Source: Micrasema longulum
Taxonomy: Eukaryota; Arthropoda; Insecta; Trichoptera; Brachycentridae
Assembly: GCA_022494885.1 (NCBI GenBank)
Contig: JAGVSM010001211.1
Location: 1 to 64,000, forward strand
Direction: 5' to 3'
DNA: 64,000 nucleotides
The position numbers and the translations under genes are program-made. Numbering within the stretch: the stretch's first letter is position 1; the number at the start of each line of letters is the position of its first letter. Shown one piece after another: positions 1 through 64,000 of the stretch. The notes beneath the pieces are model-generated. The model saw nothing but the letters and a program-made list of their open reading frames with translations. It made no database searches and was not told where the DNA came from.

Positions 1-444
1 TGATAATTTTATCTCTACAGTTTAGTTTAATAAAAGTATAATTTTATATTTTCTCGACAAAGTCTCTTAAGAAAGATAGCAATCGCCGAAAAAAGAAAAG
101 CTCTATTCACTCAAAGCTTTAATGTCGTTATGTGCTCAGAATGTATTCATGAAATTTTTTCTCTTATTACTTTATGTACATTATGTGGTACTACAAGCTT
201 TAGAATTTGTTAAAGCTTTTTTTTATCAAAGTTTTAAATATCGTATGTTTCCACAAAATTACACGCAAATGTCAACAAACAGGATATTTTTAAGGAATTA
301 CATTTTATATAATTTAAATTAATTTTATTTCTTTATGAATACTATGTGAGATAAATAAATTATTGATTTACAATTTTTTTCAAGCTTTTTTAAATCGCTT
401 GAATGTGAAAAATTTTGATAGTTTGTTTTGTAACATTTTATAAA
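1..444. other. AT-rich flank, no gene seen
   Basis: No ORF here resembles a known family. The sequence ends at the 5' side of the target duplication of the Ty3 element. Confidence 0.5.
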
Positions 445-448
445 AAAC

Positions 449-811
449 TTTAGTCGTGTTGTTACCACCTTTATGTAGGCACCTAGTTGGTGGCCTAATT
501 TTGTGATGTACAAAGTTATGTGGGTGCACAGAATGAGAGCAAGTAAAACAGGGTACTTACGTTTTACACAAAGATTTATTCACGAAACTAAACTACTGAA
601 GCTAACACATTGAAAGAAGGATTCTAATAACTATATTAGGCAAAATAAAATGAAGTTGGTGAATCTAAATTGGCGGTAATTTTGTGCCTCGAAGACGCGT
701 GCGGTGAGGTCGGAATCCGGTAGTTTTCTCCTGGTCGGTTTGGCCCGTTCGTACGCTCTACGTCGGCGTTCGGCAATGTTCGGCTCGTGCCGTCGTTGTC
801 GACCCGCCACA
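449..811 (-). repeat. 3' LTR of the Ty3 element
   Basis: This 363-bp direct repeat matches 6099-6461 except at 638 (A here, G at 6288) and 661 (G here, A at 6311). On the minus strand it begins TGTGGCGGGTC directly after a purine-rich tract and ends CACGACTAAA, so its 3' end is not the usual CA. The short ORF running from the flank into it (631-846) is a by-product of the LTR sequence. Confidence 0.95.
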
Positions 812-826
812 CAGCCCCCTTCCAAG
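812..826 (-). promoter_or_regulatory. Polypurine tract
   Basis: The coding strand reads CTTGGAAGGGGGCTG immediately before the first base of the 3' LTR. This is the expected plus-strand primer position. Confidence 0.75.
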
Positions 827-842
827 TTTTGAAATATGTTTT

Positions 843-1643
843 TCAAAACTGACGCTGTATCACCCTCCTGCCGCTACGCGTTGTGTATGCCGGTTGTTCT
901 GTTGGTGTTTCCGTTTCTGCTGGACTGGCTCGTTCTTCCGTGGCTCTCTTTAGTTCCGGGTGGATGAAAACGTTACCTTTATTGTGGTGCTCGACTGGCC
1001 TTGGTTTGACGTTTTGCATGAACTTTACCAGTTGCCTAGTGTAGGAGTCCGGGTCAATGTAGTCGTTCGTCTGCTCCAGGATGTCTGCTGGTAACTTTAG
1101 TTTGCACCCATACAGCATCTCTGCTACTGAGTGCTCTGCATTCGTGCGCAGTGTGGCCCTCAGTCCGAGTAGTATGGTGCTGATCGATTTTGTCCACGGA
1201 ACAGGGTGGTGAGCTTTAATGGCCGTCTTCAGCGTTCTATGAAATCGCTCGATCATGCCATTACTTTGTGGATGGTAAGGCGTCGTGTTGGAGTGTGCTA
1301 TGCCTGATCTGGAACAAAACAAGTTAAAGTCCGTAGACATGAATTGTCTACCCTGATCAGTTATAATTTTCTCCGGTACGCCGTATCTCGCAATCAGTTG
1401 TCCCAGATGGCTCTGATGATTGTGTGGGTCTGGATATCTGCGATAGGGATTACTTCCGCCCATCGAGTGTATCGGTCGATACATGTGAGGCAGTACCTCA
1501 GTCCCTCTGATGGTGGAAAAGGTCCGATGAGGTCGACATGGACCACGCAGAATTTCTGTCTCGGCATGTCGATCTTGATGATCAGTGTCCTCGTGTGTTT
1601 GTTGACTTTGCTCTTCTGACAGGGTATGCAGGCCTTTGTCCAA
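843..1643 (-). pseudogene. pol: pol segment 4: integrase core, GPY/F module missing
   Basis: Only the part from about residue 81 onwards is integrase; the first 80 residues are out-of-frame translation overlapping segment 3. The core has ITDQG (D96) and MIERFHRTLK (E132), giving the D,D-35-E spacing with D440 of the preceding segment. The C-terminus is odd. After FIHPELK (about 232) the protein jumps to RATEERASPAETE and a Ser/Thr/Arg tail ending at 843. CsRn1-type integrases normally carry a GPY/F module here, roughly 50-80 residues long. An internal deletion near 950 is the likely explanation. Confidence 0.88.
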
Positions 1644-2851
1644 GCTGCGCAGTCTGCTTTCATATTTTTCCAGACGCCTCTTTGACTGATGGTCTTGGTC
1701 GTGGCGTCGGCTCCTGCATGGTTGAGGTTATGCACTTGGTTGAAGAAAGATCTCTGTAGCGTTTTTGGGATGTACGGTCGCATGTTGCCTTTGTTGAGAT
1801 CGAAGACGATTTCTTGTCCCTGCATGTTGGTTTTGATCAGGTTCAGAGCAGTGTTCTTGTCGTCCAAGAGTGCGAGTAGTTCGTTGTCCTGCCTTTGTTC
1901 TTTATGGATCTTTTCGAACGATATGTTTGCCTCTTGTTCGATCATGTCGATTCTTGATAAGGTATCGGCGACGACGTTGTCTTCTCCTTTTATGTATTTG
2001 ATGTCCGTGCTGAACTGTGAGATGTAGTCTAGATATCTGAGTTGTCTGGGGCTTTCTTTGTCGTGACTTTTCCTTCTAAACACGAATTGTAGTGGTTTAT
2101 GGTCCGTGTATATACAGAATTCTCTGCCCTCCAGATAATGTTGAAAGTACCTTACAGTCTCAAAAATGGCTAGTAGTTCCCTGTCGTACGTACTATATGA
2201 ACACTGAGCCTTGTTCAACTTTTTTGAGAAGAAACTTATCGGTTTGTAGTTGATGCCGTCTGTGGTTTGTTGTAGCACGCCTCCGATTGCGTAATCTGAG
2301 GCGTCTGTCCACACTGACATCTTGCTGCTTTCCTCTGGGTAGCTAAGCTTAGTGGCGTTGATCAGCGAGTTCTTGACCTCTTCGAAATCGTGTGTAGTGA
2401 CTTCGTTCCACTCTACTTTTCTGTTGTCATTCTTTTTTGCTCCCTTGAGGTAATCGTGTAGTCGTATCAATTTGTGTGCTGCTCGTGGTATGAATCTTCG
2501 GTAGAAGTTTCCCATGGCCAAGAATCTTCTCAACTGCTTAATGGTTTCTGGCTTGTTGAGGTTCGTGATGGCTTCCACTTTTGTTGGCGAGGGTCCGATG
2601 CCTTCAGCCGAAATTTCATAACCAAGAAATAACAGTGTTTTCTTGGCAAACTCGCATTTAGATGGGTTTACCACCATTCCATGATCTTGAAGTCGCTGGA
2701 ACAAAGCTTTTAAGTGTTCCACATGTGTTTCTTCGTCTGGTGAAGCGATCAATATATCGTCGATATATGCGTGTACTCCTTCTAGACCTCTTGTGACTTC
2801 GTTGATGTGACGTTGGAATGTTTGTGCAGCGCATGATAGTCCGAATGGCAT
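1394..2851 (-). pseudogene. pol: pol segment 3: RT core, RNase H, integrase N-terminus
   Basis: The 485-residue open stretch starts at the RT MPFGL block. The catalytic YIDD is at residues 29-32. RT thumb/connection follows, then RNase H with WTDASD near 160, the TYDRELLAI block and TDHKPL. The integrase zinc domain follows as H-X3-H with a distal C-X2-C. The first integrase catalytic Asp is D440 in HVDLIGP. RT-coding homology also extends upstream of this Met, across the break at 2890-2898. The frame stops at 1394 after a third single-base loss at 1397-1404, where a C doublet reads as one C on the coding strand. Confidence 0.92.
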
Positions 2852-2883
2852 TCTTACAAATTCAAATAACCCGAATGGTGTGG

Positions 2884-3108
2884 TTATAGCTGTCTTTTAA
2901 TGTCAGTTTCATTAATTGGAATTTGGTGATATGCTCGTTGTAAGTCAATTTTGGAAAAAATTTTACAGTTAAATAAGTCATTGCATATATCGTGGATATG
3001 TGGCAAGGAATAACGATCAGGTACCGTCTGTGCGTTTAAGCTACGGTAATCGCCACAAGGGCGATAAGTACCATCGCTCTTCTTCACCATATGCAATGGA
3101 GAGGCCAC
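2884..3108 (-). pseudogene. pol: pol segment 2: RT fingers/palm
   Basis: This is the continuation of RT in a shifted frame. It contains KKSDGTYRPCGDYRSLN and FSKIDLQRAYHQIPI, the standard Ty3 RT blocks 1-3 with the first catalytic Asp (KIDL). It terminates at 2884 after a second frame loss. On the coding strand an A run at 2895-2898 is one base shorter than the reading frame needs. The missing piece of RT resumes in the next segment. Confidence 0.88.
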
Positions 3109-3760
3109 TCACTCTTGGAGGGTCTACAAATACCTTGAGCCACCATGTGATCGAACTCTTGCTTCGCCTGCCTCAGTAGTTCTGGGGACAGCCGACGAGT
3201 CTTACACATAACGGGTTTGCCACGGGTATCTATATGGTGGATTGTGTTGTGTTTATCCAGCCCTGCGTATGGTTTATTGATATCTACTAGTTGTGGATAC
3301 TTCAATATGAGTGAGTGGTAAATGTTGGTTTTGTCTGTTAATGATATGGAACATGTTATGTTGTTGTTTGTGGAGATGTCAAATGCTCTGACTATCTTGC
3401 CGTTTGTATTGTCTACTAACCGTTTGTTCCTAACATCTACTAACAGGTGGAAGTTGTGGAGAAAATCTGCTCCTATAATAGGGCGTGTCGTATCCGCTAT
3501 TATAAACTTCCATGTAAACATTTGTTTACATCCCAGATTCAGTGTTACCGTGGTAACTCCGAAATTCTGGATCGTAGTCCCGTTCGCTGCATAGAGAATT
3601 AGCTTAGACTTTTCTCCATGGCGTTTGTGTAAAGATCTAGGAATTAATGATATTTCCGATCCGGAGTCAACGAGGTATGACACACCGGTATCACGATCTT
3701 TAACAAAGGGACGTGTTGTGTTGGTTGAATCAGCCGCCTCCGCTATGATTCGACCATCTA
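3084..3760 (-). pseudogene. pol: pol segment 1: aspartic protease and start of RT
   Basis: This frame continues from the gag slippery site. The first visible Met is at 3683, but translation is expected through the -1 shift upstream. The protease active site is YLVDSGSEISLIP, followed by the flap region and IIGADFL, the usual second signature. Further on comes the pre-RT linker with an EFDHMVAQGICRPSKSEW stretch, which is the start of the RT fingers. There the frame is lost: around 3103-3106 one G appears missing from a short G run on the coding strand, and the frame stops at 3084. The next RT residues continue in the adjacent frame. Confidence 0.88.
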
Positions 3761-4636
3761 GTTTTTTGAAGCTAGATGCGGTTTAAATTCACATGGTGTG
3801 ACGCATTTCTTAGCTTGATCGCCAAATTTTGTGTGGAAGTAACAAAGAATAGTTTTCTTGTTATTTCCGTTGGCCCTATAGCTTGTTTTGTTGAAATTGT
3901 TGTTGTATTTGTTGTTATTGAAATTGTTACTGCTGTTACTTGTTGTGTGTTTGAATCTATTGTTATTGTTGTTGTGACTATGCTGTTTGTTGATTGTGTG
4001 AAATAAACTCTCTACCTTATGGGTTAGAGCTTGTACGGACTGTTCTAAACTACAAATGTTATTTTTATTGTTGGTACCTACTACCGCTACATTATCCTGT
4101 GTGTACACCTGTATTAGGCGATCTGCTATCGTCGCTTGCCTATCCCAGTCATCTTCGCTTATGGCTAAATGCGCTTGGATCGTCTTGGGCAGTTGTTGTA
4201 TCCACAAGTATTGCAACGTCGTTTCGTCTATTTGTAAACCTATTGCTAGCGTCCGCATCTCTCTAAGTAGGCTGGATGGGTTTCGATCCCCAAGCTGTAA
4301 GGAAGAAAACAGTTTTTCTCTCCTTCTGTCCTGTGGACAGCCCATGCGTTGGATTATAGCTTCCTTCAGCCTCGTATATTTTGCTCGGTTCGGTTCCATG
4401 AGTAAAATGTCTGAAACTTGTTCTATGTGCGCTTGTTCAAGTTTTGACACTAAGTGACTATAACGTGCGTCTTCTGAAACTATGTTTGCCAACTCGAATT
4501 GTGCTTCTATCTGTTTAAACCAAAGTTCGATGTTGTTCACCCATAGCTGTGGTAGTTTAACGCTAATCCTATCCGTGTGGAACATGTTGTTTGCTGTGTT
4601 GATATTTGTCAAGTCAGTGTTGTCCTTGTTAGCCAT
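3758..4636 (-). CDS. gag: Gag polyprotein of the Ty3 element
   Basis: The 292-residue structural protein should assemble the virus-like particle and bind element RNA. The N-terminal part (about 25-190) has the helical capsid character of CsRn1-type Gags: a WVNNIELWFKQIEAQFE stretch, then an RREKLFSSLQLGDRNPSSLLREM stretch. An Asn-rich tract covers roughly 220-258. At 265-282 sits C-X2-H-X9-C-X3-C instead of the retroviral CCHC knuckle, which is typical of this clade. The frame is intact from ATG to TAG. The stop directly follows a slippery heptamer, so Pol is expected as a -1 fusion. No other in-frame upstream ATG competes. Confidence 0.92.
   Translation of the reverse strand: MANKDNTDLTNINTANNMFHTDRISVKLPQLWVNNIELWFKQIEAQFELANIVSEDARYSHLVSKLEQAHIEQVSDILLMEPNRAKYTRLKEAIIQRMGCPQDRRREKLFSSLQLGDRNPSSLLREMRTLAIGLQIDETTLQYLWIQQLPKTIQAHLAISEDDWDRQATIADRLIQVYTQDNVAVVGTNNKNNICSLEQSVQALTHKVESLFHTINKQHSHNNNNNRFKHTTSNSSNNFNNNKYNNNFNKTSYRANGNNKKTILCYFHTKFGDQAKKCVTPCEFKPHLASKN
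3761..3767 (-). promoter_or_regulatory. -1 ribosomal frameshift slippery site A AAA AAC
   Basis: In the gag frame the minus strand reads tcA AAA AAC TAG, the classical X XXY YYZ heptamer abutting the gag stop at 3758-3760. Slipping back one base opens the pol frame, which then runs uninterrupted into the protease. No stimulatory stem or pseudoknot downstream was established by eye. Confidence 0.88.
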
Positions 4637-6072
4637 TGTTTACAGTTTAAAAATATTCGTTTTTAAAAAAAAAAAAAATTCAGAAAAATGTATGTAATAA
4701 TGATTACAGTATAAGTTAACATATTGAAATAAAAGTATTCAATAATGAGTGTAGTTGTATTAAAAAGTTAAGTTTAAATTATTAGATTTAAATTTAAATT
4801 TAAATTTAAATTTCAAACAAAAATATTTATTTTTTAAATGTCAGAGTCACTATTTGTTATGTATGTACTGTGCAAGTTATAGAAAAGAAAATTAAAAACA
4901 GAAAATTTAAATAATTATTTTACCATACGGCGGAACACATTTTCCAACTATTAGGTATTTGTATTCTCCAAGCCTGAGTGGTCCCCTCAATATTAATATT
5001 CCTTTTGATTGTCCGTTGTACAATATATCAAGTTTAAAAATGTTTATGGTAAAACTTCAAATCTGTAACACATAATAACATGCATAGCCTAGGTTAAAAA
5101 TATAAACATATATAGTACAGTCACACGATATAATGTATATAGAAAAAAAGTATGGATACTAATGTCCACGTACTAAGTTAAACATTCGTCGGCTTAGCCG
5201 CCCGAATATCTGTTTGTTTGATAGTTTCAAGTTGTTTACAAAAATAAAATTTTACAAATTGCAAGTATTGTGAACGACTGCGCCAGCTGAAAAATATTTC
5301 CGATAGATTTCGCTGGTAAAAAAAAAACTTACTCCCGCAGTGCGTTCACGAGGAGAAAACTTTCGGATGCCTACGTCACGCTTGTCTCGCCATATAATAT
5401 TTGTCAAAAATAATTATGTTCCGGGACCCTGTAAGTACCTCTACTCAATCTGGCACCCTATGTAAATGTTCGTGTGAATTGTTTGTGTGTTCGACTCAAG
5501 AAAAATAAAAAAAAATAAAATTTATATGTGTTGTAGGAATGTATTACTCGGCGTGCGATTTTTGGTGAGCGAGTCGCTCGAACGTATTATATTATGTTTG
5601 TTTATAATAATTTTAGTTAAATTATGAATCACCTGTTTGAATTAATCCCGGCCGAGTAATATTGTTAAGAAATTAATCACAGTTTAATCAATTCACTAGT
5701 TACATTAATTACATTTACATTAGTTACATTTACATTGAAGATTGTTACCGACAGAAAAATTCACTCGATTCGCTCGGTCTTTGAAAAATCTAATTCTATT
5801 ATATATTATAATTATTATAATATAATTCTATTATACTAAATTAATTAACCTTACAATAAGTTAACCTTGAAATAGATTAACCTTGATTAATTACAAATAA
5901 ATTAAAAGTGCAATCAAATTAAAAATGAAATTTTAAATTTTTCATGTACCGACCGAAAAAAAGTAATTGTTGTACAATTTTGTCAAGCGAAGATATTTCT
6001 GTCTGAAATTTTGCGCAATTTTTATGGAATTTGAATGGGGTCACCGTGATTGATTGTTTAATGTTGTGTTTT
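4637..6072 (-). other. Long untranslated leader of the Ty3 element
   Basis: About 1.4 kb lie between the PBS and the gag ATG. The stretch is AT-rich and lacks long ORFs on either strand. It carries an A/T run near 4662-4679 and a TTTAAA iteration at 4787-4813. This is long for such a small element. I see no recognisable inserted element in it. Confidence 0.6.
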
Positions 6073-6097
6073 CGTGTTCAAACGTCGGGGTATACCA
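6073..6097 (-). promoter_or_regulatory. tRNA-Trp-like primer-binding site
   Basis: One base inside the 5' LTR, the minus strand reads TGGTATACCCCGACG followed directly by TTTGAACACG. From memory, the complement of an insect tRNA-Trp 3' end is TGGTGACCCCGACG...TTTGAACACG, so the match runs through the acceptor stem and into the T arm, with a small gap and two or three differences. tRNA-Trp priming is a known property of the CsRn1 clade. Confidence 0.8.
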
Positions 6098-6098
6098 C

Positions 6099-6461
6099 TT
6101 TAGTCGTGTTGTTACCACCTTTATGTAGGCACCTAGTTGGTGGCCTAATTTTGTGATGTACAAAGTTATGTGGGTGCACAGAATGAGAGCAAGTAAAACA
6201 GGGTACTTACGTTTTACACAAAGATTTATTCACGAAACTAAACTACTGAAGCTAACACATTGAAAGAAGGATTCTAATAACTATATTGGGCAAAATAAAA
6301 TGAAGTTGGTAAATCTAAATTGGCGGTAATTTTGTGCCTCGAAGACGCGTGCGGTGAGGTCGGAATCCGGTAGTTTTCTCCTGGTCGGTTTGGCCCGTTC
6401 GTACGCTCTACGTCGGCGTTCGGCAATGTTCGGCTCGTGCCGTCGTTGTCGACCCGCCACA
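6099..6461 (-). repeat. 5' LTR of the Ty3 element
   Basis: Partner of 449-811, in the same orientation, with two substitutions in 363 bp. Its outer flank is AAAC, matching the base block before the other LTR. It should hold the element's promoter. I cannot point to a TATA box or polyadenylation signal with confidence. Confidence 0.95.
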
Positions 6462-6465
6462 AAAC

Positions 6466-7194
6466 TATGCATTTTTATTATCATTTTTTAATGTTATTAT
6501 ATTTTTATTCACAACTTAATTTTTGTCGCCATGTAGTCGCTTATGTAATACTGTATGCAAGTACTTATGTTTGATTAAATATGAATAAGTTTGTATAGTC
6601 TGTCATTATTTACGGTCTAATGGAAGAAATTGCTAATTAATTAATTTATTTAGCGATAAAGAGCATTTTTTACTGTACCAACATGATTTCAAAACATGTA
6701 TTTCATTTTTCATTTATTAAACGAAAACAACTGACAGTGTATAAAAAAAACAAATTAACCAAAATTATACGCCAATTATAGTTTTCTAAATATAACTAAA
6801 TACAATGCCAAAAAATAATAAAAAATGCGTACCTACCCGTGAAAAGCCACTCCGTATAATTCCTCTTGTATTTTTTTTTATATAACAATAATAATGAAAT
6901 AGAACATATAAACATATTGTCAGGTACAAAAGGTAAATAGGCATAAAAATAATCATACAATAAAAGATAAATAATACAAAATAGGGAATAAAATTAGAAT
7001 TCTCGAAACATAATAAAGCAAGGATTTTTTTTATATATAAATAGTTGCCATAAATGTGAACATAAAAATATGTAATTATAAGGATTTCACTGAAAGGGAT
7101 GATTCGAATCAACGATTTATACCAACAATGTTTTGAGTATGTCCAAATGCTTGCAGACTGGCTGGGTTTTCTCCCTAGGGAGTGTTTCATATTT
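6466..7194. other. AT-rich spacer, no gene seen
   Basis: This is the flank beyond the Ty3 element. The 156-codon minus-strand ORF covering 6786-7256 is rich in I/L/F/Y from AT-rich sequence and runs into a foldback repeat, so I do not call it a gene. Confidence 0.45.
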
Positions 7195-7286
7195 AAATTT
7201 ATTGCAACAGAGAGGGTAAACATTTTTGAGAAGGGAATCCCATATTCCCTTCTCAAAATGTTTTCCCTCTCTGTTGCAACAAATTT
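7195..7286. repeat. 92-bp near-perfect foldback
   Basis: The two arms are mirror copies, starting AAATTTATTGCAACAGAGAG and ending in the complement, around a tiny centre near 7240. The arm sequence (GCAACAGAGAGGG...GAGAAGGGAATATGG) is also the start of a dispersed repeat seen at 22.56, 46.0 and 41.3 kb. This looks like two copies of that terminus joined head to head. Confidence 0.8.
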
Positions 7287-7508
7287 AAGCGATTTATAGT
7301 AATACGATTATGATAAAAGTATAAATAAACTTATCATGAAACTTATTGGTTTAGTTTTACTTTTTATTATTTTGACCAACGAGCGCTTTCAATATCAACA
7401 AAAAATATCAACAAAAAACATCAATATTATTATAGTAATACCTCAACGTTATTATCTTATTTGTCATTACAACCCTTCAAGTTATTAAATAATTTAATTT
7501 TTTATACA

Positions 7509-7641
7509 AAAGTAATATTTGCGTTCTTATGATTTACCCAAATATTTGAAAATGGTTAAAAAGTTGGGGTAGAATGGGATTCGAACTACGGACCTTTGGG
7601 CTGTGAGTCAGAGACACTAGCTACGGGGCCACAACCTGATT
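7509..7641 (-). repeat. tRNA-derived SINE, family S1, copy 1
   Basis: On the minus strand there is a tRNA-like head with an A-box-like GTAGCTAGTGTCTCTG and B-box GTTCGAATCCC. A body ending TAAATCATAAGAACGCAAAT follows. The same head and 3' end recur at 51625-51813. It lacks a full cloverleaf, so it is a SINE rather than a tRNA gene. This copy has an internal deletion relative to the other. Confidence 0.8.
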
Positions 7642-8327
7642 CTTTATTATTCCAATTGAAAATCCTAGTTAACTTTTTTTTTTTTCTTTTTTCTTTTATT
7701 CAGGAAACAAACAGTACGATTACATAGTTTTATAGTACACAAAGTTAGTCTTAACCCTGATGGACCAGTGAACTTTCCATGTTATATTACACGCTGAGGT
7801 AATTAACTATTTTTATTTTTAAAAGTACAATAATAATAAGCGAAAAAAACATAAATGAAAGTAGTTTAGAAATTGAAATCAAAGTAACACGTCATGTTAA
7901 AAGTTTCTAGTTAGTATTTACATAAATGGAAATAATATTAAAATTAAAAATAAACTTCATAAAAGTAATTAAAAAGTTAGACTTAACATAAATAAGAATA
8001 AAAAAACATGCTCAAATGCAAAAAAACGTTTTCAGAAAGGAAAAATATGTATACTCGTTTACATACATATTTCAAGGGATTCAAAACAGAACAGATGAGA
8101 AGTAGCTATAGTTCATTTTACATTCGACTAATCATCTTCCTAAAATTGTAATTCGTAACTACGAAGATTTCATCGCTTTGCCACTTCTGGTCATGTTGAA
8201 ATTAACCCAAATAGACAAATTACACATTCTCTTTGATCAGTGTCCATTTTCCATTATCCGATGCATCGCCGGAAGTTCTTTCTATGTATTTCCGCCCAAT
8301 TATGCTTCACTCCGGTTCTTCTGGACT
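7642..8327. other. AT-rich spacer with a T/C run
   Basis: A pyrimidine run near 7676-7702 is followed by A-rich sequence that resembles a LINE 3' UTR read on the minus strand. No coding remnant supports that reading. Confidence 0.3.
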
Positions 8328-8379
8328 TTTTGCGTACACCGGTCGTCGGCCGCTTCTCTCGCTCCGCAACTTTACACAA

Positions 8380-8418
8380 GGGCGGCAGATAGTCCGGAGG
8401 GCGGACTATTTGCCGCCC
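8380..8418. repeat. GC-rich hairpin
   Basis: Arms GGGCGGCAGATAGTCCG and CGGACTATTTGCCGCCC pair along 17 positions, with one G/T pair, around a 5-nt loop. It sits in a short GC-rich patch (about 8330-8460) within AT-rich DNA. Confidence 0.75.
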
Positions 8419-8459
8419 TTCCCCCGCCGCCCTCTGCATCCGTCATCTGACGCCGCCCA

Positions 8460-10121
8460 GCGATCTAATTGGATTTGCGATTCATTTTTAATTTCAGACA
8501 TTGTAATTTTAGAGCCGAGGGACATTGAAGGAATACTGATTGCGGGAGTGGATGTTAATCTCTCCCTCCGCGTACGTTATCGGCCGAGCGAGGGTGAGAA
8601 TGATGGTCCTTATGTCTAGGAAGGTAGTACAGTAGAAACGCTACATTCTTTCTCATTCTTTAAGTGCGCTGAAATTTATGTATGAAACTCGACCGCTTTT
8701 TAATTCCTAATTAAGTATGCGATTTACATGCGTATTTCCACGTTATTAATTTATTCATCTCTGGGTCGGTATGAGGATTTGAATTTGGATTTCCCTTTAG
8801 AATAAATTTATCAAGTTCTTACCTATAACATAACTTTCACAAATTGAGATTGGTACATTCCGCGTTCGTCCACTAATAGCTGTGCGGAGATAATTAGTTT
8901 CCCTTACAACGTCTAGATTCCGCGAACGCTTCACTCGCCCGGGGGCACTTCCTAGCGAATGTCGGACAGTTCGGGCCTCCTCCGGGGAGCGGGAAGCGGA
9001 GAACAAGCCCCGCGCACTGCGTGCCCCCATTTCCCTGCTCTAAATATTTAATAAACAACAAAGTAACACTCCTCCCCGAAGGGCGCGTCACACTCACTTG
9101 AGCCCAGATGAAGTTTGATCGATCGTTATCCCCGTAATTATTTTCCGCCCTGATGCTATTTCTTGTTAGCGCAGGTTTCCAGTTAATTCAACATTTTGAA
9201 TAATTGCTTTGTGCCTCATACAAACCTATCGAATCTAATTGCGTATTTTTGACGTCAATCCAAAATGGCCAATTTTGAATGGAAGTGCTCGCTATTATTT
9301 GATGTCCAATAATAAGGAAAGCGGGCGGTACTCGTAATTAAAATAACGATTATTCGTTTTAACGCGATTTTTGTTGCCTTTACCTTACTGATTGCTCAAA
9401 GGAAACTTGCTGTGTTTATTTAATTAATCATTTTCCGTTAGAGAGGCAGAAACATCGTACTTTCATATTTTATACTTTTCTTTATTACTTTAGTTATTAC
9501 GTTCTTATTCCTTTATTTGTATAAAAAATATATATAATTTTAATTTGAAGAAATGGACTGTGCGTACTACTAATAATTGTAATATTAATATAATGTTTAT
9601 TATCTATGTAATAAGAGAACTCAATTTAATTCATATTGTTCACACGTTATTTTTAATTCGCGACGTATTTTGAGTTCGAATTGATGAATAAACGTAAAAA
9701 AACATTAAATTAAATCTTTAAGTATATTCGTCCAGGGAAATTATTAAATCATCCGCTTAATAGATCATTTGTAGTCATTTCTCGCTTGTCTTTCTTTACA
9801 AAATGTTCCATAATTTTGACTTGAAATGTGAAGTTTTTCATAGGAAAAATTTTCTTACTGAATTTCCCTTATGAAAACTCACCCCCGTGAACCAAAGCCA
9901 GGCGATGGAATATTAAAGATAAATTTAAGTAAGACAAATTCAACAACTTCTTCAACACTTCGACTCGCCCTGTATCAAGACAAATCTTTGCGATACTTTT
10001 TATGTAATCTTAGATTAAGCCGAAATTTTCCGATGCATACTTAACAGACATACTCAACCTGCGGACCGGCAAGCTTTTACGTGCGGCCCGCATCACATTT
10101 ATTATCAGGCACATGATTTGA
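8460..10121. other. Intergenic sequence, no gene seen
   Basis: I see no recognisable element. A somewhat GC-richer patch at 8930-9080 lacks any ORF with family resemblance. Confidence 0.4.
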
Positions 10122-10421
10122 AAAACAAATTATATTCTAAGATTTAAACCATTAGAATCATTAAAATTTATCCACAAATCAGCCACTAATGTAATTGTAG
10201 ACGAAGAACAAAAACTTGTAAAAAATTGTAGTCAACATGGACATAATACGAGAATATCAGACAAGTACCATATACAACTTTCTAACACAAGACAAGGACA
10301 ATCAAGACTAATGAACCAGGGACTGAAATTAAACAATAAACTACCAGACAAAACTAAACAAAAGACTCGGACAAACTTTTCAAAAGATGTAAAAAATATT
10401 ATTTTGAATAATAGAGTATGA
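10122..10421 (+). pseudogene. LINE reverse transcriptase C-terminal remnant
   Basis: An open frame of about 99 codons, without its own Met, reads through RFKPLESLKFIHKSATNVIV, then GHNTRISDKYHIQL and GLKLNNKLPD to a TGA at 10419. The NTR and the later GLK-LNN-LP blocks are the usual last conserved segments of insect non-LTR pol proteins, and the fragment at 51951 ends the same way. A 3' UTR and an A-rich tail to about 10510 follow. It is a 5'-truncated insertion. I cannot fix the clade. Confidence 0.7.
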
Positions 10422-10819
10422 ATGAAAAATGTTTATATTATTTTTTTGTAAAATGAATGTAATAATCCGTAAGGGTTTATAAATAAATTTTCAATAAAAA
10501 AAAATAAAAGAAAATAAAAAATATATCTTGAGATAAAAAATTACACTATTTTTAAATGATACGCGTTAGTTTTGAGTTTTATTTTTTCATTATACAATAT
10601 TTTGAGGTACTTATAAGTATCTATATATTATTATAAATGATGGAAAAAATCATAAATGGAAATACGCTGTTGTTTGAGTTAGTATTGGCTTGGATAAAAT
10701 ACATTATGTTATTCATATTGGAATGTGAAATCAGGTAATGAGTTTGGAAAGAGAGAGAAAGAGGGACAAAGGAAATAAAAGGAATAAAAATGTGAGTTTT
10801 AAAAAACAATGAAGGTAGT

Positions 10820-11170
10820 TCAGGGTCCTGAGGATTTATAGTAGTGTTTCAGGCGTTTCTTGAAAGTGGCTAGGTTGGTGCATTTTTTATATGAAGAGGT
10901 AGCTCTTCCCAAAGTCTAGCACCTTGAACAGAAAAGGAATAGCTAAAAAATGATGTGCTATGTCGAGGAATGGAAAGTGTTGTCTCCTGAGAAGCGCGAA
11001 GCGAAAGACCATGATCAGAAAGGTAAATGAAATTCCGAGCAAGAAATTTACTGACACAATGTTATTCCCGACTTGTGAAAATACCCTTTTTAAAGGATTT
11101 TTGTGGCATTGCCTCCAAGTCAGTGCAACGTCATGCGAGTATTGGGGGCAATTGAAAACGTGCATTGTTC
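10820..11170 (-). pseudogene. CR1-like LINE pol C-terminus, frameshifted
   Basis: On the minus strand the frame reads DHGLSLRASQETTLSIPRHS, then SVQGARLWEELPLHIKNAPT. After a one-base shift near 10880 it reads LATFKKRLKHYY to a stop at 10820. The WxxLP...FKxxLK ending is typical of CR1-like pol proteins. The upstream part to 11170 is less clear. The overlapping plus-strand ORF at 10960 is a shadow of this remnant. Confidence 0.72.
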
Positions 11171-11205
11171 AATTAAGACGGGCGGTTATTTCGGTGCCTC
11201 GTGTT

Positions 11206-11262
11206 GCTCTACTCTACACTCTACACTCTATACTTTATACTATATACTTTATACTGAACACA
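11206..11262. repeat. CTACACT/ATACTTT microsatellite-like run
   Basis: Imperfect 7-bp units of the CTACACT and ATACTTT type repeat about seven times. Confidence 0.65.
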
Positions 11263-13839
11263 TAATACTTACATAATGCCTACAATGCTGTACGAACGTT
11301 CTCTGTTCTATGTCAGTGTCACCGAGTACACGCTGCGGTTATGTTTTCAACTTTTTTTAAAGCGTTCAATGAAGAATAGTCTGTATGGCTCATTGATTTA
11401 TCACCGGATAGCGTGTTTGGCCGCTTCAAATTCATTTCACAACCTTTATTATTATTAAATCCACATTTAACTTAATGATTCCGTATTCTAAAATCTACAT
11501 AATGTGTTTCATAATATTGCCTAGGTGTTTTTAATGGCACCTTGTTTGGACAGAAAAATGAACGTACGTACGATTTATGGCATCACGTCCCGACGCTCGA
11601 ATCAACAATAAGTTTTATTTATTTATTTCTTCAACAGCTTATGCCTTTAACAAAGTATAATAATAATAAAAAACTACGCAGCACTTGTTTCTATAAACAA
11701 AGTGAACTAAAAAATTTAGTGGCAAATAGAAAAAAAATCATACGCATTTAAATTCGTAACAAGCATACAGTGAAAGTACTCCCTTCCCACACCCGAAAAA
11801 GTGTTTTAAAGGCCGTTGGTCTTCCTATCGGCTCCGGTCATACAAAAAGAAATGTTTTTTTTTTCGTCAAAAACGAGTTACTCTTTTAAATTAAAAAAAT
11901 ATTGTGTTTCGTAAATCGTTTTTTAATTGAATTTAACTCTTGTAATTCCTTTACTGCCCCTTTCACTTTAGCATACGAGACAAAATAAAAAGTAAAAGCT
12001 TTGGATTGACAGAGTAAATGCATCATAACGTATTCCTTTTTAAGTAATCAGCGCCAGAGAAGTATCGATTCAATAATATCAATTTGAATAAGAATAAACG
12101 AAATAAATCTTTATTTTCTTGTTTGTTTTGCTAACATGTTGAGCCGTGGAAAACGTAAGTTCTTAGCGTAGTTTGAGCTATGAAAATCGACAGAGAAGGC
12201 AATAGCTTGCCTCGTTTTACGCTGTCTCATATAAAAAATAAATAAAATTCGAGAGTTCGGGACTGTCCAAAATATTATTCAATATCTCGAACAGCAGCAC
12301 TAAATCTGATATTTCTATTCTATCACTAATTTGTCAGAATTTTATCCGCTACAATTACAGTCTAGCTCTTCAGTGGGAAATTTTAACTTAAAATTAATGA
12401 ACCTTAAAAACTTGTGTTGAACCTTCTCCACGCTATTTGTGTAGGAAACATAATGAGGGGACCAAACGGGGAAGCCATACTCTGACTTCTTACTAAGGTC
12501 ATCTATGTATAATGCTTTCAATAAAACGACAGATTTAATTTTATTTTAACCAATTTTGTAGGTATTCATGTGTGCGCATATCCCTTTTTAACTGTAAGGA
12601 ATACACCATTTCTTTGAATAACCTTTAAGAATGGTTAGAAGATATTTTTCGTAGGCACAGACATAATTATTGTCACGAACGAGAATCATCATGTGATGTT
12701 TCACCAAGCGCTTTGTATGATTTTGTTTATCCATATGTTTTTTCGCGACACTTTTTGTTAGTTTTGCTCTTTCGTCACATAAATACATAAATTTAGATTA
12801 TGTATGAAAAATATTATCGAATTCACGGTCAATGCCACGCGTTTGCCTTATGCCGCCAAGGACGAACTAACCACATGTTACACACATCATTACATTTCTC
12901 TTGAATGCATAATGAATCAACCGATTCAGCAGTCTTGTTTGTTTTGTATTTAACACTCGTGTCGGTGAGGCAGTTTTCTCAATTTATTTTTAGTTCCCCA
13001 TCGGAACGCCAGCAGATGGAACAATCATTTATTAATGGTTCAATGTATCTTTCTTTCATCCATAGATTCTCTTCTACGCGGTTAGGGATTGTTGTTTTCT
13101 TCTTACCGCGCCATTTTAGTTGTTCCGTTTGATCGATAAGTGAGTAAAAGTAAGTTTTTGGCCGTTGAAGTTTTTTTTCCGCAACTGCTTTAAATTCTCG
13201 TTCATTCTCTTACTCTACGAATGCGCATGCGCACGTAGAGCGAACTAAATGGAAAACTTTAACATGTGCACGATCCGTAATCTCTGTTGGAATATTTCAA
13301 AGCTATTTGTTAGCTCTATATTCCGCTACATCTACTATAAGTACCATTACGGCTGAACTCGCCACTGAGCCGATTCCATTGAACGTTTCTTTTCATTGTC
13401 GCCAAGCGGCGAATAAAATATTGGAATGACAAAACATGCATATTATTGCTTATCAGATGCAAATTACATAGCTACTCGCTCAGGTACTAAGTGCAGTTAT
13501 TACGTTGGAATTATTTATACGCTTTATATTGACATGCCTCGATTAGCATATAAATAATTGTATTATTTTTCAACGTTTTTTTCCGACGTAAATTAGTACA
13601 CGTTAATGATAAAACATAGGTATAATTATGCAATGTGATTTTGCCACTCGGTTTGCAAAAAAATATCAATAAATAAAACCCTTTGAAACTATTTCGCGTT
13701 TCTTCAGCTCGTTGGTGGAATTCACGGAATAAACGCATAATTGCGTCATCGAGCATTTGGAGACTTTGTATGAACGTTAGAAATTTACATCGATATGTGT
13801 TTCGAGTGAAACTTAGCGTAAATACCGCGACGTGTTTTG
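11263..13839. other. Intergenic sequence, no gene seen
   Basis: The short ORFs here have no recognisable family features, and I saw no repeat shared with the rest of the window. Confidence 0.4.
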
Positions 13840-14340
13840 GAACGCGGCCATTTGTTGTTTACGTGAAATGAAATTCTGGCGGATGTGCAGCGCATTCGGC
13901 GTGCGGCCGAGCTGCACCTCGTAAGACTGGTAGTCTGCTTGTCTGGTACGACGCAGCGGTCCCGAACGGGCCCGTGATGCAACGAGAGAACCGTGGCAGA
14001 TACCCAAAGGAGACCAAACTGTCGGCCAGGGCCCGGCCGCCGGCCGCCGACCGAGTGGTTATTACTACTCGATTGGCAAGTGGGTGCAAGAAACTCGCTC
14101 TCCCCCATACAATATAGACTGGATTTCAACGTGCTCCGCCTTTCGTCGCGGCTTTTTATCTATGAAATCCATATGGGAGCCATGCCAACAGAACCGGTCT
14201 ATCTGATCAATCATTCCCGACTTAGTGTCGAGTGGGGAGCGAGGGAATACACCGCAATGGCCGACAGTCGAGTGCTTGTATCTGGACCCCTTTCTGCCCC
14301 GGCAGCGGCTAGTTTCGTTGCCAGTTGCCACCGGTGATCA
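13840..14340. other. GC-rich island, function unknown
   Basis: Base composition is clearly richer in G+C than the surroundings, including the palindromic block GGCCCGGCCGCCGGCCGCCG near 14029-14048. Several overlapping ORFs of 60-114 codons occur on both strands. None has a family signature, and the overlap is what GC-rich DNA gives by chance. It could be a promoter/CpG-rich regulatory region or an old element. Confidence 0.35.
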
Positions 14341-16677
14341 ATAAATGCTGTGTTGCTTCTTCGATCAACCTTTTCCTTTTGTGTCATTCGACTAAACCCC
14401 AACAATACTCGCTTCATGCAACGGGGAACCTTGCGGCGAATTCAGATTCTGCTATCCCCAAATAAATCTTACTGAAAATATGTTTCATTATGTTGCGAAG
14501 CAAATTGGTTTTGTGGATATTTTTTTTCGTTCAAGTCGTTTTTAGCGAAGATTGTGAAAGTTGGCATTTTTCTGTCGCGCGGCTCGGCTTACGAAATTCG
14601 CGTATTTAGTTGAATAGGCGAATAACGCCATCTGTTTTTTTATTCGTAAACTGCCATTGTTATAAACAAATGAATTATTTATACATTATCGTCACTAATA
14701 CAATACATACCGCACATCCAACGAATAGCGAGTCACCTTCCGAGATTCTACCTACACCCTTGAATATTTAATAAATGTTTGTTTCGCGAAAAATGATTAC
14801 CCGTTTTTCAACTTACGCATTATTTGACGATATCAAATCTTAGAGCGCATTTTACACGTGCTGTTGATACTAAATAGGTAATAAGTTTTACGAACGTTGA
14901 GCTTTGCTCCGTTGGCGTTGGCGTGTGTTCTGAGGTAAACATGTACATGTGGGTATTGATTTCTCGTAATCTCTCTAGGCTCGTGTGTATGCGAGAATTT
15001 CTGTCGATGCATAAGAATAGCGAATGTTTGTTTCGACGAAAATACCGCGAATAGACTCGCATAATTCCTTTCCTCGCTCGCTATTTGTGTCCGTTCTCGG
15101 GGAGGGGTGGGGCAGGGCGGTGTGGGCGGTCAATGTCAAGTTCAAAGCTTGGTTTACTCTGTAGTGGCGGATGGCGCGCGGGGCGTGGGAGGGGAAGGGG
15201 AGCGGGCAATGAGGCCCGTCCAGACGGCATCGGCCGACTACAAGAGTCGACGGTACGTAATGCAGCGAACTCTATCATCTGTTAGGCGAAATAATATCCC
15301 TGATCTGGAAAATAAAACTTTTTTACGAGATGGCTATGTTTTAGCAAGATCCCAATGCATTGTTTTATGCCAAAAAAGTAGAGATTAAATACAATATAGA
15401 TTTGTTGTGACGATGAAGCAGCGATGGAAGTTTTCTTGTTTTGTAGCGATAAATCTGACTTCCGAAGCAAATCGATTCGGTACGTTAATAATCCTCCATT
15501 CCCGCAAACTATAATTTTGTTTTTGGCGTTATTTGAGTTATTAAGACATATATAACCCACATAGTAGTAATTTAGATCGTTCAATTGTTAATTAAAGGTT
15601 ATATCCACCTATCGTTCGTTACAAAATGTATGCTTAGTGAAACATTTTGGTAATAAAAAATAACGCGTGAGCCTCACTAATCACCAACCACGTAGGAAAT
15701 ATGGATGTATCTATAAAGTACTCGACCGCCGCACAAGTTGTGCCTTTGAATCTTCATAAAAACTTTCCGGAGTAAAATTTAGCTCCACAGTTCTTGACGA
15801 TTGTGAAAATAAACACGACTATAAAAGAATAACTTTTTAGTAGCTTGATATTTATAACAGTTGTTTACATGCTTCGACTTCGGCCAACCAAATAATAACA
15901 AAACGAAATTAGAATCGCGTGTTTTTTTTACTGTAACCATACGATACATATAAGAGTTATTGCAAATTGCCACACGGAATCAGCCGATTTCTGATCGATT
16001 CATCGACTATCCAAGATCAAATCTCAGAACTTCCACGAAAAACTGTTTTGCTACATAATAGTCATAATACATACATTATGCACATTGCAAGCTGTGAACA
16101 ATAATTATAAAGGGTTCGGGTTCAGCAATATTGTATAATATCTTGTATGCGTTTCCAGTTGACTGTCTTTCTTTCTTAATTTAAAAAAAGTATATTGTTT
16201 AATGTCCTCGGCACGGGAAACCCCAGTGAGGTCACATTATTTTTATTATTAATTATAGTTTGTAAGCGAAAAAAATGAATAAAGAAATAAATAAATAAAA
16301 TTAATACATTAATTATCTTAGTCATTTTTTATTTGTTCATTTACACACCCTCAGCGGGCTTTTACAGTTTTGTATTAACGGTCAGTGCACTTAAATCTTT
16401 AATAGCCTTTATTTGTGTGTGCGCAACAGAAAGTTTTATATAAAGTATATTTTATAATGAACACTTAATATACATATAAGGGTGGGCATATTGCCTTACA
16501 CTATTTTCTTCTTACCTACCCAAATCGTTCAGTTTGAGAAAATAAGAAGTATATGGACACATTATAGGCACCAATACAGTATCGTATAATTATATACAAA
16601 AATAAACTAAAAATCTACACTATACTATGAAGAGAGGAGGGGAATGGAAAGGGAAGAAGGAAAAAGGAAAAACGGCA
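14341..16677. other. Intergenic sequence with a G-rich patch
   Basis: A G-rich patch at about 15097-15215 (GGGGAGGGGTGGGGCAGGGCGG type) stands out and produces mirrored ORFs on both strands. No gene or repeat family was recognised elsewhere. Confidence 0.4.
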
Positions 16678-16942
16678 TATCGTCGGGTTTCTGGCACAAG
16701 TTGGTAACTAAATTTTACTAGTTGTGAGTTGAGATATTGCACTTTTAAAGTTAAAATCTTTTCTCAAATCAACAATTCAAATAAAACTCCAACCTGAATA
16801 TTGTAAAATATTATGTTTTGTGGGTATTTATAAAATATAAAATATTGATACTTTTTAAACGAGATTATTTGATAACATTTATGAAAACATGGCATTTTTC
16901 TAAAATTTGTAGTAACCAACACGTGCCAGAAACCCGACGATA
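16678..16942. mobile_element. MITE with 32-bp inverted termini
   Basis: Terminal arms 16678-16709 and 16911-16942 match at 29 of 32 positions when inverted, starting TATCGTCGGGTTTCTGGCAC. The 265-bp total, AT-rich interior and lack of coding capacity fit a non-autonomous DNA transposon. Flanking AT or TA could be the target duplication. Confidence 0.75.
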
Positions 16943-19900
16943 CGATATAATGTCTGTATTCGCACAAACAAATATTGTACGTTTACTTGGTCTCCTGGCA
17001 TGCACTTATACATCAAACTTTCAAACGCACCGTGAAACGTGGAAATTATTCATTAAAAAGTTAACGTCACAGAAAAAATCATATATGATGTGAAATTGTA
17101 ACAAAAGAAAAATGGTATCAGGATTTGAATTGTATTGTTTATGACAAAAATTATCTCGTGATAGCATCGTCCCAAGTCAACACTCTCTGGTCCCGTGGAA
17201 TTGGGACTTATGTCTGAAAAAATGTATGATAAAGTACCTACTGTAAAAAAATAATTAATTAATTAAAGTACGAAAATATTACTTAAGTTGTGACACTAAC
17301 TTAGCGATCTTGAAACGATTAAAAAAAAACGTCAATTTGAATTGTAGTAGGTAGTGGATATTAGGTACAAGTTAATATAGTTGTGGGAAAATTCGTTATC
17401 TTTGGCACTAACAAGTGGTAGTACTAGGTAGTAAAGATAATTTGAAATTTCAAACAATCATTCCAATGTTCGTTCAGAAAGTTCCAGCAAATTTTGCCGA
17501 TTATTTTCTCAAAATCCATTCAGGATACGACTGATGAAAAGTTTACCCCTGACAAGGCTACATTTATGCCAACGGCCATTCTAGATTATCGAGCATAATA
17601 GCGTCTCTACCCACGACCTAGGTTTACTATTTATGCCTTATTGAATATAATTTTCAAGCTGTTTATTTCCATTAGGTCCACGTAGGAGTAGGAGCATATA
17701 ATTTGTTGCACGCGCTGTAGCGCTGTACTCTTCGTTAGTATTTTGTTGCTCGGTATGAGTCCCTAAACTAATTTATTCATGGCGTGTTCCAACACGAATA
17801 TAATATTGCGCAACGTGCGGTTGTCTGAATGTACCCTAAACGTATTTAAAAACAGTTTCTTCACTGTGAATTTTAAATATGTAATAGAATTTTCGCTTTG
17901 GTTCTGATCGATATTAATTTTCAGCTATGTGAATCTTCTAATTATTAAATTTCACGATTTATTTCTTGTTTTATGCAAGGTCGCTCAAAAATAGCTTTTA
18001 ATACATTGTAAATGTCTACATTATAATATTTATTTATTTAACAAATTGTAGTCTGCATTACTTTACGGGCTGTTTAACCCATCACGTAATGCAGACTGTA
18101 AATGCAAGTTAGAAGTTCATGAATAGAAATTAATATGTCTCTCGCCAATATACAATTTATATTATTTAACTTAACAAGAACTCGAGGCTTGAAACTTGGA
18201 ATACTAATCGACTGTCGATTGATGTTCTGAAACATTTCTACTTCAAACTTTTTCTCCAAAATTTAAATCAATTGTTTACCTTCACTTTCCTTTGCTCCTG
18301 GGAACAGAGTACGTATATTTATGGGCGTATTTTGTTCACGGTTGTCATTTCAATGAGTTAAAGGGCATGTAATGTTAATAATACTATTTTCCGTATATTC
18401 ATTATATCGTATTGGGCCCTACTCATAAACTCGGTATAAAGTTATGCCCAGGCTTAAAAATGTATGTTAGTATTGGAAGGCAGTAGGTACGCGAAACTCC
18501 TTAATTCTGGGTTTTAAAAAACTTGATACATTCATCGCATTATCAAATAACTATCAACAAAAATCCATCCAGGAAACTCGAGTTTATTGTAATATTTGTT
18601 ATTAAATTTTTGTTATCTATAAGTAGATGAATTAGGTCCCGGTAGATTTTTTCAATGGCTTATTTTGTACGTACTATGGGTGCCTAGTTTAAACTTCTTC
18701 ACTCAATGGTTTTTATCAGTCAACAAGTCCATTTACAATGCATAATTCATAACTTTCATGTAATGACGCTTCACTGTCCACTAAATTATTTGACTGACGT
18801 CACTAATTGACAGCATTCGGTTGATGCGGTTTATTGAACGTACTCCGCGCTCAAATCATCATTATTGTGAAATTCTCCATTGCAAACCACGATTATTATT
18901 GATTAAGTACACGTATTATAAGTCAATCGACTGCATCCTTCGCTTACCTCACATTTGTTATATTAACGTCAGCCTAGAATTTGTTTTATTTTATCTCGTA
19001 TACTTAACTTAGTTATTAATCTTGTTTTTTTTTATGATGTATATCATGAGTATTCATGCTGTGACTGTGTCAACTAATTGCTCGTCCCATCTCAATACAA
19101 GACTTTTAGTCTTTTTCTTGTATTTTTAGTCAAATGATGTGTAATAAACAACCACAAAACAAATAAAAGTGGAATAAAACTATAAAGTATTTTTATTATT
19201 ATAATAAACAACCTATAAGTAAATAAATAAATACATAAATAAATTAAAAGCATGTGGTGATAATTTTAATGAACCTTCAAGACGGTTGAATGTCAAAGTC
19301 AAATCAATATTATCTTCGAAATTGGCTTATCAATCTGTGTAAATAGTTTGATTTTTTAGTATATAAATCATCAATGTCACGGCTATCCCGTCAAGTTTGT
19401 TGATATGATTATTTGAACAAATGTGCCGCTATGTTTATATCTCTGTAAGTTTTTAATATTATCGATTCATATTTTAAACTGATTTTCAAGAATGACACAT
19501 AAATATATACTTTCGACCTTTATTTTACATCTAGATTTCGTCTTAATCCATTCTGAGGTAATCTTCCTGTAATAAATTACCTCCTGTAAATGTTTTCGAC
19601 ATTTCACGCATGTGTGGGAGTTATTTCGCATATTGGTTAAGTACATAATTTTGCCCAGAGGATTCCGGTGGCTGATTTCTGGGCAACCAACAGCGCCTCA
19701 AATGACGTAGCATTATAACGCCAACCGCAAATTACTATTAGATGGCGCCAGTAAGTGTAAATTCAGGCTAGATGTGGAGCCGCGGAACTGCTCTTCGTCA
19801 TAATAGCCGACCGTGGTGATTAATAATAATTCTAACGCGAACCAACTTTACCGCCATACGCGGGGCGGGGTATACAAAATGCTCTTTTGCGGTTGCAGTT

Positions 19901-22125
19901 ATAACCGCAGCATCATTTGCTATTCTCGTTGTATTCAGGTCACCTCAGAAATTGATCGAAAACATCAATTATTTCATTTTCTTGTACACTATTCAATGCG
20001 AGTAATTTGAATTAGAGCGAACCTACGCTTGTACGTATATCGTGCTGATTGTGTGACCTACGATTATCATTGTGATTTCTGTCATTGTCTACTTACTCTG
20101 TTTCCAATCAAGATAGATTGTAATCTTATGATGTAACAACACTCAGCACACAACACACTGCAGCGTGTAGCGATGGAGGCCAGTTTGTCACGTGTTGAGT
20201 GTTGAGTAACGTAACATGAGAAGTTAGTACCCATAAACCTACAAGTTGTACTCGCTACTTACAACCCACAAAGTATGAGTACCATCGGTCGACTGCGTCA
20301 GCGGTCAAGCTGACCTCTACTCGCACGAATTACACAAATTCTCAGATTTTACTTTGGGTGCAGGTGAATTACATTTTAATTCCAACATTTTCATTCGTGA
20401 ATTTCGCACACGATTATCTACTAATCAATCGATAATAATCGGTAATTACGTCATTTTAAAAACGTAGGTACTTGTGTAGTGAAAATATTTATGAAGGAAG
20501 CCATTTTTTCTGCTTCCGCCTCGCAGTTAAAATTTATTGATTAATTTAGTTTTTAATTTTATGAAATACGAAGCAAACAAAATCTATTCATCGTCCATTT
20601 GTCTACGGTAGGAAGGTGTTTAGGTGTTGTGTCAGCCGAGTAATCAACGTCAAAATATTTTTTCGTGACGCTATGAACTGTGTTAACAGTTTCAAGCGAC
20701 TGGTATAAACAATTAGGTTCTAATGCCCTTGGTGTTAAGGCTTGCGTGACCCGATAGGAGCCTCCATAATGCGTTTATAATAATGTATCATCTGTTAGAT
20801 GCACTGACGATGTTGCTAAATTTACCTGGTACCTACCATGTTTTTAGTGTTCATTTTGTTTTTAACGCGTGTTCAACATTTCAGTGTTGTTTTATTTTTT
20901 ATTTCAAGTTAACGTACACTGTCCATACCACCCACCATTTTATATATCGCTTATTTCTAATAAACTCATTTCTGTGTGTAATTCGATGTCCTTACGCATA
21001 CTTACATTATTAACGGCATAGCGGATAATCATAAAACGCACATTTCGAAGGACTATGCAATTTTCACGTAGCTTTTGTGTATCAAAAATAATTATAACAT
21101 TTTTATTTAACATAACCAATATACACACATACATGCGTATGAAAATTTTGTTTTGATTGTGTATAAAAATGTCATGTCTGTTATTTATTATGCGAATATT
21201 CAACCAAAAGCCGCAAAGATAAATAATATTACCCATACTTAGCTAATCAAGTGTGTAATGTAGGTTTTTGTTTAGATTGCAAGGCTATTTTATTTTGCAG
21301 AAAATATTTATAAAATAAAACACGTTGCCACAATTTGTTCGTTATAAAATGTCACGGAACTTGGAAAGTATCTTCGCTGAGGCGAACATGTTATACGATA
21401 AATATAAGTTTTTCTCTTCTTGGGATTATGTTTTCCGCCGTGACGAAAGAGTTTCATTATATAACAAATGGAAAAGTGCCGTAGTAATCTATTCACTGCC
21501 ATTCCGGATGTCAATAGAGAAAAATGAACACAAAGGAAGAAAGAATATTCCAGAGAGATGGCGGAGGAGGCGACTTGTATATCTTTAGTATTTTGTGCCT
21601 TTTCTTATATCTGTTATATTTTGCTTTTGACGTTTAGAACGGGACTGACGAAAAATGTCTATGAAAACATTACATGTATACTTTGCTACCCATTTCATAT
21701 GATTAATGTTTTATGTTTCCGATTGTTCCAGGTAAGCATACGTCAGCCATCTTCTTTTAATCCTACTGCTTGTAAGTCTATTATTTTTTTATTAATTCTC
21801 CGATCAAACAATGTTTTACTTATAATTTTAAAAAAATTCTTCGAATTTGACCGTTGAAAGATGGCTAAATATGAAATATCATTTTTTAGGCACATTGAGT
21901 TATGTATATCGCACCTTTATAACAATAATAATGACACTACACAAAATTTGTTAATTTTGAGTAGTGCCACTTGTACTTTTTTTTTATATTTCAAAATTCT
22001 TATTGCCAGTCTAAGCCAAGTATTTCTACTATAAAAACAAACTTCCTATTAATTAAAAGCAATTACTTTATCATGCTCAATATTGTTTCTTATTAATCAT
22101 CACTTTATTTGGTCATTCCGAAAAA
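16943..22125. other. Intergenic sequence, only short structures seen
   Basis: This is 5 kb without a recognisable gene. It holds a perfect 12-bp inverted repeat at 18050-18061/18086-18097 (AGTCTGCATTAC) and a LINE/PLE-tail-like stretch at 19155-19205 similar to 31445-31500. The ORF at 21325-21588 has no family features. Confidence 0.4.
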
Positions 22126-22433
22126 GATTTTGTGTTGTTGTTTAAAGGTGCTATTATATGTTACCGTATTTCTCAGCATTTTGTGTAAACACGCTACGGA
22201 GAAAAAAAATCCTGCATAAACAAATGTACAATACATCTACTGACATTAGAATTAGGCTTGAAACTAAAATTCCGTAACAGATTTTGTATCGTTGTTTAAA
22301 GGTGCTACATGTCACCGTATTTTTCAGCAGTTTGTGTAAACACGCTACAGAGAAAAAAAATCCTGAATACACGAATGTTCAATGCATCTACTGACACTAG
22401 AGTAAATTATTAGGCTTGTAAACTAAAATTCCG
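22126..22433. repeat. Two tandem copies of a ~154-bp repeat
   Basis: Copy 1 (22126-22279) and copy 2 (22280-22433) share a core with TTGTTTAAAGGTGCTA, GTGTAAACACGCTAC, AAATCCTG and CATCTACTGACA. A third relative lies at about 43095-43215, beside a LINE insertion, so this is part of a dispersed family duplicated locally. Confidence 0.75.
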
Positions 22434-22557
22434 ATTTTCAGAGCCCATCGCGGTTCTTCTTCAAAATGTATAAAAAAATGACCTCATGTTTCGCCATCTT
22501 TCAACACATGTAATCTTTAACTATGATACGAAGCAACCTTTGAATAAATGACATTTA

Positions 22558-22620
22558 TTGCAACAGAGAGGGAAAACTATTGATGTCTAGGCATTGACTG
22601 AGCTTATGAACTATCAATAT
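22558..22620 (+). repeat. Dispersed repeat C, partial
   Basis: Starts ATTGCAACAGAGAGGGAAAA and continues GTCTAGGCATTGACTGAGCTTATGAAC. It matches the foldback arm at 7195 and the copies at 41.3, 46.0 and 63.9 kb. Confidence 0.6.
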
Positions 22621-22626
22621 TTCAAA

Positions 22627-23010
22627 ATGTCTCTGTCCAGGCGGATTTAGAGCACAGCTCTTTGTGAAATAGAACTAGAATCCTGGACGAGTCGATGACT
22701 ACTCTCGGGTAAAAATCCTGAATCAGGAAATCGAGTGAAAATATGTCCGCCTCATAGTGTACTAGTTGGCGCGTTTGCCTACCATGCTAGAGGTCCCGAG
22801 TTCGATTCCTGGGAAGATCGGAATGGAATATTGATTGAAAAAGTGGTTCTTCACTGCAATATTTCATGTTCCTGGACTGGCACCCTAAGCGTGAGGCTGA
22901 TCACCTTACCTTCATGTGACAGGTGATCAATATTCGCTGCATTTAATATACCAATGTGGTGGCCTATGCACTATCAGGTGCGGTCAGGGGTATTTATTAT
23001 AATGACATAT
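22627..23010 (+). repeat. SINE family S2, full-length-like copy
   Basis: The best copy of a family with an internal tRNA-like module: A-box-like TAGTTGGCGCGTTTGCC and B-box GAGTTCGATTCC at about 22760-22810. An unrelated 5' domain of about 120 bp with AAAATCCTGAATCAGGAAATC precedes it. The 3' half includes CTGCAATATTTCATG and CTATCAGGTGCGG. Relatives lie at 26.6, 47.4, 48.8 and 49.5 kb. The tRNA-like part could pass for a tRNA gene but lacks paired acceptor ends. Confidence 0.78.
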
Positions 23011-23643
23011 CATGACTGCCTTACTTATTCGTAAACCTGTAGCTCATTCACAAATGACTATCGACGTGCTAATAACCGACATGATAGCAATTTCTCACCA
23101 TGGCTGTTTATCGTATTTGCGATCACAATGGAACATCCGTGAACACCTAATATTAAATGTCAAATTATTTACGTTTCGCGACGTATAATCCTGCTGCGCA
23201 ATCACATATTTCAATTTCACCGGTGTAAATATGGAAAATATTCCAAAACTGCTATTTTTATTTATTTATTGATTATGAATCATGCTATTTATTGCATTTA
23301 GCCGGCGGCGGCGGTTGGCAAGCCAAATTTCAAGAAAAGCAGTCGCCATAGTAATTGTAATTTAATTTTAACTTTTTTGTATTGATACTCCTTACTATTT
23401 TGCAAATGCAATAAATTATATTATATCTTATAGTAAACGCCGATTTTTCGCTAATGAACTGTATTTACTTACGAGGAAAACAAAAAACAAACCGACATGG
23501 ACACGAGCGTTGACTTCGAGAGATTACACACGCGTTGACTTACGACTGCGATAACTTAATCACGTTCATTATTGTTCATTGTGATCGCTTAAATGCTTAG
23601 CATGTTTTCAGACACGTCGATAGTTAATTGTGATTGAGCTACT

Positions 23644-23732
23644 GGGCTGGAATTCCTTACGGATTTATAGCGCGTTTTTACATACTAAATACGCGCTATA
23701 TCGCGCTGTAAATGAGTTCGGAATACCAGCCC
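23644..23732. repeat. 89-bp hairpin repeat
   Basis: Ends GGGCTGGAATTCC and GGAATACCAGCCC pair with one mismatch. Inner AGCGCG/CGCGCT blocks also pair. A small foldback or MITE remnant. Confidence 0.6.
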
Positions 23733-25986
23733 TGATATACAGTTGTGATGTTAAGATATTTTTATCACTTTGTCTAGGCATAGCTTTATACCAGGTTTAC
23801 AAGTAAGGCTCGCCCAAAATATTGTTCTTCAAATATATTGTTCAAATGGTGATGTTGTGGAATTTCCCTACTTGACAGTGAGCGATTGTATCGCAAACAA
23901 AAGGGTTAAGAATGACCAGACAGATTCCTTATTCCCCAAGTTTTTTATCATTATTTATTTCGAATGTTCTCAAGGGTTGCGCTGAGACTAACCCAGCATT
24001 ATAATGTAATCTCAAAGGTGACATTAATGAAACCGCTCAGTAGTATGGCACCTTTTTCGAATTTCAATAATATCAAACCGAAATAGCTGTGTTTCGGCTG
24101 AAGATAACTTATTACATATTTTGATATCGTACCCCTTAGAACGATGACAAGGTTCCTTAGGGACGAATGAAAAATGGCTTATAGAGTGCACGACTTATTT
24201 CAAATAAACATTTATTTATTTATTCATTCAAAATTACACTAACTTAAATATTTATGAACTTATTAAGGCTTTTTAGGCTATGGCCGTGTCAAGCCACAAT
24301 AAATAACAATAAAAATACATAGGAAAATTAATAAGATCAAATTATAATGACATAGAATAACAATCTAGAAAAAAAGGTAAATTTAATAAATAATAAAATT
24401 CCAAAGAATACAATGCAAAAAAGATAATCAGAAATAATTTTTAAAATATAAATTATACAAACTAAGAATCACACATAATTAATTATACAAAATAGTGGTA
24501 TTATTAAAATCAACAAAATAATAGTAAAATATAGGAGTTTAAACAAAAAACAAAATAAGAGTATCATTTAAATCAACAGAAAAAGAATATATATATAAAA
24601 GCATAATTGAAATGATAATTAAGATATGTTTTCTAGAAACCCACTCAATACTATATTAAGAAATAGGAGCAATAAATCATATGCCAAATAATAGTACGTA
24701 CCAAATAAAATTATACAGAAATACAAAATGAAAAAAACATAAAAATTATCAATATATATAAAAAGCAAATAAAAGTAAAAGTATGGAACGAAAGCAGATT
24801 TGTAAATTTTTGCTAAATGCTAATCTTGAACTTAAAAAAAATTGACAATCTCGTCCCTATCGATTATTGATAATAAAACATAATACTATAAATAAATCAG
24901 CTCTTTAGTTAAAGAATTAACATCCTTTAAATGCACACTACTTATCCACATATATTCCAATATATAACTGCGTTAGATTATATTTTTGTATTTCGCTGGT
25001 TTTGGCGTAGAAGTGATTTTTAGTGTCGAGAAATTATTATGTACTTCCCCACCTGACCTATCTACAAAACAAGTTTAACGCGTAGAATTGCGAATAGTCC
25101 AGAAACCGCATACGCGCATCAAACAGAAGGCGACTTAACTACTCTTAAAGGAGTATTTTACGTTTTGACCCATTAGTTTCGTTTAGAATGTCGCTCAGTA
25201 CGCAACTCCCAAATTAAATTCAACTATGCTGTGTTGAGTCGTTTCAACGTGTAGAAATACTGCTGGGATCAAAATGAAACAGGATGGGATCACATTTCAT
25301 GTGGAAGTGGCAAATGCATGTGTAAGTAGCAAATGTATTGTTTAAAAATGTTTTTCTTTTTCCATCTGTCAGATTGTCAAAGAAAACAAAATAGACATTT
25401 TGGTACTGTTGCCAGGGTAGTCAATTTTATTACACACTACTTTTGTCATTAAATATTATTTAACATGACATAAAAATATCCGCTTTAGGTAAAATGAAAA
25501 TTGTTACATGTTCAAAGTTCATTAATTCAATTACTCTTATTAAATTACCATTTACTTATCTACTCTGTTGTGTCAATCAATGTTTCCGCGTGCACAATAC
25601 AATTTTAGAGAACTCGGAAAAAAAATATCTTACATTTGTGTTATGATTTTATTTTTCGCGATCAGGCAACATTACGCGGCGACTTCAAGTATGCGCGCGG
25701 CGAAAGTGGGACAGAGTGGGAGGATTTTCGGGCACAGTCCGATGTATTCAAATGTGATTCGACGCTCCTTCTGGACTATTCTTAATTCTATGGTATTAGG
25801 TATAGTTTTTTTCGGGTTCTTGTGTATTTACAACATCGATTCAATGTAATATCATTTTGTCGTTAGTTAGTTACTAAACGCTATTTCTCTCGTAGTTTCC
25901 CCGATTTATTTTGTTCCTTGGTTCGTCAGACAGGAATCAGAAACCCTTTCAATCCTATTTCAGGGGTCCAGAATGCAAGGCCTGTT
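23733..25986. other. Intergenic; A-rich LINE-tail-like block
   Basis: 24200-24860 is A-rich and opens with a TTTATTTATTTATTCATTC run, as LINE 3' UTRs do when read on the minus strand. No pol remnant was seen. The ORF at 25568-25849 has no family features. Confidence 0.4.
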
Positions 25987-26231
25987 AAGCTAGGGTTTCC
26001 TAGGACAGCGGTGACCGTATCTTAACGGCCGTAGTGAACGGTGATGCGGTGGACAGCCGTCTTTACGGTGACTAGAGAGTGGTTTCTTAGGAAAACGGTG
26101 TTGTTAAATGTTATCAACACCGTTTTCCTAGGAAACCACTCTCTAGTCACCGTTACGACGGCTGTCCACCGCATCACCGTTTACTACGGCCGTTAAGATA
26201 CGGTCACCGCTGTCCTAGGAAACCCTAGCTT
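25987..26231. mobile_element. 245-bp palindromic foldback element
   Basis: Two arms of about 115 bp are nearly perfect inverted copies. They start AAGCTAGGGTTTCCTAGGAC and end in its complement, with a centre of about 12 nt near 26104-26115. Within each arm GTTTCCTAGGA-like and GGTGACCGT-like blocks recur, so the arm is itself repetitive. There is no coding capacity. It looks like a young foldback transposon. No convincing target duplication was found. Confidence 0.82.
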
Positions 26232-26629
26232 TACTGTTTACCTTCTCCCGACCATCTCCCGCCTCCCGTTGTCCGGCAGAGACTAGGGACGGCCATTATT
26301 TTATTCTATTTTGTTCTGTTTGCGTTAGCGCGTCTTCCACACAGTATTGTTTGCTCAGCACACTTGGACTCTGGACACGTATAAAGGGTACTTCTTTATT
26401 ATTTCTGACTCATATCATACAGAGCACGATGCATTCAGAATTTTGAAGTGTCACGGCAGGCTTGTAATATAACACTTTTTCCGGTATTTCAAAACGTAAA
26501 TAAAAATCGTATTTTTTTTACATTAGTGACTGTATTTCTTGCGCCGTTATCTAAAACAGGCTTCTGCCAAAGATTATTTTAGGCAATAAAAACCCTTTTG
26601 ATTTTATGTATTTATATGTATTTCAGAAG
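26232..26629. other. Spacer, no gene seen
   Basis: Nothing recognised between the foldback and the SINE fragment. Confidence 0.4.
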
Positions 26630-26760
26630 TAGAAGTTCCTTAAATCGAGTGAATATTGGTAAAATTGGTTTAGTGTCTTTGCCATCCCCGAAATCCCGGG
26701 TTCGATTCCTGCCAAGGTCGACGTGAAACATTAAATTGATTAACAAGGTCGACGTGAAAC
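26630..26760 (+). repeat. SINE family S2 fragment
   Basis: TTAAATCGAGTGAATAT followed by the B-box GGGTTCGATTCCTGCC aligns with 22725-22815. It ends in a direct duplication of AAGGTCGACGTGAAACATT (26722-26740 and 26745-26763). Confidence 0.65.
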
Positions 26761-26763
26761 ATT

Positions 26764-27530
26764 GTTAGACGCATTATAACAGAGATGGAGAACACTTTGC
26801 AGAAGAGAATACAGAAGCTTCTGGCCTGTCATTGCCTCATTTTATTTATTTTATTGGGTAAACAAATAGTATGTACATAAATATTGACAATTTCTTTGTA
26901 TATTTGTATTTGGACACTTTGTATTTTGGACACTCATGCACACACCAAAAAATTGTTTACATTTAATACAATAATTTAAAATATGTTTATAATAATAAAG
27001 TTAAATATCTGCTTCTATAAAAATTACTATGGTTTTTGACCTAAATTTACATATGTTGCAAAAAATAATCTGCCTCAGTAAATCTGTTGGTATATTGGTC
27101 GCATATTCTAAGTATTGTATATTGTTTAAAATAGTTTGTTGATGCGTTTTCTGTGTAAAACAGATGATTTTGTCTTGTCGGTCTAGATGGCACACGGAAT
27201 GGAAGTATTTCAAGTAGGTTAGGAGAATCAATTTTATTATTGATTAATTTGAATAACAATAACGGGTCAACATTATTCTTCGATTTTTAAGAGAGTTTAT
27301 TCCATGGTACTGCATTCTTTCAGCATGGTTGGAGAATTTAATGTTTAACCGGTGTCGACCTGCTTAAATTTTTTTTGTTGGACATTTTCTAGTTAATTAA
27401 TACTTACATTATAGTAAGGTAACCAGATAGAAGTACAGTATGTGAACGAACAAATTGGTTCAGTCGAAGTTTTAGTGACCCATTTACATACTGTTTAATA
27501 TTCACTATTCTGCCTATTTAATTTTTAAAT
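26764..27530. repeat. Dispersed repeat C split by a LINE
   Basis: The left part (26764-26838, AACAGAGATGGAGAACACTTTG...GGCCTGTCATTGCCT) and right part (about 27470-27525, GTGACCCATTTACATACTG...ATTCTGCCTATTT) are consecutive in the uninterrupted copy at 41330-41450. The LINE at 26840-27465 is therefore a nested insertion. Confidence 0.6.
26840..27465 (-). pseudogene. Jockey-like LINE pol C-terminus
   Basis: The minus strand encodes a frame (27047-27259) with FKLINNKIDSPNLLEILPF and RVPSRPTRQNHLFY, then TNYFKQY. The LF-x-L-N-x-x-I-D-x-P and VP-x-R-x-x-R blocks are the last conserved blocks of Jockey-like pol, also present at 61820-62221. The 3' tail (TTTATTTATTTTATT on the plus strand) lies at the left end. 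It is 5'-truncated and inserted in repeat C. Confidence 0.7.
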
Positions 27531-28490
27531 TTTTTATTTAATATACTTTTTTTCTTTGCTTTTTACAATAGGTATACATAAGTTACACATTCAAAATACA
27601 GTATTACATAAACACAAAAAAAAATCGCACAAAGGCATGGCCCGTGTGTGGGTATACATTTTATTTTAAATTTCAATAAAGGCTACTGAAAAAATACGAT
27701 AGATATAAAAAAAATAATAACTAAGTATATGCTAATCATTAATCTGCTTTTTTTACCCACAATTTTAACAAAATTTAAATTGAAATAAATTCAAATAATT
27801 CATTTCTGTCATATTGTCCTTATGAAATGCATTCGACAGTTTTGGAGTTTTGGAGATGAAAAATGAATGTTTTTACCCGAGTCTGTTTTTACAATAAGTG
27901 AATTCAAGTATACTATTCAATCTTTGACTAGATCTATTAATTTTTTAGGAAATAAATGCTGGCGCATAAAACTTATTTTAGACACTGCTGGCAATAGATT
28001 TCTCGAAACTTCGAAGGTCCAGCTTCCTGAAATAATTGGTTTATTCCTTAAATTGAATTTTAACATCTTTATTCCTTAAATTCTTCCATCTGTTTATGTT
28101 TGTGAAGTCGAAGAGCCAAAACCTTTATTCCTTTATTGATGCGAGTGAGATTCATCTGACTGAATTATTTCACCTACAAGGCAACGCCTGAAAATCTATT
28201 TTATTTTTTATGCTTCTTGGACCAGTTGGTTAGTGATTTTTCATGACATCCTGCCTTCTTGTATATTGCAGTGCCTTTTGCTTTATAGAGTGCGAATCAT
28301 GGGATGATTATTAATATTGTACAGTAATTCAAAACTGAGTGCTACGATTGATTATTTTTTAAATTATATTTTTACTTAAATAATTATAAAAGCCCAAATG
28401 TTGTGCGTACCTAGTATCTAACTAATGCATTTAAAAATGGCACATTTGCATATTTCAGTATCAGCCTAGATACTCGATTGCATAATGCAT
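27531..28490. other. AT-rich spacer, no gene seen
   Basis: A- and T-rich sequence, possibly LINE 3' UTR debris at 27536-27700. No coding remnant was recognised. Confidence 0.35.
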
Positions 28491-28942
28491 AAGGCCGTTT
28501 AAACGTAGACGATACAATATTTTTTTGTCCCAGGACTCAACGGCAAACAGCAATTTGTAGGACAAAACAATTTCCCTAGACATCGCCACCGAGATGGACG
28601 GGCAGGCTATCTCCGCGGAACAATGATGACCTCCACCGTCGCGCGTGGCCACAACGGCCGCATTGTCCTCGTTAGAACACGCACGGACAGAACTTTGTGA
28701 CAATAGTGATTTGCTACGTAAAACGGTCGCCCCCAAAAAAAAGAAAACAATCATTTTTATTTTTTAGTTCGTCCTTCGTTTTTTTCGTAAAAGAGCTCGT
28801 AATAAACGCCGTCGTTTATTCATTTTCGCAGCGCTCACGTGTGATTGCGGCCGAATTGTCGTATTGTCCTACGCGGTCGAGGCTGTCCACGGAGGGGACT
28901 TTATTGTCGTATCTATTGCATTGTCCACATATAAACGGCCTT
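28491..28942. mobile_element. 452-bp MITE, family D
   Basis: The termini are inverted: the left end AAGGCCGTTTAAACGTAGAC matches the complement of the right end (AAGGCCGTTTATATGTGGAC), and the match continues for several bases. Internal blocks (TGTCCTACAAATTGCTGTTT, CCGCGGAACAATGAT) recur at 41.6-41.88 kb and 59.05-59.99 kb. Higher G+C than its surroundings. The minus ORF 28461-28754 is a by-product. Confidence 0.75.
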
Positions 28943-29739
28943 TTGGTTTCCGTTTTCATTTCTTCGTCTGCCTTTTCCAACTTTCTTACTGTTTAATATT
29001 GTTTCCGCCTTCTAAAAAGAAGACTCGTAAAAAGCGCCTCGTGTTGCTGTCACTGGTTTGTGTCTTGTTTTTTTTTGTCTATTTCGCGTGTTGAGTAATA
29101 TTTTATAATATACGTGGCAATGTTACCAGGACAACAATGTGTTGGAACCTCCACGACCTCTCTTCTGTCTTTGTTCCTAGGAAATGCAAACAAGAACCTG
29201 TATAATATATTTCCCGTAAACAATGGTCCGTGTGTTTACCTGTGGCTGGTCTTGGTAATGGTGCCCAGTCATGCAAGTTGCTAAAAACAACACCACACTT
29301 TACCAAACTTTGGACGTGCGATTTATCATCGTATACGAGTATATTCCATCAAACTATACTGTTTTGGTGAACCTCGCTCTCGCTATTTTTCAACCAGTTC
29401 AATATATTATTCTAGGATTAAAAATGTTTTAAGTGAAAAATATATTTAATCTTTGGATTATTTTACAATGCTAAGGGTGGTCTTCACTACATATATTCTT
29501 TTTTATTATGAAAGCAATTGAGTGGAGATTTTATATGTTTTTTTCTATGGGAGTTGCATTTTTTATTACCTTTCTTAGTTTTTACAAGGTTTCCAATTCA
29601 TTAAGGTTGATCTTTCTGCTTTTAATAAGCTTCTATATTGTCTTCAAATGTTGGGATTAAGAGGGATTTTTTACTGTGGACCAATCAGAAACTTCTCCAG
29701 CATTTGCTATTGTAAAGAAGAAACTACTTAAAACTCACC

Positions 29740-30112
29740 AGAAGAAGCCGACCCGTTGACAGTCATCGACAGGCCTTCCGTTCCACTAGAAGAGTGTTCG
29801 GCATTTTTAGTCCTACTTGAGTTTATTTTACCAATGTCTTGCACTAACTGGACCATGTAAAATACCGGCTCTCGTGTGAGTTCTTTAAGAAGTATCACCG
29901 ATCCGATATACCATAGATCTTTACCCAGACTTCTGCATCGGGTCTCCAGCTGTTGTTGTCTCTCTGAAAAAGGGGCTATGCATCAACAGGTGAGTGACAT
30001 CTTAAGGTGTTGCATCATCACGTGGGCAGCTGTCGATCTCAAAAAGCTTGAAGCGATGCAAGTAGCTCATGAACCCACTTTGACCCCTTAGTATTTGTGT
30101 AAGCTCAAAGCC
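29740..30112 (-). pseudogene. LINE ORF2 segment following RNase H
   Basis: Reading the minus strand gives QILRGQSGFMSYLHRFKLFE, then SCPRDDATP, a stop, and DVTHLLMHSP. This is the G-H-G-x-F-x-x-Y-L-x-R...C-P-C...THLL pattern found after RNase H in I/Jockey/R1-type elements. A related copy at 46.26-46.56 kb has SCPCDDETPQDVPHLLMHCP without the stop. The 3' part toward 29740 also matches that copy (CCGACCCGTTGACAGTCATC region). Confidence 0.7.
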
Positions 30113-31095
30113 AGCATTCTGCATTCTCATGAAACCAAAGGCATGGTAAATTGTAATGATATTTATACCTATAAGTATCAAAATATCTGGTATATGTCAC
30201 GACGTCACGATTTACATAAATCCGATATGTATCAAAAAGTCCTGTTTATTTTGTATAAATATTACCTAAGGGATATAGACGTTAAAAATACAATTTAATT
30301 GGGTAGTTAATATATGTGTAATATAATACTTCCAAATCAGTATATCGGGTGTTTGTTAAAATATTTGTATTTAATATTTAAACAGGAATACTAGTTTCTT
30401 GGCCTTTTCATTACCCACCCTACCGCTTAGTTTGGACTGAACCAAACCTTAGGATAAAAATTATCTCTTTAGCTGCTGTCGCTACATTTTATTCCCCTTG
30501 CTTCGAGTGAATCCCCGTTACGGTCCACAATTCGCAACAAACGCGACTTTATTTCCCTGCGAATCTCAGTAAAGTTAAACAGGGAGAAACGCAGGAAGTC
30601 TCGTAAAAACAAAGACGCCTACTAAACTATAAATATAATTTATATATGTCATGATATATATCAGTGACATATATCTTTCGAATCCTGATTATAATACAAT
30701 AAAAATCAATCCACCCACCGTAATTTAATCGTGCCATGTGGGTTTGTACGACCGTCTGAAACGGGGCTATATTTTTCACCGCCATACTCTCAATAAACCT
30801 CACTTTCGCCATTTTACGGCTAATGCAATTTATTATTCCAGATTTTAAAATCTTATTTAAAACGAAAAATATTTTGCGAAAGTCTTTGTCTTACGATAAT
30901 GGATACGATTTTAATATTGAAAAAAATAAAAAGCCAAATATGTTTATATTATAAATGTTTGTAAAAGGCAGATTTGCCGTTTATGTTTATAAAATAATAA
31001 ATAAAACATTAAATCTGCTTTTAAAACAGTTTGATGTTATCCCAACGGAATCTAGGATCTTATATTCAATTCTTGTGACCTGTTTATTTGATAGA
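30113..31095. other. Spacer, no gene seen
   Basis: No recognisable element between the LINE remnant and the first Penelope-type terminus. Confidence 0.4.
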
Positions 31096-31195
31096 TTTTA
31101 ATTAATTATAATAATAAAAATACGTATATAGTTTTATTACACTTATATTTATAAATTTTTACCAGTGACCAGGTTTAAAAACCGGTAAAACTTCA
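31096..31195 (-). repeat. PLE terminus family B, inverted fragment
   Basis: On the minus strand it reads CCTGGTCACTGGTAAAAATT followed by TATAAATATAAGTGTAATAAAACTATATA. This is the 3' part of the same terminus found at 31416-31500 on the plus strand. The ribozyme-like half is missing here. Confidence 0.65.
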
Positions 31196-31382
31196 TAAAG
31201 TTATAATTTACGCCAGTTTTTATTATATACATCCAAACAAAACTTAAATTTATACAATTGTTATTACCTTATACTTAAATGATTTTAATTTAAACTCTTT
31301 TATTTCCATAATTATATAAAATCATGATTTACAACCCTTGCTTGCACTTATATATAACATAGAAATTTGTTTAGTCTCCCGC

Positions 31383-31427
31383 CAGTCTGACGATGACGAT
31401 GTCGGTCACGACGAAACCCGGTCACTG
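31383..31427 (+). ncRNA. Hammerhead-like ribozyme, PLE family B
   Basis: Layout: stem I CAGT (31383-31386), CTGACGA (31387-31393), spacer, stem II GTCG-GTCA-CGAC (31401-31412), GAA, stem III ACCCGGT (31416-31422), cleavage base C31423, stem I ACTG (31424-31427). The spacer before stem II is 7 nt here and 1 nt in the relative at 53.4 kb, apparently from a GACGAT duplication. Probably inactive in this copy. Confidence 0.65.
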
Positions 31428-31525
31428 ATAAAAATTTATAAATAAAAGTGAAATAAAACTATATAGGTGTGTATTTTTATTATTATAGTAAAAATGCAGT
31501 TCCACCAAGAAATGTCAGTAGAAAA
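31383..31525 (+). mobile_element. PLE terminus family B
   Basis: The stretch runs from the ribozyme motif through AAATAAAAGTGAAATAAAAC to ATGCAGTTCCACCAAGAAAT. It matches the minus-strand segment at 53318-53450 along its length. Confidence 0.65.
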
Positions 31526-32110
31526 ACTCGATTTTAATTAAGTTTAAAAAAAGGATTCCATCCCACTCAACCAAAAAATGTTACCTCTTTTTTGGTGTGT
31601 GTAATTTTCTTTTTGTTCAATTTTGATTGATTAGTATCGGTATCGGCGTATCCAATATCTGGTACCTACTCAGTTCTTGTAGACTATGTGCTTCTATCAA
31701 GGTCTTTCGTGACATTTAAATTTGCACTAGATCCACTTTCAGTTTTTAGCTTCAGAGTTAATGATGCGTGCCCAAAACTTATTGTCTTGAAATTCAAGTC
31801 TTAATGAGAAAATGTTCATTACGAGTATTGCGAATTGTGCCTAAATTCATTGAGAAAAATATAAATTTATGATAAATTAAATCTATGAAATATTATGGAT
31901 ATCGTTGAAATATTCAAATACTACTCGTATATGGATATACAAATTTTAATTAAAAAATACACGGTAAAATACGTAATTGTAAGAACCCATATTTTACCTA
32001 GATTGCAACACATGTTTATCATTAATCTGTCAATTTTCGAGTGTTTTGGACGAGCAGTAATGTTTTTGACAGACAAACTGGTGTGATCGTCGAATTTTTA
32101 AAATTATTCC

Positions 32111-32151
32111 AAACTGAAAATGACGGACCGGGCGTCCGTCATTTTCAGTTT
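32111..32151. repeat. Perfect 18-bp hairpin
   Basis: AAACTGAAAATGACGGAC and its exact complement flank a 5-nt loop (CGGGC). No element context is visible. It could be a rho-independent-like fold by appearance, but that has no meaning in a eukaryote. Confidence 0.75.
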
Positions 32152-32889
32152 ATTCTCACGCCTCGCAGCTTTTTTTTTTGTTAATATCCAGAAATTGGAA
32201 TCATCACTGATGATATAGTCCGTTCAACGCCTCCGTGTGTGTTGTAGCGCTTACAAACGTGTAAATAAAATATCTTAAAGTGATCTTCAGTATTGTATAA
32301 GTCACGAAATCAAAATACCCGGGCCCCGAGTACAATTGAAAGTTAACAGAGTTATCTTCGACTTTATTTAAAGATAAACCGATATTTGTGTACGAAAATA
32401 AGTATATTTGCATGAACATTTAAAGTATCTTCGTCGGTAGGTAACCTATAATTGAACATGATTAGAAGAAAAAAATGTATACGTATTCTGCGTTTCATGC
32501 AGAAAACTTAATTTTACTTTGTAGATAACATTGAAGTTAACTTCCCATTGTAATCGGGGCCCAGGTCTTTTGAGAGGTGTGAAGTATGAGTGCCCGTAGA
32601 ACGTTGTTTCTAGTCAAATTCTTGACCCAGTCCCCCGGACTCCGCATATCCAATATATCTGTTTTATATTCACTAAATTTAGTAATCATAGTAACAGATT
32701 AATCGAGTTATTATGTTATTTTTGTACCCAATTCGTCATCCTATAATTTATTAATTTAGGAAACATGGTTAACGTAATTTTGTATAATATTACCAAAGAG
32801 TTAAGCGTGATGTCCAATTGTTTATTGATAAATATGTTTATGTAATATTTTTTTATTATGATAATAATAAAACAATAATAAAGATAATA

Positions 32890-33160
32890 ATAACCAAATA
32901 AACAATATTTCTTTTAGTCCTCTCACGTCTGACTTCGAAAATAATGATATCAAATTACCACCCGTGTAAGGAAAAAACAACTTGATTTATTGGGTCCACG
33001 TGTAGTATTTAGTGAACATGATAAAAATAAAAAAGGAATCAATTCATTAGTTACGTAAACCTTGACGAAGAAGCTTGTTTGCTTTGAAACCGGTCGGTGA
33101 AAAATATAAATTAGTGGTTAAAAACAAAGTTGTTTTATTTATTTTATTAAAATAAATTAT
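32890..33160 (+). mobile_element. PLE 3' end and terminus, family A
   Basis: Starts with ACCAAATAAACAATATTTC, which codes the NNQINNI-type end of a Penelope GIY-YIG domain in better copies. It continues through ACCACCCGTG, the hammerhead motif and GTGGTTAAAAACAAAGTTGT. It is uninterrupted here and serves as the reference for the split copy at 39.2-40.5 kb. Confidence 0.7.
33059..33098 (+). ncRNA. Hammerhead-like ribozyme, PLE family A
   Basis: Stem I ACC (33059-33061), core TTGACGA (33062-33068, first base T rather than C), one extra A, stem II GAAGC...GCTTT (33070-33074/33081-33085), GAA, palindromic ACCGGT (33089-33094), cleavage base C33095, stem I GGT (33096-33098). The triplet before cleavage is GTC, the preferred one. 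The C-to-T change in the core would be expected to hurt activity. Confidence 0.65.
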
Positions 33161-34032
33161 TGTTTAGAATGAATGCTTGTTGTGACAAAAATAATTTTAT
33201 AACGAAAAACACATTCGGAATCGATGGTGATACATGTAGGTTTTTTTATGGAGTGTAGAATACCTAATGATGGTTATTTTGTTTACTTATTATCAATGTA
33301 GAATAAGGATGAGAATACTATCCATATTCTACCCTACAAAAAGGATGGCGTTTTATCCGTATTCTATCACTATGCCTCGGCATAATTTTATACCAATTTT
33401 ATAAGTAAGACCGTATTTGGTAGCCTTTCCCGACATTCCCGTTTCCCGCCTATTCGGCGCTCCCGGCGGCTGACACGTAAAAATAATGCAAGCATAGCAC
33501 GTGACTTCCACGCTCCCTTAAATTCACAAATAAACCACTTTCTCTGACCCGGATTTCTTCGTACTTAGGGACTGGAGGTATTTGTAAAACGAGCGAATAT
33601 TTAGAATTCCGTTCTAACAATATACTTGGCATTGAAACTCTTTAACGGCTGTAGATCCACCATTGCCACTATTCAAAAAGACCTCAATTGGAAATGCATT
33701 TGTTGATATATGAAATTTGTTCGTTCATATCGTCGCCGTTCAGGCAAAAGTCACTTTCCCAAAAAACACCATTTTGAGAAATCGCAATTCGAAAGTTTGG
33801 AGAACTAGGAAAAATCAAATTTTTGCGTTTTCGAAATTTAATGTGTACAGCACATTTTTTTTAATAGTAAGGAATTCTTGTTATTTCAATAACGATAAAA
33901 AAAAACTCGTTTTGGTAACTCGTGTTAATTTTAGATTTTTTTGTTTCAGTAAAACCTTTATTAAACATGAAAAAACAACACATAAAATAATAAAAAATAT
34001 AACTATTCAGGTTGAACTTGCCAAAAAGAGTA

Positions 34033-34163
34033 ATACCCGTATGCAGAGACAAAACTTAAGGTGAGGAAAGTACATTCTAATTTAAAATGCAGAGAATAAC
34101 CCGAAGGTGAAGACAATAGAATGTACTTTCCTCACCTTAAGGTTTGTCTCTGCATACGGGTAT
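34033..34163. repeat. Long hairpin inside the 1.3-kb element
   Basis: Arms of 46 nt (34033-34078 and 34118-34163) pair with a single mismatch, around a 39-nt loop. The arms begin ATACCCGTATGCAGAGAC. Confidence 0.85.
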
Positions 34164-34284
34164 CAGGCTCTTGTGTTTGACAAGTGTACAAAATAATATA
34201 AAATAGAAACAAAAATGCATAAATAAAAATTATAAGTAAATGAACAATTAAAAATTTCAAAAATATATTAAATAAAATCTCTAT

Positions 34285-34345
34285 GTTTTATGAATCACTT
34301 TTTTTATGTTTTTTTGTGACAATAAAAAAAAGTGGTTCATAAAAC
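34285..34345. repeat. Second internal hairpin
   Basis: GTTTTATGAATCACTTTTTT and its complement, with one mismatch, flank an AT-rich loop. Confidence 0.7.
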
Positions 34346-34463
34346 AAAGTAATTTAATTTATCCCTTTAAAATATAACAATGAACTACAATGTCAGTACT
34401 ACGAACATCCAAAATAAAAAATATAACACTTTTAAAAAAAAACAAAATGAATTATACACGGGC

Positions 34464-34490
34464 ATATATATATATATATATGTGTGTGTA
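34464..34490. repeat. (TA)n(TG)n microsatellite
   Basis: About nine AT/TA units are followed by four GT units. Confidence 0.8.
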
Positions 34491-35436
34491 CATTCCTTTT
34501 TTTTTTTTTTAAATTCCATTTGTATCCTTTTATTTCATTTATATTTTTATATATCTGGAATGATTTTCGTGTGGCAAGGTAGCTAAATTTTGGTTAAGTG
34601 ATTTTTGCTTGTTTATAATCTGGACAATGCAACCCAAAAGAGCTAGTAACGGGAAGGAAATAAAGCAAAAAATGATTAAATTTTGTGGTTAAAAATATGT
34701 TTTATAGTATTTTTAAACATTTTAATGTTTTATTATACAAATACCTTAACGCAAACAAAATGTTGTTTTTGAGAAGAAAACTGTAGTACTAAAAAAATGA
34801 TAAAAATTTGCCCAAACTGTTTCTTTCTGCCGTTAGTGATTTATGCTTGTTGAGATTTTATTGAAAGTCATACCTCTGTTTTTCACTAACAACAAATAAT
34901 TTCGATTAACGCAACTTTTTTCTAAATAACCTGGGTGACTTTTGCCTCTTTAATATATTTTTACGCTTTAAATGGTATATCTTACTCAAAACTGACTTTT
35001 TAGGGTTAGTGACTTTTGCCTGAACGGCGACGATATGTGCGTGTATGAAGATATGTAGAGTAAGGACACATTAGTAATATCGCATTTGTCGTACAAAAGC
35101 TCAATAAAAACTAATACTATTTCTACGATACAATAGTTTCTTTGACTCTAAAGCATCACATTTCCCCGTCTCGTTCCTTAAGTTCGTTGTGAGATCAGAA
35201 GTCACGTGTGCCGTGCGCTGTCGTCGTATCTCTTTGCTCTTTTCTCTCCCTTTCCCTCCCCCACTCACCCCCGGCCACCTTGAAATATTCACCGCCCCGT
35301 CGCATTTGTCTTCTTTCCGCATACGTAGATTCCCCAGCGATTTCCCAACGTGAGCAATATTACAATATCCGAATTGCTGACTACAGGAAGATTTTATCGG
35401 TAAAAATTTGATTAGGGATACGATGGATTCTTTCTT

Positions 35437-35745
35437 CTTCAACGGCCCTACAGCCCATATCGAGCCGTAGCCTCCATTAACTTTCGCCTCCAACTCCTGT
35501 CATCTGCTGCAACCCGCCAGACTTACAGTAATTGGGATGCATCCTTTTTTATGTCATCTTCCCATCGCAGTCTCGGTCTACTGACCTTCTAAGACCCATC
35601 TAAGACTCCTTTTGGTACTCGCGATGATAGCATTCTTCGCACATGTCCGGCCCATCTCAGCCTTTTTAGTCTGATGTTTACAGAGACCCTGGGAGCTATA
35701 TAGATGTCGTATAGCTCATCGTTTTATCCATGATTCTTTACTGTT
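35437..35745 (-). pseudogene. RTE/R4-like LINE pol C-terminal remnant
   Basis: On the minus strand there is a frame with DASQLL, a stop, then VWRVAADDRSWRRKLMEATARYGL and a stop near 35460. The A-x-D-R-x-x-W-x-x-x-x-x-x-A ending is common at the very end of RTE-like pol proteins. Upstream sequence to 35745 is probably the same element but decayed. The ORF 35101-35493 overlaps it out of frame. Confidence 0.6.
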
Positions 35746-38700
35746 TCGTAATTGCTAGATTTATTTTTCATTGAAAGCTATTTTTCTACCCGAACTTGTA
35801 CTTTATGCGTGCAATGTGAATTTTACTTACTATTATATCAGACATGTATATCATAATGTTAATATTTTATCTAAAAGAAGTACAGTACATCGCTTATTTG
35901 AGAAAAAATGTATTTTATAAAATTATAAAACTATTCACGTTCCATAATAAATATTATAACGTTTATAACAAATTTCAGTACATACATAAATGCTCACTTT
36001 TTGCTGTTTCTCGCATACAAATTTAATCTTACTTTTGGATGCCCTAAATTGTCAATTTCGAAGACCTATTTTTTCCGAGAAAAAACTTTTCAATCTTTTT
36101 TACGATACATTTATCCCAAAGTGAACGAGGACCCCGCCTTTCGCCTAACAATATAATAAGGCCCCGGTGATGGAGAAAATAAGATGTCTTATCACCTCCG
36201 CGCCGAAAATGTATATAGAAGACCCTTTTTCATACAAATTTAGCATTTCTCGTTACTCGGCCTTACGGGTCGGGGATCGGGTCTCCCAAATTGAATTTCA
36301 CAAGAGCGACCCGCTAAACGAGATGGCGGGTCTAGAGCCCGTGATTGGTTTTAGATTGAGCTCACACCATCCAGCAACATGACACACGACCGGTGAATAG
36401 CAAACACCTTCCATCGACTCGGCTGGCGCTTGCCCGTTTTCTGGTCTCTGTTGGTGTATTCGCCTACTGCCTGTAGCCTGTTGCCTGTAATCGATAACTA
36501 CATTATACTAAAAAATCTATTCGATATGATGTGGATGCGCTGTACTAAAACGCTTTCGCCGAAATGATTAAAGTTTTGTAATCATTTCGGCGAATTGATC
36601 ATGTCCAATCAATTTAATCCCAGTCAGTGAAGAATTCACTTCCCTCTTTTCTCAATCCAATGAAGTACATATTATGTACTTCTGGATTACCTTCTTTCAG
36701 CACAAAGATGCTAAGGCTACCAGATTTCAGAGAGCTCCTTCGGGCAGCTTTTCTCGTTTGACAATGAGCAAATTTTCCGTGTATGTGGGCACCGCCAAGG
36801 AAACTTATGTCCTCAGATGCGGTGTGCGGTATGTGGTGGGCAAGCTGTACTAAAACGCATGAAAACTTATTTTTATACTTCCGATGCGATTATTTTCAGC
36901 TTTTGAATTTTCGTTACCTCTTCTTCTCTCAATGGCCTTCATTAAAGTAGATTGAACAATAATACGCTCATTAAAAGCTTTATATTGTTCCCGCGGTCGC
37001 GAGATACGATCGTAACATTTTGTTTGGTGTTGTTACGCTGAGGTTTTTTAAATTATTACAGCGCGTCGTAAAAATTTAACGCTTCCAGCGGTATTTAAAT
37101 AATATCTGTGGAGCAATTTACAATTGAATGGCTATCGGCCCTTAGCCGCCGCCATTATCCCGATAAATATGGCTAACCAACGAAATGAGAGCTATTGTTT
37201 GTGTTTTTATAGCCGCAGTGAGACAGGGGGGCTGGATTGGGAGACAGGAGACAGGAGACGGGAGACCGGGTAGTAAAGTGGTACGGAATACGGATACCGC
37301 CGCGCCGATAGTGCGGGACCCGGTACCCGGTACCCGGTACCCGATACTCCTATCGGGACTCGGGACCGCGACCTTTGTTTAGTAACCAAGAACCATCATC
37401 CAGATTGCGCCAGTGTATCACGTTTCTAGGAAGCAATGTGCGCACTATTGTACGATACGGTTCAGTGTATCGCTTCTCTAAGCGATGTCATAAATAACAT
37501 TTATTATATTTCTTCCCGAACGGAACCGAAACCTAAATGGATGCCTGTGATTTATTTTAATGAGCACTCGCAGTGGGTGAAACACTCCTTCCCCGCCACT
37601 GGCGGATGTCTTAATGTTAGGAATTTTTCTCAAATAACGACGCTTATTTATTTTTCTAATATTTCCTTTTCACGTTACGGCGGAAAGCTGTGTTTATCGC
37701 GGAGTTTCCAAATAACGTAATGACGAGCATTATTATATGATCGTATCGCGTGCATCTCAATCTCGGCCGTCATTTGATTTTCTGATCCCCGTCTACAGTA
37801 CCCAGTACCTACAGTATCGTTACCACTTACCAGTTTATCTTCCTAAAACTATTTTACGGGTCATTAACTTTACTAAGCTGTCTCGCAGATTGTGGTTTTA
37901 TTTATTACCTTCCGATTTTATTTTACTGCAGAGAAAACCCATCCGATTGTCTGATGTAGTAAAAAATACATTTCAAATTTGCTAAAATAAATTTCAATAT
38001 TTTCATCAAAGTTTTCATCGCTGAATTTTTGTTTTGTTTAAATACCTCTATGTCTTACTTGTTAGACTTTTCAATTATTCGCGAATAATATAACGTTATT
38101 TTCTTAATTTTTCATTTAGAAACTCTTTATATGCCATTGAAATTTAAATTTAAAATTAGCATGTTGCGTAATACAAATTTACAATACTAGCTATGAAATG
38201 CGTCTTAAAAGAAAACAGCTATACATGGCACCTAAATGACAAAAAATAAATACACGACGACGTTTGTTTAGAGGGAGTTTGCGAAAAGTATAGTTCGTAT
38301 ATAGCCGAAACGCGAGCTATAACGATTTTAATAGCGTTTATATTTAGGAATTTGTGTTAGATGCATTTTTAATCCATATTGGTCGGAGGGAGTCAGAGAA
38401 ATTGTTGTCCGATGTAGAAGGACGTAAACTGGTTTCTTGTTTTACTAGTAATGACTTAGGACTTAGGATATAGAGATTTTGGTATTATTTATGTTTTCTC
38501 TGGATATTTATTGTTTACTTTTAAGACTGAAAAAGCACACATAATGATAAAACTGTAATTACTTTTTAATATTATTATAAAGTACATAATTTACTGCCTT
38601 AGAACGGGGAAGCTATCCCTAGTTAGGCAGTTTAGATGAACCAACAGCAAAAATAAAAAATATATATGTTTACTTTTACTACTTAATTAATTTGTTGTAT

Positions 38701-39119
38701 AAATAATTACTTGTAAATTGCTGTAATAAATATGTAAAAAAAGAAATTAGGTACAAACGAACTTACGAAACGAAGGCACGACATGGTAAAGAGTCACAAG
38801 AACCGAAATACGTGAATTAGGTTGATATCTTTTAAAATATTAGGCTCAACATCATAATGTTACGTGGTTTTTTATATTAAGGTTTTTTGTGTTTTTCTTT
38901 TTTTTTACTATTTTTTTTTTCGGTGTACATATTTTTCTTTTTTCCATAGTACATAATTAGAGTTTTTTAAGTTTATAGAATTTAAGAGATAAAATTATGT
39001 ATATATATTAGAACTTAACTATAAGCACCTGCTGACGAACTGCATTTTATGCTGTTCAGTAGGACTTGATAATTTATATGATAATTTTCGAATGCTTTTG
39101 ATAAATAAATAAAAATAAA
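35746..39119. other. Intergenic, short repeats only
   Basis: No gene seen. It contains a perfect 15-bp hairpin at 36556-36570/36579-36593 (TCGCCGAAATGATTA), a GAGACAGG-type iteration at 37240-37268, and an iterated GGTACCC run at 37317-37343. The last two sit in a GC-richer patch (37200-37380). ORFs at 37185 and 37207 are mirror shadows of that patch. Confidence 0.5.
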
Positions 39120-39328
39120 ATTAAGCTAAAGACAAGATTTTTTGAAATGCGGGCGAGATTTAAAAACAAATATTTCATGTTGAAAATAAAATATTAAAAT
39201 TAGACAACTTTGAAATCTTAGAAATTAAAAAAGCGATTCATAATAAGAAAACAATAATTAATAACCAAATAAACAATATTTCTTTTAGTCCTCTCCTGTC
39301 TTACTTCGAAAAAAATGATATTAAATTA

Positions 39329-40202
39329 TTTATTTATTTATTTAACTTTTTGTACATAATGTTATTTGTACATTGGCGGGCTTATTGCCAAATGGCAATT
39401 TCTTCCAACCAACCAATAAAATAAAAGTTTTATTTTTATAATTCAAGTTACAGAACATATTCAATAGAAAAAAAAGATTAAAAAGTTAAAAATATATAAA
39501 AATAGAAATAAACGTATTTGTTTATAAATTACCTTAAATCAAAACTATTACTCAATGGGAAAAAGGAAAAAAGAGGAAAAAGGAAAGGAGGAGAGATTAA
39601 GGAAGAGAAAGGAGATGTTTCTTCAGACGTGATTTAAACAGAGATAATGTAGTAACATCTTTGATGGTGGATGGGAGATGATTCCAGTCGAGCCGCATGG
39701 ACACTATATGAGTTAGAGAAGAAAGAGGAATTGTGTATGGGTATTAAGAGAGTGCCTTGAGAATGAGAACGAAGAGGTAAACCATGAACTGATAAGCGTT
39801 GAAATTTTTCACACAGGTATATAGGAGCGTTAGGACTATGAAGTACATTGAACAGAAGTGAGAGGGAGTGATAGTCTCCGCTGTCTAATTTTGAGCCATT
39901 TCAGTTGCCTACGATAATCAGAAATGTGGTCATATTTCCTAAGACCAAAAATGTACCTTATGCATGTATTCTGAAGTCGTTCAAGTTTATCGAGTTGCTC
40001 ACAGCTTAAATCAGTCATGGAAACATCAGCGTAATCTAGAATGGGTAGTAGTAATGCTTGTACAAGAGTGCATTTAGTACTAATGGGTAAGAATTTTTGC
40101 AACCTTCTAAGTGAGTGTAGACTGAAAAATATTTTGCGGCTTAATTCATTAGTATGAGCTCGCCAGCAGAGATATTCATCCATTAGTACTCCTAGATTTT
40201 TC
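39329..40202 (-). pseudogene. CR1-like LINE 3' part with target duplication
   Basis: An 874-bp insertion flanked by AAATTA at 39323-39328 and 40203-40208. The minus strand opens KNLGVLMDEYLCWRAHTNEL and continues SLRRLQKFLP, LPILDYADV, LERLQNTCIRYIFGLRKYDH to 39836. After a frameshift it continues with HAARLESS and LFKSRLKKHLLSLP to about 39597. The 3' UTR ends TTTGGCAATAAGCCCGCCAA and an AAATAAAT tail. 5'-truncated. Confidence 0.85.
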
Positions 40203-40267
40203 AAATTACCACCCGTGAAAGGAAAAAACGACTTTATTTATTGGGCCTATGTGTATTTAGTGAACAT

Positions 40268-40417
40268 GAGAACATGTGACAACAAAATAAATTGTTTTAA
40301 TTAAATTTCAAATTTAAAAGCTTCAATTAAATTAATTTAACAAAAGAATCACTATGTAAAGCGCCCTTGAGGTATTTTATTACGAAAATGGCGCTATATA
40401 AGTTATCCATAATAATG
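40268..40417 (+). repeat. CR1-like LINE 3' tail fragment
   Basis: A 150-bp piece with TGTGACAACAAAATAAATTG and AAGCGCCCTTGAGG, ending ATCCATAATAAT. It is the complement of 48857-48995, the 3' end of another CR1-like LINE. It is inserted in the PLE terminus between GAACATG and ATAAAAATA. Confidence 0.75.
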
Positions 40418-40500
40418 ATAAAAATAGAATCAATTCATTAGTTACGTAAACATTGACGAAGAAGCTTGTTTGCTCTGAAACCGGTGGGATTTTTTGTAAC

Positions 40501-41329
40501 ATTAGGTATATTAAAAACATTATTCTGACGACCGGTCATCTTCACTTTCATGGCGAAGATGTTGCACCGACCATGCCAAATAATGTTTACCGCTGGTCCG
40601 GAATAAAACAGCTGGTATGTTTACGTTCTCCGCTGTCACAACACGGCGATGTGGCTGTGTGCGCGGGTCGACGACCTCTTGTTTATTGCGATATAAATTT
40701 CACGATGTAAGATATTTTTATAACAAGTGCCTACAGCGCAGCCGTCCGGCTGGTAAACAAACATACACCCCGAAAGGGCCATACTGCACCCGAGAGCCGA
40801 AAACACCGCGCGTATCACAAAATGTGTTTTTTTACGCCTCGCTTGGATTTTAACCGACGCTTTTCCCGAATATTTTTTCCGCCAGTCTCTAATCAAGCGA
40901 GTGATAGGCTATCTTTTGTAATATAATTTGAGATCAGTGAACGGCACGGTTGTTACAAAATGAACCTTTTGAACAACAATAGACACTCTGGTGCTTTATT
41001 AAAAGCCGTACGAATGCTATTATATTATCTGATAAAATATATTTCGCCGTTGTGTTATCGTCGTAAAGTGGAAATCGTTTAAAATTCAGTAGCAGAAATT
41101 ACAATTATCTCGTCCAAAAACTCAACAGGAAATCTCCATCATGATGCAAACGCAAACGTTTGAAATTAAGGGGAGCCATACAAACGATTATTTACATATA
41201 ATACGGAATACTGTGGAACCTCTATATTCGTCATTAATCTGTTCTCGGGGGTCAAACTAATATGAAGTATGACGAATGAACGAAGAAAAAAATTAACAAA
41301 TTACAACTGGAATGGAGAATACCTTAAAT
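40501..41329. other. Spacer, no gene seen
   Basis: ORFs of 78-86 codons overlap on both strands and lack family features. Confidence 0.4.
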
Positions 41330-41460
41330 AAGGGAATATGGAAGTCTAGGCATTTACAGGGCTTATGACCTGTCATTGGCTGGTTTAAGTGGCCACTTTA
41401 CACACTGCGTAACATTCACCATTTTGCCTATTTTAGTGAATCGACAATAGTATAAATATT
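41330..41460 (+). repeat. Dispersed repeat C, best internal copy
   Basis: Reads GGGAATATGGAAGTCTAGGC, ACAGGGCTTATGACCTGTCA, TTAAGTGGCCACTTTACAC and ACCATTTTGCC. The same order is found at 63862-64000. Its coding status is unknown. Confidence 0.65.
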
Positions 41461-41564
41461 CTCCATTTCTATTTTCTATAAACCTTCGACACATCGCTAA
41501 CAGATGTATTATTCCGTCGCCCGAAATTCCACAGATTTCTAACCATTTTCCAAAAACTCCCACT

Positions 41565-41876
41565 GGCGGCCGCGCGCGGCAGTGAGGGTAATCATTGTTC
41601 CGCGGAGATAGCGTGTCCGTTATCTCGGCGGCGATGTCTCGAGACATTTTTTTGTCCTACAATTGCTGTTTACACGTGGACAATGGTCAAGTCCCGCGCG
41701 CGGTGGTAGGGGTAATCATTGTTCCGCGGGGCATAATTTGCCCCAGCCTGCACGTCTATCTCGGTGGCGATGTCTAGAGACAATTTTATGTCCTACAAGT
41801 CGCTGTTTACACGTGGGCAATGGTCGAGTCTTGGGACAAAACAATATTGTATTGACCACGTGTAAACCCGGCTTCA
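41565..41876 (+). mobile_element. MITE family D, with internal duplication
   Basis: The block with TAATCATTGTTCCGCGG, GGCGGCGATGTCT, TGTCCTACAA and GCTGTTTACACGTGG occurs twice (41586-41685 and 41711-41822), then the terminus CACGTGTAAACCCGGCTT. The opposite terminus was not found. Confidence 0.65.
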
Positions 41877-42559
41877 CAAATATGGAAGAAAAAACAACAT
41901 CAATAGAGATGCACCGAATACACGATAATTATTCGTATTCAGCGTGGTTTTATATGTTCGGTATTCGGCATAATATTCGGTTAAAATACTGAATATTAAA
42001 ATACTTATGGTGGACTCACACTAGGCCAGCAAATGGGACCGCATGCCGCATGCAAGCGGAAGTGTACGACTTTATCAAAACCGCTAATCCTGCGTTTTAA
42101 TGGTAAAATCAAATTACTATGGTCATGTCCACCCCGTTGACTCGGGGGTCAGCCTTGCGTGCGCTTTATTCCATCTCCAATTTATAACGTATCGTACATA
42201 TATCATAGTAAGACTTAAGCTTGAAAATAATAATAATAAAGTAAAGTGAAATTATATAATTAACATTTATTTAAAGTTTGAAGTATTTAACATTTTGCCT
42301 GGCGCCTATCGAACTTTTACAAACTTGTTTAGCGCGACAAACCGCAAGTGTAATGAACCGAATATTCGGTTTGGTAAGCGCGAAACCAGGTTATGTTAAT
42401 ATTCGGTTCGGTTCAAGAAATCCGTATTCGGCTCATCTCTAGTCATCAAAATGTGACGATTATCTAATATTACGAATATGGGGGTTGACGATTATAGATA
42501 TTCCAATGTATATATTTTTCTAGTCTGCAATAAGTAATATATCTGGTAAAAGTTGGCAA
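41877..42559. other. Spacer, no gene seen
   Basis: Contains repeated GAATATTCGG(T/C)-like motifs between 41930 and 42435. No recognised element. Confidence 0.4.
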
Positions 42560-42610
42560 AATATGATATTATGTCCGTTTTTAAGCATATTGAGTTATAT
42601 ATATTGTTAT

Positions 42611-43080
42611 AAATCAACCTTGGCAAACAAATGTTTGTCGCAAGAGGCAACATTAGCAGTTTACAATGGAGTCCTTGTCCCGGCCCTGATGTATGGGAGC
42701 GAAGTATGGTCTTGGAAAAACAGGGATGAAAGTAGGCTGAATGCTGTCGAAATGCGATCTCTCAGGGGAATGTGTGGTAAAACTATGTACAATAGATGCA
42801 CAAATGTTGAGGTCCGTACATTACGTAAGGCTGAGATAAGGGTTATCGACAAAATCAAGAAAGGAGTTATGCGTTGGTTTGGACATGTACAGCGAATGGA
42901 CAGCGAAAGAACGGGTAAAAATATTTACGATGCGAATGTTGATGGATGCAGAAGAAGAGTGCGTGCATGAGAAGATGTACGAATGTAGGGAAGCGAGATC
43001 TGTATGCAAAGATAGAGTGATGTGGCGTTCTATCCTCTCTGCCTCCCCTTACGGGGAAACGGCGAGATGGTTTGTTATTG
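42611..43080 (+). pseudogene. RTE/R4-like LINE pol C-terminus
   Basis: Encodes LAVYNGVLVPALMYGSEVWS, then NAVEMRSLRGMCGKT and KIKKGVMRWFGHVQRMDSER. After a frameshift near 42960 it reads MYECREARSVCKDRVMWRSI with SASPYGE. These are the L-P-x-L-x-Y-G-S-E-x-W and W-F-G-H-V-x-R-M blocks typical of RTE-like pol C-termini. The flanks (TATATATTGTTATA on the left, AAACACGCTATGG on the right) belong to the repeat of 22.1 kb, so this is a nested insertion. Confidence 0.8.
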
Positions 43081-43959
43081 TATATGTCACCGAATCGTAA
43101 ACACGCTATGGTGCAAAAAAACTGTACAAACTAATGTTTCATGCATCTACTGAGAATTGAGTTTAGAAACTAAAAGTTCAATTTTTAGAGCCCTCTTTTA
43201 AAATTTATAAAAAAATTACATGTGTTTTGCCATCTTGAATAGATATCGTAGTTAGTGCAATATGTTTTGTGACAATTTTGATCGAATGTGAGAAGCATAT
43301 AAATATTTACTTTATTATTTTGAGCTACGCTTGACTATGTTTTTTGTAAAAAATACGACGTTATTTTCCGAAATTTGCAATTTATCTACCTACGTATCTA
43401 CGTAGGTTAGATAGGTCAGAGTAATGTTTTTTGAGACCGATATTTTACTTAATAATCTCATGTTTTTTCTAAATGGTTTCGTACTAAAATATTTTTACTG
43501 TGTTTTCTCTTTTCAGTGGCGCGTGTTGTTTTCCATGCTAAAAATGAACAGAAATTTAAAGATAAATTTACTAATATTTGCTTAGGTGAAATCTTACGTC
43601 TGGTATTCTATATTGACAATTGACTCACTACTGTTTTTGCGTTCTTTCGCACATTTATTGGTATTTCAAAACATAAGCGTACATCTGATAAATACTACAG
43701 ATAAATAAGTATGTAGGTTCGCTTTTAGCCTCTTTGATGGAAAAATAACAGTTTGTTTCGTGGATATTCGTTTTTAGATCCGGGAAAAATTTCTAAAACC
43801 CACCGTAAATCTCGGTGAAAATTTGATATTTTTACGGTGTATTTCATGGCAGTGAGCCAGCTAGATTTCCGAATGCCTTCAAATATTATTTTCATTCAAT
43901 TATCAATTATTTTTTTATTTTCCGCGTTGATCGAAGACGCGCCAATCCCTCTATCATAA

Positions 43960-44030
43960 TTATCATCATCATTTCCCTATCCGCACCAAGCGGTGCTTAG
44001 GACACTGAATTAGTACTCCGATAATAAAAT
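43960..44030 (-). repeat. SINE family S2 3' end
   Basis: ATCATCATTTCCC...GCACCAAGCGGTGCTTAGGACACTG resembles the minus-strand 3' terminus of family S2 at 47433 and 48754. Confidence 0.5.
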
Positions 44031-44199
44031 TATGTAATAACGTACATACATACTCATAACTCTTTCCTACATCAATGGAGTATGCCGGTATGAGTTTTGG
44101 CCAGCAACTATAATATATTTTTACACACTTTTAAACCATATAAAATAATAAAAGAAATGGTACAATTATTTGTTGAAATTTGAATAACGATATTTTTTT

Positions 44200-44400
44200 A
44201 AATATGGCCTCTCTTATACATGCTATTCGCATAAATCGCATCGAGTCTGTTCAGCATAAATTTATATGAAAAATTGCTTACAAATCAGGAATCACAAGAG
44301 ACAATTATATATGTACAGACATGGAACTTTTTCTTAATTTATCGAGATTTTCGAAACCCCGATTTTGTGATTTAAGATAGATTTAATCTGCATCACTAAA
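44200..44400 (+). pseudogene. Jockey-like LINE RT fragment
   Basis: The frame reads NRIESVQHKFI, a stop, KIAYKSGITRDNY and MELFLNLSRF. This matches the I-E-x-V-Q-x-K-F block seen at 61820-62221. Short and decayed. Confidence 0.5.
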
Positions 44401-44489
44401 ATACTTTGTTCGATGGTTTGTTCGATGTCTCAACTATTCTTCAATAACTTGGCTACGACAGTTTAGAGACTTGAACGAATGTGTATTTG

Positions 44490-44840
44490 ACTACACATTT
44501 TTATCATTTTAAAAAGAATATGCACTTGATTATTTTGAAATATTGGAGATTAGAAAGGCTGTAAATAAAAATTTTAATATCATTCATAATCAAATAAATC
44601 TTAGTAATAGTCACATTTTCAATATGTTCCCTCTCCCTAAATCCACACACAAACCCCCTCTCTTCTCTACCCCCGTAGCCACGCCCACTCTAACTCCACT
44701 GTGAAAATTTTATAAATGTTATGTTAGTTTGTAATTAATAACCCTGAAGAAGGCATAGTATTGCCGAAACTAGTTGGTTGTCAAATTATAGGAAATATAA
44801 GTGGCACATAAAAACAAAGTGATTTTATTTTATTTTAATT
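44490..44840 (+). mobile_element. PLE 3' end and terminus, family F
   Basis: Coding for the end of a Penelope GIY-YIG domain is unusually clear: ALDYFEILEIRKAVNKNF, then IIHNQINLSNSHIFNM (about 44525-44630). An upstream HFYHFKK is one base out of frame. A non-coding terminus with the hammerhead motif and ATATAAGTGGCACATAAAAA follows, then AACAAAGTGATTTTATTTTA. 5'-truncated. Confidence 0.75.
44731..44788 (+). ncRNA. Hammerhead-like ribozyme, PLE family F (best plus-strand copy)
   Basis: Stem I AACC (44740-44743), core CTGAAGA (44744-44750), extra A44751, stem II GGCA-TAGTAT-TGCC (44752-44765), GAA, palindromic ACTAGT (44769-44774), cleavage base T44775, stem I GGTT (44776-44779). Beyond an internal loop, TAATT upstream can pair with AATTA downstream, extending stem I as in natural type I hammerheads. 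Confidence 0.75.
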
Positions 44841-45005
44841 GAAACAATTTATTTTGTTGTCACATGCTACGGATTTATTCAAATGATTTAGAGAACAAGT
44901 GGGTTTTAGGTTTTTTCCGAAACATCACTTCACTTTCACAGCCTCGCACCTCTGCTGGGAGAGCATTCCATGCCATAGGGCCTGCGACCGCAAATGTGCG
45001 TTCGT
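44841..45005 (-). pseudogene. CR1-like LINE 3' remnant
   Basis: The minus strand reads RTFAVAGPMAWNALPAEVRG, then CESEVMFRKK. It is nearly identical to the copy at 48990-49138, including the 3' UTR with TTTGTTGTCACATGCTACGG on the plus strand. Confidence 0.8.
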
Positions 45006-45009
45006 TTGC

Positions 45010-45315
45010 ATTGGTTTGTATGTTCCTGATCATTACCTAAGACAGCGTCAGCATAGATTGTTTCATATTCCGATATACAGGACCAACCTGCCGATTATTA
45101 TGCCTGTTGGAAGAGCTACCGTTATGCTGAACAACATCGCTCTGGTTATTGATCTGTTCCATGTATCCGAAGGGGTTTTCCAGAGCAGGATTATCCTGCT
45201 ACTTTGACATGAGTCTCTTTCGTGTATTTTTTTCTTTTTTATAATATGTACTTCTTGAATGTATTTTTGTAACTTATATGGTATTTTTAAATAAATGAAT
45301 TGAATCGAATCGAAC
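45010..45315 (+). pseudogene. Jockey-like LINE C-terminus and tail
   Basis: The frame reads RQHRLFHIPIYRTNLPIIMP, then INRA-like GRATVMLNNIALVIDLFHVS and a stop at about 45205. A 3' UTR ends in AAATAAATGAATTGAATCGA. The L-F-x-I-P-x-x-R-T-N block is typical of Jockey-like C-termini. Confidence 0.65.
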
Positions 45316-46002
45316 AAATATACCTCTTAAGATTCCTTCACGTAGCCTCAGAAATAATTCAATTCTGTTTTTCGGTTATAAGACGTATTATGGTTTCCAA
45401 ACACCTATACCCAGAATGGTCAGACTTATGAATGGAAATCAGGATTATTATTTTGGTTGTAATTTAAACAACTCAAGTAATCACTAAAAAAAAAATATTC
45501 AACAAGTTACTTATTCTTCCAATCAACCTGGATCCCATTATGTTTGTCCATTATATTAATGTCTTTTATTTATTTCTAGTTTTATGTTACTATTTTTAAT
45601 TATTTCGTTCTTATGTTCAAAACGGACTTTGTCCGTAAATTTATTAAAATAAAAAATACGCTACAATTGGTTGACTTGGAATGCAATGATTTTATATGCA
45701 AAGTCCTTTGATAAAAGCACTCTTTCTATAACTCACGACGATTGATCGAAACACGTGCTTTATAAGGCGTCCGCAATGAATCCCGAGATCGGTAATTATT
45801 ACGGCTGCCGATGACGTCACTTTAATTTATTTGCTCAGTATTGTTTTCAGTGATGTACCGATCACTCGAGAAAAGCTTAATTTCAGTTTCACTCCATTAT
45901 GGCATAATGTATTGAATGGATACTATGCAATTATTGGAATACGCTTACAAACAGCGGAGTAAAAATAAGAAGCTACATAACCTGAATAATATATCATTAT
46001 AT
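45316..46002. other. Spacer, no gene seen
   Basis: Nothing recognised. Confidence 0.4.
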
Positions 46003-46570
46003 TACAGCAGAGATTCAAAGCGTTTTAGAGAAGGGAATATGGAAGTCTAGGCATTTATTTATTTATTTAAACAGGCAGACAAAAAGAAAAATAAACAGAA
46101 TAAAGAACAAAAACAAATCTCAAAATATAAATGAATGCAATTTTTTTAAAAATGAATATATGAATTTTTTTGCCCTGCTCATTATGTACAAGGCTTATAT
46201 TAAGTGCAAAATGTATGTCTTTCTAATTTCTCTGACTATAGTGTGAGGATCTGTTGGTGAAAACTCATACAAGAGAAGCCGGACTATTGACAGGCATCAA
46301 CAGGCCTTCCGTTACACTTTGAGAGTGTTCGGCATTTGGTGTCCTATTTTTATTTATTTTAACAATCACCTTTACTATTTTTACCATGTATGATATTACC
46401 TTATGCGATAAATCCTCATGACTTATTACTGTTACGATATCTTCAGGTCATCATCTAGACTTCTAGCTGCATTCGCTCTAAGCTAAAAATGGGACAATGC
46501 ATCAACAAATGAGGGACATCTTGAGGTGTCTCGTCATCACATGGACAGCTATTGATTTCTGATATCTCAT
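46003..46570 (-). pseudogene. I/Jockey-type LINE fragment inserted in repeat C
   Basis: 46003-46055 is repeat C (GAGAAGGGAATATGGAAGTC). From 46056 the plus strand shows the complement of a LINE 3' tail (TTTATTTATTTAAACAGGC). The minus strand at 46560-46440 reads SCPCDDETPQDVPHLLMHCP and IFSLERMQLE, the post-RNase H block shared with 29740-30112. Truncated at both ends of the coding region. Confidence 0.7.
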
Positions 46571-47432
46571 TGGGTTGATTTTGATAATATGTTAATCAAA
46601 GTAATTTTGACAACTATTATAAAAATGTCAACATCAGAACTTTGATGGTGATGATGGTTATTATTTTCATCCTGAAATTTTCAAACATATAGATTCATTA
46701 TTAATTCAGAGCTGTACGCGAAGCTTTAAACGTACCTAGGTAATATAAGAAAATTAATCCTTTCATTTTTTGTAGTAATCCCTTGGTGGTTCATAGAAGC
46801 AAATTCCCGCTATTTAAAATACCATTAAATATAAGGCTTTCCGTCGGGGATTCTCCTTCCCTTAACAGTTTGTCCGTTTTATCTATCGGGCGCACGAGAC
46901 TTACCCGTCACCCTCCTACTCTGGTCATAGTCGTGACGTCGCAGGACTACTCCCAAGTCCCAAAGGACACCAGGAGGCAGAGATAGGGTTGCAAGCTACG
47001 TTTTTAATTTCTGGCATCTCAGCATTTTTTAAATCCAACCCCCACCCGACTTTCATTGAAGATCGCCCCTTTGAAATCATGCTACCGTCGGCGTTGCGAC
47101 GTCTTCGAGATATTTCATTTTAATATTCCGTGTACACAATAATCGTGTACTTTAATTTTTTTTATAGCCATAGATTTTTAGGGGTTTATTTATTCGCTAA
47201 GCCTTCTTGACTTATTTTAAATGACTTGTGGTCGTTGAAATCATTCAATTACCTCATATGTAATTAAATATTTTTTGACTTGAAGGATGATTTAATAATT
47301 AATGACAGGTTTAAAAAAATGTGAAAGATGCATAAATGTTTGACTGTTTAAATTTAGGGAAAAATAAATTGATAAATACGTATATAATTCGTGTAAAATC
47401 GCTTAAATCTGAGTTAGTTTACAAAAAATAAA
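46571..47432. other. Spacer, no gene seen
   Basis: The 67-codon ORF at 46783 has no family features. Confidence 0.4.
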
Positions 47433-47769
47433 TCATCCATCATCACCCTTCCCGCACCCAGTGGTTCATAGAGCACTGCATACGTGTACCAGTGTTTTGT
47501 TAATCTGTTACATGAAGAAAAAGTGAAGGAAAATAATACGCTTAAGAAGCCAATCCAGGGACAGTGAATTATTGTGTACTACGATTAAAATATATGTTTC
47601 AAATTATCTTGGCCAGGAATTTAACCTGGGCCCTCAAGAAGTAAAAGCGCGCCTACCCCTACGAGGCAGACTTATCTTTACTCGATTATCTTTTTTAGGA
47701 TTTTTACCTTGAAGTAGCCGGAAATGCTCGTCCACGTTTTTGGTTTTGTCACATCTGCCTGAACACAGA
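47433..47769 (-). repeat. SINE family S2, near full-length
   Basis: On the minus strand it contains GGTAAAAATCCTAAAAAAG, the tRNA-like GTAGGCGCGC and B-box-like GGTTAAATTCCTGGCC, then a 3' end ACCACTGGGTGCGGGAAGGG with GATGATGG. It aligns with 22627-23010 over its length. Confidence 0.75.
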
Positions 47770-47959
47770 ATAAGTCCCACGAAATAAATAACTAATTAAA
47801 AAAAAAAAAACATTCAAATTCACAAATATAGTTCTTTAAATATTAATTTTTCGCACAACTTAGTTGATTAAAAATATAAATAAATGTTGTCGAATGTAAT
47901 TTTATCTTGATTGGTAAACATTTTTTTTGGAACATTCATGATTAGGAAAAATATATCAT

Positions 47960-48160
47960 AATGACCTATTATAAATATTCAAAGCATTAACTTTGTAGTC
48001 GAACATTTGATTAAATGTATACAAAAACTTACCAACTTGAAAGTGTATAGTGGTACTGGCATGTTAGTTCAGTTAGTGTCCTGACGAAGAGACGAGTACG
48101 TCTCGAAATCGGTAGACAGGAAAGTCGGTTAGTAATTATACACAACTATTTAGTAACATT
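47960..48160 (+). mobile_element. PLE terminus family E
   Basis: Contains GTGTATAGTGG, the hammerhead motif and AAGTCGGTTAGTAATTATAC, shared with 55815-55950. A segment at 47967-48010 is the inverted copy of 55958-55995 (AATGTTTGACCACAAAGTTA). Confidence 0.65.
48077..48118 (+). ncRNA. Hammerhead-like ribozyme, PLE family E
   Basis: Stem I TGTC (48077-48080), core CTGACGA (48081-48087), extra A, perfect 6-bp stem II GAGACG-AGTA-CGTCTC (48089-48104), GAA, ATCGGT (48108-48113), cleavage base A48114, stem I GACA (48115-48118). The core is intact apart from the extra base. Confidence 0.75.
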
Positions 48161-48751
48161 TATTGTCGTAATGGCGTTCCAGTTATTATAAAAAGTAATA
48201 AAATGCCTTTCTTTGTCGCAGTCACAGCCGTTCCGCGTTTTTTGTTCGTGCGTACAATTTTCTCTACCACGTAGTAAAATATTTTAATTAGCGACGTGTT
48301 TCGCTTTTGGATAGCACAAAAAGAGCAGCGGTATAGTGTGCTGTGTGCTGTGTGCTGTGTGCTGTTCGTGTTGTTCGTTTCGCGAGCATCTCGATCCGTC
48401 ATCTCGCTGTACTTTTCCTCGTGGCGGCGCCATCTGTGTTGATTAATCGTGTACAAGTCGCCCCTCCCCAGCCGATTAATCATCATATCGCGTTCCTCAT
48501 AACGGCCGTGTGGCGATTAAGCGAACGTTTTTCTTGCGATTAAAACTTTTTCTTTCGGCCCTTTGTTGGTTACCATGAAATGCGTGAAATCAAATTGCGC
48601 TAAAATACCATGCCACGTATTACACATATGCCGTCGGAAGACAACGTAAAAACACCATTATAAACAGATTTGATGTTCTTTACGTTTTTTACCCAACCTC
48701 TTTTCGTACTATGCTTAATGTTATAATCTCGCTTCCTGATTAACCGTTTTC
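48161..48751. other. Spacer with GTGTGCT tandem run
   Basis: Four GTGTGCT units lie at about 48336-48364. The ORFs here are driven by that run and have no family features. Confidence 0.5.
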
Positions 48752-49700
48752 ATCATCATCACTCCCTTTTTCGCACCCCGTGGTTCAGTTGGCACTGCAT
48801 TTGTAAACCAAACGCAGCATATTTAGATCACCCGTTACATGTAGGTTAGTTAATTATTATTATGGATAACTTATATAGCGCCACTTTCGTAAGATAATAC
48901 CTCAAGGGCGCTTTACACAGTGATTCTATTATTAAATAAATTTAATTAAAGCTTTTGAATTTGTAATTTAATTAAAACAATTTACTTTGTTGTCACATGC
49001 TACGGATTTATTCAAACGATTTAGAGAACAAACGGGTTTTAAGTTTTTTTCCGAAACATCACTTCACTTTCACAGCCTCGCACCTCTGCTGGGAGAGCAT
49101 TCCATGCCATAGGGCCTGCGACTGCAAATGCGCGTTCACTAAATTTAGTGCGCTGTTTGCGTAGAGGTATAATAACTTTTCCTCTCGCCGTAGACGTAGC
49201 TGATCTAAGCGTGAGACGCCTGTCAGCTAGTTCATCTGGAATGCATAGTTCCCTTAGATATTCCGGAGCAGAGTTGTGCAGTGACTTATACATAAGCCAA
49301 CAGAGTTTGTATTCGACCCTCTGTGGAAAACGTAGCCAGTGTAGTTCCCGAAGTAGTGGTGTGATATGACTGAACTTAGAGATTCCGAAAATAAGTCTCG
49401 CAGCATTCAATACAGATTGTAGGCGAGTCATTTTGTTCATTGGTAGACCTGCATAATGCACAATAATCCTGCACAATAATCGACTTAGTCTTACGGTTTA
49501 AGTGTTCGTCCAAAAACAATGAAATATTGCAGTTCAAACAACCCTTAAAATCAACATTTCACATCCTGAAAGGGATTAAACCCAGAACCTCAATAATGGT
49601 AGACGAATGCGTCAACCAATATATAACGAGATGGACTTATCTCCATTCGCTTTCCTTATTCAGGATTTCTGCCTGAGAGCAGCCGTCGATTCGAAAACCC
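48752..49700 (-). repeat. SINE family S2 split by a CR1-like LINE
   Basis: The two parts, 49470-49700 and 48752-48852, align consecutively with 22640-23000. The first holds the tRNA-like B-box GGGTTTAATCCC and CTGCAATATTTCATTG. The second holds CATGTAACGGGTGATC and the GGTGCG 3' end with ATGATGATG. The LINE between them is younger. Confidence 0.78.
48853..49469 (-). pseudogene. CR1-like LINE pol C-terminus and 3' UTR
   Basis: On the minus strand (49476-49039) there is one open frame: LQSVLNAARLIFGISKFSHI, TPLLRELHWLRFPQRVEYKL, MYKSLHNSAPEYLREL, then FAVAGPMAWNALPAEVRG and MFRKKT. This is the standard CR1/L2-type C-terminal series. The 3' UTR contains AAAGCGCCCTTGAGGTATT and ends near 48855 in a TAATAATAA tail. 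5'-truncated. The tail matches 40268-40417. Confidence 0.88.
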
Positions 49701-51624
49701 TCGCCTACGATTCTCGTTCTATTGGACACAGCTAAAATCTAAATCTAGAGATACCGTTTTACTGTTAGTAATCGATTCAATGTACCCTAAATATTAACAA
49801 CTCAATAGTGGGGCATGATCATTCTTATTTATTAGTCGTTATTGGCAGTTGTGAAGTCTTCAGATAAGTTCCTAGAAAAGGATTGTGTTAAAGATAATCT
49901 TAAATTTTAACATCTAATACTTAAAGCAAGCTAACGAAATCTATCGCTTGGGGTTTTCCTCGAAGCAGAGCAAGATATTATGTTCGATGCAAAACAGAAG
50001 TTCGATCTTTGTTGTTATCATTTTCTTTCAGTTTGTATTCTGGAATAAATTTTGCGATCCCCGTAGTTACCGAGCAATTTAATCTAAAGTCACGTCTTTT
50101 GGGAACTGTACCGGTTAACTTTAGTGCGACTGAAATTCGGGCACTGTCTTTGATCCACTATCATTAATTATCGGATGTAATTAATTGAATTGGATTATTC
50201 TCCTTTAGGAAACGTTTGGCATTCAGACAGAATGGCTACGGTCTGTACAAATAGTAGCCATCATCCCTCCTAAAGCGCAGAATACTGTTTGGATTTCGAT
50301 GAGCGATTATTCAGCCCTCGATTAAATATTACATTTTATTGCGAACCGATCAATTAATTCGATAAAGTGTATTATTATGTATTAATGGAATATTCTTGTC
50401 CACCGCACCGAATGATTGCGAGGCAATTTCGTAAGATTCGTTTTTCCCTTTCTTCCTATTCCGACTTCGCCATTTTGTACAAGGTATAAATTTTCATGAG
50501 CACGAGTTTTTGTGTGCCTGATTTATCGTCTCACGTTTGGTAAAAAGCCAGTTAGTGTAGAGTCTGTGAAGTATAGTCCTCCAACTAATCTGCGAATGAT
50601 ATTTTAATTAATCGTTTGTCTGTGTACGGTTAGAAACTGTAACTATGCGCAAGTTTAGTTTTATATACTCGTGTTGTATAGTAGGATGCGTGTTGCGAAC
50701 TTGTCACTTGTCACGAGCGCTTATCTGGCGCTCGGTAAATACCGTTTTATTTGTTTTGTGCCAGATCAGGTTAGCCGTGATTGGTGATAAGTTTCTATCC
50801 TGATTATGCTAAAGACGGATACCAGCCACACACCGTTCGCCGGTAAACATAATTTTAACACACCGGATTAAACCAGATTTCCTGCATAATTTTGATTTTA
50901 TTATGTAACACGTTTGCGCTTGTCTTAAGTCTTAATGCATATTTATATTATACCGCCCGCATTATAATATTATTGGCGTGCTCAAAACGTCAACTTTATT
51001 ATATAATTGCGTAATTTTAAATACATAATTCATTATTGTACGTACAAACACCAAGATAGCCTTGAGTAAAAGCCTTATTTTCAAATGAGTGCATTGCACT
51101 TAAAATTACTCGTTTAGCGCTTCTACCGCCTTAGCATAATATAGGAATAATATGTTAAACTTCCTAATTTATTGAGTAGGTTGTAAACTCGTTTGTTTTT
51201 ACGGTTGTATTTCTTTACTTTAAGAAATGTCTCACTTTGAGATTCATAAATTGAATTTCTTTCTCATGACAAAACTCGTTTAGCTATATCATTTCCATAT
51301 ATTTTGTATAAATTTGTCGCAGAAATCACACGTTTGGAAATTGATTTATCCTTATCCGATTTTCTGAGTCAATACAAATAATGACGTAATTTAGTAAATC
51401 CCGCTATCGAATCACATTTCTCAACCGAATCTGCGTTCTCGTTCTCATTTCACGCATCCACTTCCCGAAATGTGTAAATTGCGCTGTAGAAAGTAGGCAA
51501 GGCGATGCGTAAATTATTTTGAAGGGAAAATCGGTGTCAATTTCGTCTGGCATATGGCGGAATAGCGACCGGCGCGGTGCGGCGCGGCGTCCAGCGACTA
51601 TAGTCCTTAAAATAAATATTATTT
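49701..51624. other. Intergenic sequence, no gene seen
   Basis: No family was recognised. There is a short GC-rich patch at 51566-51592. Confidence 0.4.
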
Positions 51625-51813
51625 TTTTTAAATAAAAAAGAAGTATTTACGTTCTTATGATTTACCCAAATATTTAATTTTGAGGGCCATTTTCAACGAG
51701 TTGTAAATAACTCACTATTAGAAAATGGGAATCGAGTTGGGGTAGAGTAGGATTCGAACCACGGACCTTCGGTCCGTGAGTCCGAGACACTAGCCACAGG
51801 ACCACAACCCGAT
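51625..51813 (-). repeat. tRNA-derived SINE, family S1, copy 2
   Basis: The minus strand reads GTGGCTAGTGTCTCGGACTC (A box), GGTCCGTGGTTCGAATCC (B box), a body with ACTCGATTCCCATTTTCT, then TAAATCATAAGAACGTAAAT and a T/A tail. Longer than the copy at 7509-7641. Confidence 0.82.
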
Positions 51814-51944
51814 AATATAGTATGATTAGAATGACAGTTGTCAAAAAAACTGACGACATAACTTTGTAATAACGTCTAAGGAGTGATTTATATTGACACA
51901 CGAAAAATCATTCGTATTTGGTAAGTTAATTTATTTTTTTAATA

Positions 51945-52376
51945 CAATACTTGACATATAAACCACACGTTAACTACTGTAGTAGCATTTTATTTTTATC
52001 AAACAAAGAAAACATAGATAAACTAACTGTATTACAAAATAAAGCCTTTAGAATCATTTTGAAAAAAAACAGATATACGAGGGTAAAGTCGATGGTAAAT
52101 GAAATGAAATTATTAACATATAAACAAAGAATATTTTACAATACAATGATATTTGTTCATAAAATTATAAACTCTAATAAAAAAACAGAATTTTGGAAAA
52201 AAATTGATCGGAACCAGCATGAACACGATCACAATACTAGAGAAAAGAACAAAATTAGACTTCCATTTAGGAAAAAGGCAAAGTCACAAAATTCAATTTT
52301 ATTTAAAGCAATTAAAAAGTATTACGAAATGGAAAAAATATTTATGAAGAAAAAAACATATCAAAATTTAAAATAA
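51945..52376 (+). pseudogene. LINE RT C-terminal segment, open frame
   Basis: The 141-codon open frame reads KPHVNYCSSILFLSNKENID, KLTVLQNKAFRIILKKNRYT, then HDHNTREKNKIRLPF and ILFKAIKKYYEME to a TAA at 52374. It has the Y-C-S-S, L-Q-N-K-A-x-R and N-T-R blocks common to insect LINE C-termini. 5'-truncated, so it cannot be a complete gene although it lacks stops. It ends the same way as the remnant at 10122. Confidence 0.8.
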
Positions 52377-53317
52377 TGGTCAAGACATATGTGATAAACA
52401 ATTTATAAATTAAATATATTTGCAATGTTATTATTAGAACACACATAACAATATGTATGATATGTGTGCCCTACTTTAAGATTTAAATTAAAATTAAATA
52501 GACATAAATATATAAAATCAGCGTTAAAACTAAAAAAAATAATAATTAATAAACCTAATTATTAATGGCGTTCTTACAAGGTTACATCATTTTGAAATTG
52601 ATCAATGTAAATTGATAGAATAAAAAACTAATTCGTTTGATAATGTTCAAGAAAAAAGTACAAATGTCTTAATTTTTGGTGAATAATTGTATTCAACACA
52701 CACTATAATAGGCTTGTTTTTGCGTTTTTATATCAATTTTCAGTAATTTCGTAAGGATTCTTGATTATTCTGGATTATTGATTAGTAATTTCCTATCACT
52801 ATTGACATGAGTTTGACAGCTGTCATTTTAATCAAGCTAAATTTTTAGGACTATAGCGACTCGCGACCTGCTAGTAAATTGGGTGCCACACGTATAACAG
52901 TACCATAATAGCAACTTAGCAGGCCATAACGCACTGACCCGAGAGGTGTTCCCGCCAAAAAACCGGTTGAAACATATATATTTTCATAGATTCATAATCG
53001 GCGCACGTCCGCTATGCCATCTAGATGGTATCAATTCATTTAGCCAGTATTTTGGCATTTGTCTTGAGAATTCTTTAACGTTGTATTTTCTTGGATGCCA
53101 CTTATGCATTTTTAGTTTTTCCTCTCCCGCCATATTTATTACGATGGCGTCGGTTGTGCCGAGCCTCCCCCGTTTAAATTAGATTATTATTATCATAGTA
53201 CTTTCATCTTAGAGAGCTGCATTAAGTTTAAACGCATGTAAACTGTAGGTCCAACCCTAAAAATCCAAATATAACGTAGTGGAAAAAGATTTTTATAATG
53301 GATGGAATTTTTCTACT
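52377..53317. other. Spacer, probable LINE 3' UTR then unknown
   Basis: 52377-52600 is AT-rich and may be the 3' UTR of the preceding LINE. The remainder is unrecognised. Confidence 0.4.
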
Positions 53318-53460
53318 GACATTTCTTGGTGGAACTGCATTTTAATTATAAAAATAAAAATAAAATACATATATAGTTTTATTCTACTTTTATTTATAAT
53401 TTCTACCAGTGACCGGGTTTCGTCGTGACCGACATCGTCAGACGGGTAGATTTTAGAACT
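53318..53460 (-). mobile_element. PLE terminus family B
   Basis: The minus strand runs from the ribozyme motif through AAATAAAAGTAGAATAAAAC to ATGCAGTTCCACCAAGAAAT. Same order as 31383-31525 on the other strand. Confidence 0.68.
53402..53450 (-). ncRNA. Hammerhead-like ribozyme, PLE family B (best copy)
   Basis: Read on the minus strand: stem I TCTACCCGT (53450-53442), core CTGACGA (53441-53435), extra T, stem II GTCG-GTCA-CGAC, GAA, ACCCGGT, cleavage base C (53411), stem I ACTGGTAGA (53410-53402). Stem I pairs at 8 of 9 positions. The triplet is GTC. All core positions match except for the extra base after CTGACGA. Confidence 0.78.
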
Positions 53461-53524
53461 GAATTCAATTCAAGTAAACAAAGTTTTTGATTCTATTCGT
53501 GATAGCAATATGGTCAACAGTGAA

Positions 53525-54430
53525 AGGGGGCATGACTAAAGTGACCGTACGTCTCGTTTTGAACGGGACCGTCCCGTTTTTATGGAGCCTGTCCCGTTGT
53601 CCCCAAGTACAGCTTCGGGACGTCGATATGTCCCGTTTTCAAAAAGAAAGCTACACACGGTAACATTATAAAAAAAAGTGTTGAAGAAGAACAAATAAAA
53701 ACTACAGCTGCTGAATTATATAAAATAAGCAAAGAATATTTGGAGCAGTGGACTTTGTTCTTTGAAGAATAAGAAATATTTAAATGGGCGGATTTAACCA
53801 AAATACCTACGTGGGGAGAAATTCAAGGTGTAATGGATATAATGATTCAAGGGGAATTTATTAATTGTAACTAAAGTACAGATATTTGATGAATATTCAC
53901 TTATTACTAATTATATTACAAAGAAAAAATTGACAGAATGGAACATTAGGAACGTTTCAATCGAAAGTCGTTGGGTGGAATTGTTCCAACACTTTCGCAC
54001 TAATAATTTAAATCATAAAAAACTTTCGTATAATTATTAAATACATTTTATGCCTGCCCGGAACTAATGCACCCGTAGAAAGAGTTTTTTCTCAGATGAA
54101 CAAGTTGTGGACGACTGAAAAAACGCAGTTGGAAGTCACAGTTCTTAAAGCGACGTTTTTAATTAAAATCAATTTTAAGAAATCCTGCCAAGAATTTCAT
54201 TCTTATTTAAAAGCAAACTCAGTAATACTTACCTGAGAAAATTTGTTCCTTAGAAAAATATAAAACAACATAAATTTTGGATATTTATATTATTCATTCC
54301 AGTTTTTTTCTTTTTTTCATCTACATTCCTATTTTTTTTTATTAATAAATAAAAACTATGAAAAAATACGCGTTTTCTTGAATACTCATTCTATTACGTA
54401 AAAATTGGTGGGTGTCCCGTTTTGAGAACA
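53525..54430 (+). pseudogene. hAT-family transposase remnant
   Basis: Several frames with stops give AAELYKISKEYLEQWTLFFE, WADLTKIPTWGEIQ, then after 53940 EWNIRNVSIESRWVELFQHF. Last comes an open stretch with LPGTNAPVERVFSQMNKLW to a TGA at 54236. The last block is the hAT C-terminal dimerisation domain. Repeated TGTCCCGTTTT motifs occur at both ends (about 53560-53640 and 54414-54424) and may mark subterminal repeats. Inactive. Confidence 0.82.
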
Positions 54431-54779
54431 AAAATAATGGACAGAAGCAGAGTTAAATTCGATTGAAATCTCGGTTTACGACATTGACATTTTTAAAAAG
54501 CGACTCATGTTTTGACCGATAAATTGTTATTTAGTATGAGGGAAATATATAGGATGACGCGCGGTCTTCAAAACGGTTTCGGGTATCTGGAGGGAGTGCT
54601 TTGTCTGTAGGGTCCAAAGGTTTTTGTATTTAATTCGCATCGCAAAGTAGGTATTTACGTTTTGGATTATTAGGTATAATGATTTTTAGTCATTTAGTAT
54701 TCATAACTTACTAAACTTTTTTACTTTCTTAAATAATATAAATATATAAAATTTATATTTGAAACACTAAATTTATGGT

Positions 54780-55240
54780 TATTTATTGTAATGAAATGAA
54801 TATAAAACAACTTTGTTTTTAACCACTTATTTTTTTTTCCGAATGACCAGTTTCAAACCACGCGAGCTTCTTTATAAAGGTATAATTAACTAATGAATTC
54901 TGTTCTATTTTTTTTTTTACAGTGATTATTAAATATTACATCGAGCATATTTTATTTACTTAAAAGTAGTTTATTACACATTTGGAGCAAATAAGTCAGG
55001 TCTTTTTGTTATGCTGTTCTTCTAAAGATGAAAAGTATGAAGTGAGATGGGTTCGAACTTTAAAACTAGACAGGAGTGGACTTAAGTAAATATTGTTAGT
55101 TTGTTTTTTAAATTTTATTTATATTACAATATTTTTTAAATTCTAAGATTTCTAAGTTGCCCAATTTTAATATTTTATTTTCAACATGAAGAACTTTAAA
55201 TCCAGTGTCATTATCGAAATAATTATTATTTTATATAACG
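54780..55240 (-). mobile_element. PLE 3' end and terminus, family A, inverted
   Basis: The minus strand codes DTGFKVLHVENKILKLGNLE and ILEFKKYCNINKI from about 55210. The AAGTCCACTCCTGTCT segment and a decayed hammerhead (about 54890-54850, TTTATAA core, GAAAC then TGGTC) follow, then AAGTGGTTAAAAACAAAGTT. It forms one arm of an inverted pair with 55310-55815. Confidence 0.72.
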
Positions 55241-55309
55241 GAGATTAAATGTAATTGGCATATGTACCCATACCAATTAAATTGTAATGTTTGCGATTTA
55301 ATCTGCATA

Positions 55310-55815
55310 GAAAAAACTTAAAGAAACCTTTAATATTACAGTAAAAGAACATAAGCGTTCTAACATAAGGTGCCTTAATAATATTTTTCCTGAATTCTCA
55401 AACCATCTGATGAAAATAATTATAATTTCAATAAAGGCACTGGGTTCAAAGTTCTTCATGTTGAAAAAAAAATTAGACAACTTGGAAATCTTATAAACGA
55501 AACAAGTAATTCATTATAAGAAAATAATAATAAATAACCAAATAAACAATATTACCTTAAGTCCACTCCTGTCTCGTTTTAAAGATCGTATCCATCTCAA
55601 TTTCCGATTCCCATCTTTACAAGAGCAACATGACAATGAGACTTAACTTATTAGCTCAACGTGTATCAATGTAATATTTAGTAATCACGGTGAAAAATAA
55701 AATAGGATATAATTAATTAGTTAATTATACTTTAATAAAGCAGCTTGTGTGTAGCTTTAAAACCGGTCGTTAGAAAAAATATAAATAAATGGTTAAAAAC
55801 AAAATTGAATAGTAA
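55310..55815 (+). mobile_element. PLE GIY-YIG C-terminus and terminus, family A
   Basis: This is the longest PLE coding relic. It reads FNITVKEHKRSNIRCLNNIF, PEFSNHL, one frame change, then NYNFNKGTGFKVLHVE (about 55330-55460). The EH and S-N-H-L positions match the conserved EH and S-x-F-A-x-H of Penelope GIY-YIG endonucleases. The shared non-coding end and a decayed hammerhead (55740-55775, AAAAC then CGGTC) follow. Confidence 0.75.
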
Positions 55816-56080
55816 AGCAGGTGTATAGTGGGTTTTGCATGTTGGTTAGCATGTTGGTTTAATTGGTGTCTTGAAGAAGAGACGGGTACGTCTCGAAACC
55901 GGTAGACAGAAAAGTCGGTAAGTGGTTATATACACATATTTAATAACAATTAGTAAAATGTTTGACCACAAAGTTAATGCTTTAAATATTAATAATAAAA
56001 ACAAAGTTGTTTAAAATTTATTTTACCATAATAATAACCACAAAGTTAGTGCTTCAAAAAATCTTTTTTTTAAAGCATTT
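55816..56080 (+). mobile_element. PLE terminus family E, second copy
   Basis: Shares GTGTATAGTGG, the ribozyme region and AAAGTCGGTAAGTGGTTATA with 47960-48160. A CACAAAGTTA(A/G)TGCTT segment appears twice downstream (55970 and 56039). Confidence 0.6.
55867..55908 (+). ncRNA. Hammerhead-like ribozyme, PLE family E
   Basis: Stem I TGTC (55867-55870), core TTGAAGA (55871-55877, T in place of the first C), extra A, 6-bp stem II GAGACG-GGTA-CGTCTC, GAA, palindromic ACCGGT (55898-55903), cleavage base A, stem I GACA (55905-55908). Confidence 0.68.
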
Positions 56081-57461
56081 ATTTTTTGCACCACAGCCGG
56101 CCAGGCGACCAATAAAAATGGTGAATTATAGCACAGTATACCCAGGTTTGAGAATAATCACATTAAATTTTCGTTACATTTTTTAAGTTTCTAAACCTAA
56201 TTTTTATACCGTGTTATTTTGAAACCACGTGAGAATTTCAATATACATTAATATCTACTCTATTTCTTAAAATTAATATCGAATTAACAAAGTTTGGCGT
56301 TCTCGTATTTACACGTTCCCGCATAAATTCGGTAAGACAATAAACTGCTCAATTGTAAAATCAATAAGCGAACCAATATTGATTCGCGTTTAGTTAACAT
56401 AATCTGAACAAGGAACAGTCAACCATTTGTAGGAAGCACTTTATAATACAATATTGTGTAATGTTTCACCCAAATTTGAACAAGATGATTTTACGCACCG
56501 AAGTTCACCACTTCCCACATTTCCCAAGTGCAATTAATCCAGTTGAACGCGCAATATTTTCTGTGGCGTTCACCCACAAATCGTCTTAAATATTTTATCT
56601 CGTCAGCAGAATATTCGTCTTGTGGAAGTTAGTGAATGCCTTTTACAGCTTTAGAGCAGATCATAAGTGAATCGGTGTATTTTATTGCAGGCCATAAACT
56701 ATGTTCTGTATCCGTATGTATACGTACGCATACGTTACCCTCTTTTGCTAAAGTGGTAAACGTATTGCACAATAATGCGTAATGTCCTGGCTCGATTTCG
56801 GATCGTTTTGGTATAAATATATATTTGAAGTTGTTTTTTTTACATATTGCCATAATCTGAAATTTTAAATCACAACGGTTTGAGCAACATTTTACTTTTT
56901 TTATGCAAGTCTTCATTAAAAAAAAAACAAAAAACATGATTTTTTTTTACAAAAAATGTAAAAATACACTCAAGTCCTGATGAAACGCTTACTTAAACAT
57001 TTTACTTAAAAACCTATAGATGACGGATAACTTTATATGTACATTTAGTCTTAGAAAACAATAGTTCCCAAATATGTTAGTTATTATTACTTTTATAATC
57101 TCGTACATTTTTACTTCTTTTATAAAAAAAAATACACAAAATGACTTCAGTTTTTTGTGTTTTTAACAAATTCGACTCAGAAAAACATCATCACCTAATG
57201 ATGCATAGGGAACTGCACTGATACGCGAAAGGCAACGTACAGTACCAGTCGTAGAAGTTGAATCACCTAATATTTTTAGGTTTTTTAGTCATCAAGTGTA
57301 AATTTTATCTGTTTTTAAAATATTTTTGATAAAATTAAGATCAGTCTCCAGTCTCAACATATTTTAATAAAACCAAAATAACATTAGCTTGCCTGTTCTC
57401 GTGTTAGGAATTTTTATTTGAAATGTGTAAATATTTGAAAAATGGAATCTAAAAAAAATAT
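56081..57461. other. AT-rich spacer, no gene seen
   Basis: No element was recognised, apart from a possible SINE S2 tail at 57185-57235 (CATCATCACCTAATGATGCA). The 102-codon ORF 56629-56937 has no family features. Confidence 0.4.
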
Positions 57462-58090
57462 GTCAATTGAAGCTAAACTGGCAGTGCACAACGGAGTTTT
57501 AGTCCCAACACTTATGTATCGAAGTGAAACACGGAACTGGCAGAAGACCTCATATTCCATCTCAAATTATTAAATAATATAAATAGATTACTCTAAACAG
57601 TAATTGCTGATAAAAATATGTCAATCAAAGCGAAACTGGCAGTGCACAACGGAGTTTTAGTCCCGACATTTATGTGTGGAAGTGAAACATGAAAGCCGAG
57701 TGAACGCGGTTGAAATGCATCTCTTCGACGAATGTGTGGGAAATCAATGTATGACAGGGTTACGAATGATGAAATCAGGCGAGAGTGAAAATCTGAGTCA
57801 ATTATAATTGATAAAATTAAGAAAGGGTCTCTGAGATGGTTTGGCCATGTAGAACGAATGGAAGACGAAAGAATGGTAAAACAAGTATATGTGGCGAAAA
57901 TGAACGGTAACGTGAGACGAGGAAGACCAAGGAAGACGTGGCATGATCAGATAAACCAAAATCTTAAGTCTCGTCATGCCAAAAGCAGACAGAATCGAAG
58001 GGCATATAAGACAAGATGTATGAATGTGGAAGAAGCTAGGAATGTATGCCAGGATAAACGTGTGTGGCGGTCCATTTTCTCTGCCTAACC
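57462..58090 (+). pseudogene. RTE/R4-like LINE pol C-terminus with internal duplication
   Basis: A 76-bp block coding AKLAVHNGVLVPTLM occurs at 57462-57537 and again at 57617-57692. Then decayed NAVEMHLFDECVG, LRWFGHVERMEDERMVKQVY, GRPRKTWHDQI, and an end MNVEEARNVCQDKRVWRSIF. It is the same family as 42611-43080 and keeps the segment that copy lacks. Several frame changes. Confidence 0.78.
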
Positions 58091-59039
58091 CTACGGCGAA
58101 ATAGCGTGATGGTAGTAGTTGTTAAGTAAATAACAGCATTTATCGATACTATTCCTGGCCGATTACCTTTCGTTACCATCCTTCCTTTGACCCATCCTTA
58201 TGGTACCTACCTAACATCAAGAAAGAAGATACTCAAAATTAGAAGATTCGGATTTGGATCAAAAACAAAACAACATTTTTAACTATTATTATCATAAAAT
58301 CGGATAAAAAAGTGGTTGGAATCGTCTCGCGTCGTGGAAAACATTGTTATATTTTATAGTTCATTTTGTGATCCAGTGCCAGAAATTGAAGAACATTCAG
58401 ATTATATTAAAGGTAGGTATTCATTTCATGTTCCTCTCTTTTCTCAAATATTTCCCAATTCACAAAATCGAATGAAATTCGATCTTCATTTACAGTCTGC
58501 CTTTTCGTTAACAGTAGTTCTGTAGCTCTTTTGCTTTCTAGGGCTCGATCTTTGTATTTCACCCCCAAGTATTGCCCGGAAATTTTGGATTGGGTTTAAA
58601 TCAGGGCTATGTCCTAATTATCTTTTAGGTACCTAAAAAAAAGTTTTTTTTTTCATTTACCATGTCGACAACATGCATATTCATGAATGTTAAAAAATCT
58701 GTTGTTTCTAAATATGTATGTAGAACTGTTGGTTTCCCAAATAAAAAAATACCGTTCTGGCACGATGGCAATGGCAGGAAGTTTTCTTTTTTAGTTTTTG
58801 AAAATGAGCTTGTTGTTTTTTATTATCTAATTTATAATTTTTTGCCATGCAGTATGTAGATACTCCCTATTTTGCAGGACTATTAAAATTAAAGTAAAAT
58901 GAAAAATAATCTCCCCAAGCGACGACATTACATTGCTCAGGTGTTTCTGTAAACAAACAACTTTTTTGCACTTTTTTCTCTCCGTCCTCGAAAATGACTT
59001 AGCGGTATTTTTAATGAAGCGTTCGAGAATACATGGATA

Positions 59040-59995
59040 GCGAGCCCATTGTACTCTAAAGTACCGTTTACACGCGGACAATGCAATAGATAGGACAATA
59101 TCGTGTTGTCACAGCCTCGACCGTGCAGACAACACGAAAATTCGACCGCAGATCTCACGCGAGCGCAGCGAAAATGAATACATCATCATCATCAGTTGCG
59201 CTAAAGCCCTATGTGGGCCCTGGATTCCTCCAGAATATGTCTCCACTCCTCCCTGCGCCCTGTGGCTCTTCTCCAGTTCGTCAGGTCAATTGCCCTTAGG
59301 TCACTTTTCACATTAACCAGCTGTCTTAATTTTGGTCTGCCTGTGGTTCGTCTGCCTTCCGGCGGAGTATAAATAATTTTGCTGGGGGTGCGATTATCAT
59401 TCATTCTGTGCACATGACCCAACCATCGTAATATTCTTATTTTTATGAATTGTGCAATGTTCAGTTCGCCATACAGTGCCTCTAATTCATGATTTTACTG
59501 TCTCCTCTACACTCCGTTTTTTGTTGATACCACCAAATATCTTCGTTAATATTTTTCTTTCAATTACTTATAGGTACCATGTTTTCATGTATTTTGATCA
59601 TAACTCAAAATGAACACACGAGTGCGTTGAATACTAGCGAGTTTGCGAAAAATATTATTTATTTTATAACAAGGAATTGTTAAAAAACGATATATTTAAT
59701 AAACATAATTTTTCACTGCCCTAGTTTTCAGCAGAAAAACACGGGGAGCGACGCGCACGCGTCGAACACATTGCTATTGTCATAATGTCATGTCCGTGCG
59801 CGTTCAGCGAGGACAATGCAGCCGTGCGCGGTGGTTGGGCTAATCATTTTTCCGCGCGTATAGTCCCCTGTATCTTCGTGAGAATGTCTCGGAACAATGT
59901 CGTGTCCTACAAATTGCTGTTTACACGTGGACAATGGTCGAGTCCTGGGTGCTGGGACAGAATAGTATCGTATTGTCCACGTGTAAACGGCCTTT
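59040..59995. mobile_element. MITE family D, interrupted by a LINE
   Basis: The left terminus CCGTTTACACGCGGACAATG (59067-59086) and the right terminus, whose complement reads GGCCGTTTACACGTGGACAA, are inverted copies. Internal blocks match 28491-28942. A LINE fragment occupies about 59177-59700. Confidence 0.68.
59177..59490 (-). pseudogene. LINE pol C-terminus
   Basis: The minus-strand frame 59422-59201 reads MGHVHRMNDNRTPSKIIYTP, GRRTTGRPKLRQLVNVKSDL, then WRHILEESRAHIGL. The G-H-V-x-R-M, G-R-P-x-L-R and terminal A-x-x-G-L blocks are typical of RTE/Jockey-type ends. A GATGATGATGATG tail lies at 59177-59190. Confidence 0.75.
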
Positions 59996-60641
59996 AAGTA
60001 TGCAGGGGAGGAGGCTAGAGGATAGAGGGGCGGAGTTATGTTTTGATGCCGAAATGACTCTTTATCGCGATGACTCTCACATTTGGCAGGTCACTGAGCC
60101 GATGAAAATTCAGAACGATATTATATACTTGTATTTCGACGCGTTAGCGAAACGGCTCATTGTGAACTCTACATCAGAAGTAATGTGTGTCGAGAATTCA
60201 TCGTTTATCGATACTTCTGATCAGAAATCAAAATTGGAATTATAAACATTTTAAATAATTCGTTAATCGGATGGAAAACCTGACGGTTTAGAGTAAGAAT
60301 TTCTTAATGTGGGTTAAACGGTTTATATAATGTTTTTCTCTACTAAATTTAAATAAAAATAAGCATAGTTTAACATAATTAAATGTATTATGATGTACAA
60401 ACTGTATTATCTAAGTCCTTTCATAGATCCTACAAGTAATATACTATCCGTGCTTTTATCCATCAGGCATTTGACCTGAAAACAAGAAAGTTCTTTGAGT
60501 AACCGAAGAAAAATCTCGTGAGCTCAATAAGAATACGTGTTGTATATACGCATACGTGTACAGACGGGTAAGGTTTTTATAATTTCAATTAGTGTATTAA
60601 TATCCTATCATTCAGAAGACAGGTTATTTTATTATGCGTTT

Positions 60642-60865
60642 CAGAGTAATAAGGCGCCACGGCTGCAGATGCGGCATTTCGCTCTATTTCATAGAACAGA
60701 AGCGTCGCAAATTTTTGGTTTGGTTTGTGGTTTAACAACAAACGCGTAACGGACTGTTTCGGTTTACGCTTACCTACGACCTGAACTATAGCTAACTTCG
60801 TGATTGATAATCCTATATTGATTTTTATCTGCTCTACAGCTTTGGCGTGACGCCTTATTACTCTG
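60642..60865. mobile_element. hAT-like MITE, 224 bp
   Basis: Terminal inverted repeats CAGAGTAATAAGGCGCCACG and its complement match with one difference. TATGCGTTT occurs at 60633-60641 and at 60869-60877. CAG-starting ends with an 8- to 9-bp duplication fit hAT. Three extra bases (AGG) lie between the right end and the duplication. Confidence 0.75.
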
Positions 60866-61089
60866 AGGTATGCGTTTAGTGATATTTTTCTTCTAAATAA
60901 GAATGTGTCGTAGAACTTGAATCGTAGATCAATTGAACGTAGTTATGCAGAAAGCAGCCAGCCATAGAAAAGTGAAACTGAGATAATAGCACTTTTATGA
61001 AAAGAGTGAATATTCAAATCTACACAACAGTGCGACATGTTTTTGACTTTAACAAATGATGAACAACGAATACATTAGTTTTTTTAAAT

Positions 61090-61140
61090 ATTACAAACAA
61101 GAATCTAATTATGTATTACAAACAAGAATCTAATTATGTA
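61090..61140. repeat. Two tandem copies of a 25-bp unit
   Basis: ATTACAAACAAGAATCTAAT followed by TATGT is repeated directly. Confidence 0.85.
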
Positions 61141-61289
61141 ATTTCTAAGTGTTGTGGGTGTTTTCTGCAAATTGAAAAATGCCGTTTTTGTGATCGACAC
61201 TTCATAAGGTAATTTTTTAATATATTTTTTTATTTTATTAATTTTTCACGCCCATAAGGCTTTTATATACATAAAAGTTATATAAAATA

Positions 61290-61576
61290 TAAGTATACAA
61301 ACAACATTAAATTTAAAAAATACAATATAAAGCAACAAAAAATAGAACAGTGTTTAGAAGTAAAGTTGGTATAAAAAAAGAAGATGAGTATATAAACAAC
61401 ATAAATTTAAAAAAAATACAATATAAAGAAATAAAAGATAGGAACAGTGTTAAGAAGTATAGTTGGTATAAAAATAAAAAGATGAGTGTATTAACAACAT
61501 AAATTTTAAAAATACAATATAAAGTAATAAAATATAAAACTGTGTTTAGAAGTTAAGTTGGTTATAAAAAAATTTA
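61290..61576. repeat. Three tandem copies of a ~98-bp unit
   Basis: Each unit has ACAACATAAATTT, AATACAATATAAAG, a GTGTTTAGAAG-like block and AGTTGGTATAAAAA, with small indels. It probably lies within a LINE 3' UTR, since a LINE 3' end is close by at 61766. Confidence 0.8.
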
Positions 61577-61765
61577 AAAAAATTATAAATATAAATATAT
61601 TTTTAAATAAGCTAAAGAAATGCAGTTAAACGATTAAGGCAGCTAGGTACATAATGTTATAAAATACAATATGAACAGAATATTAAGTTCTATTTGATAT
61701 GGAACATATACATTGATATTTAAAATTTACAAGACTCACGCTAAAGACATCGATGTTGTTAGTAT

Positions 61766-62265
61766 ATTTATTTATTTATTTAACTTTTTGTACATAGTGT
61801 TATTTGTACATTGGCGGGCTTATTGCCAAATGGCAATTTCTTCCACATGCATCCGCACTACTGGTGAATTCGCGCTGTAATTGGTCGATAATGGACCGCA
61901 GTAGAACAGAGTATTACATCGGGTAACTCGACCAGGCACTCGCACACTAATCAAATTGATAAGTTCACAACAATCGAACATAGATATTATTATTTTAAAC
62001 AAAAAAAGCAAGTCATTTAATTTTCGTCTGTTTTCTAATGTTTGGGTGTTTAAATAATCATTTAAGTATGTGTAATTTATGTATTCAATCGGTATACTTA
62101 ATTTAAAATTGATAAAACGCAAAAATTTATGCTGAACTCTTTCGATGTCCTTAACATGAACCCTGTAATACGGTGACCATAAAACTGAGTTATACTCGAG
62201 TTGACTTCGCACTTCGCACAATTTAAACAGTTTTTTGTAAAAACGGTCTGGCTGTTTTTAGCAGA
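61766..62265 (-). pseudogene. Jockey-like LINE pol C-terminus with 3' end
   Basis: The minus strand reads FYKKLFKLCEVRSQLEYNSV, LWSPYYRVHVKDIERVQHKF, NRRKLNDLLFLFKI and RVPGRVTRCNTLFY, then NYSANSPVVRMH. The frame runs straight into a 3' end with EEIAIWQ and a stop, then GCCCGCCAATGTACAAATAA and an AAATAAAT tail at 61766. That terminal ~80 bp is shared with the CR1-like LINE at 39329. 5'-truncated. Confidence 0.85.
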
Positions 62266-63735
62266 ACATAGAATTGACCTTACTGCATCCGATAACACCA
62301 ATATCTCATTTTTCAAATTGTGGACTGGCTGCTTTTTGCATAACTACGTTCAATTATTCTTGTGCAGTTTTCCGAGAAGCAATGTTAGATATTGCTCACC
62401 GTCTCCCACAATATAGATAGTATTGTTTATTGTGCAGTACAGAGCGCAAAGTATAGAGTATGGAAGTATGGAATGGAGTACACTGCCCGTATCTCGATCT
62501 ACTCTCGCCTTTTAGAAGCCCACTGCGCCGCGGGTCAAAGGCCAGATCGATCCAGTGTGATCAGGAATCCAATTACATGAATTACATCTACCGAATATCC
62601 TATAATATAATTTTCGTTTCGATCTTTGATCTCGCTCAGTGTGTGCAGTCACCGGAGGCTAATTTACTGGATTCTTTCTTTTGTGCTTGCGCACTATCTT
62701 CCTTTCTCTATCAGTTATGACTTAAACTATGCACTTTGACGATACTGAATACTGACCCGTGACTGTGTAGTGTTTTGATTGTTGAGAGCGTGTCTTCCCC
62801 TACTCCATCGAGGCACCCCCGCGACCTATCTACTTGTCATGCTTAGTAACGTGTTAATATGGAGGGACGTATGTTTTCCCCTCGTTTAGTTTGCATTTTC
62901 TCCTTACCGTTTGCTTGTTTACTTTTTCCACGCGTTTGTATTAAACTATTGTGCAATCTACTCCACATGTATGTTTGTATCGTGTACGCGCCTACATAGA
63001 TAATACACTCCCATTACTCCCGCGCTCATTATAATGTTAAACCCTTATCAAACGCTCTTTGTTTTATGACTTAAATAATTTCATTCAAACGGGTTTGTGT
63101 GCCGCAACAACTCGTGATTATATTGGGGTTTAAATAGTTTCATCATCTCATTGGTATTCTTCACTCCGCGGAAAATAAATCCTTTCGTTTTATTATCATT
63201 TTTAAAACCAAATTAATTTCTCGAGTTGATTAAAACATGAACCATCTGGCGTCAGGATTCCTTTCACTAGAAAACTCTCAAATGAAATGTTCGGTACGTC
63301 TGTGTCTGCAAACAATGGGTAACTTCAGAATTGTGGTAACTGTTGCCATAAATTCGCGTTAATATTACAAATTTCTCGAATTCCAGGTACTAACCGAGGC
63401 ACGTACATCTGTCTGTTGTTAGGATAGTGGTCCAATACACAAACACTCTGAACGAAAGGTACATTGAAAGTGGAGATAGGCATCAGCCTCCTTATAACGA
63501 TAATCTTACGCCTTCATTTGTAAATCTAAACGATGAATCCTGCGGCTGTAAGATCTTTTAATCCGAGCTCGTCCTAAGCTAATGTTTTATTATATTACTT
63601 CTGCGTTCCATATTTTTTCCCCTTAAAATTACTTCCAATTTACTCGTAGAAACAATGTTCGCGAGTAAAATAATACCTCGCTTATTGTTAGTTTTAAACC
63701 GTTGCGCAGATATTTGCAAGTCGTCGAGATAAACT
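62266..63735. other. Intergenic sequence, no gene seen
   Basis: No family was recognised. Confidence 0.4.
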
Positions 63736-63812
63736 GAAATGACTGAAATGGCTCAAAAGTAGACAGCGGAGAGACTATCACTCCCTCTCACTTCTGTTTA
63801 ATGTACTTCATA
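63736..63812 (+). pseudogene. CR1-like LINE fragment
   Basis: ATGGCTCAAAAGTAGACAGC through TTAATGTACTTCATAG is the complement of 39836-39905. A T run follows. Confidence 0.75.
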
Positions 63813-63861
63813 GTTTTTTTTTTTTATTAATATCCCTACAGAGATGAGGTAGAATTTTTTT

Positions 63862-64000
63862 CAAATTCAGGATTATCGATATTCGAGCGTTTACAGGGCT
63901 TATGACCTGTCATTGGCTGGGTTAAGTGGCCACTTTACGTTTTACAACATTCCCCATTCCGCTTATTAGCGAACATCGACACAGGCAACATTTTGATTTT
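63862..64000 (+). repeat. Dispersed repeat C, continues past the window
   Basis: ACAGGGCTTATGACCTGTCA, TTAAGTGGCCACTTTACGT and ACATTCCCCATTCCG match 41358-41440. Confidence 0.7.

Follow-up and report, generated by a model that had tools for sequence, protein, structure and literature searches.

Results

Hammerhead-like motifs at the ends of Penelope-like copies

The stretch analysed here (the window) comprises 64,000 nt of contig JAGVSM010001211.1 from Micrasema longulum (Trichoptera), and it contains many dead copies of Penelope-like elements (PLEs) with hammerhead-type motifs at their ends (Table 1; single copies are named by the coordinate of their first core base). An earlier note on this DNA had named six hammerhead-like copies and three decayed ones (40.45, 54.87 and 55.7 kb), and all of these were present where it had placed them. 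The core CTGANGA is intact at 44744 (+), 48081 (+) and 53441 (−), and core position 3 is U in 33062 (+) and 55871 (+). The duplication within 31387 is absent from the other listed family A genome rows, and only L177, which is this window copy, has it. With their altered cores 31387, 33062 and 55871, three of the six main copies, may be inactive.

Table 1. Hammerhead-like motifs and associated PLE features in the window
Feature	Position	Strand	Details
Family A element	31095..31532	+	Locus L177; order: inverted arm 31107-31176, spacer, hammerhead, tail; tail ORF start ATG at 31494 (MQFHQEMSVEK)
Family A hammerhead	31382..31429	+	Core CTGACGA at 31387, then tandem 6-bp TGACGA duplication within the motif; GAAA 31413-31416; predicted cut after 31423
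Family B element remnant flanking 33062	32861..33157	+	From self-alignment
Family B hammerhead	33058..33099	+	Core TTGACGA (C3 to U); stems I ACC/GGT, II GAAGC/GCTTT, III ACCGGT; predicted cut after 33095
Decayed family B hammerhead	40448..40490	+	TTGACGA at 40453 and GAAA kept; stem I lost
Open stretch, putative Penelope GIY-YIG endonuclease end (EILEIRKA..NQINLS)	44513..44701	+	By-eye match to longer genome copies
Family C hammerhead	44738..44781	+	Core CTGAAGA; stems I AACC/GGTT, II GGCA/TGCC, III ACTAGT; predicted cut after 44775
Family D tail, inverted, adjoining 48081	47967..48018	−	From self-alignment
Family D hammerhead	48076..48118	+	Core CTGACGA; stems I TGTC/GACA, II GAGACG/CGTCTC, III AUCGGU; predicted cut after 48114
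Family A element, hammerhead plus tail	53302..53447	−	ORF start ATG at 53340-53338
Family A hammerhead	53402..53450	−	Core CTGACGA; stems I TCTACCCGT/ACTGGTAGA (one mismatch), II GTCG/CGAC, III ACCCGGT; predicted cut between 53411 and 53410
Head-to-head family B pair	54758..56058		54808-55232 minus, 55413-55807 plus; outer ends similar
Decayed family B hammerhead region	54842..54882	−	Core gone; covariance-model match at chance level (E 4)
Decayed family B hammerhead region	55727..55775	+	Core gone
Family D insertion within family B tail	55808..55990	+	TSD-like AAAAACAAARTTG on each side; ORF start ATG at 55958
Family D hammerhead	55866..55908	+	Core TTGAAGA; stems I and II complementary, III ACCGGT; predicted cut after 55904

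The motif exceeds shuffled and real-DNA expectation

A strict descriptor (stem I of at least 3 bp, stem II of at least 4 bp, GAAA, U16.1 and H17) gave two matches in the window with C at position 3 and four with C or T, versus none in each of 150 dinucleotide shuffles of the window; it missed 53441 (−) because of the mismatch in stem I. As a null from real DNA, 120 listed viral-contig matches to CTGANGA..GAAACCGGTC showed stem I in 10 cases, stem II in 6 and both in none. The covariance-model check that the earlier note had proposed came out differently with the two kinds of model: Rfam models (cmscan of the window, E ≤ 10) gave 14 matches, none of them a hammerhead, and a dedicated model, trained on 10 copies from families B, C and D with family A left out, found five window copies. 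Four of these (55866, 48076, 44739 and 33057; E ≤ 2.6e-13) were training copies, and the fifth, 40448, was outside the training set and was found at E 1.4e-5, the next best match being at E 0.86. The family A copies 53441 and 31387 gave no match to this B/C/D model in the window. Stems I and II both form in the predicted single-strand folds of 33062, 44744, 48081 and 53441; in such folds part of the core is paired too, and 55871 folds without stem I. In two-strand folds of 44744 and of 48081 the stem III palindrome joins the two strands, with another hairpin in place of stem I in 48081.

Motif families in the host genome and the U3 core of family B

Three motif patterns gave 902, 652 and 841 exact matches in the host genome (584 Mb), versus 0, 13 and 0 for the reversed patterns. 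The family C hammerhead at 44738, the family A hammerhead at 53402 and the family D insertion at 55808 have at least 47, 52 and 42 genome matches, respectively, and patterns that required C3 gave abundant family E and C-like matches, in which the CTGANGA core is intact. The CUGANGA plus GAAA core of type I hammerheads was thus found in 44744, 48081, 53441 and many genome matches. Taken by itself, family B departs from this core, because U stands at position 3 in 832 of its 841 pattern matches and C in only 9; the family has expanded to no fewer than 841 matches, nearly all with U in place of C3, while the stems and GAAA of the pattern were retained. For family D a by-eye count of the 29 readable copies of 30, window copy included, gave 19 C and 10 T at this position. 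The number of copies and of motif families in one genome, including an abundant family with a nearly fixed core change, is the striking feature of this system.

Covariation of stems I and II

The earlier note had read compensatory changes in stems I and II between families, and this was borne out by the alignment counts and by the stem II pair counts. In alignment A5 (17 copies, 16 distinct, from families B, C, D and E) 90.3% of cells are paired, compared with at most 46.7% for slid structures, and 25 cells are double-changed compared with a mean of 10.4 after shuffling, a number that none of 500 shuffles reached, although this comparison is generous because the copies are related and not independent. 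There was no excess over shuffles in A5 pairs with a double change (244 of 500) or further pair types (466 of 500), nor in further pair types in the structure count of another alignment (500 of 500), and the five-copy alignment A2, in which family A is included, gave a weak result, with 77.8% of cells paired and a value as high in 15 of 500 shuffles. Across 108 distinct strings, picked by eye among the first listed rows of the 902- and 652-match patterns so that some may have been missed, the third pair of stem II is standard in 93 (CG 45, GC 37, TA 5) versus a maximum of 63 in 2000 shuffles; pair 1 of stem II shows no excess in the same strings. An extra base 5′ of stem II was the best fit in 74 of these 108 listed variants. 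The A15.1–U16.1 pair is kept as A–U in all 16 distinct rows of A5, whose copies were gathered partly by this same motif. Stem III is palindromic, and a monomer allows only one or two of its pairs. Weaker measures aside, stems I and II, in a motif open at stem I as in type I hammerheads, show covariation.

Endonuclease sequence and anatomy of the copies

The motifs had been placed in Penelope termini by the earlier note, which agrees with the GIY-YIG C-terminus 5′ of the family C motif, with a by-eye likeness in family D, and with the tail and inverted arms. In family C copy L128 the Pfam GIY-YIG domain PF01541 was found just upstream of the motif (E 5.2e-5; bit score 23.9, cut-off 22.6), and family D copy L196 has, by eye, similar endonuclease sequence upstream of its motif; the link covers these two families, and the copies read are 5′-truncated. 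A Pfam search of eight window pieces, the 44513..44701 stretch included, gave no matches, and a protein search with the 63-aa endonuclease end gave no candidates. The Penelope-like assignment was made from the GIY-YIG domain and the anatomy. As in published Penelope elements (PMC3846280, PMC11167929), we found a pseudo-LTR with the ORF start, a tail and frequent head-to-head inverted arms.

To count arms at 90 loci, we took the nearest inverted piece of at least 25 bases upstream of the main arm and within 700 bases. Of 30 loci per family, 19 (C), 16 (D) and 22 (A) have such an arm; 17 C arms remain after removal of L136 and L150, which are second views of L125 and L134, and exclusion of seven arms that do not reach the cut (L138; L197, L202 and L210; L169, L172 and L174) leaves 16 C, 13 D and 19 A arms. 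L194 has no main arm under this rule, and the piece at L133 resembles family B. With ends taken as BLAST ends, accurate to a few bases, the inverted arms extend past the predicted cut in 12 of 16 C, 11 of 13 D and 13 of 19 A cases. Only one arm, in family A, ends within one base of the predicted cut, and a loose cluster (3/16 C, 5/19 A) ends 5 to 12 bases 3′ of it; at L166, six shared bases permit an end exactly at the predicted cut. An exact pile-up of 5′ ends at the cut, as expected if the template were the cleaved RNA, was not seen among the counted arms. Because an arm that runs past the predicted cut had a template uncut there, the insertion ends suggest that templates were mostly uncut at this site. 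At 16 of 30 family A loci the hammerhead's 5′ edge (r317-326) is where the plus arm begins, and the resulting unit measures ∼146 nt.

Discussion

These observations make it very probable that the motifs represent minimal type I hammerhead ribozymes, or sequences recently descended from them, in the pseudo-LTRs of several PLE families, present here as short dead copies. We infer cleavage, dimerisation and the order of insertion steps as follows. Two motifs, in one RNA with two pseudo-LTRs or in two RNAs, would pair via the self-complementary stem III (ACCGGU, ACUAGU), and the paired motifs would then cleave just 5′ of the 3′ strand of stem I. Target-primed reverse transcription, beginning just within the ORF start, in the tail, and proceeding back through the hammerhead, would produce the genomic copies, and priming of both strands would give the two head-to-head arms.

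It is rather unlikely, but worth weighing, that hammerhead-derived folds persist for a function different from cleavage (such as RNA dimerisation, protein binding or the start of reverse transcription), with catalysis optional or lost. The U3 of family B and of about a third of the readable family D copies would fit such a role, as would the arms that extend past the cut; insertion in vitro is normal for hammerhead mutants of the PLE PAc (Poseidon of Anolis carolinensis), and no RNA-seq ends were found at the PAc cut (PMC11167929). However, intact-core family E and C-like matches are abundant, even if their patterns demanded C3, the arms that end a little 3′ of the cut may be trimmed ends of cleaved RNA, and the L166 end may fall exactly at the cut. 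Besides, a natural U3 core, UUGACGA with two further bases before it, is cited from halophiles (PMC7151607), and hence U3 is not necessarily dead. For family B, uncoupling of the fold from cleavage and its retention as an RNA element for dimerisation, packaging or the start of reverse transcription is conceivable but rather unlikely.

Retrozymes, short non-autonomous elements that carry a ribozyme and, helped by PLEs, propagate as circular RNA, are an improbable source of these copies. The family A plus arms that start at the hammerhead 5′ edge recall such units, and at one locus four 166-bp units with the motif are arrayed in tandem; but the array units have the altered core CCGAAGA, the family A 5′ edge differs from the cut site, and stem III is minimal here, whereas PMC7761336 describes retrozymes with classical type I motifs. 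As the sequence of families C and D passes upstream into coding sequence of the endonuclease, we set retrozyme status aside. A chance resemblance in repeats, with pairing read in afterwards, would accord with the Rfam result in the window, but it is contradicted by the shuffles, the reversed patterns, the viral-contig null and the slid structures, and has a negligible probability.

Hammerheads in PLE terminal repeats are, as the earlier note had stated, of a kind already described: minimal type I hammerheads of PLEs were reported by Cervera and de la Peña (2014) and by Lünse, Weinberg and Breaker (2017), the latter with dimer cleavage in the title. As citing papers describe these sets, the motifs here share the pseudo-LTR position, the minimal stem III and the motif order; this analysis adds the palindromic stem III, the 5′ ends mostly past the predicted cut, with a loose cluster near it, and, as possibly new features, the extra base before stem II and the family B U3. 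The PAc protein initiates reverse transcription internally and can extend both strands in vitro (PMC11167929); like the copies here, PAc has a hammerhead at the pseudo-LTR/ORF junction, a GIY-YIG enzyme and a tail, but according to that paper its cut lies 26 bp inside the ORF, whereas here the predicted cuts of families A and D fall 54 to 71 bases upstream of the ATG. Penelope families of Adineta vaga likewise have head-to-head inverted pseudo-LTRs that include the first codons, tails and TSDs, but are described as of low copy number (PMC3846280, whose main text nowhere has the word ‘ribozyme’), in contrast to the many hundreds here. A very short stem III is shared with the minimal hammerheads of Schistosoma mansoni W-elements, of which three intact candidates cleaved in vitro and one core mutant and one cut-site deletion did not (PMC8490949); these are satellite-like, whereas the motifs here lie in PLE copies.

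The role of the hammerhead in Penelope elements has been described as unknown (PMC7761336). Because several motif families coexist in this genome, and in one of them the core change is almost fixed, the need of cleavage for mobility becomes testable on natural sequences. Family B would serve as a natural experiment, being a Penelope family that spread with an altered hammerhead core.

Hammerhead-like motifs in the window and in the host genome

Hammerhead-like motifs had been described in Penelope-element termini in an earlier note, and each copy that it named was located by a pattern scan combined with direct reading of the window (see the table). The copies have in common the order stem I, (C/T)TGANGA, one base, stem II, GAAA, a short palindrome, U-H and stem I, and they sort into four families, A to D. 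A strict hammerhead descriptor returned two copies with C at core position 3 and four when C or T was allowed, and the same descriptor returned none in every one of 150 dinucleotide shuffles of the window. Moreover, among 120 listed matches to two conserved blocks in a viral-contig null, stem I was present in 10, stem II in 6 and both in none. An Rfam search of the window at E ≤ 10 gave no hammerhead among the listed matches. As for the other repeats, the three long hairpins, whose weak microRNA-model scores all fell below the gathering scores, are likely small inverted-repeat elements, and the two direct repeats (99.5% identity) are probably the LTRs of one element.

Hammerhead-like copies (position of the first core base) and other elements in the window
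Feature	Position	Strand	Basis	Remark
Family A copy	53441	-	pattern scan and reading	intact core
Family A copy	31387	+	pattern scan and reading	6-bp duplication
Family B copy	33062	+	pattern scan and reading	U at core position 3
Family B copy	40453	+	pattern scan and reading	stem I lost
Family B copy	54.87 kb	-	pattern scan and reading	decayed
Family B copy	55.73 kb	+	pattern scan and reading	decayed
Family C copy	44744	+	pattern scan and reading	intact core
Family D copy	48081	+	pattern scan and reading	intact core
Family D copy	55871	+	pattern scan and reading	U at core position 3
Probable non-LTR fragment	39329-40200		by eye; no Pfam match	splits a family B copy
Gypsy-like polyprotein pieces	843-4639	-	by eye from ORFs	protease, RT, integrase
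hAT-like transposase	53600-54240	+	by eye	C-terminal remnant
Long hairpin	7192-7289
Long hairpin	26063-26156
Long hairpin	34047-34149
Direct repeat	447-811			365 bp
Direct repeat	6097-6461			365 bp

In the 584-Mb host assembly, where the window is G000:C1154:1-64000, DNA searches gave at least 52 matches for family A (40 scored of 786 candidates), at least 47 for family C (40 of 895) and at least 42 for family D (40 of 1156). The exact pattern CTGANGAN{12,17}GAAACCGGTC had 439+463 matches and its reversed control 0+0; the matches listed were mostly of a fifth family, E, with stem II GAGGT/ACCTC, which was not found in the window. The pattern CTGANGAN{11,18}GAAACWWGTH had 340+312 matches (control 7+6), and families C, D and further stem II types were among those listed. 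Family B, known outside the window from exact-pattern matches alone, had 418+423 (control 0+0). One family E locus (L214:1-181) is a palindrome of two head-to-head hammerheads with cores ∼35 bases apart.

Pairing and covariation of the stems

Alignment A5 holds 17 copies (16 distinct) of families B, C, D and E; family A was excluded on account of its stem III, which has one base more. In A5, 90.3% of cells were paired compared with at most 46.7% in slid versions, and 25 cells carried a change in both partners (mean of shuffles 10.4; 0 of 500 shuffles as high); neither the 5 pairs with a double change nor the 11 further pair types were in excess over shuffles (244 and 466 of 500 as high, respectively). 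In alignment A4 (10 copies), 95.1% were paired and 7 of 12 pairs had a double change (4 of 500 shuffles), and further pair types lay at the bottom of the shuffle range (500 of 500). Among the 108 distinct strings in the matches listed, stem II pairs 2 to 5 exceeded all 2000 shuffles and pair 1 showed no excess; in these strings the best fit between A9 and stem II was one extra base alone in 74, no extra base in 7 and two in 8, the remainder being tied. De la Pena and Flores reportedly described an extra base in a viroid hammerhead core in 2001. Stems I and II are both present in the single-strand folds of 33062, 44744, 48081 and 53441, yet part of the core is also paired in these folds. When two strands were folded together, 44744 and 48081 each paired through the stem III palindrome, with 48081 losing stem I in the process.

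Host element and possible use of the ribozyme

Upstream of the motif, a family C copy (L128) encodes a GIY-YIG domain (PF01541, 23.9 bits, cut-off 22.6), and similar sequence was matched by eye in a family D copy (L196); window pieces searched alone against Pfam gave no match. In families A and D an ATG lies 54 to 71 bases past the predicted cut, and the copies stop a few codons further on. An upstream inverted arm was present at 22/30 family A, 19/30 family C and 16/30 family D loci, with tails outward and arms often abutting, an anatomy like that of published Penelope-like elements (PMC3846280). For the Poseidon element of Anolis carolinensis (PAc), PMC11167929 reports that reverse transcription starts internally and that both target strands are extended; the same course here would account for the two arms. 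Self-priming is proposed instead in PMC3846280.

If RNA cleaved at the predicted site were the usual template, arms would be expected to have their 5′ ends there. Among inverted arms reaching 3′ of the predicted cut, 12/16 in family C, 11/13 in D and 13/19 in A ran past it, and 0/16, 0/13 and 1/19, respectively, ended within one base of it. However, 3/16 arms in C and 5/19 in A have their ends 5 to 12 bases 3′ of the cut, close to the end of the stem I 3′ strand. At one locus (L166), six shared bases leave room for an end exactly at the cut. Such ends may stem from trimming of cleaved RNA, and they speak against a clean null. The plus arm of family A starts at reference positions r317-326, the first bases of stem I, in 16/30 loci (L151-L180), and this fixed edge, perhaps a transcription start, occurs with or without an inverted arm. 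PAc insertion in vitro is independent of its hammerhead (PMC11167929).

Core position 3 of family B is U in 832 of 841 pattern matches and C in 9. This is no proof of inactivity, because a UUGACGA core preceded by two further bases is cited as a natural variant in PMC7151607. At another locus (L145, G000:C1324:36806-37448), four 166-bp tandem units each carry a family C hammerhead with the core CCGAAGA; the array is probably recent because the units look identical.

The hammerhead-like motifs in these Penelope copies are genuine and abundant, and they belong to a known kind; their catalysis is predicted from sequence. The families, U3 as a near-fixed core base in family B and the way copy ends are distributed add to this known kind.
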